From Apostichopus japonicus (Eukaryota; Echinodermata; Holothuroidea; Aspidochirotida; Stichopodidae), in contig NC_092563.1 of the NCBI RefSeq assembly GCF_037975245.1, positions 20,795,594 through 20,859,593 on the forward strand: 64,000 nucleotides of DNA, in the 5' to 3' direction. Below the pieces are notes generated by a model, which saw only the letters and a program-made list of their open reading frames with translations, ran no database searches and was not told the origin of the DNA. Position 1 is the stretch's first letter. Each line of letters begins with the position of its first letter. Positions 1 to 64,000 of this stretch are shown in pieces. Position numbers and translations under genes: made by a program.

Positions 1-1156
1 ATTCTGCTCTGATATCGATTCCGCAAAGTTTCATCTTTCGGTGTAACAAATACTTTTCAAGTTTCCGTTTACTGTTAATTTGATCCGTGAATTTTATTTC
101 AGCGATTTCTAAGAACAGTTTATGAACTGTGGTTTGAGTGTGAGTGTACTAATTACTATGTGCAACGCTATACGTTCGCGAGTATGTCCGTTATATATAT
201 TAGGCAATCCAATGTGCTTACACGTGAGTTTATTTGCTGCGGAAATGGGAGTGCTAACATCAAGTCGCCTGTTTTGCCTATTTGCAAGCACTACGTCAAT
301 AACCATATTGAAGCGTTCGAACAAACGGAGCAAACGGAAACAAAATGAAACGTCGAATGGGGACAATTTTTACATGGTTAGAAAGAGAAAAATAATAACT
401 ACAAGGACAATGTATCAACATTTCCACCAGACAATTCCTTTAATGTGTGAAGTTATTATAGATCAAGGTTTGGTTTGGTTTTGTATTACTTGGTGTGTGA
501 TTTCATAACATTGAGTACAAGAACCCCATTGTTTTGATGGAGGTGTGTATAACCACGCACAGTAGACTGACCTGTGTTATCATGCCATAGTGTTATTGTA
601 ACAGCTAGTTCTGGTTATACTAACAAGCAGAAATCTAGTGCATTGAAGTCATCGAAACATCAATGCATTTTGCATTCTGGTTTTATGGACGAATCACGCT
701 TTGCCTCTTACGTTACCAATAAGTAAGTCTATGGAAACTACATATTGAGAGGTGTTCCTATATGTTTTCTTAGTGTTGTTCAAACGTTAGATTAAAGTTA
801 TATATAAATATGATGCTGCTGTGACTTGGTCAATTCTATGGCACCTATAGGTTAACCCACCCTTACTGATTAGATTTTGAACTAGAATACAAGGTTTTAC
901 ATATAGTTCTATACGCGCTTACGGCTTAGATGCAGCGTCCATCTCCCCAAAAAATTGTGGGCATGCATCAATAGTTTATTTCACCCGCTACAAGATCCAA
1001 GCATTAGAACTTATAATGTATCATTTTGGGGGGAAAAAATATCCTTTGGGCCTAATTTATATACGGTATAGAATTTCTCTGCAATTCTACAGCTGAATTA
1101 AACGTTTATTTCCGTGGTGCAAGTAATTTCTTACGTTTTTTCTTTTTTCTTTACAG
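1..1156. other. Upstream region and first intron of HYR copy 1; no confident exon
   Basis: No exon can be supported here. The segmental duplication with the second HYR locus begins near 682, where the sequence becomes alignable to about 29625. The part before 682 does not resemble the promoter and initiator exon of copy 2 (28200-29060). The most compatible initiator is an ATG GAG followed by gtgtgt at 537-542, which would be in phase with the exon at 1157, but its context is poor and it has no counterpart in copy 2. An open frame at 122-508 has no family features. The true first exon may lie left of the window. Confidence 0.4.
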
Positions 1157-4100
1157 GATGCCTTCTACCAGATCATATTTGTTATCGCACTATCAGGACT
1201 TTCATGTAAGCAAAAGTCAAAATATGTTTTCATATCTAAGTTGCTTACGATGGGTTTTCATTTTTGACACCTAAAGTGAATGTTACATTTTGTATAACCA
1301 TGATGTAATTTGATTCTTTAACATGCTGAGACTTGCAAAGATTTGACTTACTACCTACATATAACAGCTCTGAAGTTGACCATTTGGTAGGCTATATTTG
1401 TCCATTGTAATATAAATAAAAATTCATGTCCCCCCCCCCCATCTAATTAATTATAATAACGTTGACGAACTTCGTTAGTTTTAGTCTAGTTAAATTTGAG
1501 TTCCAAACATATTTGTGGTTCAATTTATTTAAATCTTTCATTTTCAATATGTGGCTATCGCGTAAATTATCTTTTTAAAGAAAATTCGAAATGTCATTGA
1601 GTGAAAACAATCATCCGGAAATTATGTTTATTTGAACAAATGCTACCTATTGTTTATGTAGGTTAGGCTAAAATGTAGTCAAAATGCAGATACTGCATTA
1701 AGGGTAGCGCCATTTCTCCTGAGACTGTGAAAGAAAAATATAGAAAATGTATACGGCTCGGGATATTTGAGGCAAATTAAAGAATTCAGGAAAATCAGCT
1801 GGAGGGGCTCTAGATGTCAATCCGTGTCATGGCGAATTATTCCTTGTAAAGTGCGACATGTCTTGGAAAAGACTTATAAAAAAAAGTTATTTGTCTAAAT
1901 GGAACATCTATAGATGTTTTTAGCGTTAACAAATGGCTTATTAAGTAACAGATAATTCATTTCTCCATGATTATTATGTACTGCCGTATATTGTTAGACC
2001 TTTCAAGTTTACTGCATCCGAATCAAAAATGATTCACTCTTGATCCACTTTCGGTGGACTTAACTGGGTAGAGGTCGGCCGAGAATAAAGTTTATATCCA
2101 CATTCAGAATCCTGAAATTTCAACGCAATACATAGGCCTGTGTATGTAGCCTTTTATTTCTTTTATATTTGATGTTTTATAACAAATTAGTTGTTACTAA
2201 ACATCTATCTTACTATTTCATCTATAGCCTTGGCAAACGAAAATAAAGTCACCTTCGCAACTTGTCCTGACGACATGACTTTTGAAAACCTCGATAAGAA
2301 CGATACGCTCAAAGTTGCTTTGGATGAACCGGTAGTCGACTACAATCCTGATGGAACTGTCAATATCGAGATTGACAAACCGGTTGATGATAAATTTGAT
2401 GTTGGGTGCACCAGAGTGACGTATATCGCAACTGATGATGCCGGAAACACAGCTACCTGTAGTTTTCTCGTCTGCGTTGGGTCATTTGCATGTAAGTTGT
2501 TGGTATTTAACAAGTTCGCAAAATCACTTTCTTGATAGGTTGTAGACCGTTTATAGTAACACTATTATTATTGCAGATTGCATTTTCTATACAACTTTTA
2601 CTTTTTTGGAGGATGACCCTTTAAAAAACGAAGGATCATCAAGTATATCATTAGTGATACAATCCGTAGGCTATTAGGACAAATACTCAAATGCTCACAT
2701 AAACTCGATAGGAAATATATGACTATTAATAGCCTGAAATCTGATGTTGATGTGAGGTTCTAATCACACGTTTGGTCAAACTTATTATAACCGGTATTTA
2801 ATTATTAATACAAGGATTCACATAAACATTTAAGACTTCACTGAGGAAATGTCCCTTTAAATATCTGAGTATAATAAAAGAGATAAAGACCAAAACTATT
2901 ATGACCTCAAATAACGTTACTGTTTACATGCAATGCAGTTAAGTTTGCCAAGGACAAAATAGCGTTGAATGGTATCCAAAAACTTTCTGTTGATCATATT
3001 TGAATTTCAAAGAACATCAATATTAGACAGCATAAGGAGGTGAAGTCACCATCACCTCAGCATCCATAGCAAAGCATAGCATAGCATTTCATAGAGTTTA
3101 GTATTTTTCAAAGGTGTAAACATTGAAGCCCTAATGGTTATATGTAAACATTATCGGCGATAAGATTCCGGTTAGGATTTCATGTGTTATTTGATGATGG
3201 ATGATAATTTGACTATACCAGCAAATCTTCTAAAAATCACTTAAAACAAGGTTGCATTTGAACAAATTAATGCATTTGATCAAATTATTCAAGGGCCTTC
3301 TTTGCGATTTCTTTACCAATTAAGTTTCATGAGTTTATATGTATGTCATGATTAGATTTTTGTTTTAAACCTACGTGTTAACCTTTTCATCAGCAAACTT
3401 CAAACCAACTTCGAAATAATTTAAATAACATTTTAACCAATACTTTAATAAATTACCAAATTTAGCGGTGATGAGCACTTCTTGTAGGTATGTATGTTTT
3501 CATGACAAGCTATATCAATACTCCCATATAAAATTATTTTCCTTTTTGTATTACTTGAAAGGTGTTACATTCGATATTTGAAATAGTTCAACAACCATGA
3601 CTCAGAATATTTGGATTCCTTGCGCTGTTTACCAGTATGGCTATTGCAAATACTATACAGTGAGTGGGCCTGAAGTTTCGATCCTAGCAGGATCTTCTTC
3701 AGAGGCTGATTTTTTTTTTCGAAACGTCAGGCCCACATACTTTTTACAAATTCTCTTATACAGGCTCTTTAGTGGATAAGCAGTTTGCTAACAGCTTTTG
3801 TTTTATTTTATTTTGAAAATACTATACCATAGAGAAGTACAAAGTCAATGCGTACAGGCTTGTAACAGAACGAGACAGTCACGAAGAATTTGTGTAAAAT
3901 TTCAAACATTTTTATCATAATGAGAAAGACACTGCTTTTACAAAATAATCAGAGTAAAGCCTCCTTTTTAAGAAATGTCACACATGATAAAGTCTACAGG
4001 GTGGGAAAACCTAAACAGCTTGATCCACTCTCAAACCCCAGTCCTCTAACATTAACAGTACTGTGTGATCATGACGTGTGTTACAACTAGTGAGATACCA

Positions 4101-4748
4101 TGTCAGTGGCTTGTCGCAAAGTTATCGCGAAGATCGCCCGTTGCCTTCATTCTGTATGAGACACTGGATCTATGTTTTTTCATAAGTCGAAAATTAACAT
4201 CAAGCCCCACGTAAACGTTGATCTATCGATAAGTGAGCAACAAAAAAGGCCGGGATACAGAAATTGACTTTAGCGTGACGTTACCATTCGGTCATGAAGG
4301 GTTCCCGCTTTTTTGGCATTCGTAAACCACATGGTCTTTGTGTAGAGCATTTGCGAATATCTGAAACCGTATTTGTTATCGTATTTCCAATTCCCAACCT
4401 TTGTAATATTTATAAATATTCCTATAGGAATAATGTTCCTATTGGAACAATTATGTAGTAAACTAAATATTCAATTCATAAAATTCAATCATAAAATCTG
4501 TCAGTGATCGCATGGTGTTAGAATATGATCCATGGATATATATTGCGACACATCCGCGGCGGTTCTGGCGACCAGTTTTGTTGTGTTTTTATTGTGATTA
4601 TTATTTTATTATGATTTTGTGTTATATGTATATAAATATTTATTTCTGTCTCTTTCCAGTTACACCTGGTACTATATTGGTGATAATTGCAGTTGCAGTT
4701 GCGGTTGTCACCGTAGGTTGTGTCATCATTGTTTGCAAGTGCAAGTGA
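1157..4748 (+). CDS. Small single-pass membrane protein with one HYR domain, copy 1 (5' exon missing)
   Basis: Three exons splice cleanly: 1157-1205, 2228-2491 and 4660-4748, with introns in phase 1. The first begins in phase 0 and encodes DAFYQIIFVIALSGLS, a signal-peptide core. The second is one HYR (hyalin repeat) domain: TCPDDM at the start, GCTRVTY, then ATDDAGNTATCSFLVCV. The third encodes TPGTILVIIAVAVAVV and onward, a hydrophobic helix of about 23 residues, ending in CKCK and a stop. With a single Met from an upstream exon the protein would be 134 aa. HYR domains belong to extracellular adhesion or recognition proteins; this one would face outward from the plasma membrane. A polyadenylation-type AATAAA lies at 5332-5337. 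It is a paralogue of the gene at 28976-33585, in the same orientation. Its ligand and role are unknown. The exon structure is directly supported; the initiator exon was not found. Confidence 0.8.
3606..3663 (+). pseudogene. Cryptic signal-peptide-like exon inside HYR copy 1 intron, start codon lost
   Basis: The stretch reads FGFLALFTSMAIANTI in one frame and ends at a GTGAGT donor. The matching position in copy 2 starts with ATG (32718); here it is ATA (3607-3609). It lies in the intron between the HYR and transmembrane exons. It may be a decayed or alternative first exon, or a chance hydrophobic reading of a conserved intron segment. Confidence 0.25.
3663..3737 (-). repeat. Inverted-repeat hairpin with hammerhead-ribozyme-like core (copy 1)
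   Basis: Arms of about 17 bp (AGTGGGCCTGAAGTTTC and its near complement at 3721-3737) flank an inner segment. On the minus strand this reads CTGAAGA, a perfect 5-bp stem GATCC-tgcta-GGATC, then GAAAC. That is the order of conserved boxes in a hammerhead ribozyme core (CUGANGA, stem II, GAAA). Stem I is not convincingly formed, so catalytic activity is uncertain. The same element sits in the same intron of HYR copy 2. Confidence 0.5.
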
Positions 4749-5374
4749 TTGCCTTAATTCTCAACCTCTCAAATTTTCAACCTCTCGACGTCGACATGTG
4801 AAGCCTACTTTTTTAACCTGCTTAAGTGAGAAATAACCCATTCAATAATCAGAGTCTTACATAATATGAAAGAGGCTGGAGTAATCAGTATATCTCACAG
4901 AACAACTGAACAACAAATTGACTCTGTTTGAGACATAATGTGTCTTAAAGTAGCCTATTCCTTCAAAATGGCCATTCCACATCCAAATGAAAACACATCG
5001 AAATGACATTTGAAAATGCGCCCTTTAATAATACCACTGCTATAACAGTTTACCTGCCTCGGGCATTTCAATATGCTCTCGAGGTAGATCGGGGGAACTT
5101 TGAGCTGAGGAAGTGACTTTTCCATGCTCGTTCCCTTGTTAGGCTTGGCGAATTGATTACGTAACACAGGCTAATGTTCCTTGAAAGGTTAATAACCTTG
5201 AAAGGTGCAGAAGTTGCAAGTGGTGAAAAAGGAAAGGCAGTCTTACTTAAGGGCGGATTTTCAAATGACGACTTGGAAAATGAGATAATCGTACGCATAA
5301 AGTACTAAAGTTACTAATTGTGGAGACATTAAATAAATGTTAATTTTCATATAGATTTAAAGTAGGTATTACAC

Positions 5375-7990
5375 TGTAAAAAATCTGGGAAAGGTTACTC
5401 CAAAAATTGGGTGAAACCAGGCTGCCCCCCCCCCCCCTATTTGGGGAAGACTCACATTTCCCCTATGTGTGTAAGGTGGTAGATTACCCCGTGTGAGGAA
5501 ATATCAGCTTTCCTGTCAAAGAGGAAATGTTGCTCTATGAATAAGGGAAAGGTTCCCCTTTTAAGAGGTAAAGTTCATGATACTCCACATTACGGGGGAA
5601 ACAAAGTTTCAAGTAAGAAACCTCTTTAATTGAGTAAACCTCTTCCCCATATTATGGGGTAAAGTCTTAAATAACCCAAAGTTGAAGGAAAGCTGTGTTA
5701 TGACAAAGGTATTGATTAATATCCAGCTGTATTTTCTCTTTAAACAAATCAGATATCTTTACAGTATCATATGAGTTAAAGACAATCTAAGGTGAAAAAA
5801 TTAACTGCAATAATGTATCACTTTATTTTGTTAATGTTTTTTAAAGATCTTCTTATTTTGTACAAATCGTTTTTTGAAAATGTACAGTATCATGTTTATA
5901 CACTGTATGCTTTTGCTGTTTTTTGAAAATGATTATATAATTTCTTACTAGAAATGTCATTCACACACAAAAATTGTATAATATCACTCTTAAATGTTAT
6001 CTTTCACACTGTTGCTCAGTAAATTGTTCATACTTCTCAAGTCTGTAGATATTTGAATATATGTATATGTATTTGTATATTGAATATTATGATATTTGAT
6101 AAGTGGAAATAACCCAACAACTACATGTACTAGTGCATTGACTATTATTCAAAAATTAGAAACAGTTCCAGATATGCAACTTGCTACTTAGAACTCTGTT
6201 GAGAGCATGTCTTTTTCATAAATAAAAACTTTAAGTAGACAGTCAACTGAGAACAAAATATATTTATCAGTCATTTTAGTTCACCATATGCTATCTTTAT
6301 ACATGACTGTTAACTACAACCATATTTTCAATTATTCATGTCAGTCTAATATATTTCAACCTTCAATTCTACTAACCTTTTATTCTTCCAGCCCTTTAAT
6401 TCTCCAAACAGGAAAACACACGTGTTTTTTGTCAACACACTTGTGAATTGTGTTCATCAAAGTGATTAATATCAGAAAGTTCAAACTTTAAACTTGTTCA
6501 GATGAATACTTGGATCGAATTTTTAAAAAAACAAACGCTTAACTTTCCAGTAAGATTTGAACAAAAACTATATGAAACTATTAAAAAATGCACAACATCA
6601 ACTAAATACTTGAATAAATGAATATATTAAGTTCCTCCTTCAACAACTCCATTAATGGCAACATGTCCATCATGGAATTTCTTCCACTAACAAAGAAAGA
6701 TAGTCTTTATTTTCTCAATTTTTCTACAACTGAAATTACCTTTCTGGGTGTTTTCAAATTGTCCTTCAGTTTCAAGAAAAATTTCTGGATAAATATATAT
6801 GTTTCTGCCACTTTCTTTGGAAATTCTATGTTGCATGCATAATAAACTCCAAACAGACAGCTAATAGCTTTAGACACTGTTGGTCCATTATACTGTTAGT
6901 CTCTCCGACAATGTAGCAAGCTTGAAGATCCTGGCCAGGCTTTCCAACAAGAGCAAAGTGTGGTTCAACATTATAGTGCATGACTGAATGATGTAATCTC
7001 TGGTCACTGGCGCGTTCTGCCTGCGGATTAAAAGAGCGGTAAAAGAAACTAATGATAGTGAAAATTAAAAATAACAACTATATATATGTGGTACTTCTTC
7101 AACAAAAATTACAAAAGTACAAAAATATAACCGAGGCAAATTGAGAACATATAGTAGACATGATAGCATCGTACTGGTATCAAAAGCTCATATGCCACAA
7201 ATTTTTGCTTGAGGCTGATGATTAGAAGAAACTTAGAAGGTAAAATGGTAATGTGCACAACCTTTCCTTCAAAATGTAGCCAAAATTACCCTATTTCAGT
7301 GCACTTTTAAATTGCAGAAAGAGGCCAGCAAGATTGCATTGGCTTGCTGTTGCTGTGAAAGCTTGCACTTCAGAACCCTGCCAATAATGGCAAAATCAGA
7401 ACCGATAGCTTCAGAGGCAATGCAGACATTAAAAGGAGAAGCAAACCCAAGGAACCTTTAAATATCTTATATATGAAAGAGGGTAAAATCCGAAATACAA
7501 TGCTGCAAACTCCAAGTCGATTGACCATGAAATACTCAAATATGGAAGCTGCCATTTTGTTTTAAAACAGGCTGGAAGTGATGTGATTTACTCAGATAAC
7601 GATTTAATATTTATATTTTGTTTCTAGATCTATCGTCCTTGAGAAATAAATTCCAGGTGTGAGGGTCAAGAACATATGTTTTAACTAAAACACCTATCAA
7701 ATCTTTGTAATTCACCACTGTTAAGAATATTGTTCTTAATTTGTAAAGATACTCCAAATTTTTCACAAAAAGTACAATCTACTAGACTACCTATGTTATT
7801 AATCAAAGTGGTTGCTTCCATGTCAGATTTTTCATGACCAATTGCTTCAATATAATTTAAGTTAAGAATATTGTATGTACTTGTGGTTTTAACTATACTT
7901 GGGAATTTTACACTCTTGGGTTTGGGTCTCCTTTAAATTTTTTAAAAAGGAGTAAGGAGAAATTTTAGGGGACATACGATATTTCTATGG
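5375..7990. mobile_element. Probable degenerate DNA transposon inserted 3' of HYR copy 1
   Basis: The right flank of the duplication is interrupted from TTACACTGTAAAAAATC (about 5371) onward. The first 330 bases carry many irregular GGGGAA, TTCCCC and GGGTAAA motifs, as in transposon subterminal repeats. The interior holds a frameshifted open frame on the minus strand (6680-7030). The right edge is not clear; 7990 is a guess, and no clean terminal inverted repeat was found. Confidence 0.35.
6720..7030 (-). pseudogene. Frameshifted ORF remnant, probably transposon-derived
   Basis: On the minus strand, after a plausible acceptor (tttaatccgcag), an open frame encodes AERASDQRLHHSVMHY and continues through HFALVGKPGQDLQACYIVGE to LKLLAVC. 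The reading then shifts by one base into GVYYACNIEFPKKVAETYIF and FFLKLKDNLKTPRK before a possible GTAATT donor. The NIEFPKK...FIQKFF stretch resembles repeat-associated proteins common in marine animal genomes; this comparison is from memory. The frameshift implies a dead copy. Confidence 0.4.
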
Positions 7991-8429
7991 GACAGTTTGC
8001 ATACGCATAGAAGGGGGCAGATTTTGTTATAGTCAAGTACAGTAATAAAGAGATTTAGTCTCCAAATGCAAGGAATATTGATCATCATTTTGTCCTTATA
8101 AAGAGAGACGTCTTAAACAATCAACTCGGCCATTTCATGAGTACTAGCAATTTTCTAGAGGTATAAACCCTGAATTTAGTTTTTATTATAGAAATAATAC
8201 TGTAACCCAACCTCCGTTTGAACTTCATTGAGGTGGGGAAAAGAAGGTATCCCTTTGCATATAAAGCAGGCGACGCTTTGCAAGGTCTCATACGGGACTT
8301 TTGCACAGGAGCCTGTGGGAGAAAGTAACCTTTTTGCCTTTTCCTTGAAAACAAGCCCTTGAGCTGTCCTAAGACATCCAGAAATAAAAATGAAAAATAA
8401 AATTTCACACCAGATGGCATATTTTTACA

Positions 8430-9215
8430 CCCTCAAAAAATCAGGTTAGGCCCAAAGGATGTTTTTTCCCCAAAATTCTACATTATCAGTTCTAATGCTT
8501 GGATCTTGTAGCGGGTGAAAAAAATATTGATGCATGCCCAAAAATTTCTGGGAGATGGACGCTGATTTAAGTCGTATAGAACTATATGGAAAACCTTGTA
8601 TTCTAGTTCAACATCTAAACAGTAAAGGTTGGTAAACCTATTGGCCATAGAATTGACCAAGTCACGGCAGCATCATATTGTAACTTCCATATATGACTTT
8701 AATCTAACGATAATTTGAACATTATAACTACAGCGTAAAAAGACAACAACGTTCAATATCTAATTGATTTCGTCCTACTTATGACCGTTGAAATTTCAGG
8801 ACGTTTATAATGACAATGGAAAAACTTACCATGGTGAAATAATTCGCGTTATCTCCTGTGAAGCAAATCAGATTTCTTGACAGATCGTGGTTTGATATAT
8901 TGTGTGATGGCTTATATCAAAAAGTTATACTCAACTTAAAACGAAGAATCTATTGACTCTTGGATCCTGACATCATCACACAACGGAGGGATTACATGAG
9001 ATTGCAAAGCTGCCTTCTTTAGTTTTTAAAGAATTATGAGTGAACACTTCACCAACGGAGGATTAAGTAATCAAGATCATCCAGGGCAAGGATAACTTAC
9101 AGCAAAAAAACTCTGAACCAAGCGGAAGGACATAATCCCTGATTTGTGTGATGTGTCATGTAGAATCCCTATCAACTATCACCCCTTAGGCTAGGTTAAT
9201 TAAGGATTCCACCTC
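8430..9215 (-). pseudogene. Orphan inverted 5' fragment of the HYR locus (third copy)
   Basis: On the minus strand this matches the upstream part of copy 2: 8974-9215 and 8752-8960 correspond to about 28290-29060, and 8430-8720 to about 29700-29920 and 770-1065 of copy 1. It keeps the initiator exon: the minus strand reads TTTCACCATG followed by GTAAGT, with the ATG at 8832-8830. No signal-peptide, HYR or transmembrane exon follows before homology stops near 8430, so it cannot make the protein by itself. The DNA corresponding to 29060-29700 is absent. Confidence 0.7.
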
Positions 9216-9773
9216 ACCATCACACTACACATCTAAATCTTAGTCTTACATAAGATTTCGAAGCAAGTGTTCAAGAATAAGAATACGAGGCGTAAGGTAA
9301 TGTGAAATCGAGTAGTTTGATTCGATGCACATTAACATAAACATTCCCTTCTACTTTCAAAAAGAAAAGAAAAGGTTGACCTTAATGGTTTTATGGCTTG
9401 AATAAACTATACATACAATACTGAAATCAAACCAAAGCTATCTTTAATATGTCCATTTCACTTAGTAACCAAGTTAACTCTTAATAAACAACACTTTGCC
9501 TCTTACTTTGGATTACTTTTTACTCGAACAACTTTTTTTAAAAGCTTCTTGCGAATTAAGCTGCCTTATCGCCAATAGCAACATTTCTGACAACTGTGCT
9601 AACTGAACTTAACAATATATTACCTCAAACAACTTTCCAAACGGCACGTTTTCTTTTATAAGCTTCTTGTGAGTTAAACTGCCTTAACCGCAATAGCAAC
9701 ATTTCCGCAACTGTGCTAACTGAATTTTCACTTACAATAGCTCAATCCTTCTTTCTTGCCTGAGCCACTACAT

Positions 9774-9950
9774 ATCTCGCTTCTCGGCCTTTTGACTAAA
9801 ATCATGTGTAGTATCTGATGGTGATACACACCCAACGGTGATCACACAGTCACAGTTTCGATGCAAGGGGACTGGGGTTAGAGAGCGGATCAGTCGTTCG
9901 GTAGTGAGGTATTCGTGCCCAGGTTTTTTGTCCTGGTGACTTTTCTTAAA
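9774..9950 (+). mobile_element. SINE-like element with U2 snRNA-like head, copy A
   Basis: The first 44 bases closely match the conserved 5' end of U2 snRNA, including GCTTCTCGGCCTTTTG and TGTGTAGTATCTG. After that the sequence is not U2. It continues into a body (GATACACACC, TGATCACACAGTCACAG, AGAGCGGATCAGTCGTT, CGTGCCCAGG, GGTGACTTTTCTTAA) that recurs at 57408-57620 behind its own U2-like head. A shared head plus shared foreign body indicates a dispersed SINE rather than a single U2 pseudogene. Confidence 0.6.
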
Positions 9951-9958
9951 AACTACCT

Positions 9959-10140
9959 ATCTTGGCATTTCGGCTGAGATTCTATACAGCAACGCTTCTC
10001 GGGATTCTACCTAAGATCGTATGTACCATTAGATCCAACTTGTAGTTCAACTCTAATACTCACCTGACCGATGATCACAATCACAATCTCTATGCAACCA
10101 GGCTGGGCTTCACCCACCACCCTGCAGTGGGCATCAAACC
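9959..10140 (+). mobile_element. U2-headed SINE-like element, degenerate copy B
   Basis: This directly follows copy A. It has two decayed U2-like heads (CTTGGCATTTCGGCTGAGAT at about 9961 and CGCTTCTCGG with CTAAGATCGTATGTA at about 9990-10025). Then comes the same body: AATACTCACC, TGATCACAATCACA, CTCTATGCAA. Resemblance of the ATACTCACCTG part to U1 snRNA was considered, but the family body explains it better. Confidence 0.45.
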
Positions 10141-11250
10141 TATCCGATATCCTAACTTACTCTAATTTGATAAATGTCTGATATTTAATTGAATTACTGT
10201 CTCCACCTCGAGAAACACCCTAATTGTCTATAAATGTGGCTGAAATTAATACAAAGGGTTCTTAACATAATCTACACTAAATAAACAGGTCTATTAGAGT
10301 CATAAGTTATCGCTATGTTTTTAAAAAAGTCTGAAATTGGGTCAAAAATCGATTTAAAAAAATTACATATCGATAACTTATGACCCCTATAAGTCCTGAT
10401 TTTTTACTTCGATCGATAATCGAAACTGTAAAAGATCCACAATCAATCGCTTACTGAGCTGCTACCCAAAGGTGGAACAGAGTTTTAACCTCGAAAATTA
10501 TCCTAATTGTCCATAGTCATTTTTATAGACTCATAACCTCTTTGCAAAACAAACACCAATAAAGATTTTCATTATATTAAAGTCCATACGAAGCTTCCGC
10601 ATCGCTCTTATACGCTAGGTGGAGCTTATTTTGGTGGGCGCAACTTATTTACATGTCATTATCTACCCTGAGGTGGTGAAGTTCAAAGATGCAACACCTG
10701 ATGGCGCATTCTACCGTATCAATGTCCAAGTTTAATTAATAGCCTTTGTCAAGGTCTGGGTAGAGGCCTGTTTTTTTTGTGTTTGCTCACCTTAGTATAA
10801 AGGTGTTCCATAATATGTCTATATATCTCACCACCGTGTATAATAATAATAATACTAAGTATATATATTACAATGGAACACCACTTTTCGAGTACATGTG
10901 CAAGTATATAGCAAAATACTAGGGTAAAGGAAACGGAATAAAAAAATATGAAGAAGTTATGTTACAAATCTAAAGCAAAGTTTTGTTTGCATTGATGATA
11001 AACGATGAATAAACGGAGGGAAAAAAAAATAATAATAACAATTATAATAATAATAATAAATAAATCGGCTTCATAACGCTTGACTATGGAATAACAAGAC
11101 AGACGGTATGCTAACAATTCCAAATAATTGCAATATTTCCCACACAGCAGTATCCTACACTATAGCAGTACAAAGTTTAGTTTCCTTGGCGTTCCATAAA
11201 TCGGCTACATAACGCCTGCCTTTGGAATAACCAGACAGCCGTATATGCTG
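10141..11250. other. Intergenic, AT-rich, no gene recognised
   Basis: No coding exon or recognised repeat was found. It contains short TAA-type microsatellites near 10843-10855 and 11025-11061. Confidence 0.5.
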
Positions 11251-11253
11251 CGT

Positions 11254-11254
<1 letters not shown>

Positions 11255-11294
<40 letters not shown>
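11255..11294. repeat. TA microsatellite
   Basis: An uninterrupted AT dinucleotide run of about 40 bp lies upstream of the SLC16-like gene. Confidence 0.95.
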
Positions 11295-11295
<1 letters not shown>

Positions 11296-11809
11296 GGACG
11301 GATATATGAATAACGCAACCCTGTCATCGGGTTGCATCATACTTTGGCAACGAGTGCAAAGTAGTCATATTTCCTGTTATGTTCTCGCGTAGGATAGAAT
11401 AACTGCATTTGCATTGTTTGTTACATGGAGTAATGTTGAACAAGTCGGAGGACACGATTGTACTTTTTAGTGGAAACCGTACTGCAGTAAGTAAGCCTAC
11501 GCACACACTTGAACGACGGCACAATTCATTGGTTGGGGCACGACGATTGTAGGTCAAAGGTTATCACCGGGGGACCTTCGTCAAAATGTCTGAAGATTGA
11601 TTTCAACATAAAAGATATTTGTTTGAGTAGCGTGTGCATTGTTACCGGTGTTATGAAGGTCGTGTGCGCTGGTTTGTATCAAGTGCAATACGAAGTGTAA
11701 AATCCAAATCATTCCATTCACTCGTCTGTTATGGTTTGTACGCAATCATATGCGCTGTCAGCATTAACGTTCAAATGCTTTACTCATTTTTACTTCGTCG
11801 TTGTAGATC

Positions 11810-12118
11810 ATGAATCGCCGCATGGAAGAATGGATCAAGTGTAGGTGGGGATGGGTGGTATGTGGTGCATCGTTCTTCATTCATGTGGGGATGTATTCGC
11901 TAGCCAATACATTTAGTCTTCTTTTTGTAGACATTCAGCGAGACTTGAACGCGACCGCAGTGGAAACAGGTAAATTTCTCATTGCTATATATCTATATAT
12001 ATACATTTATTTATTTATTTATATAATTGAAATCGCAGTGAGTTGGAAAACCCAGAACAGTGAATAAAAACTTCCAGCCTCCATCGGGATTCGAACCCGG
12101 GCCTCCCGCTTTATATGC

Positions 12119-12163
<45 letters not shown>

Positions 12164-15100
12164 TTATTGATTTGTTCTTGTATCCTTTCTCGTGAGCATA
12201 CTCAGTCATATATCGATTTTGAAGTTCAAGGCAAGTATAATCAACGCAAGTAAAATAATGAATCAATAGTTTACCAGGGGGAACTTGGAAGTGAGGTAGA
12301 TGGCTGGTCTCATGATAGAAGAGAGGGTAACCAAGGGCTGCAAGGGGAGCGAAAGAAAGGCGAATATAAGCTGAGAGTTGATTTCGCTTTATGTGTTTAT
12401 AGCTTGTGATGAAAATCATTCGAAGAGATGTCAGCGATTCATTCTGAGGCTGTAGCTCCATTAGTTCAAATATACTTTGATGCATTTTACCAAAAGCAAA
12501 CGAAGAAGAAGAAGAAGAATAAAGATCTCATTTGTAATTACCGAAAAGTTATCTTAAGGCTTAAACGTTGGAGGTGCTTAAATCAAAGCGACTTTAGTCG
12601 TTATTGTTTACCGTTGGTAGTATTCATACAATTTAACGTGGTTTCTCATTTATCTTTAGTTACTTTATTTCTCTTATTGTCAGTATTTCTACCTTCTGTT
12701 TTAAATCTCTTTCATTTGCTTCCTTTCTTGGTGTATCTTACCGTCTTAACTTGATTTTTACTACAAAATTCTTTTTTATTTGTCTTTGAAACTGAGGGCC
12801 TCGGGGAAGATAAGCTCTGGCTTACCGGGTCACCCTCAATTTAATATATTTTAAATAAAATAAAATAGTCTTCCAGGAAAACAAATCTATCTCAAACAGT
12901 TGATAGTCCTGGTTTAACCCACTCACAGGGTGTCTTATTAGTTGTCACCCTCTGAGCTTCAAGGGGTCAACATGTAATCTCAAATGGTGAAAAATTGTCT
13001 CAAGGAATCAACAGGTTATCTCAAGTTGACCCAAAATTGGATCGCAAAATATTCGATTGCTTGGGTCCGGCGGACGCAAACTTTCTCTGAATAAGTGAGT
13101 TAACTTAAAACATTGTCATGAAAATCAAAAACATATCCTGCTGAATTTGGTGATGTCGTCACTAACGGTTCACTCTACTGTTGCCAGCTGCATTATTTTA
13201 AGTATTTGTCAAATTTAAAACCTTCATACTTTACCATACTACAAAATGCTATATAGAAGTGATTATTGACCTTAAGATGCAGGAAATCTCCAACATTTTC
13301 GTTAAGCAAAACAACTTCAGGCGTCGCTGTATATCATCCCTTCAATCATATTGCTCCAAATTCGACAGGTTGGATAGGGTCAGTCATATGGGGTGTTCAG
13401 ATGTTCTCATCTCCGCTGGGAACATTTCTGGAATCCTGTTTCACACACCGTCCAGCTCTTATCCTCGTCATCATCGTAGCGTCTGGTGCAATATTCGTCT
13501 CGTCATTTGCGCAATCGGTCCAACAACTCTTTGTAACGTTGGGCGCCATTTATGGTCTCGCCCTAGGGACATCTTGGTTCATCATGCTGTGCGTGATAGT
13601 TCAATACTATCCTACCAAGAATACAGTTCGTGCTATATCTTTTGCCACGTTGGGAGGAACAATTGGTGAGCAAAATTTACTGATTTTTAGGACATGCCAT
13701 CCATGTACACATTTTCCAAATGATGCAAATTATCAATATCTTTAAATGTGAAATGGTGTGAACGGCCGTTTACTATGCTTTCTCCATTGTTTCACAATAT
13801 TATTGATTGTCGTATGATTAATGTTCGATGCAAAATGTGTCTAGGAGACGAAAGTGACAGAATAGAAGAAACGTTGGCTTAACTAATGTTCATGTAATGA
13901 AACGTATCCTGAACATTAATTACGTATTCGCGTGGTATCTGTACACAATACGTGGATCAAACATTGGGAATTGGTCTTATGGTAGACGCTTCAAGGTTAG
14001 CGCAAAAAAAGATCTCACTTCCTTGAAATGTTAAAAGTGTTAAGAAACAGTTATCAAACTATCAGAACATGATATGACAAAAGAAAATGTATATGGCTTG
14101 CATCATGATGGTAACTTGTAAATGTGTCAGTGTTACAGAAAACAACCATCAGACTGACTTAAAGAAACACATAATAGTTTATTACAACCATTGTTATTCT
14201 TCTCTTTTCAAAAATAGAAAGGAAACAGTAATTGGAAGAGTTTCTAGTAAATTATTGGTTGATTGATTGATTTCATAGTACGATTTTTATTGTTGCTGTT
14301 TCTCTTCCCGACCAACTCAGCTACACTTGTCGGTAGTACACCAGTAAATATGAGCGTAGAGGCCTTTGGGTGGAGAAGAACCCTGCAATTCATCGGTGCA
14401 TTCACACTTATTCTGTCGTTACCACCAGCTGTTTTGATGTTCCCTCCAAAAGACAAAGTTTATGAATCATCACGAAGGGACTTTGAAGATAACATAGAGG
14501 CAATATCAGGAAGCACATCGAATATTCAAATACACCAACAGAAGGTTTGTACCTCAAGAGAAACTAATCTGCATCAAAATGACCGCGACATGCGGGAAGA
14601 CGATAAGTCGAAAGTGGACAGAGGAGATGTCGTGACCACAACCAAGACAATGGCTTCGCGTTTAGAGAGATGGAAGAAGGTTATTTGTGTCGATGCGTGT
14701 CTCTATAGTATCTTTACCGTAACGTGTGCTATGCTATGGGCTGTCTTCTTCATAAACATAGTAAGTTCGAAAGAAAGCTAATTTGTATTATATATATATA
14801 TATATACATCGCCATTTGTCTTACCGAATTGTGATATGCTATTTACACTTTGCCACTGTTGCCTTCTCAAAAGAGCAAAGTTAGTTTTCGAGATGAAAAA
14901 GTGAACGAATCGGACCGGAAAGATCGCTGAAACTGGCGGTTAGAACTCGCATCGTCTACTTGATAAGTTTTTTTTTTCTTATTGTTTTGTTTGAAAAGAA
15001 AAACAGCTTCACACCGCTCCCTCCACCGCCCCCCCCCCCATCTTCCCTGCACCCAGAAACACAATGCAATACAAGTCGCGATCTCATTGCAGTGATGCAA

Positions 15101-17929
15101 TAGTATCGTCGCAACAAGTACAATTGTTTTGTACAGTTTGGTAGAGGACATTTCATTTCCTGCTATCATTGTAAAAATCATCGATCATATCTCATTTAGT
15201 TCATATTTCCAGCTTATATATTCTTTAATATACTTATAACTTATTTGGTACTGAAGTTACTGGCTCTAACCGGGTAGATTCATCTTAAATTTTATTTCTA
15301 GAGAACAAGGATATGACATGAAATGCAGATACAACCACCAATGAAGCAAATATGTGTGTTTACTCAATCGACCGTGGCAGGTTCCGATGAACAAGGTATG
15401 TCTCTATAGGAACTACCGTCTGCGCAACTAGCGACATATTCGCGAATCTGCGCCAGTCACGTGACGGTGGTATTAGAAGTCGATGGTACCAATTGGCATA
15501 TCACAGAGGGAAACTTAACCGAGTTACGGTACCTATAGAAGGCGATTGATGCAGGTTTGAAAGATTCCCGTCTATTGGATAAAACAAGTGACGGGTCAAT
15601 CTAACAAACAATTGCAAGATGTGGTTAAAATGTCTTCGTTAAAATTGCTTGTTCAACGTGGAGAGATCTCTACACGTGCATGGAATGTTTGCGTTAGTAA
15701 TTCCAGCATTTCCAACCTGTTGCTTGCAAATGCCGTGCTAAAATTTTGAATCTTGAAAATGAAATTGACGAAATCTGCTATTTTGCAAAACATGAGCATC
15801 AAAAGGTTGATTTTGGCATCGTCCTTCTATGACGTATGGTTGGACACTACATACGACCACAAGCTTCCGTCAGAGAAACACCATGATAGGAAGCAACGGA
15901 GAGGCGAGAATCTGACATCTCCTGGCTGCATGGCGTAATATGGTGGATACCAAACGAGGGCCGTGAAATTCTTAGAACCTGTCTGTAAGGGAAGCCTCTC
16001 TCTCCCCCCTCTCTCTCTCCACCTCTCTCTCTCAGACTGTTTGAGGGCACGGACGATATATATAACGATGTTTTGTGGGAAACTAATTCCCTTCTATACT
16101 TTTCACTTCTGTATCTTCCAGATCAGTTACTATGAGAGTGTCGGTATAACTTCACATCAAGGTGCTATGCTTTTGACAATTACCGCCACGTTTGAAATGG
16201 TTACCAAGGTAACACTTGTTGTAATTGGAGAGAGGTTCCCGTTCAAGAAAACGTACCTTCTGTTGACTAAGGTCATCGGGATGATTGGGCTTTCATTGAC
16301 AATGGTTGTCGCGACCACCTTTCCACAGTTCGTCGTATTGAGTTGTGGTAAGTTTCAGTTACACAATTTTCATTTACTTTCAACTAATTCGTATAGCGTT
16401 ATCGTATGCGTACTAGAGAGAGTTAGACAGGGACGTAATGTTTCAAGACATTTTCCTACCGATATAAGGATATTATCGATTTCTGAATCTTTTACAAAGG
16501 ATATGTATGACACGGGAATATGTTGGCGTCTATTCCAGTGTAGGCCAGATCATATAAGCTGTGTGCGTTGAGTTCAAAGACTCAAGAGAACAAGAAAGAA
16601 AACCCCTGCCGCTACCTAAATCAATCAGGAGAAATTAACAACTCATCCCCCCCCCCACCTACCCCTCACCTTTGAAATCCTTTGCAAGCCATGCACTGTC
16701 ACTAGCATAATATTAACTCGTTAATACTATTCGTACTGTCACTGTGGTCATGCATGTCATTACTATATTATGTGTTGATGCAATGAGAAATGTTCTCGAA
16801 TGACATACACATGTGTTATAATATCGAAGCCAAAGAGTGTCTGAAGATATACCATGCATTTCCCTTCTCGTGAACAGTACTACTGAATAGGAATGTGAAA
16901 CCAAATGGGCAAGTATATGATTCTTATTTCTTGCAGTGACCGGTATTCTCCGGGCGGCCTTTAACGTTCTTTTGTATCCTTGTAGTATTGAAACCCTAGG
17001 ACAGAGTTGCAGCGATGAGGTGATAACTTTAACATCAATATCCAGAGGAATAGGGTTTCTTACAGGAACCATCCCAGCTGGTAAATAAAAGTTACTCCAA
17101 TCAGTCTGCACTTTCTCAAAGCTATTGAACTGGCTGTGCTTGTGGCTTTAAGTATTTTTTGCTTTGTAAAATAATTTAGTAATAATTGTAATTCCTAATC
17201 TTTCATTTGTTGTTCTTTATCTCTGGTTTATTGTTTATGCGAAGTGAGTAGCGGGTGTATCGTCCAAATAACCTTTGTCTTCCCAACTTCCATATAAATT
17301 CATTTAGAGCTATACGTATTGCATCGGGGATATTCTTGTTTGTGTCATTCTGAACACCAAGCGATGTAATATATCTCCATATCGGATAGCTCGCAGGTGT
17401 AATTAAAAGGTATATCCAGTCACTCACAGGCAAGAAATACAGAATAGTTGTTATCCCACAAGTGTGTTGTAATGATAATCCTATAAATGTGGGCAAAACA
17501 TTCATGGCCCAGCGTGTGGTGGGTAAAGTAAGTGATTATGTTTCCATGTGGCTGGTCGTTTCCCTTCAGCTTACCACCAGGTTGTAGCAAATTCACCATG
17601 AAACCTTTAATAATGCAATATTCGCCGATTCAACGAGCTAATCCATCGTTTCGCTCTCATTTGCAGGTGCTATCTACGATAAGTTTGGGTCATATAGGGT
17701 TTCATTCCTCATCGTAGCAACCACTTCACTTGTTTCTGCTCTGTCGTTGTCGATGGTCCTCCTGCGTCAGAAACTTGTGAGAAGACGCTCTAAAGTATCA
17801 ACAGGACCGCGTCAATGTAACGAATCGAAGAAGAATTTGGACCTACGTGTGTCTACCGAAACATCTGTGTATAGTAAACCAAAGACACAAGATGATAAGT
17901 ATATTCCAGAACGTGTGGAGATCATCTAG
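11810..17929 (+). CDS. SLC16/monocarboxylate-transporter-like membrane transporter (MFS), complete, six exons
   Basis: Exons 11810-11969, 13369-13665, 14321-14760, 16122-16347, 16937-17080 and 17667-17929 join in frame into 509 codons plus stop, all with GT/AG borders. The N-terminus has RWGWVV at residues 12-17, matching the SLC16 signature in the first helix, then a GWIGS motif opening helix 2. The helix 4-5 region reads YYPTKNTVRAISFATLGG, like the second SLC16 signature. FGWRRTLQF precedes helix 6. A hydrophilic, charged loop at about residues 195-270 separates the two six-helix halves, as is usual in this family. The C-terminal half includes RAAFNVLLYP, GFLTGTIPAG and IYDKFGSY, and the cytoplasmic tail is about 60 residues. 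The family moves monocarboxylates or related solutes across the plasma membrane; the substrate cannot be told here. A second in-frame acceptor at 13321 would add 16 residues before GWIGS, but the shorter form fits the family better. Confidence 0.92.
12022..12118 (-). mobile_element. tRNA-derived SINE, truncated head (in intron 1 of the SLC16-like gene)
   Basis: On the minus strand the T-arm of a tRNA-like head (GGGTTCGAATCCC) is followed by a body with CTGGAAG, CACTGTTCTGGG and CCAACTCACTGC, and an AATTATATAAATA tail. The head is cut at the anticodon region, where a TA microsatellite begins (12120). The same sequence occurs at 34500-34655 and 44868-44993. Confidence 0.75.
12120..12158. repeat. 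TA microsatellite abutting the SINE head
   Basis: An AT dinucleotide run begins exactly where the tRNA-like head stops. Confidence 0.95.
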
Positions 17930-17999
17930 ATATTCATCTCCTGGGATAAGCCGAACAATGGCATGACAAGTGATGACATATATTATGGCACTAAAGATA

Positions 18000-20900
18000 T
18001 ACCGTAGTTAGTATTTCCTGGTCAGTAATCGTAAAGAAAGATACTCTTTAGAGATCTGCATTACTACTGACTGATACAAATTAAACAGATTTCGTTGTAG
18101 AAATGTGTAACATCATCTTTAATAAGATATTCCGATTCATCAAATTGTATATTTGAATGAAGATCGTTCCTCCCTTCCGTGTAGTGTTGGGGGTTTATAG
18201 GGACTCCAATTTATTATATGGAAAACATGATATTTTATCCCCGACCTTATGTCCCCATCCACAGTCGCTACGCCTCAACTACTGTCCTTAAATAGTAGCA
18301 ACTGTGTGTCGCGCATATCAATTTCAACATATTTTTCTTATTAGAAGCGCCTATTCGTCAACACACGTAATCGGCGAAGCAAGATGTAGTTGTTAGCCTG
18401 AACTCTTATCTATAAACTTATAGGCAATAGCAGAAAACATGGTCAACAGTACTGCAATTGTTTATACTTATGTTTGTCCTATCTATCTTGAGTTAAATTG
18501 GGTGTAACATTACGCTATAGTTTCGACTCCAATTTGCCACAATGAATCTATAGTAAAGCCAGGGAGCTGCTACTAGCAGCTCCCTGGTAAAGCATTGGCT
18601 TATGTCGGCGTACGTCTTGCAAAATCGTGAAGTTACAGAGGGTCTCTTAAACCAGGTATCTGTCACGTGTCTGTTCTCCGGTTGAATAACCATTGTTGTA
18701 TCTATGCAGAATCACCGAGACGGATTCCTTTTCTAGCTGTTGAGACTGCAGGTCTGAGTGTCTTGGACCAAAACGTATTCCTTGTTAAATTTGATGTTGT
18801 AAACAATTTAAAGTACTAAGAGGCTCGCTGATAGCTTATATCTATAGTTACATAGTTATAGAAGAAACTTATTAGAGTGTTTGCTTCAAATACAAGTGCT
18901 GTCAATGTGTTGTTTGCGGTGTGGTTTTTAATGTGTACTTAGTGTGTAGATTCACCATCTCTATTTATAGAACCTTGACATAAACTCCCAAATGGTCAAC
19001 TGAAAATAAACAAAAATAAGAATAATGCTAACACACAAGGCTCAGTAAGATTTGCATGCGTGCTGGCGTGTGTGTGCGTGTGTGTGTGTATGTGATGGCT
19101 AGCTTGTATATCTCCACTACCACATGCTGAATTAATGTCATACTTGGTTAGTTCATTCCCTGTGATTTGTAAATGTGCCCTAATGTTTGTGGTTCCTATC
19201 TAAAGAATACCAATGAGTAGACTGGGTTCAACATAAAATTCTTAAAATGTTAATATATCAGCAACCGTATGTCCGATTTAGTTCTTACTCGGTATGGTGA
19301 TGTAACTATTACATTAAGTGCATGTTCTTTGTAACAACAATTTCCCCCATAGATGTTCATGGTGGGTGGGTTTTGGGGGGAAATCGTCAAAACCAGCTTG
19401 CCAACACGATATCTCAACAAACACAGGTTGAATCAATGTGATACTTGGTAAATAGATGCCACATGATGAGTAGATGTGCCATATTGTTCTTGGTTCTCAT
19501 CTCATATAAATATTGATAAATGGACGGGGCTTAACGTTTAACTTGGTTCATACTAGTATGGTGATGTTAGCACATAGTAAGCACATCTTCAACTTTATGC
19601 CATGAATTTTCATCAAATTGCAAGAAATGGATTTTGAACACGGGACAAGAACCAAATGTTCCATGTTATTCATCTTTGACATATTAGGTTTGTCACATTA
19701 CATTCATACAATCAACCATGTTAGTTTTTGTGTGCACATCATAAAAATATTAATCAGTCAACATAAATTCTTAATCAGTTATCTCTGAAACAGTGTTCGT
19801 TTTCTGATTATTGCCAGCTCGTGTGCAAACAACGAACCAACAAAACACGAAATTGTATCACAACTGAACAGACATGACGAATTCTGCAAAGCTTGGTACA
19901 AGGTGCTATATATAGATAACATGTGATAGTTTCCATTATGCCATCACCAAGGGGAAGGACATAGAACATGCCTCATGCGCAGGGGCGTCACAGAGCTTCG
20001 AGTACGGAGATGGAGTGATGACTTGCAACATTTTTACCCGTTTGTCCGAAAGAAAGTTTCAAATTTCTCGACAACGCAACAACGTTCAAGACGACGTCTT
20101 CTTGAGCGTCATGAACGTTGACACCACATGATGAACAACTCAACGATAAAGTGATCCATTTTTACTTCGTTATACCTGTGGCTCTTTAATCCGTCGAAAT
20201 TTCGATCTTCTTATGAACAGTTTGTCCAAACGAAATTCAACCGAAAATTGAAATTTCGAGATGTAAGGTCGAGACTTTGACGGAAAGCATCGAGATAAAG
20301 CGTCGTAATTTTCAGATAAAACGTCAAACAGCCAATCGAAATGTCGACATTACAGTCGTCTATTTTATTGTATTGCCAATGTTCCTTGTGGGCCACCGTA
20401 GCATCTGCAAAACAGAACGAGAGACAAAAAGAAGAAGCAGAGTTCGGTACGGGGTCTACGGACCAGAACCTAACCGACTTTAAGATGTTAGGATCTTCAG
20501 TATTTTAGATTCAGCCTAGTGTGTGACGGAACATAACATTGTGGAATCTTTACAGAATATAATAATTCTTGCTAAATAACTTGGGGTTGCATTTTTCGAC
20601 ATTTATCTCGTTCATGTTGCTGGTTGTCTACGTAAACCGATACTCTTAGACAATGTCGATGAAAAACGACCAACATTTACAATATACAGAGCGAGGTGCT
20701 TTTGTTACAATCCTCTCTTTTGGTTCCGTCTCATGGAATTTTATTAGTTAGAAAGAGGTTCGTAGAGTATACGAATTTCGTCTCAGTATTTGAAAGGAAA
20801 TTAAAGTATACATATCGAAGTACTGGCTCAAAGACATTGAAGACTCGCCTTAAACCGCGTGCCGCCCTCTGAAAAAGTTAACTTTCCGTTGCTTGTAAGT

Positions 20901-22900
20901 GAAGTTTTTTTCTTGTTGCTACAAAATGCAGACAGTAATGAACGTGATACCTTGTTATCTTTTATCTGGATCTGAGATATCCATCGCTGTTATGTACACT
21001 GTTGTGGGTATTGACCGTAGCTGCATGTATTGACTGTGCACTAAAGTGTCTAATTACCGACGACGGTATAGCAAGCTTTGCGTGTATTTTCTGGCATCGA
21101 TGGTGGCGTCTAACACTTCTGTTACACCTCATTCGGAACTAGGTCACATTACCGGCATCTTTGTGCGCGAGTCTTCACTCTCTTTAATTTTTTAACCATT
21201 TACATACTGTAAAAAACTTAATGTTGATGTTTGTAGATCATTCAAGCACAATACTTGTAGTCTATGTTGTATTTTAATGCTACATTATATTGTTTCCAAG
21301 AAATGATTCTTTAAACATCTGAGATGTCCACTAATTTATTGAGTGGCTGGACTACTAAGTCTAACATATAACCGTTAGTTCGTCGGGTTCAACACAAGAA
21401 ATCCATAGGAAAGCATAAGACTTTTATGGCCTCAAACAAATTTTTACCATGCAATAGCAATTTGCTAAGGAAAACATATAGTGTTGCATGCTATCGAAGA
21501 GTGTCCTGGTGTTCATATGACTTTAAAGGAACTTGTTTTGTGTGAGTAGGTAGAATTAACATCATGGATAAACATTAACATATAAATCCTGGACTGAGTG
21601 TAGCCGACATTAGCATATTGAATTGTACAAGAGCATTCCAGATAGCTAGCATATTTCAAAAGTTTGATATCCTCAAAAACGGAATAGCCATAGAAACATT
21701 ATTGGCGCTCATATAGTTTTCTTTTTTCTGAGACCTTGATTTATCAAGAATTACTGCTGACTATAAAGACATCCTCACAAGAGTGAATGTACATTTCTGC
21801 CTCACGGAATACTGCTTGCATGGGTAGAGTTAAGTTAAGTCGAACAAAGATCACATTCAACAGAAAAATACTTATATTAAAGTACCATACCGACACCTAG
21901 CCAATTTGCCCCATATTCAGTACATGCACATTTGAAGTTTTTTTTTTATAATTTTGGGAATCTCATTAAGTATGTGCAGACTATGACGTGGAGTGTTGGG
22001 CTCATGAATATTTCTTATTTTAGCCCTTAATTATAGTTAACCCATAATTACAAGCCAACTAACTATGGAGCGCGGGGAACGAATTCCTCTCCATTTTACT
22101 GCTCACTCACACATTTATTTCAACATCTTAAGAGGGACCTGGGAGAAATGGGTAGCTTTTATGTATGCCAGTTATAGCCATTTTTTTGTTGATATATTTG
22201 CTTGCCGTAAATTAATTGAATCGAAAATATTCGAAACTTCTACAGGTTTACGTTGTAGTGAAATAATCGGCATACAGTTAAGCTGCCTAACAACACACCA
22301 CCATTTATAGTACAATTTTGTCGTGATGCATCCATACGCGTACGGCAAAACCTACCAGTAGATTCTGTTTTCATTATCAATAAAACTGTGCACTACTAAT
22401 GCACAAACAGGTGTATTATTATTTATAGAAGTTCATATATTCATAATGTATTAATATGTTGAACAGACTGCTACAAGAAACATGCCGGCATGCATAGACC
22501 ATTACATCTTCCATCGACCAGGAAAAGTGATCAAGATAGTTATTAAAAACCCGAGTTACTCACGTGGTGCTAGAAAACCTTTACTACTGCTTTTCGTATT
22601 CCACTTGAAATTTGTATGTGTCTAAATGAAGAGTGTCCCTTATTTTAACTACTCTAGGTGTGTGTGTGTGTGTATTCGGGTGGGGTGGGAGTGGGGGTGG
22701 GGATTGGAGAACGGGGAGATGGGCTTCGATTGGTGCTTATGTTCCTCCTCAATAAAGGGATATCATTTATTTATCTACCAATTTCTCCCGACTCCTTCCA
22801 CTGATGCGCATATTTCACGTGTTGTCGTTGCCACTGACACTAACAACCATACAACGTCGATTCCCCCGGCTTCAAAACCGCGCTCCATCATTATGTAGTC
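18000..22900. other. Intergenic region, no gene recognised
   Basis: This holds no exon I can support, only short open frames with no family features. It includes a TG-rich stretch near 19067-19091 and a perfect hairpin at 18559-18587 (listed separately). The 3' UTR of the SLC16-like gene must lie in its first part, but no strong AATAAA is close to the stop codon. Confidence 0.5.
18559..18587. repeat. Perfect 14-bp-arm hairpin (family member 1)
   Basis: CCAGGGAGCTGCTA is followed by one base and then its exact reverse complement. A second hairpin at 40535-40565 has the same arm with C/T changes mirrored by A/G changes on the other arm. Confidence 0.7.
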
Positions 22901-22904
22901 TACC

Positions 22905-23430
22905 ATATATAGCCTACCTCAGTTCGATAGGGTAGCATACGCCTTTTAAATGACCCATTGACGTGCACACTAAATCATAAAAGTAATGTGGCCTTCAAGT
23001 CTAGATAGAAGTTCTCACTTGTTAAACCCTACTCATCACCGTATAGCTGACAAGTTGGCCTTTCATGGCACCATCAATTTTCCGTACCATGACCATGCAG
23101 ATTTTTTGCTATGAGAGCCGGAAGTTTTCTTCACTTGCAAACAAACCTCTTTGCTCAGTAGTAAACAATTTCCTTACTCTGCTCCTGCATGGGAGGCCTA
23201 AAGTGGTCTAAAAGTGCACCACATATACTTTCGTTCAGGCCCTTCTGTATGCAAGCCACAATAAACCAGATCATAATTGATAACATATCAAAAAAGATGT
23301 TCTCCTGCTGCTTTTTGGCACTTTACTGACATAGGGGAACACTTGGGGTGAATTGCTAAAGACTATAATAGGAATATATGCCATCATAGATACTCGATTG
23401 CTGTGACGAAAACCGTTGCAAGTCGAGAGC
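22905..23430 (+). repeat. Dispersed repeat, unclassified, copy 1
   Basis: This matches 45355-45885 in inverted orientation. Shared stretches include TAGCTGACAAGTTGGCCTTT, GTTTTCACT/CTTCACTTG, TAGTAAACAA and AGATGTTCTCCTGCTGCTTT. No coding frame is conserved, so its class cannot be told. Confidence 0.65.
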
Positions 23431-23705
23431 TATAACTGCCCTAGTCTATGATATGAGCTAAACCCTATTACCAATCTAACGCTAAATCAGAAAAAAAGTA
23501 GAGCCTTTTACAATCGTCACGCCTGATTTTCTAAAAAGAAAAAAATGCTGGCACTATATCTTTTCCTTCGAACGTGCGCATATAGTTATGGCTATGATAA
23601 AGAACGAATGAAAATGTCAGCCTATTACCAATATATTCTATACTGCTTTCTGTACTATAGACCCCTACCCGGCACATAATAGAAGTTTCACGTCTATTTA
23701 TACAC

Positions 23706-23711
<6 letters not shown>

Positions 23712-23744
<33 letters not shown>
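23712..23744. repeat. TA-rich microsatellite
   Basis: A short run of TA with TGTATA interruptions lies between unrelated flanks. Confidence 0.9.
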
Positions 23745-23749
23745 ATTGA

Positions 23750-26700
23750 AGTAGGAAGAATGACGTCATGCGTCATGCGCATACTGAAGGCACCCATCCA
23801 ACTGGTGGCGCTTTGCTTGTACGGCAAGAAAGTGCCGGCGTGTAATACAAACACTACGTCTTTGACATAACTAAATTGATAAAGATGACCTAAATCACTC
23901 GAAATGGTGATATCGTGTGCCTCATTTGGGTGCCAATATCGTCAAATGTGGCAATGGACTGCAGTTGCACAGGTAATTCTTGGGAAGCGATAGTAGAAGC
24001 AATTACATATGAATCTTATTAATTAACTAATGTCGTCTGCACAGATCAATGCTGTATTGTTATTCACTGGACCTTGGATATAGTTAGCCTAGGCCCCTAG
24101 ACCGGCTGCGATATGACTATGGCCTAATGACAACAATTATCACCACCTCATTTTTTCTTAAAACTGTAACCCTAACGATAGATCCACATGCCATAAAAAC
24201 ATGGGATGACGGTTATGATATCCTACAAGCAAGAAAGATTGTTTGACATGTGCCTCTCAAGTACCGGAAATGACATTAAAAGTTGAATAAGACACTCCAC
24301 TTGCTCGATTCATTAGATGTACAATTTTTTTCTGCACCTATACAGTATGGGGTGTATCACGGCTGAAGATAACAATTGAGTATGCATATTAGAATAACAA
24401 GGCAATTGTGGCTATATGAATTTCTATTAATTTTGATATTGACAGTATGATAAAGTGTCATATGGGCGCAGTGTTCATTGTGCTGAAATAATAGCTTGAT
24501 CGAAAGTTTTCCTCAAAGACTCTGCTAATGGGGTGACTTGCAGTCACTTGAGCGCTTAGGAATGTTTGCGAATAGAGCAACTTCCTTGTCCAAAATTGCT
24601 AGGGTTGATCCAGTTTTCCAAGTCCCATAACAAAAACAACACAATGTATTATACATCATTGGAAAGGTACAAGTGTAAAGATTCAATGTAAAATTATTTG
24701 ATCGAATTAGAGGATGTCGAAATACAATCAGCTATGCATTTTAAGGAACTAAGCAGTAACTCCTTAAACCTTGCAATGGGTTCGCACTTGCTCACACTGA
24801 TCAGTTTTGAAATTGATCCAATGTTATCTTTAAATGTTATTAATTAAGTTAATCAATGGTCTAACATAGTTCAATCACATGATTTAAATCTTCGATCAGG
24901 TTTTAATGCCAAGGGAATCCAGACCTATTTCATAAAAATATTATTTTTCATGGCTCCCATAAAAATAATTAATGACAAAAACCAGCATACATATATGTGC
25001 AAAAAAAAATTGGTTTCATACTGGGTATCATGTCCAAATTAAACCTCTCGATTGTATTCAGTTTACATACTTTTAAAAATGACCATCTGTTTGCAGTAAT
25101 TTGGTGTAAGTAAGTAACATGAAAATGCATAAGACTAATATTCAACAGGCACTAGACACCAATGACACTAAATTGTCTTCATGTTGATGAGATGCAAAAC
25201 ACAACTGAAAACAGTGAACAAGTATAATTCCTACCAAGTGAACATGTCGGTAGAATTACGCTTCTTTACTTTGTGAATTTAGGAGAGAGGCGTGATGGAT
25301 GTAACCAGAGGAGGGGGTCAATGGGAGTGAAGTTCTAAAATATTGTCAGTTTGTAGGTTAGCTAGGTGAATGGAAAGGTGCAATAGTAGCATTGAGACAG
25401 GTAGGAGAGGAGCGCAGTACATTCCAAAAATATCAAGAAGCCTGATTATGTTCACAATTAGGGGGTCAATCAAGCTGCTGTCCTATTTTCTAAACCATAA
25501 AAGTGAATTGAATTGTTAAATTACATGTCTGTTGGACACAAAGAGTGTGACCATGGCCTTCAGTATGTGTCAGTCCTTGTAACAATTGTAGTCATTGAGC
25601 AGTGAGATGCATTGATCTCTGAAGAGGGGGGTGGGGAGGATGGGGGAAGAAACTTCAGTGAATGTTATTTTACTGTGTCAAATTTACAGCAATTTCACAA
25701 ATCTTTTCTTGCAGATGAAATGAAGAACTTGGCATTTTCTCTTGTCACTCTGTTGTGTTGGGGAAGGTCAACATCGAAGGGTGCATAGCACTGCATACAA
25801 TATTGCAACCTCCTTGAAATCATTAATAGATGTAAATCAAGTAAGTTTTATTGTTTAGCTTAATGTTTGATTTACATGGCATTGTGTTAGCTGATAGCCC
25901 ACTGATTACAGTACAAGCATGCCAAAATACCTGGAGGAGGTGAACAATTGAGATAGGCTTCTAAGTAAAACAGCTTTGCAGTAGAAGAATATCTCTGGGT
26001 TGAACGATGCACATCAAGAATGTGATTGTAGCTGTACATGAGGGGGAACATTTGCAATCCATCACTCTGTCCAAAATTGAAGAAAAAAACCTGCTTGTTC
26101 AACTTCAATGAAACTTGGACAGAGATGACCTGTGATGAAGAGACATATAGAGGTGTTTAGGAATGTTATGTGCAAGGTCATGTAGGGGTCAGTCTAGTTA
26201 ATTCTTTGGAAATGCTTCTCGGTCCACGGACAGACATGTGGATGTATTCAAAAGTGATCATAATTATTGTCAAGAATGAAGATGGTCATACGGGTTGGGA
26301 GTTTCAGAACTTTTCATGTTGAACGACACTTCGGTCTATTTGTTAACTGTTAGTTCAAAATCTTTTCAAATTAATCTTTCTTGTGATTATTATAAGCTAC
26401 AAATTACAATTTTTTATTTGAGTTAAAATAGTTGGCACAAGAATGTGAGGTCAAAGGAGGATGAATAAATCATTAATGGTATCGTTGGTAACCTAATTAT
26501 TGTCTTGCAGGCCTTGCTATGATTTAATACTTAATGGTTAAAGATGTTCGGTTTACCAGTGCGAAGTGGTAAAATATATTGGTAATTAAAATCAGAATAT
26601 AAATTAATTACCAATAATTAAATTAAAAAATAAATTTGGTAAAAGGTCATCAAAGGTAATATCAACAACAATGTTAATATAAATATGTTAAGACCTTCCT

Positions 26701-27160
26701 ATCTAGTTTAAAGAAAAGTAGCTACTGCTACAGGGCTGACTTTTGTCGTAACATAAAAGTTATTGAGAGAGAGGCTTTGATGAAGTCCATTTGCCTTAGT
26801 TCAATTATAGCACGTGACCTATAATTAAGTCAACTTTTGTTCAATTCTTGTTCCGTAGTAAAAACTGTTCAAGTGAATTTGTTTCCTTGTGAAAAAAGTG
26901 CTGAACACTGTCTTGGTATTTCCTGTTATACTTCACGGATGACGTTCGGGATGTGACGATGGTAATGTGAAACATCTGTCCTAAAAAAATTGACTTCAGT
27001 ATTGAATTTCTAAAAAATTCATGGTATAAATATTTGAGGTTTTAATTTAACTATTTTGCGAATGTTCATTAACTCAAAATTCAAAAGTAAGGAGACACAA
27101 ATGAACTTTCAGTAACATTAATAATGTTGTTTTATAGTTAATGTTTTGCCTTTCCATAAT
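23750..27160. other. Intergenic region, no gene recognised
   Basis: No exon with family features was found on either strand. Short open frames here are AT-rich and look like chance. A G-rich patch lies at 25625-25650. Confidence 0.45.
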
Positions 27161-27169
27161 TTGAAGCCA

Positions 27170-27690
27170 TTGCAACTTTATCGAGGATAAGGTGGTATAC
27201 CCAATAGTATTAACAAGTGGTGATTTAACCAGGAATGAGGTAGCAAATTCTTTAATATTAACCAGGATAGTAGTCACATCAATCAGGAAATGTTTAATTT
27301 AACCAGGAAAGAGGTGGAATACGTTTGATATTAACCAGGACAGTATTGGCACCAGCCAGGAAATGTTGGTTTAATTAACCAGGAAAGAGGTGGAATACGT
27401 TTGATATTAACAAGGATAGTAGTCACATCAACCAGGAAATGTTGGTTAATTTAACCAGGAATGGAGTGAAATACCCATTGATATTAACCAGAATAGTGGT
27501 AAAATCTAACCAGGAAATTTAACCAGGATTTCTTGGCTATTTCTACCAGAATTTGGTTAAAATCTCATTCACCAGTAAACCTGGTGAAAACAACCAGGAT
27601 ATGGAGGGCGGCATACAAATGCAGCTCTTGCTAAAATTTCACCAGTTCCTGGTGAACTTTCACCAGGTTGTTTTTAGAGTGTATATGTGT
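27170..27690. repeat. Irregular AACCAGG array, probable transposon subterminal region
   Basis: About 15 copies of AACCAGGAA or a close variant recur at irregular 25-60 bp spacing, often with GATATTAACCAGGA and GGTGGAATACGTTTG. The block ends at CACCAGG, CCTGGTGAA pairs and then TTTTTAGAGTGTATA, which resembles the terminal sequence of DNA transposons. No transposase frame is present. Confidence 0.5.
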
Positions 27691-28297
27691 ATATGTATAT
27701 GTGTATGTGTGTAAGGTCAACAGTGTGTGCAGCTTACTTTCAATAAGCATGCCCAGCCTTGCAATCTAGACCTGGCTTTAAAGTTCTCAGTGTGATTATA
27801 TTAGACTATTCACATGACGACCGGGTCAATGTAATTTGTAAAGGTTTATTGCTGTATTTGAGTGTCACATGACATCTAAGGGGAAATGAGTGAAATTTCT
27901 ACATAAGTCATTCCAAGCCATTTAGGCCCTTGTCCAAAGACACTTTATCAAAATGATTATGTCAAGTTTTGGCTAGTTCAGGAATGAATTAAAAAACGGT
28001 TTACTCTTAATAAACAACAGTGTTAACACTGTGCCTCTTACTTTGGATTACTTTTTACTTACACAAAAGAGTAAAACAGAAAGTCGATCTTAATGTTGGC
28101 TATTAGAAGACTAAGTTACTAAGTCAGTTGCAATACTGCATCACTGAACACCTGTTGGCATTTGGTAAATAGGCATATTATAGAATGAAGCAAAATTATT
28201 TTCCTCCCTGCCAACCTCCTATATTTGCAAAATATCTTTCACAGGTCTGGCATATGCAGATGACACTAGTGCTGCAGCACGTGTGCTGTGAGCTTTA

Positions 28298-28568
28298 ATT
28301 AACCTAGCGTAAGGGGTGATGGCTGATAGGGATTCTACCGACACATTACACAAAGGAGGGATTACATGTCCTACCGCTTGGTTCAGAGTTTTTTGCTGTA
28401 AGTTCTCCTTGCCCTGGATGATCTCGATTACTAAGTATTCACTCATAAGTATTGAAACACTGAAACAAGAGTCAGCTTTGCAATCTCATGTAATCCCTCC
28501 GTTGTGTGATGATGTATCGGTAGAATCCCTATCAACTATTACCCCTTATAAGCTCGACTAATTTAGGA
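28298..28568. mobile_element. MITE-like inverted-repeat element upstream of HYR copy 2
   Basis: The left arm (28298-28370) and right arm (about 28484-28568) are inverted copies of each other. Shared blocks are AGGGGTGATGGCTGATAGGG versus its complement, GATAGGGATTCTACCGA, CACAAAGGAGGGATTACATG, and about 110 bp of unique DNA between. The same element is in the orphan inverted locus at 8974-9215, so it is part of the duplicated block. Confidence 0.6.
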
Positions 28569-28975
28569 TTAATACGATTCCTACGATTTTAAATGAGGGC
28601 GCACTTAAGGAATATCTAGTGGCTGTTCTTGATCATTAAAAGTTCAAAGGTTGCCGCGCGATTTGGGAATTCCAACATTATATTTCTTATCGAGAGCGTC
28701 GGAATGCAAATGTCATTAGATTCTTTAATGTTATTTATCTCCTTGTTCGTCGATCGCTAAAGGTGGACAGTATTACCATCAAATAGACGTTTCAAATGTT
28801 TCTCAATGGGGATATTTTATGCTGTTGTTCACGAAAGTCAGAATCCAACAGTCAATAGATTCTTCGTTTTAAGTTCAGTATAACTTTTTGATATAGGCCA
28901 TCACACAATATATCAAACCAAGAGCTGTCAAGAAATCTGAGTTGCTTCACAGGAGATAACGCGAATTATTTCACC

Positions 28976-31900
28976 ATGGTAAGTTTTTCCATTGCCATTC
29001 TCTTGTTAACGTACTGAAATTTCAACGGTCATAAGTAGGACGAAATCAATTAGATAATGAACGTTGTTGTCATTTTTAGCTGTATTTATAACCGATTGGA
29101 TATAGGCCTGTACATGCTTGCCTAAATCTGCGTATTATTTTATAGAGTTGGAAGCTAATGTATAACCTGAGAGTTGTCAGGGCTTCACTGGGTGTAACTT
29201 GTAAACTATAGTGCATTGTTGGCAGAGCTATATGGACAAATATAAAGTTATCATAGAATTTCCGCACTGTATTCGGTAGTCTTAAGCAAGCTTCATCATA
29301 TTCAGTAATAGAACATCCGGTGGCACACGTATATGCTATATATTAATTTCTCCGTTGAATTATACACTTAATTCGTCACTTGGTGACTAGAGTATAGAGA
29401 CAACTGACATGACTTATCCGTGATATTGTAGAAGTGTCAAAGATTATTTCCTTTATCATGCAAATGAAGTTCAAAATAAGTTTGCATCGATATGTGTAGC
29501 TGGTGATTATGTTTTTCTTTGCTATATGTTTGTTATTCTCTTTGGCTCATATAAAAGCAGGGAGCCATTATGTTCAAGTCATTTTGCTATATAGGTCTAG
29601 AGTTACATTAATCGCCTCCGTTTTATTTATGGACGGATCACGCTTTGCCTCTTACGAGATGTGTCCCTATATGTTTTCTATGTGTTGTTCTATGTGTTGA
29701 TTAAAGTCATATACGGAGGTGTATACAATAGGATGCTGCTGTGACTTGGTCAATTCTATGGCACCTATAGGTTTACCCACCCTTACTGATTAGATTTTGA
29801 ACTAGAGTACAAGGTTTTCCATATATTTCTATACGGCTTAGATCAGCGTCCATCTCCCAGAAAATGTTGGTCATGCATCAATAGTCTATTCCACCCGCTA
29901 CCTAAACACTTTATCGACGGTATAGAATTTCTCTTAAATTCTGCAGCTGAATTAAACGTTTATTTCCATGCAGGTGCAAGTAATTTCTTACGTTTTTTCT
30001 ACTTCTCCTTTTCTTATAGGATGCCTTCTACCAGATCATATTTGCTATCGCACTATCAGGAATTTCATGTAAGCATATGCCAAAATATGTTTTCATCTTT
30101 AAGTTGCTTTCGATGTTTTGTTTTTGTGACAGCTAAAGGGAAGGTTACATTTTGTATAAAAATTGTCATTTGATTCTTTAACTTGGTGAGACTTGCAAAG
30201 ATTTGACTAACTACCTACATGTAACAGCTCTGAAGGTGATAATTTGGTAGGCTATATTTGTCCATTGTAATATACATAAAAGGAAAATTCCTGCCCTCCC
30301 CCCCCCCCCCCCCCTCCAAATAATTATACTAGCGTTGACGAATTTCGTTAGTTTTAGTCTAGTTAAATTTGATTTTCAAACATGTGGTTCAATTAATTTA
30401 ATTCTTTCATTTCCATCATTTGGCTATCGCGAAACATCCTTTTAAAGGAAATTCGGAATTTCATTGAGTGAAATCAAATCATACAGAAGTGTTTATTTTG
30501 AACAACTATTGTTTAGGTAAGTTAGGCTTAAATGCTGTCAAAACTCAGTTACTGCATTAAAGGAAGCGTCATTCATCCTGGAAATAAAAAATAAATAAAA
30601 ACAAGTTTATACCGCTCTGGATATTCGAGTTAAATTTAAGAATTCAAGAATATCAGCTGGGTTGGGGAGGGCGCGGGAGGGGCTCTAGATGTCAATCCGT
30701 GTCATGCCAAATTATTCCTAGTAAAGTGCGACATTCCTTCGAAAGAATTATGAACAAGTTATTTGTCTAAATGGAACATCTATAGATGTTTCTAGCGTTA
30801 ACAAATGGCTTATTAAGTTACATGCAGATAATTCATTTCTCCATGATTATTATGTACTGCCGTATATTGTTAGACCTGTCAAGTTTACTGCATGCAAATC
30901 AAAAATGAATGATTCTTGATCCACTTTTGGTGGACGTAAAGGGGTAGAGGTCGGCCGAGAATAAAGTCTATATCCCCATTCAGAATCCTGAAATTCCAAC
31001 GCATTACATAGGCCTGTGTATGTATCCTTTTCTTTTCTTTAATGGATTTAATGTTTGATAACAAATTAGTCGTTACTAGAAATCTATCTTACACATTTCA
31101 TCTATAGCCTTGGCAATCGAAAATACACTCACCTTCACAACTTGTCCTAGCGACATGACTTTTGTAAACGCCGATAAGAACAGTTCGCTCGAAGTTGCTC
31201 TGGATGAACCGGTAGTCGAACACAATAATGATACAACCTTCAATATCGTGAAAGACAAACCGATTGATAATAAATTTGATTTTGGGTGCACCAGAGTGAC
31301 GTATACCGCAACTGATGATGCCGGAAACACATCAGCTACCTGTAGTTTTCTCGTCTGCGTTGGGTCATTTTCATGTAAGTTGTTCGTATTTAAAATGTAC
31401 GCATAATCATTGTCTTTATAGTAACACTGTGATCATTGCAGGTTGCATTTTCTATACAACTTTTACTTTTTTGCAGGATGACCCATTAAACAACGAAAGC
31501 TCATTTATTATACCATTAGTGATACAACCTGTAGGCTATTAGGACAGATACTCAAATGCTCACAAGAACTCGATAGGAAATATATGACTTTTCATAGCAT
31601 GAAATCTGATGTTGATATGAGGTTCAAATCACACGTTTTGGTCAAACTTATTATAACCGGTAATTAATTATTAATAAAAGGATTCACATGAACATTTAAG
31701 ACTGCACCCTGAGGATATGATCCTTTAAATATCTGGGTATCATGAAAGAGATTAAAAAAACAAGACTATTATGACCTCAAATAATGTGACTGTTTACATG
31801 CAATGCAGTCAAGTTTGCCAAGGACAAAATGGCGTTGAATGGTATCCAAGGGCTTCCTGTTGATCATATTTGAAGTTAAAAGGACATTAATATTAGACAG

Positions 31901-33585
31901 CATAAGGAGGTGAAGTCACCATCACCTCAGCATCCAAAGAGCATTTCATAGAGTTAAGCTTATTTCAAAGGTGTATACATTGATACCCTAATGGTTATAT
32001 GTAAACATTATTGGCGATAAGATTCCGGTTAGGCGTTCATGTCTTATGTGTTATTTGATGATGATGGATAATAATTTGACCATACCAACAAATCCTCTGA
32101 ATATCACTTAAAATAAGGTCCCATTTGATCAAATTAAGACAAGGGCCTTCTTCGCGATTTCTTTACCTAATTAAGTTTGATGAGTGCATATTTATGTCAT
32201 GTTTAGATTTTTTTTTAAACCAACACCGGCGTTAACCTATTCGTAAGCAAACTTCAAACCAACTTCGAAATAATTTAAATAACAATTTAAGCACTAATTT
32301 AATAAATTAAGAACTTTTGCGGTGTTTAGCACTTCTTTTAGGTATGTATTGCGAGAACAAACGACTGATTCACCTCTAACCCTATAAATGAGAGAATGGG
32401 AATATTCATGTTTATGATGAACAGTAGGCTATAAGTTACAACTTTTAATACTATGCTTAGCTTATAGTGGAATCCATACAACCAATAGTATATAGTCCTG
32501 TATATAGGAAAGGACCACGTCTTCTGAACATCACGTGACCTGAATATCAATGCAGGTAATCTTCTATACAAACATTCAAATTTGGTTTTCAAGGTTCATA
32601 AGTGTAATATAACAAGCTATTTTAACACTCCCACGTAATATTTTTTTATTATTACTTGAAACTGTCGAACTGTCTGTTATACTGTCAATATTGAAATAGT
32701 TATAACCATACCTCAGAATGTTTGCATTCCTTGCGCTGTTTACCAGTATGGCTATTGCAAATACTATACAGTGAGTGGGCCTGAAGTTTCGATCCTAGCA
32801 GGATCTTCTTCAGAGGCTGAGATTTTTCGAACGTCAGGCCCACTTACTTGTACACATTCTCTTACACAGGCTATGAAGTGGATAAGCAGTTTGCTAACAC
32901 TTTTTGCTTTAGTTTTACTTTGAAAATACTATACCGTAGAGAAGTACAAAGTCAATGCGTACAGGCTTGTAACAGAACGAGACAGTCACGAAGAATGTCT
33001 GTAAAATTCCAAACATTGTTTTTATAATGAGAAAGACACTGCTTTTACAAGAGAATCAAATTAAAGCCTTGTTTTAAAAAAAATGCCACACAGGATAGTC
33101 TACAGGGTGGGGAAGCCTAAACAACTTGATCCACTCTCAAACCTGCAGCTTTCTTACATTAATAGTACTGTGTGATCATGACGTGTGTTACGACTAGTGA
33201 GATACCATATCAGTGGCTTGCGGAAAATTATGATTATGATTATGATTACGTTTACGATTGCGATTACGATTGCGATTACGATTGCAATTACGAATACGAT
33301 TACAATTACGATTACGATTAAAAATATGAATATGTTTATGATTATGATGATAAGGATTAGGATTAGGAATAGGAGAAGGGATGGGAATAGGATTTGAATG
33401 ATTATGATTATGATTATGATTTAATTATGATTATTATTTTATTTTTTATTATGATTATTATTTTATATGTATATATATATTTCTGTCTCATTTCAGTTAC
33501 ACCTGCTGGTATATTGGTGATAATTGCAGTTGCAGTTGTGTTTGTCACCGTAGGTTGTGTCTACATTACTTGCAAGTGCCTGTGA
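28976..33585 (+). CDS. Small single-pass membrane protein with one HYR domain, copy 2 (complete)
   Basis: Four coding exons: 28976-28978 (the start codon alone, TTTCACCATG followed by GTAAGT), 30020-30068, 31108-31374 and 33497-33585, giving 135 aa. Order: Met plus DAFYQIIFAIALSGIS signal core, HYR domain (FTTCPSDM, then GCTRVTYTATDDAGN, CSFLVCV), helix TPAGILVIIAVAVVFVTVG, and tail CVYITCKCL. The domain has two possible N-glycosylation sites, NSS and NDT. The start is chosen because its phase 0 donor fits the next exon and gives a textbook signal peptide; the same exon 1 is preserved in the inverted fragment at 8830. A possible AATAAA lies at 34103-34108. The protein would be an outward-facing plasma-membrane protein of unknown ligand. 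Compared with copy 1, changes are almost all amino-acid altering, and it has one extra Ser codon (GNTSAT). Confidence 0.88.
29061..29624. other. Sequence present in copy 2 intron 1 but absent from the orphan copy
   Basis: The inverted fragment runs directly from the counterpart of 29060 to that of 29700. These 560 or so bases are therefore an insertion in copy 2 or a deletion in the fragment. No gene or repeat family is recognised in it. Confidence 0.4.
32718..32770 (+). other. Cryptic signal-peptide-like exon in HYR copy 2 intron
   Basis: An ATG opens MFAFLALFTSMAIANTI, a credible signal peptide, and runs to a GTGAGT donor in phase 2. It lies between the HYR and transmembrane exons. Splicing to the exon at 33497 would read that exon in a different frame, giving a Cys-rich tail (CWYIGDNCSCSCVCHRRLC). 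No evidence of use exists in the sequence, and the ATG is not conserved in copy 1. Confidence 0.25.
32774..32844 (-). repeat. Inverted-repeat hairpin with hammerhead-ribozyme-like core (copy 2)
   Basis: The inner block is identical to the one in copy 1: on the minus strand CTGAAGA, GATCC-tgcta-GGATC, GAAAC. The outer arms pair AGTGGGCCTGAAGTTTC with the CGTCAGGCCCACT side. The loop and the right arm have small indels relative to copy 1. Confidence 0.5.
33228..33440. repeat. GATTAC/GATTAT hexanucleotide microsatellite
   Basis: Degenerate GATTA(C/T) and GATTG(C) units run for about 210 bp just upstream of the transmembrane exon of HYR copy 2. Copy 1 has only a short ATTATT stretch at the equivalent place. 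Confidence 0.85.
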
Positions 33586-34196
33586 TTGACTGAATTCTCA
33601 ACCTCTCAAATTTTCAACTTCTCAACGTCGATAAACTAGGCCCACCGCTTTAACCTACTACTTTAGTGAGAAGTAAACCATTCAACATCAGAGGCTTACA
33701 AATAAAAGAGGCTGGAGTAATCAGTCTATCTCAAAGAACAGCGAAAAAAAAAATAACTCTGTTTGAGAAATACTGTGTCTTAAAGTAGCCTATTCCTTCA
33801 AATATTAATGACCATTCCGCATGCACATGAAAACTCGTCGAAATGACATTTGAATATGCACCCTTTTAATTCAACTGCCTCTGTCATTTGAATAGAATCG
33901 CACAGTAGATCGGAGGAAAACTAAGGCTGAGGAAGTGACTTGTCCATGCTCGTTTCCTTTGCTAGGCTGGGCGAAATGATTACGTAACAAACAGGCTAAT
34001 GTTCCAGACTAATAACCTGGAAAGGTGCAGAAGTCGCCGGTGGCGAAAAACTGAGATCTACTTAGGCATAAAGTACTTAATTTACAAATTGTTGAGACAT
34101 TAAATAAATGTTCATTTTCATATAGATTTATACTGTGTAAACTTTAAGGGCAAGCACCACACTCTGAGCTCTATATGACAACCTGCCAATCAAAAA

Positions 34197-34256
<60 letters not shown>
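34197..34256. repeat. TA microsatellite
   Basis: About 60 bp of uninterrupted TA, followed directly by SINE-associated repeat sequence. Confidence 0.95.
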
Positions 34257-34735
34257 CAGAGAAATATAGAACAGTGAAAAAACTTCACCGGGGTTCGAAA
34301 CCGGTAAGGAAGGTCAAAATTCCCCTGTAGGCGTTTGTCACTTGTATCGCACAATGCTAGCTCAGTTTGGTGACACATTTTGCCTTACTCTATAGATCAA
34401 ACATGATGCTAACCAACTCGAATAATTTGTGATTCCTAAAGCCGGATCTCGAAAGAGATACTTTGAACAGACTCTGTTAAATGAATTGGAAATAAACGAC
34501 AAAGGCAAATGAATAAAGTACATAATTGAAACTGTAGTGAGTTGGAAAATCAAGAACAGTGAAAATACTTCCAGCCTCCACCGGGATTCGAACCCGGGCC
34601 TCCCGCTTTATATGCGGACACCCTAACGACTAGGCTATGGACGCTGATTGTATGTCCAGAGGTTCTAAACCGGTAAGGAATGTCGTAATTCCACTGTAGG
34701 CGTTTGTCACCTGTATCGAACAATACTAGTTCTGT

Positions 34736-34736
<1 letters not shown>
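34257..34736 (-). mobile_element. tRNA-derived SINE with composite flanking repeat, copy B
   Basis: The minus strand carries a full tRNA-like head at 34644-34574: A-box-like TAGCCTAGTCGTTAGG, CCGC-ATATAAA-GCGG anticodon arm, and B box in CCGGGTTCGAATCCCGG with a perfect T stem. The acceptor arms pair at 6 of 7 positions. The body with CACTGTTCTTGATTTTCC follows down to about 34500. The regions 34257-34500 and 34656-34736 are also found around the copy at 44.9-45.3 kb, so a larger composite has been copied. No CCA-ready gene context is present; it is read as a SINE, not a working tRNA gene. Confidence 0.75.

Positions 34737-34811
<75 letters not shown>
34737..34811. repeat. TA microsatellite
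   Basis: About 75 bp of TA repeats directly adjoin the SINE composite. Confidence 0.95.
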
Positions 34812-34813
<2 letters not shown>

Positions 34814-35542
34814 AACGTCACTTCCCTGTCTGATGGGACAATCTTTAAAGATGGGGTTGTAGAAAAGAGAGTTTCGACAACAAAGATGGTAATGGAGAAG
34901 ATATTCAAGTGTCCGTTGCACAGTGGTACCGTTTATTAAATCTTCCTATAGAATACAAGGGTCATTAAATATTGTGCTCAGAATATACAGCTCTTATAGT
35001 TATCCTGACATTGCGCAGAACGTAATACAGGAAAAATATAAGAGGTTCTTGTTTCTTATCTTCTTCTTTTTTCTTATTTTTTGATTATAGTGTTCGTACG
35101 CTCGACCATATTGGCATTACTTGCCCAAGTGAACGATACCTACATGACTAGACGTTGAAACTTAAAGTTTCATATAGTCTCTGTACATTTGCAGTTTCAG
35201 AGGCTAGCTGCGCAGGCAACTGATTCTAAGCCTGTCACGGCGCTCACAAGCGCCCTCACTTTGTAGGTACCTACATGACTATATACTTCCTGGTGTGTTG
35301 TCCGCCCAAAAAGTAACACCATGAACACCGACAAGTTATACTAATACTGCAAGCACTCAACGCGCACTACAATACGGCGTATTCCCAGGCAAATGCAGTT
35401 CTACTTTGTATTATTTTTCATAAACAGACAAATATAGAGTGGTGTCGTGGAAGACGAGCGCATTTCTACCGTTGTAGCGATTGCATATAGGTCATTGCTA
35501 TCCACCAAATGAGATTTTTTTTTGGGTTGAGACTATGGTACA

Positions 35543-38500
35543 CTACAATGTACACACAGCACATGTCATTTCGTAAGCGTCAACGTATGGTCCACATGGA
35601 ATACCGCCCCCACTTGATGAACATCTGCTCTCCACCAAATCCAGTAATGCTTTCTTATTATTACTAGCGCCACCACTTGTTCGGTCAAGCACCTGCAATT
35701 CTCTGTCGACGCAAATATGTAACGATCGTTTATGCGCTTCGTGGGTCCTTTCCGCCATTAAGTAACCTCCGTACTCGAGAGTCCAATCTTCGTTAGGACA
35801 AACGTTCGTTCCTGGTACCATTAATTTGGCGAATCTGGTAGTTGCGAGGCAGACAGCACATGGAACATCGTGCCATGCTTTAATATTGAACTCTCCAAAA
35901 GAATCGATCTGGTATTCAAGACCGTACAGAAAAGCCCTGGCTCCTCCTACACCGGCTATTGGAGAATCATACACGGGATTCCCTGGAAGACACAATTGAT
36001 CAACTCCACCACCTCCCACTTGATGGGTAGGAGCTGCACCAGTACCTACAACAACATAAATATATATTTCATTTGTAAATCAGTTTATCAGAGACACGAA
36101 ACTATTGGAGATCGTTACACATGCAATGATCGCTATGAAAACTATAAAAAAAACGTCGCCTTAAAGTATTGCGATTCATATATCCTTTTCATGTCTAGTA
36201 TATGAATTCATCTCTCACAAGTGTGATTCGAAATCAGAGAAACAGTAATAAAAGAAATTCTTGGACGAGGGTTTGAAAAGAGGGGGTTTGCGGGGTGGGT
36301 GGGTTGCCATAATTTATTAAGAGGGGACTGACGTTCATTGCTTCATAAAGTTGCTGGAAATTCTGGCCATCTTTAGGTCAAAATCACAGCCTATGATTCT
36401 CTTCCGGGAGCAAGGACGGGTGTACACACAGGGCGGATTGGCCTACCGGTTTATTGCCTTGCAACCTCTGCGCCTCTAGGTGGAGGTGCCGGATAAATGT
36501 TAGATTCGTCTGAGGCGACAACTGGGCCACATCACGGCCCTGACCCCGCGACTTGGATATAGAACGAGTGCAGTTTACGCCCCACTGCGTACCTGTTTAC
36601 ATACATTCAATCACATGTAGAGTTATTAGGAACAAAATAACGAAGCTTTCAACTACCAGTGTAGAAGAATGTTTACCTCCCTCTCTATAATTGCCATAAA
36701 AAATCCTTGTGTCACGGGTTTTTGAATATCGTGATTACACGTGGCTACACATGGTTACATCGTGATTACACGTAGTTACACGTGGTTACATCGTGTTTAC
36801 ACGTGATTACACGTGGTCACATCGTGATAGCACTTGGTTCTTTAACCAGAGCTGGAAGCGCTCTGTCAAATAGGTTGTCTGTATCAAACACAACATTTTC
36901 TAACATTTAAAGACATATAACTACATTATATTATCAACATTTACAATGTTTCTTTGATAGTACCTGTTGAATGTTTTTCTAACATTGACAAACAGTTCAG
37001 ACCCTATGATTTTATTAATAGTCACCTTTGTGAGAAATGACGGTTTGCCGTCGCCTGGCCAAACAACGTCGGCTTTCGGCTTTGAATACAGCGTGGCTGT
37101 ATGTTGCCGTGTTTCACGAATCTAACAGTAATAGAAATCACCGAATTTGTGATCCGCGTTTTAGTCATTGCCGACTTTGCAATCCGCGGTCCCACTCAAA
37201 ATGTTTTTAAGGTCGGTAAAAGTGACTCACTAGTTTTTCCTTTCGGGAAATCAAAATGGATTGGTTGAATGCGTTTCTTTAACTGAGAGGTGGACTTTCT
37301 CCATTGGACGAAGGTCGGGCGTGGTACAGTATACACGAGGCTGGGTGTGTTTCATTGATATTGGGTTTGGGCGGTTTTCCATAAATGAGGGAGTTGTGCA
37401 TGCTCGTAGACATGATCAGGCATGCAACTCTGAGTTTTAAGGAAAAATCTATAAGCAGACAATCTAAAATCGCATGAAAAGTGTGTGTAATATTTACCTG
37501 AGTATATTAGTTTTGAAGAAGGTGGGCATTCGTGATGACCCCATCTTACGTAAATGGCGCCACTCACGTTGCTAGGTGGGTTTGCGTCATAGTGGGCGTT
37601 GGTATGCACTGTTGATCCTGTGTTCGTATTATCACTGGAAGAGATCAGTGCTACAAGAGGAAAGTTGCGTCAATTTATCCATAACTGCATTCAAGAAGTA
37701 AACCGTAAATATAGACTGAAATAATTAAGAAAAAAACCGCGTTCCAACGGTGTAACATTCTTATCTTTCATATGTTTTAGTATATACCAGCTGCTCCTTG
37801 CTTCTTCTCAATGAGTTTCTTATTGCTAAACGAGAGAATGATACTCAAGGGATCACAACATCCCTGAAAATACTTATGGAACCAGATTCTCTCAAACCTA
37901 CCGTAATACCTTTTTATTTTATTGGAGTAACAATCTCTATCATAAGAAAATTTGATTTCGATTTCATTCACTGTTTTATATCAACTTTGCCATGTGATAT
38001 ATATTTTAGATAACGCAAGCTTGAATCGAGATAAAAAAAATGTGAATTCATAACATTTACATATCGAATTCTATCCACTGATGATTCGTGTCATCTCTAC
38101 GATTTTGTTTTTATTATTATTATTTTTATTATTATTATTTTTATTATTATTGTTGTTGTTTTTTGTTACCTATGGCGTCCCTTCCGTCTCTTCCTGGAGG
38201 ACCAGCTGGGCCAGGATATCCCCGAGGTCCACCGGGACAAAGAATGCAAGACGACGTTGCCGAGAATGGCGTAACTAGTAAAGGGCATCCTAGTGTTCCC
38301 GGTGTACAACCTGCAGATGGATTTAAGGATGAAACCATATATTGAAATGGTTATACTTGTATGATGTATGCAAAGGATGGTGCGAAGTGAGTGCGCGCTT
38401 TGCTATTGTATCAACACCATGAGAAATTTTTTTCAAGAGATGACGGAGAAATCTTCAATAAGGAGCCGCAATGATTATTTGCAACCACATGCACGCACGT

Positions 38501-41187
38501 ATGGAAAGCCGTTTTAACATTTAATAAGGATTTTCAGATATCTACAAATAATTGCAGATATCTTAATATCAATTTCAGATATCTCGAAATACCAGAGAAA
38601 TTCAGATATCTGAAATTGATTTCGAGATATCTGAAATTGAATTCGAGATATCTGAAATTGAATTCGAGACATCTGAAATTGAATTCAAGATATCTGCAAG
38701 TCTATATCAGAAATCTGAAATAGAATTTCAGATTTCTCGAATTCAATTTCAGATATCTCGAATTCAAGTTTAGATATCTGATATAAAATTTCATATATCT
38801 CGAATTCAATTTCAGATATCTGAAAATTCCCGATTAAATATTAAAATTGCTTTACATACGTACGTATGGAAAGCCATTTTAACATTTAATCTGGAATTTT
38901 TGCATATGCATTTCAGATTTCTAGAATTCAATTGCAGATATCTCGAATTCAATTTCAGATATCTCGAATTAGAATTACAGATATCTTGAATTCAATTTCA
39001 GATATCTCGAATTAAATTTCAGATATCTGAAATAGAATTTCAGATATCTAAAATAAGAAACAATTTCAGATATCTAAAATTCTTTATTAAATGTTAAAAT
39101 GGCTTTCCATAAACACTCACACGTTACAGGCAGTTCGGAATAGCCGTACTTATATCTTGAGAACATGGCAAAATACGTCGCAAAACAAGGACCAGTATTG
39201 TATCATAATTTGCATAATTATGACGTTTTGTAAAATGATGAAGTAATGATTTAGTTTGATGGTCGGTGTGGCACAAATTGTGATTTTGAACTTGTTGCGC
39301 ACTCTAGTCTCCAATATGAGACTATATTCATTTTTAAACTGTACAAAATATGTAGTTTATTGGTCCCCAAGGAATGCAAAAGAAATTATACAGACAATCA
39401 TTTGAAACCCTATCTGCATGATAAATACATAATTCCAAGGCTCACAACTTTAGTATGTTGTGTGTGTGTTTGTTTTTTGTGTGTTTTTCAATTACACACA
39501 TCTGAAGTTTGGACTAAAGTAATCGATGCTGGTGCGATTTCCGTGGAATTATTATAAAATAACATATTTTCAAACCTTCTATATTTCTCGGTAAGTTATA
39601 GCCGAAGAAAACAGCAAAAGATCTTTCCCAGAAAATGTTCTGCTAATCCAGGTTCCAAGATTTCCAGTTTTGAAAAATGCTAGATGTCTGCAATGCTCCT
39701 TTAACTCTATATACCTTCGCCATTGCTACCCGTTAAATACGTAGATTTCTACGGTGTCGGTGAAGTACCTTTGACAGAATAAGTTCGCATTTATCTGTCA
39801 AACACATTTCAATCTAGCAAAACCCACTCATTTGGCCTATAGAGCAAACTGAGTCACTATAGCCAACTCGCTCATTCTGGCAAAAATTCGAACTCCCAGG
39901 CCTCCGTATAGATTACTTACCTTCAGACGGGAGGTGTGCTGTATCTTTGTTTGCGTTCGTTGTTTCTCGTCGTTTTCTTGAGCCCGATTTAGGTGATGAT
40001 TTGTCATAATTCAAAAATATTTTTTTCAAGTTATCGACTTCTTTCTATCAAAAAGAACAATAACAGTTTTCAAGTATTGCTAGATGGGTTATGTTACCAA
40101 CATCAAAAGAATAACAGAATAAAAAAAAAATATCAATATATACTTGTTACGTCAAACTTAATTTATGAATAAAACGACAGCATTCAGCCAGTTGGGACAT
40201 TTTCGCAATGTTTGAATACCACTCTATATTGTCCTCCCGTGCTTCAGATCACTCGTATTGACAGTATGAACATCTCCTAACAGTTATATGATAGACACAT
40301 GATATTCATACTACTCATACTGCCATTACGAAGGATTTACGCGCCACATGAAAGTACAGTCAAAAAAAATAATGATTGTCCTAACAGGATAGTCGTATTG
40401 ATAGTTATCTCATTTGACTATATATGACTTCCCCGTCATGATATTTGATTTAACTGATTGGCTAAATCACCGCGTAATGCTTCTCCTTTGTTTGAAATCT
40501 CCGAAAAGAGAAAGGAGGTCGAAGGTGGTTACTGCAGGGAGTTGTTATTCCATAACAACTCCCTGGTTTCTGTATAGTATGCATTCAAACTTGGTAAACT
40601 TTCGTATAGCTCCCTCACTCACATTGTAATACACCAAGTAAATTGTAATACTTGAGGATGGTCAGAGTGGGACAAGCCTGGTCGAGCCGTGCTAAGCACG
40701 GCTCCTGTATATAGGTAACAGAATAATTTTTTTTACACAAAATACAAACTATTAATGTTCCTTTTTTTTTAATATTGGTAAGGGTAGGCTGACAAGCAAA
40801 ATATGAAGTGTGGAAGCTTTAATTACTTAATTACTTAATTCAATAACGGGAGGCTGCCCCAGACCTGGCAAACCCACCCTCCGGGGATGAGACAATTATA
40901 GCTAAGAAAAAACAAGAAAATGGAAACAATTAAACTGGGGGTCCGTAAATGTGGGGCCCAGGGACCGGAGCCCCGGTGGCCCCATCCCAAATACGGTAAT
41001 AACAGCCTTGGTATATACTTACCGAAATCGTGTCTTTCCATTCTTCAAATTGCTGAAGTTTATCCAACAAGTCCTTCAACTGAGAGTCTTTTTCCAAATT
41101 TTCGCTGATTTCATTGTCGTTGGTATTTTTGGTCGCTGCCAAACTGACATAGCCAATTACGAAGATAAAGAACAAGCGAACATCCAT
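35543..41187 (-). CDS. Short-chain collagen C4-like secreted protein, complete, five exons
   Basis: Minus-strand exons 41187-41023, 40044-39921, 38310-38170, 37650-37498 and 36045-35543 join in frame to 361 codons plus stop. The N-terminus MDVRLFFIFVIGYVSLA is a signal peptide. Residues 20-70 are charged and heptad-like (LKDLLDKLQQFEEW). A dibasic RKRR site is at 78-81. Cysteines at 98, 105, 118 and 121 precede six Gly-X-Y triplets (GPRGYPGPAGPPGRDGRD, 124-141). The C-terminal domain has YVRWGHHECP, KLIYSG, DQLCLPGNPVY, HDVPCAVC, CPNEDWTLEYGGYLM and a CGPYVDAYEMTCAVC ending, the pattern of invertebrate short-chain collagen C4-like proteins. It is probably an extracellular trimer; the ligand is unknown. 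The acceptor of exon 3 is the least certain join. A distant AATAAA on the minus strand is at 34937-34932. Confidence 0.88.
36600..37350. other. Intron 4 region of the collagen-like gene, with minisatellite
   Basis: Non-coding within this gene. It contains the CGTGATTACA minisatellite at 36728-36838 and an unremarkable GC-richer segment at 37040-37200. Confidence 0.5.
36728..36838. repeat. CGTGATTACA minisatellite
   Basis: About ten imperfect units of ACGTGGTTACATCGTGATTAC type run in tandem within an intron of the collagen-like gene. Confidence 0.8.
38106..38160. repeat. TTA/TTG trinucleotide run next to the collagen exon
   Basis: Imperfect TTATTA and TTGTTG repeats lie immediately downstream (minus strand) of the collagen exon donor at 38169. 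Confidence 0.85.
38500..38858. mobile_element. MITE-like element filled with AGATATCT palindromes, unit 1
   Basis: Terminal inverted repeats TATGGAAAGCC...TTTTAACATTTAATA on the left and TATTAAAATTGCTTTACATA on the right bound an array. The interior alternates CAGATATCT and GAAATTGAATTCGAGATATC in both directions, so that nearly the whole element is self-complementary. It lies in an intron of the collagen-like gene. Confidence 0.65.
38865..39111. mobile_element. MITE-like element filled with AGATATCT palindromes, unit 2
   Basis: It begins with the same TATGGAAAGCCATTTTAACA and ends with its complement TGTTAAAATGGCTTTCCATA (shifted a few bases). It is separated from unit 1 by only CGTACG. The interior is the same palindromic array. 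Confidence 0.65.
40535..40565. repeat. Perfect 14-bp-arm hairpin (family member 2)
   Basis: CAGGGAGTTGTTAT, three-base loop, then its exact reverse complement. Relative to 18559-18587 the arm differs at two positions and the opposite arm carries matching changes. It lies in intron 1 of the collagen-like gene. Confidence 0.7.
40684..40704. repeat. Perfect 10-bp-arm hairpin
   Basis: GAGCCGTGCT, one base, then AGCACGGCTC. It is not related in sequence to the other two hairpins. Confidence 0.6.
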
Positions 41188-41189
41188 GT

Positions 41190-43090
41190 CGAACAGAGAT
41201 AATATGGAAACTGGTTGAATTTATTTACCTCTTACACCGTTGTAACTACGTGCATGTCGGTGTGATCGGCTATATTCCCCTCTTCTTGATCTTTTTAACG
41301 AAGATATATTGAGTCACGTGACAAATTCATAGTGTTTCATTGGTCTTCACATTGTTATTGTTATTGTTATTATTTATCAGCTACACAGGCCTATACATTA
41401 AGTTGTCATGGCAACCTCTAAAGTCCCTTTCAAAAAACCTTGACCTAACGGGTATATGATATCAATTTTTTCCCTTTTCATCATTTTGTTAGTTCAAAGC
41501 TCCCAAAATTGTAATGTAGAAAGTTTCTCTATTCTATTTTTCTAGGAAGCCTATATTGTTTTTGTATTATTTGAGTAATCCTATTGACTTACAAAAACAA
41601 TTCACTGTACCGAATTCATGGTGACTTGATGTTTCTGTTTATAACCCTTCGGGTTGCTATTTTATGCCATTGGCTTAATCTTTATTATAAATATGCCTGA
41701 GCCCTGTAAAGTTTCGACGATAAACAGATTATCTGGAAACATATTTATATTTCAACTTTTCTTTTAATATTTTATACTAAGGATTGTGTGTTTCCAGTGG
41801 TTACATTCAAGTGAAACCAGAATAACACATTAGCTCTTTATTTGATTCATCTTTTATTTTTCAGCTATGTGATCTGCTTGATCATATATATAACCCAACA
41901 AAGGGGCGGAAAGAAAGGGAACATTTCTTTCAGTGCAACATTTTCTACCAGGGGAAGGGGTGCATATTTATATTAGTGGTTAAGCTGTTATTTCGTCTAG
42001 GGAAGGGGTGGCGCTACCAATTTGTTGGCGTGGAGGTTGCTTAGAATGCAAAATGGTGCTATATAGTTTGCAGCTTTTAAAACAGTGTTAAAGAATTTCC
42101 ACTGTATAGGTTGTATCGAAGTTTCACGTTATTTATTTATGTTCAGTGAAAGGATTTTTTTTTTGTTATCCTATATTATGTCTGCTAGTGGAGGGGGTGG
42201 GTGGGGTGGGGGGCTGATCACCCATAATTTTATTCTGATTGCGAAAGCCGCCCAAAAGTTGATGCGCCCTTGTTCTCAGCCACATCCAATAAATCATGTA
42301 CCCTTAATAGCGGTTGATATTCCTGTAGTTTGCCACATCCGTCTTATAACCTATTACTAATTCATGCATATATGGTTTTTCGTTAATATGTATAATTAAT
42401 AAACAAAGAATATGATATCCTACGGAGATGCTCCACACGGTCATTATGCTTGTGATCTCTGTAATTAATGCTTGATATGCAGTTATAGTCAGACGATGAA
42501 GAAAAGTAATTCTGTCATAAAGTTTAGGCGACTGGAGTCAACGAGAAGTCTCTTGGTTTAACTGTGGTCCGTTGGTTTTTGCGGCAATCTCTCACACGTC
42601 AGGTCAGTGTCACGGCTAGGTCATAGAAATATGCAGAAAGGTAGCGACGTTTACAAATATTTGATCAGGGTTTCCGCTTCAAATGCTCTACAACACAATT
42701 GAGGAGTATAGGATAAACATGTATATGCTTATTTACCTGTATATGTATATGCTTATATGTATATGCTTATTTACGTGTATATGGCAAAGATATCACGCTT
42801 GGATCACAAAGATAGAGTTAGTCGACGGCTTTCCTGCATCCTAAATCAGATATAAGTACGATACCATACCAGAAAGAGAGTAGTTTATACATTCGCATGA
42901 AGGAAAATAGTCCTAAGTGGTTTTATATATTCTGAAGAGACTTTTTTGGGCATGTGTATAGTCATCGTCATTCTATTTGTTGCTTGGACGTTGAAGAGGT
43001 TGAAATAAACCACTAATAGTCTTAAAGGAGGATTGGAGGTGATTCTAAGGCGTTTTAAGAATTCCTGAGTGTAACGGGTATTTACTTTGC
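41190..43090. other. Intergenic region upstream of the collagen-like gene; no gene recognised
   Basis: The promoter of the minus-strand collagen-like gene should lie just right of 41187, but no TATA box or other element stands out. The remainder is AT-rich with short open frames that lack family features. Confidence 0.45.
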
Positions 43091-43112
43091 TTGGGTATCA
43101 CCTCTTCTATAG

Positions 43113-43118
<6 letters not shown>

Positions 43119-43155
<37 letters not shown>
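43119..43155. repeat. TA microsatellite, left flank of a hAT-like element
   Basis: TA run ending exactly at the CAGG terminus of the element at 43156. Confidence 0.95.
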
Positions 43156-43158
<3 letters not shown>

Positions 43159-43724
43159 GCGCGTATCCAGGGGGGGCGTTGGGGGCGCGCGCCCCCCGGG
43201 TAAGAAAAAGAGGAGAGAAAAAAAAAGAGAAGAAAAAGGGAAAAAAAGAGGGGGAAAAGAGGAGGAGGAGAGGAAGAAGGGAAAAGAAAAAGAAGAAAGA
43301 GAGAAAAAGGAGATAAGGAGGGAGTAGAAGAAAAACGCCAAGACACCGGGAAGAGAAAGAGGAACAGTGCCATCATATAGCAGCGCTGATCCCTATTATA
43401 TACACAGGATAGCCAGTGACGGATCAAGGATTTCGGAAGGGGCGTGTGCCTCACCTACCCCTTACACCGACAGCTCAGATTTTTGACGTTTCCATTTTCC
43501 TCTCTCACTAATGATCTATACTATATATGGTCTATCATAACGCGTGTGTGTGTATATACGCCTTAGACAATTGCAGAATTGTGCAATGAAATCAACTGTG
43601 GCTGGTCTCGAACTCGAACGTATCGTCGTAGAACATGACGCCCCCCCCCCCCCTCAACATATTTTTTGAATGATATCGCTAGTAATTTCAAAATAGAAAA
43701 TGCTTAGATGCAACTTACAAAGCC

Positions 43725-43880
43725 TGGGAAGTGTCATTTCCAGCGATCTGGGAGGCATTTTTGGTCAAATTTGCTTGTACGCTTCGCGCCAACAAATGGT
43801 CCTGGGTAGTGCCATTTCCATCGATCTGGGAGACATTTTCGGCCAAAATTTTCTTGTACGCTTTGCGCCAACTCATGGTG
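43725..43880. repeat. Two-unit tandem repeat
   Basis: Two units of about 72 bp share GGAAGTGTCATTTCC or GGTAGTGCCATTTCC, CGATCTGGGAG, and TTGTACGCTT(C/T)GCGCCAAC. Confidence 0.65.
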
Positions 43881-43941
43881 GCGCTTCGCTTAGATAATTT
43901 GCCTACAGGCTTCGCCCCTCCCTTGGCAAATTTCTCGCTAC

Positions 43942-44244
43942 GTGCCTGTTCGAATTTGTAAAGCAAACAGCAGATATCACATCATATCAGTGAGCATGAA
44001 AATGGTGTTCCAGGATGAACAGCCTCAAAACTGCCCGACTTGCCCGAAAAAAATAACCAAAAATTTTCGCATGTTAATATCATATAAGATGCATCGGTTA
44101 TTACATCGCATGCCATCTTGTACCGTACGGTCCGTGAAAGTTGCGCAGTGTACCGCGGGATGCCAATGTAAACAACGAAATGTCTTATGTAGATGGAGAA
44201 AAAGCATGGAGGTCCAATTATGTCAAAACTCTCTTTTAAATTAG
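43942..44244 (+). pseudogene. Cys-rich open frame inside the hAT-like element, unidentified
   Basis: A 100-codon frame ends with QCTAGCQCKQRNVLCRWRK and earlier has NCPTCPKK. The closely spaced cysteines recall the CXC modules of some transposon proteins, but the match is short and the frame has no clear partners. It is probably a remnant. Confidence 0.2.
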
Positions 44245-44867
44245 TAATGGCGAATTAGGGGCTGCAGCCCACCCCCCCCCCCCCGCCTCCTACGCCTATG
44301 TGTGTAGTGTTCGGTTGAAGGAAATATCTGCTATTTTTTTCTGTTCCTTCAACCAAGTTTTATAATAGCCGTTATAAGAGGTTTTATTATTTTTACACCA
44401 ATAAATTAACTGTGTCTGAATTTTCGAAAATTTCCTGGCCACCATTCTTCATCACAACTTCCCTCTACTCGTGCAATTTTGACCGGTCTGTTAGGGGTTG
44501 AACGAGGTTTCTTCTATATTGTTTGTCCATAGATGAAATTTTGTGCAACATTATGGATATGTTTTCAAGTGATTTTATTCACGAGAAATGTGAATTTTCA
44601 AATTCTGAACAAATAATGGGCTTAAAACCTTGAAAAGTGGGAATCGGGTATAGTGGGCCGCGACGTAGAATTACCTACAAAAGCAATGATCCACAGGATA
44701 TGCGATGAGGTCGAACATGATTTGTGACTGGTGACAATCTTCAAAAAGGTTATGGATGGAAAAAAAAGTATTGGGAAATACATGGTTCTCAGGCAAAAAA
44801 TAGTAATTCGCGCCCCCCGGGTTAGAAAATCCTGGATACGCCCCTGTATATATGTATAATTGAAAAC

Positions 44868-45330
44868 GTAAACGTAATGAGAAGAAAAATCCAGGACAAT
44901 AAAAACTTCCAGCCTCCACCAGGACTCGAACCAGGGCAACCCGGGCCTCCCGCTTTATATGCGGACACCCTAACCACTAGGCTATGGACGCTGATTGTAT
45001 GTCCAGAGGTTCGAAACCGGTAAGGAATGTCGTAATTCCACTGTAGGCGTTTGTCACCTGTATCAAACAATACTAGTTCTGTTTTGGGTGACATATTTTG
45101 CCTTACTCTAGCGATCAACCATGATGCTAACCAACTCGAAATCATTTGCGATTCCTAAAGCCGGATCTCGAAAGAGATACTTTGAACAGACTTTATGTTA
45201 ATGCAATGGAGGTAACCGACAAAGGCAAATCAATATAGGCTATGGACGCTGATTGTATGTCCGAAGGTTCGAAACCGGTAAGGAAGGTTGTAATTCCACT
45301 GTAGGCGTTGTCACCTGTATATAAACATGT
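44868..45330 (-). mobile_element. tRNA-derived SINE composite, copy C (plus partial fourth copy)
   Basis: The tRNA-like head spans 44993-44914 on the minus strand and has a 9-10 base insertion in the T-arm side relative to copy B. The flanking segment with TTCGAAACCGGTAAGGAATG and CCACTGTAGGCGTTTGTCAC follows, and recurs again at 45238-45320 beside a second partial head (GGCTATGGACGC). Confidence 0.7.
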
Positions 45331-45354
45331 ATATGTTTATATCTGTGTGTGTGT

Positions 45355-45885
45355 GTGTAATCACTTGCAACCTTTACTCTGCAAAAGAGATAACATCATT
45401 ATCATCGCCAAAACACGCTTGGTTAGATTCATGAGTTTGTAGGTGGCATACTCCTATTAGAGTCTATATCAATCCGCTCGATTGTTCTCCTTCAGGAAAA
45501 GTGCCGAAAAGCAGCAGGAGAACATCTTTTGTGACCTGTTATCAATCATAATCTAGTTTTTGGTGGCTTGCATGTTGAAGAGCATGAATGGAAGTATATG
45601 TGTGGTGAGAAAATTGCGTCAATTGGGACAATTTTAGACCCCTTTAGGCCTCCCAGGATCAGCGTAGGAAATTTGTTTACCACTGAGTGAAGAGGTTTGT
45701 TTACAAGTGACGAAAACTTCCGGCTCGGATAGCAAAAATCTATTGATAGTGCAATGAAAGGCCAACTTGTCAGCTATCCGGTGATGGGTAGCGTTTAGCT
45801 ATAGTGAAAACTTCTATCTAGACTTAGAGAAGTGTGTAAAATCAATGGGGCTTTTTATGGGCGTATGCTACCTTGTATAGGATTT
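45355..45885 (-). repeat. Dispersed repeat, unclassified, copy 2 (inverted relative to 22.9 kb)
   Basis: Reverse-complement match to 22905-23430, with many substitutions and indels. It contains CAGCAGGAGAACATC, TTTGTTTAC and AAAGGCCAACTTGTCAGCTA. Confidence 0.65.
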
Positions 45886-46537
45886 CTGCATTGTTGCGAG
45901 TACGTAGATGAATAGCGCCTCCTTTCTTCCCCATTGACTCATTTCCGGTATTGCTAAGTTTGGCTTGTCTGTATGCATGACTGGATTGTTTTTTCATGTC
46001 GATGGTGTTACATGCCATCGAACAAAAAAAAAGTATCTTGTTACGTTGCCAATAATCTGCAGCTGTCGTCTATTATGTTATTTGTTATGCAATAAAGTAT
46101 GTACATTTTACAACCAAATATAGCAGTATCTAGTTAAGCGTGTACATGTTTGTGTATTATTAGTGCGTTGTCTACTAAAATTAAAATAATTACCATACGG
46201 GATCATCACAATACCACATATTTCTTCTACTTTTTTAGCCAAGTCACTTTTAAAATCATTGGCTTTTCAATCAAATTTGTGAGGAATTTTGTGTAATCTA
46301 AAAACAATTTCATCTTTAGGTTGGCGTTATGTAATAAAAAAGTTTTTTTAATAAATGTTCATGTTTAATATAACTTATTCATAACACATCATTTAGGTTC
46401 CAACATATTTCATGGAATACACTTCAAAGTTTATAACGATCATCTCTGCATGATTGTTTGGGGTGTTACCAAGAATTCGTGACTAGTTTCCCAATATTAC
46501 CTTTATATATAACATAATGTCATAACATGTAGTTCAA

Positions 46538-46815
46538 CTAAATTTCTTTTCGTAGCTCTGATATACAAAACCCAAACATTCCGTGTAGTGTAAAACATAC
46601 GCACAGTGACGTGTGTGTATCATCCCTGGTTTCCATAACACTCGTTTTCAGATTTGGTCCAAAAGTATAGGGAACCACAGAAAATTGTGACCGAAATTTC
46701 TCTTGAAATCGCTTCCCTGTCGCTTCTTTGGTTGTCTCGAATGACAATACTGTGAGGTATCCCTCGTGGTATGGTATGTTAGACACTGTAACTTCTGAAT
46801 GACACCTACCTCCTA
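46538..46815 (-). CDS. Unidentified possible terminal exon
   Basis: A minus-strand frame of about 90 codons reads SEVTVSNIPYHEGYLTVLSF, then KRFQEKFRSQFSVVPYTFGP and ends FGFCISELRKEI and a stop. The amino-acid makeup is balanced and the frame is not low complexity, unlike most frames here. No signal peptide or known domain is recognised and no clear acceptor was settled on (possible AG at about 46821). It could be the last exon of an unlisted gene, a transposon remnant or chance. Confidence 0.25.
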
Positions 46816-47089
46816 ATAACACACCCCATGCCCCCCCCCTCCCCTCCTGCAGTAAATGAATGTCGGACTAAAGCGCAGGATATTTGAATTCTGAGGCCAA
46901 TAATCTGGATCCCTTTCCAGCCACAAATTTCCTTTTTTTTTTTTTTTTTTTTGGGGGGGGGGTCAAATTTAGCTTCAGATGTGCCAGAACCCTGTATTAT
47001 TATTTTATTTTATTTTAATTCCTCGTTTATGCTGTTTTCATTCTTCTTCGATGAAACTAAAAAGAATAGATCCAAACTACAAAGCCAAA

Positions 47090-47452
47090 TCAGAGAGACC
47101 GCCAATATCGTGATATACGTCAAACCGCTAATATCGTGATATAAGTCAAACCGCCAATATCGTGATATAACGTAAGACCGCCAATATCCTGATATAGGCT
47201 ACGTCAGACCGCCAATAACGTGACAAACGTTCGACCGCCAATATCATGATAAACGTCAGACCGCCAACATCGTGATATACGTTCGACCGCCAATATCGTG
47301 ATATAACGTAAGACCGCCAATATCGTGATATAGGCTACGTCAGACCGCCAATATCCTGATATACGTCAGACCGCCAATATCCTAATATACGTCAGACCGC
47401 CAATATCGTGATATACACGTTAGACCGCCAATATCCTAATATACTTCAGAGA
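47090..47452. repeat. 26-bp minisatellite, about 14 units
   Basis: The unit is ACCGCCAATATCGTGATATA plus ACGTCAG, with variants (CTAATATA, ACGTTCG, AGGCTACGTCAG). The inner ATATCGTGATAT is itself palindrome-like. Confidence 0.9.
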
Positions 47453-47459
47453 ACACCTG

Positions 47460-48790
47460 GGGCTCTTATGAATACGAAATTACTGTAAACATCATATACA
47501 TACTCAGGTCATATTTTAATCACAGGCGCGCAAACAATGAGTGATGAGGTTGTCAGTATACTAACATAGAAATGTAGTAACATTAGTTGAAAGCGCTGTC
47601 TCTGGAAACTTCAGATAACAGACAGCATCCCAAATTTATGGCTGAGAATGTCAAGAAGCGACCGCTATAACTTGACATTAACCTAAGGAAGATTATTAAA
47701 TTTATAAAAATATACAATAAAAACAAGAGGCCTTACAGAAGAAGTATAGAAGAGTATCAAAGAATGCAAAATCACTTTGTAATAAAAGGAACTCAAAAAC
47801 AAAATTAATAAAAAATAAATTGAATTCCACCACGAACTCAATTTCATGTCCGTGGGAACTAAGAAGAAGTTCCCGTATCGACATCTAATGAATATCTGTC
47901 CTAGTATGTTTTCCGGCGCAGAAAGCTTGCTTAACCGTTCAACATGGCGGCGTCCCTCTGTAATACCCCGATAGGAAGAACCCTTAGGCGGTGTTGCATT
48001 GTAACCTGCACTGACAGTAGTTGGTATTACTGATCAAGCTGATGCCATAGTTTCACACATAACGATCTTGATGTGACGATGTGACGTCATTATGAGCTTT
48101 GCATAAAGAGATCTATTTCATAAGATTCCTCTCCCTCACCCCTCCCCCTCCCCCTCCCCATCTCTCCCTCTCGCTCCCTCCCGTCCATTTACCCTTCAAA
48201 TTAGTCATAAAACAAGAAAATATTACATTCAATGTATGGGACACGTAAAACCCTGTAGCTTAACGGTTACTGACACTGACACGTGCAAATGGTTGTGTGG
48301 GGGGGGGGGGGGGGAGGTTCGGAGTGCCATACGTGGCGTTCATCCGGGGAAGAATAAGACCATTAGTCCCGGCCCAGGATGTCCCCAGGCGAGTTTCGGG
48401 TGGGACTGTATATGTAAGAAATGCATGCGAAAATTTATTCTAACGACCAGCAAGACTAGTTTCAGGCTACAAAGAGGAGAAAGCATTGACAATTTTTCTC
48501 ACGACTTTCATTTTTCTATGTCTTGCTTTCAGCGTTTGTGTTACTATATGTAAGAAGTGCGTACGAACAACTATACTTCTACCGACAATTATAGTTGATT
48601 TTTCCCCTTACCAGACTGACAGACAAGATCTACAAATACAATAACAGCTTTCAATTATGCAAAGTGCGAAGAGAAATTTTACAACGAAATTCAATAATGC
48701 CTGTTATCATTTATGAAAACATAACTCTCCGAGGATAAATCTCGTAAACATGTTGCCATACGTGACACTATAAAACATACCCTGTTCGAA
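47460..48790. other. Intergenic region, no gene recognised
   Basis: Contains a C/T-rich tract (48128-48180) and a G run (48299-48314). No supported exon. Confidence 0.45.
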
Positions 48791-48817
48791 TTGTATAGCA
48801 GCGTAACGGGTGGTGTT

Positions 48818-48885
48818 GACCATTGTCTAAGCCCATTGTCTATGTCCATTGTCTATTTCCATTGTCTATGACCATTGTCTTTGTT
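48818..48885. repeat. 12-bp tandem repeat
   Basis: About five units of CCATTGTCTATG or variant. Confidence 0.85.
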
Positions 48886-49159
48886 TAATATTAACTATAT
48901 AGTGAAACAATTGAGTGTCCATCATATAAACAGTCACCAAACCAAATTTATTTCTTGGCATATAAATCTAAGTTGAACTGCTTGGATATCGATAAGTTTT
49001 AAAAACTAAATTTAGAAAACCCATAAACATGTCAGAACTTTATAGGAAGACCTAAAAAAAGAGTTGAAGGTGACCAGGCAATATGAATTCGATTAATTTA
49101 CTACCTGCATATATCTGACACTTAACTATACAGCTCAATGGTCTTTTATATTTAAAATT

Positions 49160-49540
49160 GACAAAAGTTAAGATTGAGACTCACGCCTAAAATTTAGACT
49201 AAACTTTGAATCCAACTTGAAGAACCAGTCTGACACATAAATAGAGAACTGGTCTTTATAGTCAATTAAATACTCACTCTGTGAGCTAATTTAAAAACCA
49301 AATCTGCTGTTTACGCTTAGGAAAAAAAACCAGTCTGACATTAAACCTACGACATGGTCTTCTATCCAAGTTGATGCAAAATTTGCTAACCTTAACCTGA
49401 GAACCAGTCTGACCCTAAATTAAGACCCAGTCTGACAAAGCGCTGAAGGCTCACTCTGCATATTGAAAATGAAACCAAATCTAAAGCACATGTGTGGAAA
49501 GTATAATTGACACATTAAGACTCAGTCTGTTCATTATATT
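49160..49540. repeat. Irregular CCAGTCTGACA-containing tract
   Basis: AACCAGTCTGAC, GACTCAGTCTG, CTCACTCTG and TGGTCTT recur at irregular spacing. It resembles the AACCAGG block at 27.2-27.7 kb in style but not in sequence. Confidence 0.4.
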
Positions 49541-49636
49541 AAGACCATGTATATAAATGTTGCCAATTTCTTTGATATATACTTTGGCCATTTCTACTAT
49601 ATCTGTTATGCACAATCGGTAGGAAAACAAGGATAG

Positions 49637-49798
49637 TAGACCTATCTTATTTTGCATCTTGCTTTCGTTGCAGTTATGCGAAAAGGTTTAGCGGAATATT
49701 TTTATAGTTTTATAGCATAGACCTATCTTATTTTGCATCTGGGTTTCGTTGCAGTTATGCGAAAAGGTTTAGCGGAATATTTTTATAGTTTTATAGCA
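49637..49798. repeat. 81-bp exact-period tandem duplication
   Basis: Two units (49637-49717 and 49718-49798) differ at about two bases. They carry TAGACCTATCTTATTTTGCA and GAAAAGGTTTAGCGGAATAT. Confidence 0.9.
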
Positions 49799-49799
49799 A

Positions 49800-52700
49800 C
49801 TGCAACAAACATGTCTCTTCTTTACCCTTGTAAAGTCTTGTTGGTGTATGAAAAAGATAAGAAAGAAAATGAATTACAAATTGTTCAATATTAATAGGAA
49901 AGGCAAATTTAAGAAGGGTGTTAAATATAGAAACATCTTTACAAGGTTTGGTTTCTTTTATTGAAACTCAAAGTAATACATTCATGGAACTAATGTTACT
50001 AAACTATGCATAAAAATAAGTTTCAAAACTGTTGTTTTCTTTATTTGTATATTTGCTTGTTGGTCTTTATTTTATTTTATTATCTCGGCTGTTTGTTTCT
50101 TGTTGTTGTTTTTTAAGACGATATAAGTCCGATTTTCTTGAACACTGTGAGTAAATAAAATTGACATTTTCCAAATGTAACTTTTAATTTTCGGTTGGAT
50201 GTTTCCTTGTGGATCTCTCGAACGGAATAACCGACGATGGTTTAAGAAGGTGTAGAAAATATGAAATGGATAAAACCCAAATGACTGGTCAATGAACGAA
50301 TCATGAATTGATTCTGTATTAATAATAAGTACAGGAAAAATAGCTAATTCAACAGTTATTCCTCGTTACTGATTGGACAATATTTCCCAAAATCTAAATA
50401 TAATCAATGAGATTGAAATTCTCAATTGATTCAAGTAAAAAAAGAACATATTGATTTCGACGATTTGCGATGACCTAAATTATAAGTTATGGCAAGAATT
50501 GGTATACATATCGGCAAAATCATAAGAGAAAGGAAAATGGCAAAGAAAAAACAGTAAAACAAAGTATAAAACGAACCTCAGAAATACTAAAAACTGCTCT
50601 TAACTTTATATTTCACAAAGTTTGGTCGAAATTCGTGTAGTTACAAAATGTGTAATATCGGACAATGTTGTAAGGTCAACAACACAGGCGCATGGTCGGT
50701 TCGAGGTATAGTTTCAGTTAAGGCGTTGTTCTGATAATTTCATTTGACTTACAAAGATTTCAAGAATGTTTAGAGCGGGACATCTCGTTTTGAAACAGTG
50801 GAATATTTCGAAGTAAAAAGAAAGCACACGTGAATCTTTTCTTTATTTTTTGTTTTGTTTTTTTACGACTTTTTTTTTTGTAGATTCTACTCTAAAACAA
50901 AGGGATAATCATGCATGTGGCTTACATTAAGCATAAATTTGTTACTTTGCAATTGTTGCCGTTTAGTAGTAATATAGTTCTATATCTACATTAATAAACG
51001 GCATTGGTCCTATATACAGTATGTAATATGTAATTACGTCACTATGTTTTTCAAATGTTAAAAATCAGATGTCAGTCAGCATGTGCGTTAGATATAACAT
51101 TGACAGTTCAAGTCAAATTTCTGGCAGAAGTTCTTGCAAATATATTGATTAATTATTCATTTCGCAGAATATTATGTGAGTCCTAGGTGACTGAAGACGT
51201 GGCAAAGATTTTACATGGCATAGCATTTAACCATATCGCATGAGACTTAAAGATAATCCATATACAAGTTTGAAAAATAAAGTTTAAAGAGGGGAAAATT
51301 GGTTGTTAGTGATGAAAATGATATATATACTATAGGTATGCTGGGAATCTATACTAAAATGACAGAGAATAGTTAAGACATGAATAGAATTAGAAAGAAT
51401 ACACCAAATTGAGAAGAACATGTTTACTGTGGCGATGACGTCACTGTAGTCAAGGGGCGTCACCTTCCTCAAACGTATTGTATTGTCCCGATTGCGCAGA
51501 CCTGGAAATGGTGGGATAAAAAGAGCCAATCAATCAGGTGACATGTCATGTGACCGTAGTTAAGAGAAAGCAAGAAGTTGATATCTCTCGGAGGTGTCGA
51601 TGTGTTTCAAACCAAAAAAAAAAATCGGTCTCTTGTCTTTCTTCCTTTTAACGCCCTTTATTTTGAATGATAGACTCGTAATAAGGGAATAATACCAATT
51701 TCAATGATCTTTCAATGTAATTTATGGATTTTTTGTTGTTGTTGGTGGTGGTGATTTTTGGTTGCGCCTAAAAAATAAACCAAAAAATCTGTCTTCCAGG
51801 CTAATATTAGAGACACCTGCTATGAAAATTATTTTCTTTCTTTTAGACTCTCCGACTTTAAAGATCATTATTAATAATTATAATTCGAGATAATTGGTTA
51901 ATATTTTTGCTACGCTTAAAACAGATATGTGAGGTTCAGTAAATTCAAACAGACACATCTATATACTGTTCGTTCTGCACAAGATTAATTCAAATAGGTC
52001 AACTAACCATAGCAACGTGGCGTAAATGCGCTTGCCCGTTACGTACTATGGTTATAAGTTGTACTTTTTAAGAGCCGTTGCAACTAGTCCAGTATATACT
52101 TAAAATCAAAATCAAAGGATAACCCATTTAGATTCTTCTATGAAAAATGTTGTTGGCCTGGGTTAGGAATCAGTTTTGGTTTCGTTCTGTCCATTAAAAA
52201 TTTAAACATAAAAACTCGCACAAAAGCTGTTTTAATACGTTGACAATTCATTTGGTACCTTCTGGCTATGCATAAGCACACTTGTAGCTTATTTATAGAG
52301 TGTTGAGTGTAGAGTTGAGTACGTGTTTAATAGTGTTTCATATAACATAACCATATTTTCATACGTATAGTTCAATGCTCTCGTAAACAAAAGAGTGAAA
52401 TGTTAACATTAAAATGGAGACAAAGCTACGCAGTGTATTCAAATGAACGTGACAGGTGAGAAAATGAGGTGACTATAATGAATGAATAGAAAAAGGTCAA
52501 ATTCGTGTTTCCTGAGGTTATCTACTCAAGATGGCGCAATACAACGATGTGCACACATGCATAAAAGAAGGGTGGGGCGGGGGGGGGGGGGTTCTGGAAT
52601 TAAATGTGACTCAAATAGTGAATTGCGGTATATTATTTTTACTATCCATTTGTCAATCCAGTCTTTATACTTTAACCTAAAATATACATATAACGCATTT

Positions 52701-54060
52701 TATATATATAGGTTATTATTCTAAACAATAAAGACTAAATAAGTTCTGAGGACGGGCCAATGTAGGCTCTCCTTTATCAATTTGTTTATTATTTCAGCTA
52801 CACCACTCTTTACGTTTTTTTATTTATTGATGTACTTGTTTATTTATTTATTAGTTGTTGTTGACTTCCTTTCTGTCCTAGGTGAATATTCGTCAAATGA
52901 TATTTTTGGTTAAATTCACCCAAACAATGCATAATCGCAGGTTGTCTAGTTTGTTTTAGCAAATCACGTTTTCCTGTAAAATCATTTTAACGTTTCCATG
53001 TAATGTGACACACAATGGTATCGCGAATAATGATACTGCACCAGGCGTTGTGTTTACATCTTGAAGGGGAAACTGACCTAATTTTTCATAGTGAAGGTTT
53101 ATTGAAAGTGGGGAAAAAACACGTTGAAGAAGACAAGATGCGATCACGTGACATGCTGACAATAAAATCTGAAAATAAATAAATTTGAGTTAATTAATTA
53201 AGCACAAGGGAAACAAGCATAGATTTCTACGTAGACGACGACACAAAGTACTATAAATTTTCCAGTACCCTTGTTTTTTGTCAACTATGTTCCACAAATC
53301 ACGTAAGAAGGCATATTATTTAAAAGAGTAACTGTAAAAGAGAGTGAACTGCACGTTTCACAAAGGGCAGGACTTGTATGATGAAGAACATATAAGACGA
53401 ACATATAACGAGAAAGATTATCTCTGAAAAATTCAAGCTTTTTGCCAACGAATCACGAAAAGCCAAATAACCGTATAATGGTTAACATTATGGAACCGTG
53501 TACCCAACACTAAACTTGGAATGTAGATGTAGCCTTCGAATAATTTAACCACGAAAGGTAAATATTAATGTTTGTGGTTAGATGATATGAACGACATATT
53601 GCGTACGTTTATATGAAATGTAACATTATCATTCCGGATTATTTTCTTTCTTTCTTTCTCTTTTTACCGTAAAGTGTTGTCAAATTTATTCACGAAACCA
53701 TTTCAAGCTATTGTAAGTCTGGATGCAGTACATTTGTAAATTTTTATTTAGACTAAAGAGGAACCAGAAAACGTTTAATGGCTCCAATGTCTAATCATAT
53801 TAATCGTGTGGTAAACCAAACAGGTTGATATACATGAATTTTTGCACACCAAAATGAAGAGGATTATCTATTCACTAATGCGGCAACACATAAAAGCAGG
53901 TACCAGGAATCAGTTATCATGTTGACAAAGTCTATTTAGTGTTATAGTATAATGACATTTTGCACCTAAATGGTCCCAAGAAATATTCGGCCCAAACAAA
54001 CTGACTTAAAAGTATATTAAACCCCAGAGATTGAACTCAAACAAAACGTGGGCCCATAAA
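49800..54060. other. Intergenic region, no gene recognised
   Basis: AT-rich, with short open frames lacking family features. Notable only for poly-A or poly-T runs and a G run at 52577-52589. Confidence 0.45.
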
Positions 54061-54062
54061 TT

Positions 54063-54068
<6 letters not shown>

Positions 54069-54154
<86 letters not shown>

Positions 54155-54203
54155 TATATATACAAATATACATATATATATATATATAAATATATATATA
54201 TAT

Positions 54204-54242
<39 letters not shown>
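54069..54242. repeat. Long TA microsatellite
   Basis: About 170 bp of TA with a few ATACAAATA interruptions. Confidence 0.95.
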
Positions 54243-54245
<3 letters not shown>

Positions 54246-54249
54246 ATAT

Positions 54250-56520
54250 ATGATTATATTATATTAATGCGACTGGTAGAGTGTTTTCCATAAGCATAAG
54301 ATAGCTCTTTCTTGCAGTGTTATTATGACTTATCATAAATTGGTTCAATTGCCACGGTTCAAAGTGGCTAGATATCTAATACGAATGTGCGGTATAGGTG
54401 TGTAGCCGTCTGCAATAGGTTGAGGATTAGTGACAATGGTATTTTCATCGCCGAATAATAATTGCAGAGTAGGTAAAGCTTCTGCCATGTCGTATGAACA
54501 CTTGGTAGGTTTATACACTATATGTGTTGGTGCTTGTTGTTCTATGTGCAACTAATTGGAAACTCATGCCACAATGTCATATTTTCTATTCACGTTCATG
54601 TCATAGCGAGAGCCTTTAGTAATCTTCGTTGCCTTTCGCAGGCAGCTGGTTCTATTACAATTTGTTTGTAAATTTCCCACAGCCCGATTGATTGGACAGT
54701 ACTATACGATAATCCGATTGGTTGGACAGAACTTAACGTTAACCCGAATGATTGGACAGTATATTAAACGAACATCACTATAGTCTGAATGTAATTGGTT
54801 GTAGAGCTCACGAAGGGCACTTGTTGCGACTTTTAGCTTTCCTTCTTAGCAACATCGCAGAACTACCTCCATGCACACTTCACTAAGTACCGTGCTAATG
54901 GAGTACAGGGCGAGACGTAATGGTTGATAGTATACCAGCAGTTTGCCTTCCTTAACCTTCAGTATTTAACCAGGGTCCTGGAAATGCACATATCATAAAT
55001 GCAGGTAGATTGAATCATATAAAAAACATAAGATAAGTGCATTAACCAACCGTAAATATAAAAAAAAATTGCAAATCCCTGCAAAGGCTATGTGTGCATA
55101 TGAATGGTATTTTGTTACCTCTATATATGTTGCATACAGTTTATTCACAGTCGCAATAATATATGGTTTTATATGTAGGCTTTTTGAGTAATATAGCACT
55201 GGTCTCAGTTGTGCTTTGACGTCAATAAGTATATATATAGATTGACCATGTACGCACCGTTAGTATATGTTAACCATGAACATGACATATAACAAAGTCT
55301 TCACGCAAATGACTCACCCGATTATCTTTGATAATACTGATAAACACATTATTCGCATATACCTAATTCGACACTACACTGAGTTGCACTATACCTATAG
55401 TCCGTATAAGAGAATAGAACAACTAATATTTAGGCGCGATCACGCTTTAGATGTAGAACTGTTACATTCTATTCTGTCAAGTTTAGAAAATATATAAGTA
55501 ATATATTTCCATACAAATGGAATCAACTTATTTCGGGTAGTAAAATTCAGGTTTTCTTCCAGGACTTCGCGCACTACAGTAAAACAAATTATGAACGGCG
55601 ATTAACCAACACAAATTGATTACAGATTTTTCACACTTCACGAACACATTGAGGTGTTTTTTTGTGTGTATGAAATGCAGCATGATTACTGTACAGTAAG
55701 CGATGACTAAACCTTCATAATTTGAAATCTGTTGTTCGTCTTCTTTCGAGAGATTACGATTTCGCAAAGAACATGGTATGTTAAAGGCTTACCGAATTGA
55801 ATCTGATAAGCTTATCTATATTATAATGAAGCGAGCGGTGAATCGTGACAGTGAGCAAATGAAGTTACGACACTTTTTTTCACAAATGAAATATGCAATT
55901 TCAGTTGAAACATTTATTTTGATTGTAAAATACACGGGCTAACAATGAATCCAGTTAACGTCAAGAACGACAAAACACTGACGAAGTAAACCAAATGTAT
56001 ACATTTTATATAGTACGTTTTAACCTATAGGCTAAGAGAATAAATATCTGACGAGAACAGCTTATACAGTTTGCGTACACGGTAGTTTTGTATAAAATAG
56101 TCTTGAATGAATATAAGTTTTGTAACAGATAAAAAAATAATAATAATGAAAGAAAATCAGCCCAAATGGCTGGATCCTAATATGATTAGTTAAAAATTGT
56201 ATATAGTCTCGAAAAGGAAAAATTGTGACGGTGGATTAGTATTTTTTTTTTTTTTTTGGCATTTTGTAAGAAAATGGAATCGTGACCTGTAAACGTTCGG
56301 AAGATGTATAGCACCTAATATAATTTTTTTTCTCATATTTTTCCTCCCATACATTAATTAATTAAGGAATAAACGTTAAATATGTCTAGATCAATTTCAA
56401 TCAATTTAACGAACGTCATAGAAACAGTTACATTTCAAGAATCTGTTTTGTGACCATTTTGACGATTTTCAGTTATTGGGATATGAAACATTTAAATCTA
56501 AAATAATAAACAAAGACGAT
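54250..56520. other. Intergenic region, no gene recognised
   Basis: Contains short frames at 54345-54551 (minus) and 55267-55497 (plus) that have mixed composition but no recognised domain and no convincing splice partners. A short imperfect tandem (CCGATTGATTGGACAG-like, three units) lies at 54683-54760. Confidence 0.4.

Positions 56521-56522
<2 letters not shown>

Positions 56523-56588
<66 letters not shown>
56523..56588. repeat. TA microsatellite
   Basis: About 65 bp of uninterrupted TA. Confidence 0.95.
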
Positions 56589-56590
<2 letters not shown>

Positions 56591-57407
56591 TAAATATAAA
56601 GAAGAAGAGTTGTTTAACAAGATTTTCTTGCAGGCTCAAATAGATATTTCAAAGTTAAAGTTGTTGAAAATGCGCGTTTCAGGAAGCATTTTGCAAGATA
56701 TATAGACCGTCTATGTATTGTCTTATAATAAAGGCAAGCCTTTGAGATGTCTACAAGGTTTTGCATTAACATATATATATTTGTTATACCTCCGTCTGGA
56801 ACCAAAATGACTCCAGTGGAGAACTGATCTTTACACCTCTTTCCATTACGTTGCTTTCATCACTCACAGCAACAGGGAATCGTACATTCCAAGAACCGAT
56901 ATAGGTTTAGTATGAATGTATGGTATAGGTTAGTGTTTACACGACAATCAATATTAATCTGCATATATGTAAATGTCTTTGTTTCTTGTTGTTTTTTCTC
57001 CCTTTTGCATTTCATTATTCCGTTCAAGGTGATATTCTTTCCTCTTTCCATTGACACGTTACTATGGTGATTCACAAAACAAGACGATCTCCGTATTTCA
57101 AGGCGTATTTGAAATTGTATACCTATGCGCTTATATAACTGTACAGAACAGGCAAGTTCATATAGAACTAACGAAAAACCTTAATTATCTGTCAATAGTC
57201 AATCAAATGTTTTCTCCTTGGTTTTGTTTTTCTCTCAAAATCGAAGTGCAGATTGACACGATTGAAATTGACTGCAAGTTGGCATAGCAATTTAGAATAT
57301 TTGTCCTCTACTGCGTTAGTTTATTTGACGTCAAAACATGAGAGCGGTTTCTGAATATATTGATAATAATTAGGAAAGGTTCTCTGAAAAAAAGGTATTA
57401 TGATAAG

Positions 57408-57620
57408 ACTGTCTTAAGAAAAGTCACCAAAGGAAGAACCTGGGCACGAAAAACCAAACGACTGATCCGCTCGCAACCCCACCCCTCCCCTCCCCCCCCC
57501 CCCCACTTGCATCTACACTGTGAATGTGTGATTTTCGTCAGATGGGTGGGTATTACGATTCCCTTAGAAGGGGAACATAATGCTACACACGATCTTAGCC
57601 ACTACGAAATCCCTTGGACA
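57408..57620 (-). mobile_element. U2-headed SINE-like element, copy C
   Basis: On the minus strand a U2-like head (GGCTAAGATCGTGTGTAGCA) leads into the same body as copy A: AATACCCACCCATC, TCACACATTCACAG, TAGATGCAAG, a G-rich stretch, GCGAGCGGATCAGTCGTTTG, CGTGCCCAGG and GGTGACTTTTCTTAA. Its presence 47 kb from copy A and in the opposite orientation shows that the family is dispersed. Confidence 0.6.
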
Positions 57621-57624
57621 AGAT

Positions 57625-59026
57625 CTACATTGGTAATCAGACCGACATGTTCACAGTCTGGCAAAGTATAGACTATATGCCTATATGTTCGCAGTTTCTA
57701 GTATGTGTTTGTGCTCGTGATAGAAGATGGCTTATATCAAATTCATTACCCTCATATTTTCGTCCTAAATAATACCACCGGATTTTTATCATAAAGTCGT
57801 CTATACTGGCACTCCCTTCAAACTACCAGGGTATATAATCACACAGTATTTCTAATCCATTGGCCGTATGTGTTTGTTTTTATATGTAAGCTACAAACCA
57901 GGATATATTCTGTGAGTGGATTCACGAAGAGCCTATATACACATTGTATACAATCATGTATAGGCTAGTGGACCCGTTCTGCTTTAACCTTTTTTTCATC
58001 AATTTCGTTTGATATACCATGTGCTTTGTTCTATTTAGCGTGTATGCAATGAATAAGTCAAGACTTACAACGGTTTGGAAGTGTATACGTCGTTGACTGT
58101 TTCGTCATAACGGACACGTCATGATAAACATTTCGGGTGGTTGGTTATTTGAAACTTATTCGTGGCAATTTGGAGACAACTTGCCAAGTGGTAAAAACAT
58201 AACTATTTTCATTCTAATTCCAAACTTTATATGGGCAATACATTTAAACGAGTAGATTGAAATTTCATTGAAATAGATTGAATATTCAATCTAATTCAGG
58301 TGAATGCATAAGAGAGTATTTGTGGGATTAAATACCCTTATTTGAATCACATTACATGTAACAAATGACGACATAATATAAATGAATGTTGCATCATGCA
58401 ATCAACCATGAAACATATACGAAACCTTTCACCACAAGTGTTATAACGAAAGATGATTGGATAGGGTGCATATAACCTGATGGTGTCTTTTATAACTACG
58501 TACATATGGAGTTGCACCGTTCACCGTGGAGGCTTTTAGAAAGCACCTATAAGCTACCGTAATAAATACCTGTAATACACTGCTTACGTAATTGTAAAAT
58601 TATCCCTCATATGCTTTTGTTCCGGTGTTGGATAGTAAGCCTCAAGACTGTACATATCACTGTGAATGATACTGACTAACGTGGTAGGCGTCATACGCCC
58701 CAATGCTCATCGTCCTACGGTACCACGCAGGCCATTTTCGATTCCGAACAGTGTTCCAATGGTCAACTCAAAATGTTAGCCTTGACTATCCTCAATTGAT
58801 CACGCAGTGTTTAAAATATTTACTCTTTATTCCTTTGCCCATGGATTGGGTTTCCCACGGGATAATGTGATAATAACATTTGAAGTATAGGCTATACACT
58901 AAGACGATAATGAATGTGTGCAGCATGCTTTCACTAACTGGAAGAAAGATACATATAACTAATGAAGAAAGAAAATTACAGAGAGGATACTTAAGAATTG
59001 TGCATTCGTGATTATGATTTGATGCT
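57625..59026. other. Intergenic region downstream of the aquaporin gene
   Basis: No gene recognised. The part just left of 59027 is the 3' UTR side of the aquaporin exon on the minus strand. Confidence 0.45.
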
Positions 59027-60533
59027 TCATTCATTAGCATTTTTTTCATTTTTTGGCACCGACCCCAATTGAACGCCTGGATCCTCTTCGTCAGCGGGAG
59101 TGTCTCCATAATCACAGGTTGCACATTTCTGGACACGCCCCATGTCAGCATTCGGGTCCAGGAACCAGTCGTAGATGATGGCAGCTAGGATACCACCCAG
59201 AATAGGGCCAACCCAGTAGACCTGCAGGGGGGGGGGGTGAGAGGAGGAGGAGGATGGGAGAGGTTAGAGCGTGGAGAAACTGAAATGGTCAAATCACATT
59301 CAACAGTTAATACCTGTTTATGAAAAGTCATCCACTGGGTACGAAAAATCCAAACAATTAGATTCACTCTCAACCCGAGTCCCCTTACACCGAGACTTCT
59401 GAAGGATATTTCATGATTATGTTTTACGTCAAGTGATATATCATGCAACTTGTTACGTGTCACTTGGATGGGAATGAATCCTACACTTGATAACGGTTAA
59501 AGGTTGGTATAGCCTATCTGATCTTCTTGTAATGGATACCTGAGCCTATACTTTATTATGATCTTAGCTTTAAGGCCGGGAGGAACGGGAACAGATCCTA
59601 CACATGCATAAACATTGTCAAAGATTAAAAATTAAAATAAGCAATATACACATGTGCAAGACTTATTCTTTCAAAAGGCCAGATACTGTATACAAAAGAC
59701 CCGGAAGTTGAAATAGGCCCTATGATCCTCGAGTCAATTCAGCAACATATATAGATTATGTGTCAAGTACGTTTAAAACCTGTTCACCTACCTACCTACA
59801 TACCTCCCACCAAATCAAAGATTTGCTGTTAATTCTCTTTCTTACAGTACATATAAATGTGACTGTGGAAGAGTATTGTTCTCTGTGACAATCAATTTTA
59901 CCGGAGATTCCAAGAGGTTTATTTACTTATTTATTTTTTATTCAAGTTACAACTTTCATGATGGCAGTGTTGTACAACACAGGTTTTAACATCAATATTG
60001 TTTTCTGTGACAACACTAATCAGTATAGTATCGGAGATTTCAATATTGCGTTACGTAACTAGGGACTAGCTGTCGTCATGTTAGAGGTCATCTCAAGCTG
60101 GAATTTTAATATCAATCGCCCCAAAATCCAGTTATCGGTAGAAATAGGGGGGAAGCCTCTATCAAATCAAACCATGAAGGTGACTAAATTATGCCTCCTT
60201 TTTGGACTGGGTGTGACCTGGGTTTTAGAGGAAACTTTTAATTGGACGAGACCACCTTCGAGAGAGTAAAAAAAAAGGGGGTTGGGTGGTCTATTCCACT
60301 ATTTAAAAAGCGTATTTTGAGGTGACCGACATGGAAAATGATTTCTAAGGATTGAAGAAGTCCGGACTGAGTTGTATGGGGGCCAGCTTAATCCACGCAG
60401 AGACGAATTAACAAAAATTAATTCATCAACGAAAAGAAAAAAACCGACTCACCCACTGGTCGCTCCAATTTCCTCCTACCACCGCGGACCCAAAGGTACG
60501 TGCAGGGTTCATGCTGGCTCCAGTATAGTTGAT
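59027..60533 (-). CDS. Aquaporin, last two exons (5' part not found in window)
   Basis: Minus-strand exons 60533-60453 and 59221-59027 join in phase 0. The first encodes [18 protein letters not shown] and on to WSDQW; this contains the second NPA box followed by the Arg of the selectivity filter (NPAR). The second encodes [20 protein letters not shown], the sixth transmembrane helix, then a 45-residue acidic cytoplasmic tail ending NEKNANE and a stop. The first exon is 81 bp, the same size as the matching exon in vertebrate AQP1/AQP4-type genes (known from that family), so this is probably a classical water-channel aquaporin. The exons for helices 1-5 and the first NPA box were not found up to 64000 and likely lie beyond the right edge. 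Confidence 0.9.
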
Positions 60534-60539
60534 CTGTGG

Positions 60540-62640
60540 AAGAAAACTCGTGTTCGTTATTTAGAATAAACAGTTTAAGTGAATAACGGGATGATTCCCC
60601 CAGGCTTAATTCCCACTTTATCAGCCACCCTTCCCCACCCCACCCCTCCCCTCACCGCTGCCGACACACACACCTCTTATAACAATTCCTTAATCTTTTC
60701 CTATGTTTATGGTGGTCCATTGACCAGTTGATCGTTTATGGATTGCATTTGTATTTCATTTGATTATTTAAAATTATTGATGCAAACAAATTCTTCTGAT
60801 GTACACCCTACATGTATACATTTTCCTCTTAAAATAACCTCAGAACTGTTAGAAATGCTAAAAGTGACCATAATAGTAGTTATAAACAAAAATAATAAAC
60901 AACAACACATTTTGGAGTATGTGTGAATGTTAGCATTTCGTATACAAATTTGTATTCACAAAGTTTTTCATTGCAGGTCGATATAGCCATTGCGACCTTG
61001 ATCATAACCGTTGTTAATGTGACCCACATGAAGGCCCTTCACACCAGACCTCTGGTCACGAGGCCATGCTGACCGAATATCAGTAAACCAAACTGAACCT
61101 CTCAAAGTGAGTGAGCGAAGATACCGTGATCTCAACCAAAAATGACCAGAGGAAAGAAATGTTTACAACTATGCTTATGGTAGATTCCCTGGCAACCTCA
61201 TTTTGCATACTTGACTTAAGAAACATCTTAAGAAACTAATGGATCGTAGCCAGTGCTCGCAGCTTTAAGTATACATTTTAAAGATTCACCGCACGCATGT
61301 ATGAACACATTGCGCTCTTCGATATAGTATCCTTGAATAATTTCCAGCTTTGCGCGCAACTCTTCTCTTCGTGTAGTCTTTTCGTTAATATCAGAAACTC
61401 ATATAGTTTGTACAGCTCATCCGGCTGTACATCTCGATAAATTTTACAAGTCGCTGAACATTCCATTTTCTATTAGAGCAATAATATATTTTCCAAAACA
61501 GCTAATATTAACTCATTAACTCCATCCATTGAGGAATATGTCAGCCATAATCATAATTTTAATAAAACCTCAAAGTTGTCTTTCAGAATCTGTGATTTCA
61601 TCTTGGACAAAGAATAAGGCTATCTTCATCACCAACTACTGCATGTAAAAACAAATGAGCAGACGTTGGTGTGGTAAGGTGGACTGTCGCAGTGGTTAAG
61701 TATTTATTGTAAGGAAAGGACAAACAGATCTGGAATACTATAACGTCACAACTCTATTTTGTCAACTAGACATAAAAACTACGCTTTAGTAAAAGATAAG
61801 ATGTAAAAGAAGAATTTTAATATTTCATATACTGTTAAGAAACAATTCAATCGGTCCAGGTAATATTGCTATACCACATTTATTTATTTTGATATTTTTG
61901 AATTTTTTTCTTTTTCTTGAGAAATGACACTTTAAACATAAGAGGATCATCAGTTAAAGTGACTGGACTATTAAGTCTAATACACAGACCATTTAGGTCA
62001 GTTCCTCAGATACAACACAAAACTCAAGAGGAAAACAATGATGTTATGGTCTATATGTTATAATTTGTCCGAAAGAAAATATTAGTAATTGGATGTATTA
62101 TAAGGGTACCCTGTTGTCTATATGAAAATGAAAGAATTTGTTTTGGTGGAGTTATGGATTTATCAAGCAAGGAGATAAGATAAAGATTTAGGCTTGCACT
62201 GAAAAGCTTTAAATCCATGAAAGCAGCTGCTCTTAGAAGACAACGTAATTCAGAGTTTAACTAAGGGAAAAACCATATAATGGCTTATTATCCACTTCAC
62301 TTCAATGGGAAGGTTTTAACGACTATTTCCCAAATTAGACAGTTTCGATTGTATTCTGGGATCGGCCTAATTTGAGGGGAGGATGGGTGGGGGGGGGGGG
62401 ATATTGTTCTTTATCGTTTCTGGATTCAAGTGATTTCATTCCATATAATATTAACAACCGCCGTCTGAAGTGGGACATAAAAGTAGCTAATATTAGCAAG
62501 TTTAACTTTAATTCAGTTAACTTTCGTTATTTGTACTTCATGCAGTCAATCAAACATTCTGTTTACGACTGCGGACGATCAAAATAACAACAGCTAGCCG
62601 CAATAAGGAACTGTAAGTTGTCTGTTCTATATCATATCAG
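60540..62640. other. Probable aquaporin intron or intergenic DNA, no exon recognised
   Basis: No frame encoding helices 1-5 of an aquaporin was found. A minus-strand pair of short frames at 61466-61210 has balanced composition but no identity. A G run lies at 62388-62400. Confidence 0.4.

Positions 62641-62641
<1 letters not shown>

Positions 62642-62725
<84 letters not shown>
62642..62725. repeat. TA microsatellite
   Basis: More than 80 bp of uninterrupted TA. Confidence 0.95.
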
Positions 62726-62731
<6 letters not shown>

Positions 62732-62739
62732 AATACATA

Positions 62740-64000
62740 TATTTATAAATCTATACCTATATTAGCCTACAATTCCATATTAAGAAAATGTCATATTAAA
62801 TAGTCCAATATTTCGAACAATACTGAATGTCACATGGAATAATAGCCTATATTCTCTGACTAAAGTTATTTTGGGATCACAACACGGGATATCGTTTTAC
62901 CACAATAGATGCTCGTTCATTTAACACATACCACTATCAGGCTCAAAAGAAGTTTGTTGGGCAACGTTTGACAGAGAAACATATACTTAACAAAAAACAG
63001 CTCTTAGAGATCGTTTTTTATATTTGAAGCTTTTGATCAAAACCTTCGTATCAAAAGTAAACTTTGAAGCAAGCAGGTGTGATGCCATAAGTATACACTG
63101 GGAAAAAACATTATATATATAATTAAATTATGTAACATCGAAGTTGTTTATTGCAAAACTACGATACATCATATACAATTCCTTTAAAGTCATCAAGTTT
63201 GAACCCCTATATCCAATCTGAGCTTCAAACCAATATAATTTGAAAAAAGGGAGGATACAACACATTTGTTGTCGATAGCTTATATGTTTTGCTTCAAGTT
63301 CATTCACCTCAAAGATCGTACATCGAAAGGACTTCGTATGAAGTGAATGCTAATTGCATACCAGGATGCTTAAAGCTTATGTTACTTTTTAAGTATTCAA
63401 TACGTTTGTTCGTTAATTCGCGAAAGTCTATCATGTTAAAAAAATCAAACCATTTGCTCATTCAGAAGAGTGAATGACTCAGAATCCATACCCACCACCC
63501 CCACCACCCCACCCCCCCCCAAAAAAAGACGTTTTCTCAGTTATTGCTATAGTCACATCGTACGCGTCTTGTTTCATTACATATGGACCTTATTTAGAGC
63601 TTGTGTACACAACACTCAAGAACCGAATATGCGACGTAACGACTCCGTACGATATCGCACTAATTATTAAATGTGCTTGGAAAAAAACACTCTTGATAGA
63701 GACATCCCCAGGCAAACTAAATACCACCATCAAAACAAATCCCAGGAGGAAAGTGGAAACTACTTGCTTATTCCTCTCGCATACGTGGAAAAATAATCAA
63801 TTACTCTTATACAACGATCCGTAAATTCACGCACTTTGTATGCGGTAATTCGAATTAAATATGACAACGGTCGAGAACCGAACACGCGTGAACTTTTAGT
63901 CATTTATTTCTTTTCCCCGTTGAGGCTTTTCGATGCCGCTAGGTGAAGTATATGGCCTCATCATATAGGATTGATAAGACAGCCGTTTGTTTAAATGACC
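62740..64000. other. Right-end region, no gene recognised
   Basis: Contains a frame at 63474-63824 that begins with proline runs from a C-rich tract and has no family feature. Nothing else stands out. Confidence 0.4.

Follow-up and report, generated by a model that had tools for sequence, protein, structure and literature searches.

We analysed a window of 64,000 nucleotides from the Apostichopus japonicus genome (contig NC_092563.1), in which two copies of a small HYR-domain gene, designated A and B, lie on the forward strand. The features are given below in window coordinates.

537..542, + strand: candidate initial coding exon of copy A (ATGGAG with donor GTGTGTAT; would join exon 1 in phase 0; identical in a third copy, C)
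747..5359, + strand: duplicated unit of copy A (self-comparison; piecewise alignment to B at 80 to 88%)
1157..1205, + strand: leader exon of copy A (DAFYQIIFVIALSGLS, then the initial base of a Ser codon interrupted by the intron; acceptor ACAG, donor GTAA, frame open)
2228..2491, + strand: HYR exon of copy A (Pfam HYR PF02494, E = 3.4e-11, 43.8 bits against a cut-off of 21.7)
4660..4748, + strand: putative membrane-anchor exon of copy A (hydrophobic stretch, CKCK end, stop)
8446..9524, - strand: inverted piece of the B-type upstream region (self-comparison; piecewise match to window positions 28025 to 29901)
29656..34130, + strand: duplicated unit of copy B (self-comparison)
30020..30068, + strand: leader exon of copy B (exon check of splice sites and phase)
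31108..31374, + strand: HYR exon of copy B (one Ser codon more than in A; Pfam HYR, E = 1.5e-10, 41.7 bits)
33497..33585, + strand: putative membrane-anchor exon of copy B (CKCL end, then stop)

Copy A thus spans 1157 to 4748 and copy B 30020 to 33585, and for both copies the check bore out the initial annotation in exon coordinates and phases as well as in splice sites and stop codons. A gene for an MFS transporter sits between A and B. The inverted piece at 8446 to 9524 matched no part of the three coding exons in the self-comparison. Searching the genome revealed a third intact copy, C, located 38.5 kb upstream of A, and the order is C, A, B in tandem across approximately 71 kb. All three copies have open frames and intact splice sites. 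With the best 150 of 983 and 40 of 2601 candidates scored, the genome held at least three intact copies, at least three matches to the anchor exon, and at least one broken fragment on another contig (C18), which retains only about the first 37 bases of the HYR exon.

The predicted protein, approximately 135 residues long, begins with a putative leader peptide, carries a single HYR domain that has two additional cysteines, and ends in a putative membrane anchor followed by some three residues of tail. Both HYR exons score well above the curated Pfam cut-off and are members of the HYR family. A hydrophobic C-terminal stretch precedes the stop, as judged by eye on the translation; its natural reading is a membrane anchor, and it may instead be a GPI-anchor signal. 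None of the cysteines is altered among the copies, in agreement with the initial annotation, although they are so few that chance could suffice. The HYR exons gave four weak matches in a PDB sequence search (best E = 0.35) and none above the cut-off in NCBIfam. AlphaFold models of both HYR exons (first residue entered as M, L in the sequence) had a mean pLDDT of 44, too poor for mapping changes on the surface.

The leader exon is hydrophobic and has no in-frame ATG, so the MDAFYQIIF leader that had been proposed is not contiguous in the DNA, and its back-translated DNA had no match in the genome. A donor scan against a splice-donor consensus found one phase-0 ATG candidate upstream of A, ATGGAG|GTGTGT, which is common to C and would yield MEDAFYQIIF; C has three more phase-0 candidates that are absent from A. 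The block at 440 to 614 is 95.5% identical between A and C and matched nothing in the portion of the 113.6 kb that belongs to B, nor in 24 kb around E. Neither the donor scan nor the search with the A/C block produced a convincing upstream ATG exon for B. The sole B candidate, ATGCAG at 29968, was disbelieved because its intron would be about 46 bases.

The lack of such an exon in B, together with the broken relative on C18, raises the question of whether the duplicates are decaying, with at least one copy, most likely B, being an unexpressed pseudogene. Between the introns of A and B, 2445 aligned bases contain 27 frame-changing indels, a rate at which about 4.4 would be expected over the coding length. 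Neither frameshifts nor premature stops occur in the three coding exons of any of the copies, and the only coding indel is of three bases. For A and B taken together, the probability of no frame-changing indel is 0.012, and that of no stop among 43 random changes is 0.31. Set against this expectation, the open frames of all three copies, with their splice sites intact, make decay very improbable.

The alignment of A with B covers 133 codons and has 43 base differences, which replace 31 codons and leave two silently changed (TTG/CTG and ACT/ACC); the in-frame Ser insertion in B is left out of this count. The recount bears out the codon numbers and the inserted Ser reported initially, while the base differences, earlier put at about 41, come to 43. 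By the NG86 method (S = 92.8, N = 306.2, Sd = 2.5, Nd = 40.5), dS is 0.027 and dN is 0.146, a ratio of 5.3, and the replacement excess gives a one-sided Fisher p of 0.0009. Forty-three random changes would be expected to yield 8.7 silent codons, and two or fewer arose with a probability of 0.004 (5000 draws). Fitted to all three copies, a codon model that treats them as free of exchange gave a dN/dS of 4.4 (p = 0.0007 against 1); the third paralogue did not pull the ratio to 1, the outcome that the initial annotation had named as refuting, and the reading of a ratio above 1 held. For the HYR exon alone the ratio was 2.7 (p = 0.048).

The introns of the same genes provide a neutral yardstick. 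Introns and near flanks of A and B are indeed alignable, as had been stated, yet they are 12 to 14% different, about equal to the replacement sites; a separate intron alignment gave 0.137 and 0.166, with a badly aligned stretch of intron 2 included. In the codon model, amino-acid-changing sites evolved at 1.26 times the intron rate (p = 0.15), while silent sites reached only 0.29 of it (p = 0.002). When third positions were held to the intron rate, the observed shortfall had a probability of 3e-5. Whole-exon divergence (43/399) did not differ from that of the near-exon flanks (82/590; p = 0.17). Replacement sites did not significantly outpace the neutral introns, and with exons not above introns the customary sign of accelerated evolution is lacking. 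The oddity is mainly too few silent changes, not too many protein changes. The claim of diversifying selection is accordingly upheld in part: the ratio exceeds 1 and the frames are open, but replacement sites merely equal the introns and silent sites lie far below them, so diversifying selection is only one reading. Selection on amino acids cannot erase silent changes, and the low silent rate is therefore not something it predicts.

A protein nearly free to drift, with a silent count that is a chance fluctuation in about 93 silent sites and was picked by oddity-seeking, would account for a replacement rate not different from that of introns. We also moved the real intron difference pattern, with its clustering kept, onto the exons. 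This mask-transplant null predicted 31.6 replaced codons against the 31 seen. Relaxed constraint would also fit the finding that replaced sites were not enriched at positions variable in other HYR domains (p = 0.42 against 61 HYR stretches, which include near-duplicates of one another), and even in the HYR-variable half of the sites divergence did not exceed that of the introns (p = 0.22). The A-C pair alone looks ordinary, with 12 replaced and two silent codons and differences over codon positions 1:2:3 of 7:5:4. The cost of this explanation is the silent shortfall itself. The same null gave two or fewer silent codons with a probability of 0.0008 (20,000 draws; 0.00096 when restricted to the 8320 having 38 to 48 differences), so that chance must supply an event of about 0.0008 to 0.004, or 3e-5 by third positions. 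Open frames, moreover, imply some constraint, and three control comparisons described below have silent divergence above their flanks. We regard relaxed constraint with chance as rather unlikely.

Differences between A and B fall on codon positions 1:2:3 as 22:18:3, and those unique to B as 16:14:2. Selection on the transcript, through splicing signals, codon choice or RNA structure, might hold third positions while amino acids drift, and these counts, like the low silent-to-intron ratio, are what it would produce. The changes specific to C run the other way (1:1:3), and control HYR exons do have silent changes, so we judge this explanation improbable. There is an antisense open frame in B at 31076 to 31432, and A has no listed antisense frame of at least 100 residues. 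Antisense overlap was rejected as the agent holding third positions: antisense third positions in B coincide with sense third positions, and the frame gives no reason for holding them.

In codons hit twice, the third base was retained in nine of ten cases, and template-driven mutagenesis was considered for this reason; it was rejected in that, beyond A, B and C, no close copy of the HYR exon appeared among the best candidates scored. Adjacent differences exceed expectation slightly in introns (55 observed, 39 expected) and more strongly in exons (12 against 4.6). Compensated one-base indels could lie behind some of the double-hit codons, and there would then be fewer independent events. Multi-base mutations were rejected as the cause, since the null that includes the intron clustering still returned 0.0008.

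Among the candidates scored, HYR exons of the genome's hyalin-type genes are at most 46% identical to the present one, and over part of it only. The controls were a group of repeats and two further sets, both small. The C13 repeats gave a pN/pS of 0.31 (66 pairs, 12 repeats), their short flanks aligning too poorly for comparison (0.41 and 0.20). The C12 pair gave 0, L042/L044 about 0.33 and L042/L046 0.24; all three have silent divergence above usable flank, badly aligned flanks being left unused (C12 5', 196/545; 3' of the two L042 pairs, 206/364 and 168/382). L044/L046, with no silent and one replacement change, is uninformative, as about 0.5 silent changes were expected. The few control sets with silent changes are under purifying selection.

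Similarity between copies also varies along the genes. A and C differ at 4/545 positions in late intron 2 and 8/530 in the 3' flank, but at 54/994 in intron 1. Just past the HYR exon, B and C differ at 1/103 positions versus 12/103 for A and B. The natural reading of this patchwork is that the copies share exchanged segments through gene conversion.

On balance, the copies most likely stem from recent duplication and encode adhesion or recognition proteins with one HYR domain and a membrane anchor, under selection somewhere between relaxed and diversifying. The sequences show three tandem genes whose frames, splice sites and cysteines have stayed intact since duplication and whose amino acids have changed at the neutral (intron) rate or a little faster; on the natural reading, gene conversion has swapped segments among them and their small surface proteins are membrane-anchored. 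The HYR domain would sit on the outside of the cell and serve in binding, its partner-contact residues free, or favoured, to vary in adhesion, gamete or immune recognition, and separate copies might bind separate partners. We give about even credence to this picture of a young three-gene tandem family of minimal HYR surface proteins, drifting and exchanging segments, with contact residues free or favoured to change. A stronger version is possible but doubtful: an undescribed, lineage-specific single-HYR receptor family under strong diversifying selection (dN/dS of about 4 to 5 by its own silent clock), in which point changes combine with swaps of HYR and anchor segments among three copies, positions 1 and 2 changing and 3 held. 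The case for selection favouring diversity is plausible but falls short of proof.

If selection is real, these very small and testable proteins are candidates for a recognition role, gametic or immune, in what is probably a commercial sea cucumber, and the same domain type bears selection in a sea-urchin egg-receptor-like protein. There is also a general trap: a high dN/dS between paralogues can stem from absent silent changes, and the genes' own introns reveal such cases. The initial annotation knew of no described family with this layout, and none is described in the accessible text of the open-licence papers listed on HYR or hyalin in sea cucumbers, echinoderms and transmembrane proteins, on positive selection in sea urchins, or on the egg bindin receptor in sea stars. 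Open-licence literature combining HYR domain and sea cucumber yielded nothing, and HYR is mentioned neither (with hyalin) in the main text of the Holothuria glaberrima genome preprint nor in the available portion of a 2026 immune review. In the accessible part of a Holothuria scabra gonad study, hyalin, a different protein from the present copies, is higher in ovary.

Three known systems invite comparison. EBR1 and EBR1_5, of the sea-urchin egg receptor for bindin, are likewise echinoderm surface proteins with HYR domains, and EBR1_5 also has a transmembrane segment; as given in the available text, positive selection in sea urchins is located in three HYR domains of EBR1_5 (PMC5521101). That protein has 1243 residues, a SEA domain and seven HYR domains, whereas the present one has about 135 residues, one HYR domain and no known egg role, and among the known exons its one HYR exon is followed by an anchor exon with a stop, not the many HYR domains and great length of the EBR1 type. 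The SpTransformer (Sp185/333) genes, as far as the accessible text describes them, resemble the present copies in being small, tightly clustered and diversified, with mosaic sequence sharing, but they encode a disordered glycine- and histidine-rich protein from two exons and have about 50 members, here three (PMC5491942). The hyalin-type multi-HYR genes of the same genome also place HYR on its own exon, many in tandem; they differ in being repeat arrays, under purifying selection in the tested sets with silent changes.

A genome-wide protein search, in which 150 of 983 first-look candidates were scored, yielded three close matches: copies A (window 1157-4748) and B (30020-33585) of the duplicated HYR gene, B sharing 75% identity with A, plus copy C, a third paralogue (89%). 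All other matches among the scored candidates were at or below 46% identity, and the membrane anchor exon likewise matched the genome at A, B and C. One more copy, truncated and on contig C18, came from a DNA search in which 40 of 2601 first-look candidates were scored. The two additional copies are as follows.

C3:20759277-20759537, copy C, 38.5 kb upstream of A, from the genome protein search
C18:10761173-10762514, truncated copy (L059-L061), which covers the leader exon region and intron 1 and breaks off roughly 37 bases into the HYR exon

The leader exon of the C18 copy has lost its frame, as judged by eye, and the copy folds back on its own sequence after the break. Within the window, an inverted fragment at 8446-9524 matches the upstream region of B (28025-29901) in pieces at 84 to 97% and carries none of the three exons. 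The 3' flank of A contains a dispersed repeat (4996-5275) present on many contigs, which drew 37 of the 45 matches of a DNA search with 900-5360. A transporter gene lies between A and B at about 13260-16600 (one of the two frames tested matches MFS_1, with E=1.2e-8). On the minus strand, two sequences resembling tRNA-Tyr(ATA) (34572-34645 and 44910-44992) lie inside repeats that resemble each other and are therefore probably tRNA-derived SINEs. The HYR expansion is large on contigs C2, C3 and C4, with 1534 first-look candidates, all 150 of those scored exceeding the Pfam cutoff and many of them standing in regular, near-identical arrays (e.g., C3:25997039-26013401, with a step of about 1466 bases).

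A and B are built alike, from three coding exons whose splice sites are standard; these encode a hydrophobic leader, a HYR domain with a clear Pfam match, and a membrane anchor with the stop codon. Two domain cysteines, in GCTRVTY and FLVCV (2228-2491 and 31108-31374), are beyond the usual HYR pair, and none of 61 other aligned HYR stretches has cysteines at these places. The initial annotation named a MDAFYQIIF leader, but the leader exon lacks an in-frame ATG and must be preceded by a further exon. A block at 440-614, common to A and C at 95.5% identity, contains ATGGAG with a good, correctly phased donor after it; this candidate exon would give both copies the start MEDAFYQIIF. Neither the neighbourhood of B nor the 24 kb surrounding the C18 copy has a match to the block, and B would thus start differently or have no start. 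Upstream of B, at 29548, lies a TATA-like stretch, CATATAAAAGCAGGG, which the C18 copy shares with one base different. The rest of the 113.6 kb that contains A and C lacks it, and the promoters of the copies may therefore differ.

The coding sequences of A and B differ at 43 bases (about 41 by the initial count), and the earlier tally of 31 replaced codons, 2 silent codons and one inserted Ser codon was reproduced. A and C differ by 12 replaced and 2 silent codons, and B and C by 30 and 2. With C added, a one-ratio codon model (three-taxon tree, F3x4 frequencies) bore out a dN/dS above 1, at 4.44 (2dlnL=11.5 versus 1, p=0.0007); the same model gave 3.05 (p=0.019) for the leader and HYR exons and 2.66 (p=0.048) for the HYR exon alone. 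When the real A-B intron difference string was transferred to the coding sequence with its clustering kept, the average outcome was 47.5 base differences, with 8.6 silent and 31.6 replaced codons; two or fewer silent codons had a probability of 0.0008. By codon position, the A-B differences number 22, 18 and 3. A third-position count this low (three or fewer of the 43) has P=5e-5 if all positions change equally often; at the intron rate, a count of three or fewer among 133 has P=3e-5. Changes unique to one copy, at positions 1:2:3, are 6:3:0 in A, 16:14:2 in B and 1:1:3 in C, and the silent-poor pattern thus belongs to the A and B branches.

Between A and B, 323 of 2632 aligned intron bases are different, as are 82 of 590 in the flanks adjoining the exons. 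When the introns set the branch lengths, silent sites change at 0.285 of the neutral rate (p=0.002) and replacement sites at 1.26 times that rate (p=0.15). Diversifying selection, which the initial annotation proposed as the cause, adds replacements; it does not remove silent changes. That proposal is half supported, since dN/dS does exceed 1 but does so through missing silent changes. Inferring selection hinges on which exon clock is correct: the silent clock makes it strong, the intron clock absent or mild. Measured against the 61 other HYR stretches, the changed residues show no preference for variable positions (p=0.42), and pN in the HYR-variable half, 0.149, does not exceed the intron rate (p=0.22); both results speak against fine-tuned diversification. 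Charge changed in 9 of the 31 A-B replacements. In the A-B introns, 27 frame-changing indels fall in 2445 aligned bases, a density at which 4.4 would be expected in the coding length; none was seen there (P=0.012), so the proteins are constrained enough to keep their frames open. The probability that 43 random changes create no stop is 0.31.

Other HYR exons from the same genome served as controls. Silent and replacement differences number 6 and 0 in the C12 pair (usable flank, 24/399), 3.5 and 3.5 in L042/L044 (pS 0.058, pN 0.019; flank, 15/453), 3.5 and 2.5 in L042/L046 (flank, 18/453), and 0 and 1 in L044/L046 (flanks, 5/598 and 11/276). Twelve C13 repeats, in 66 pairs, average pS 0.093 and pN 0.029; of 78 codons, 21 are silent-only and 14 replacement. 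Judging from this small control set, fast replacement does not look general to HYR exons of this genome, nor does slow silent change.

The copies also share segments. A and C are 5 to 7% apart before late intron 2 (54/994 and 67/946) and nearly identical from there into the 3' flank (4/545 in late intron 2, 0/89 in the anchor exon, 8/530 in the flank), and just after the HYR exon B and C differ at 1 of 103 bases, A and B at 12 and A and C at 11. Such segment-wise near-identity is the pattern that gene conversion among tandem copies would leave; it makes mosaics of the three genes, with no single tree to fit them.

Each of the three open genes encodes a HYR domain and a hydrophobic segment at the C terminus. 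Amino acid change runs close to the neutral rate, silent change is slower, and segments are shared between copies. The pattern is real and statistically unusual, and a selective cause is plausible. The HYR protein would be displayed at the cell surface, with the HYR domain doing the binding and different copies binding different partners. No description of this small-family layout was found in the open-licence literature searched. Accelerated exons, as in venom gene families, outrun their own introns in divergence; unlike these, the A and B exons do not diverge more than their introns. The nearest precedent is EBR1_5, a putative sea urchin egg receptor in which positive selection was reported to be confined to 3 of 7 HYR domains (PMC5521101). 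Its multi-HYR architecture was looked for in the A, B and C family and not found, and the likeness would be one of working in a similar way, not of membership.
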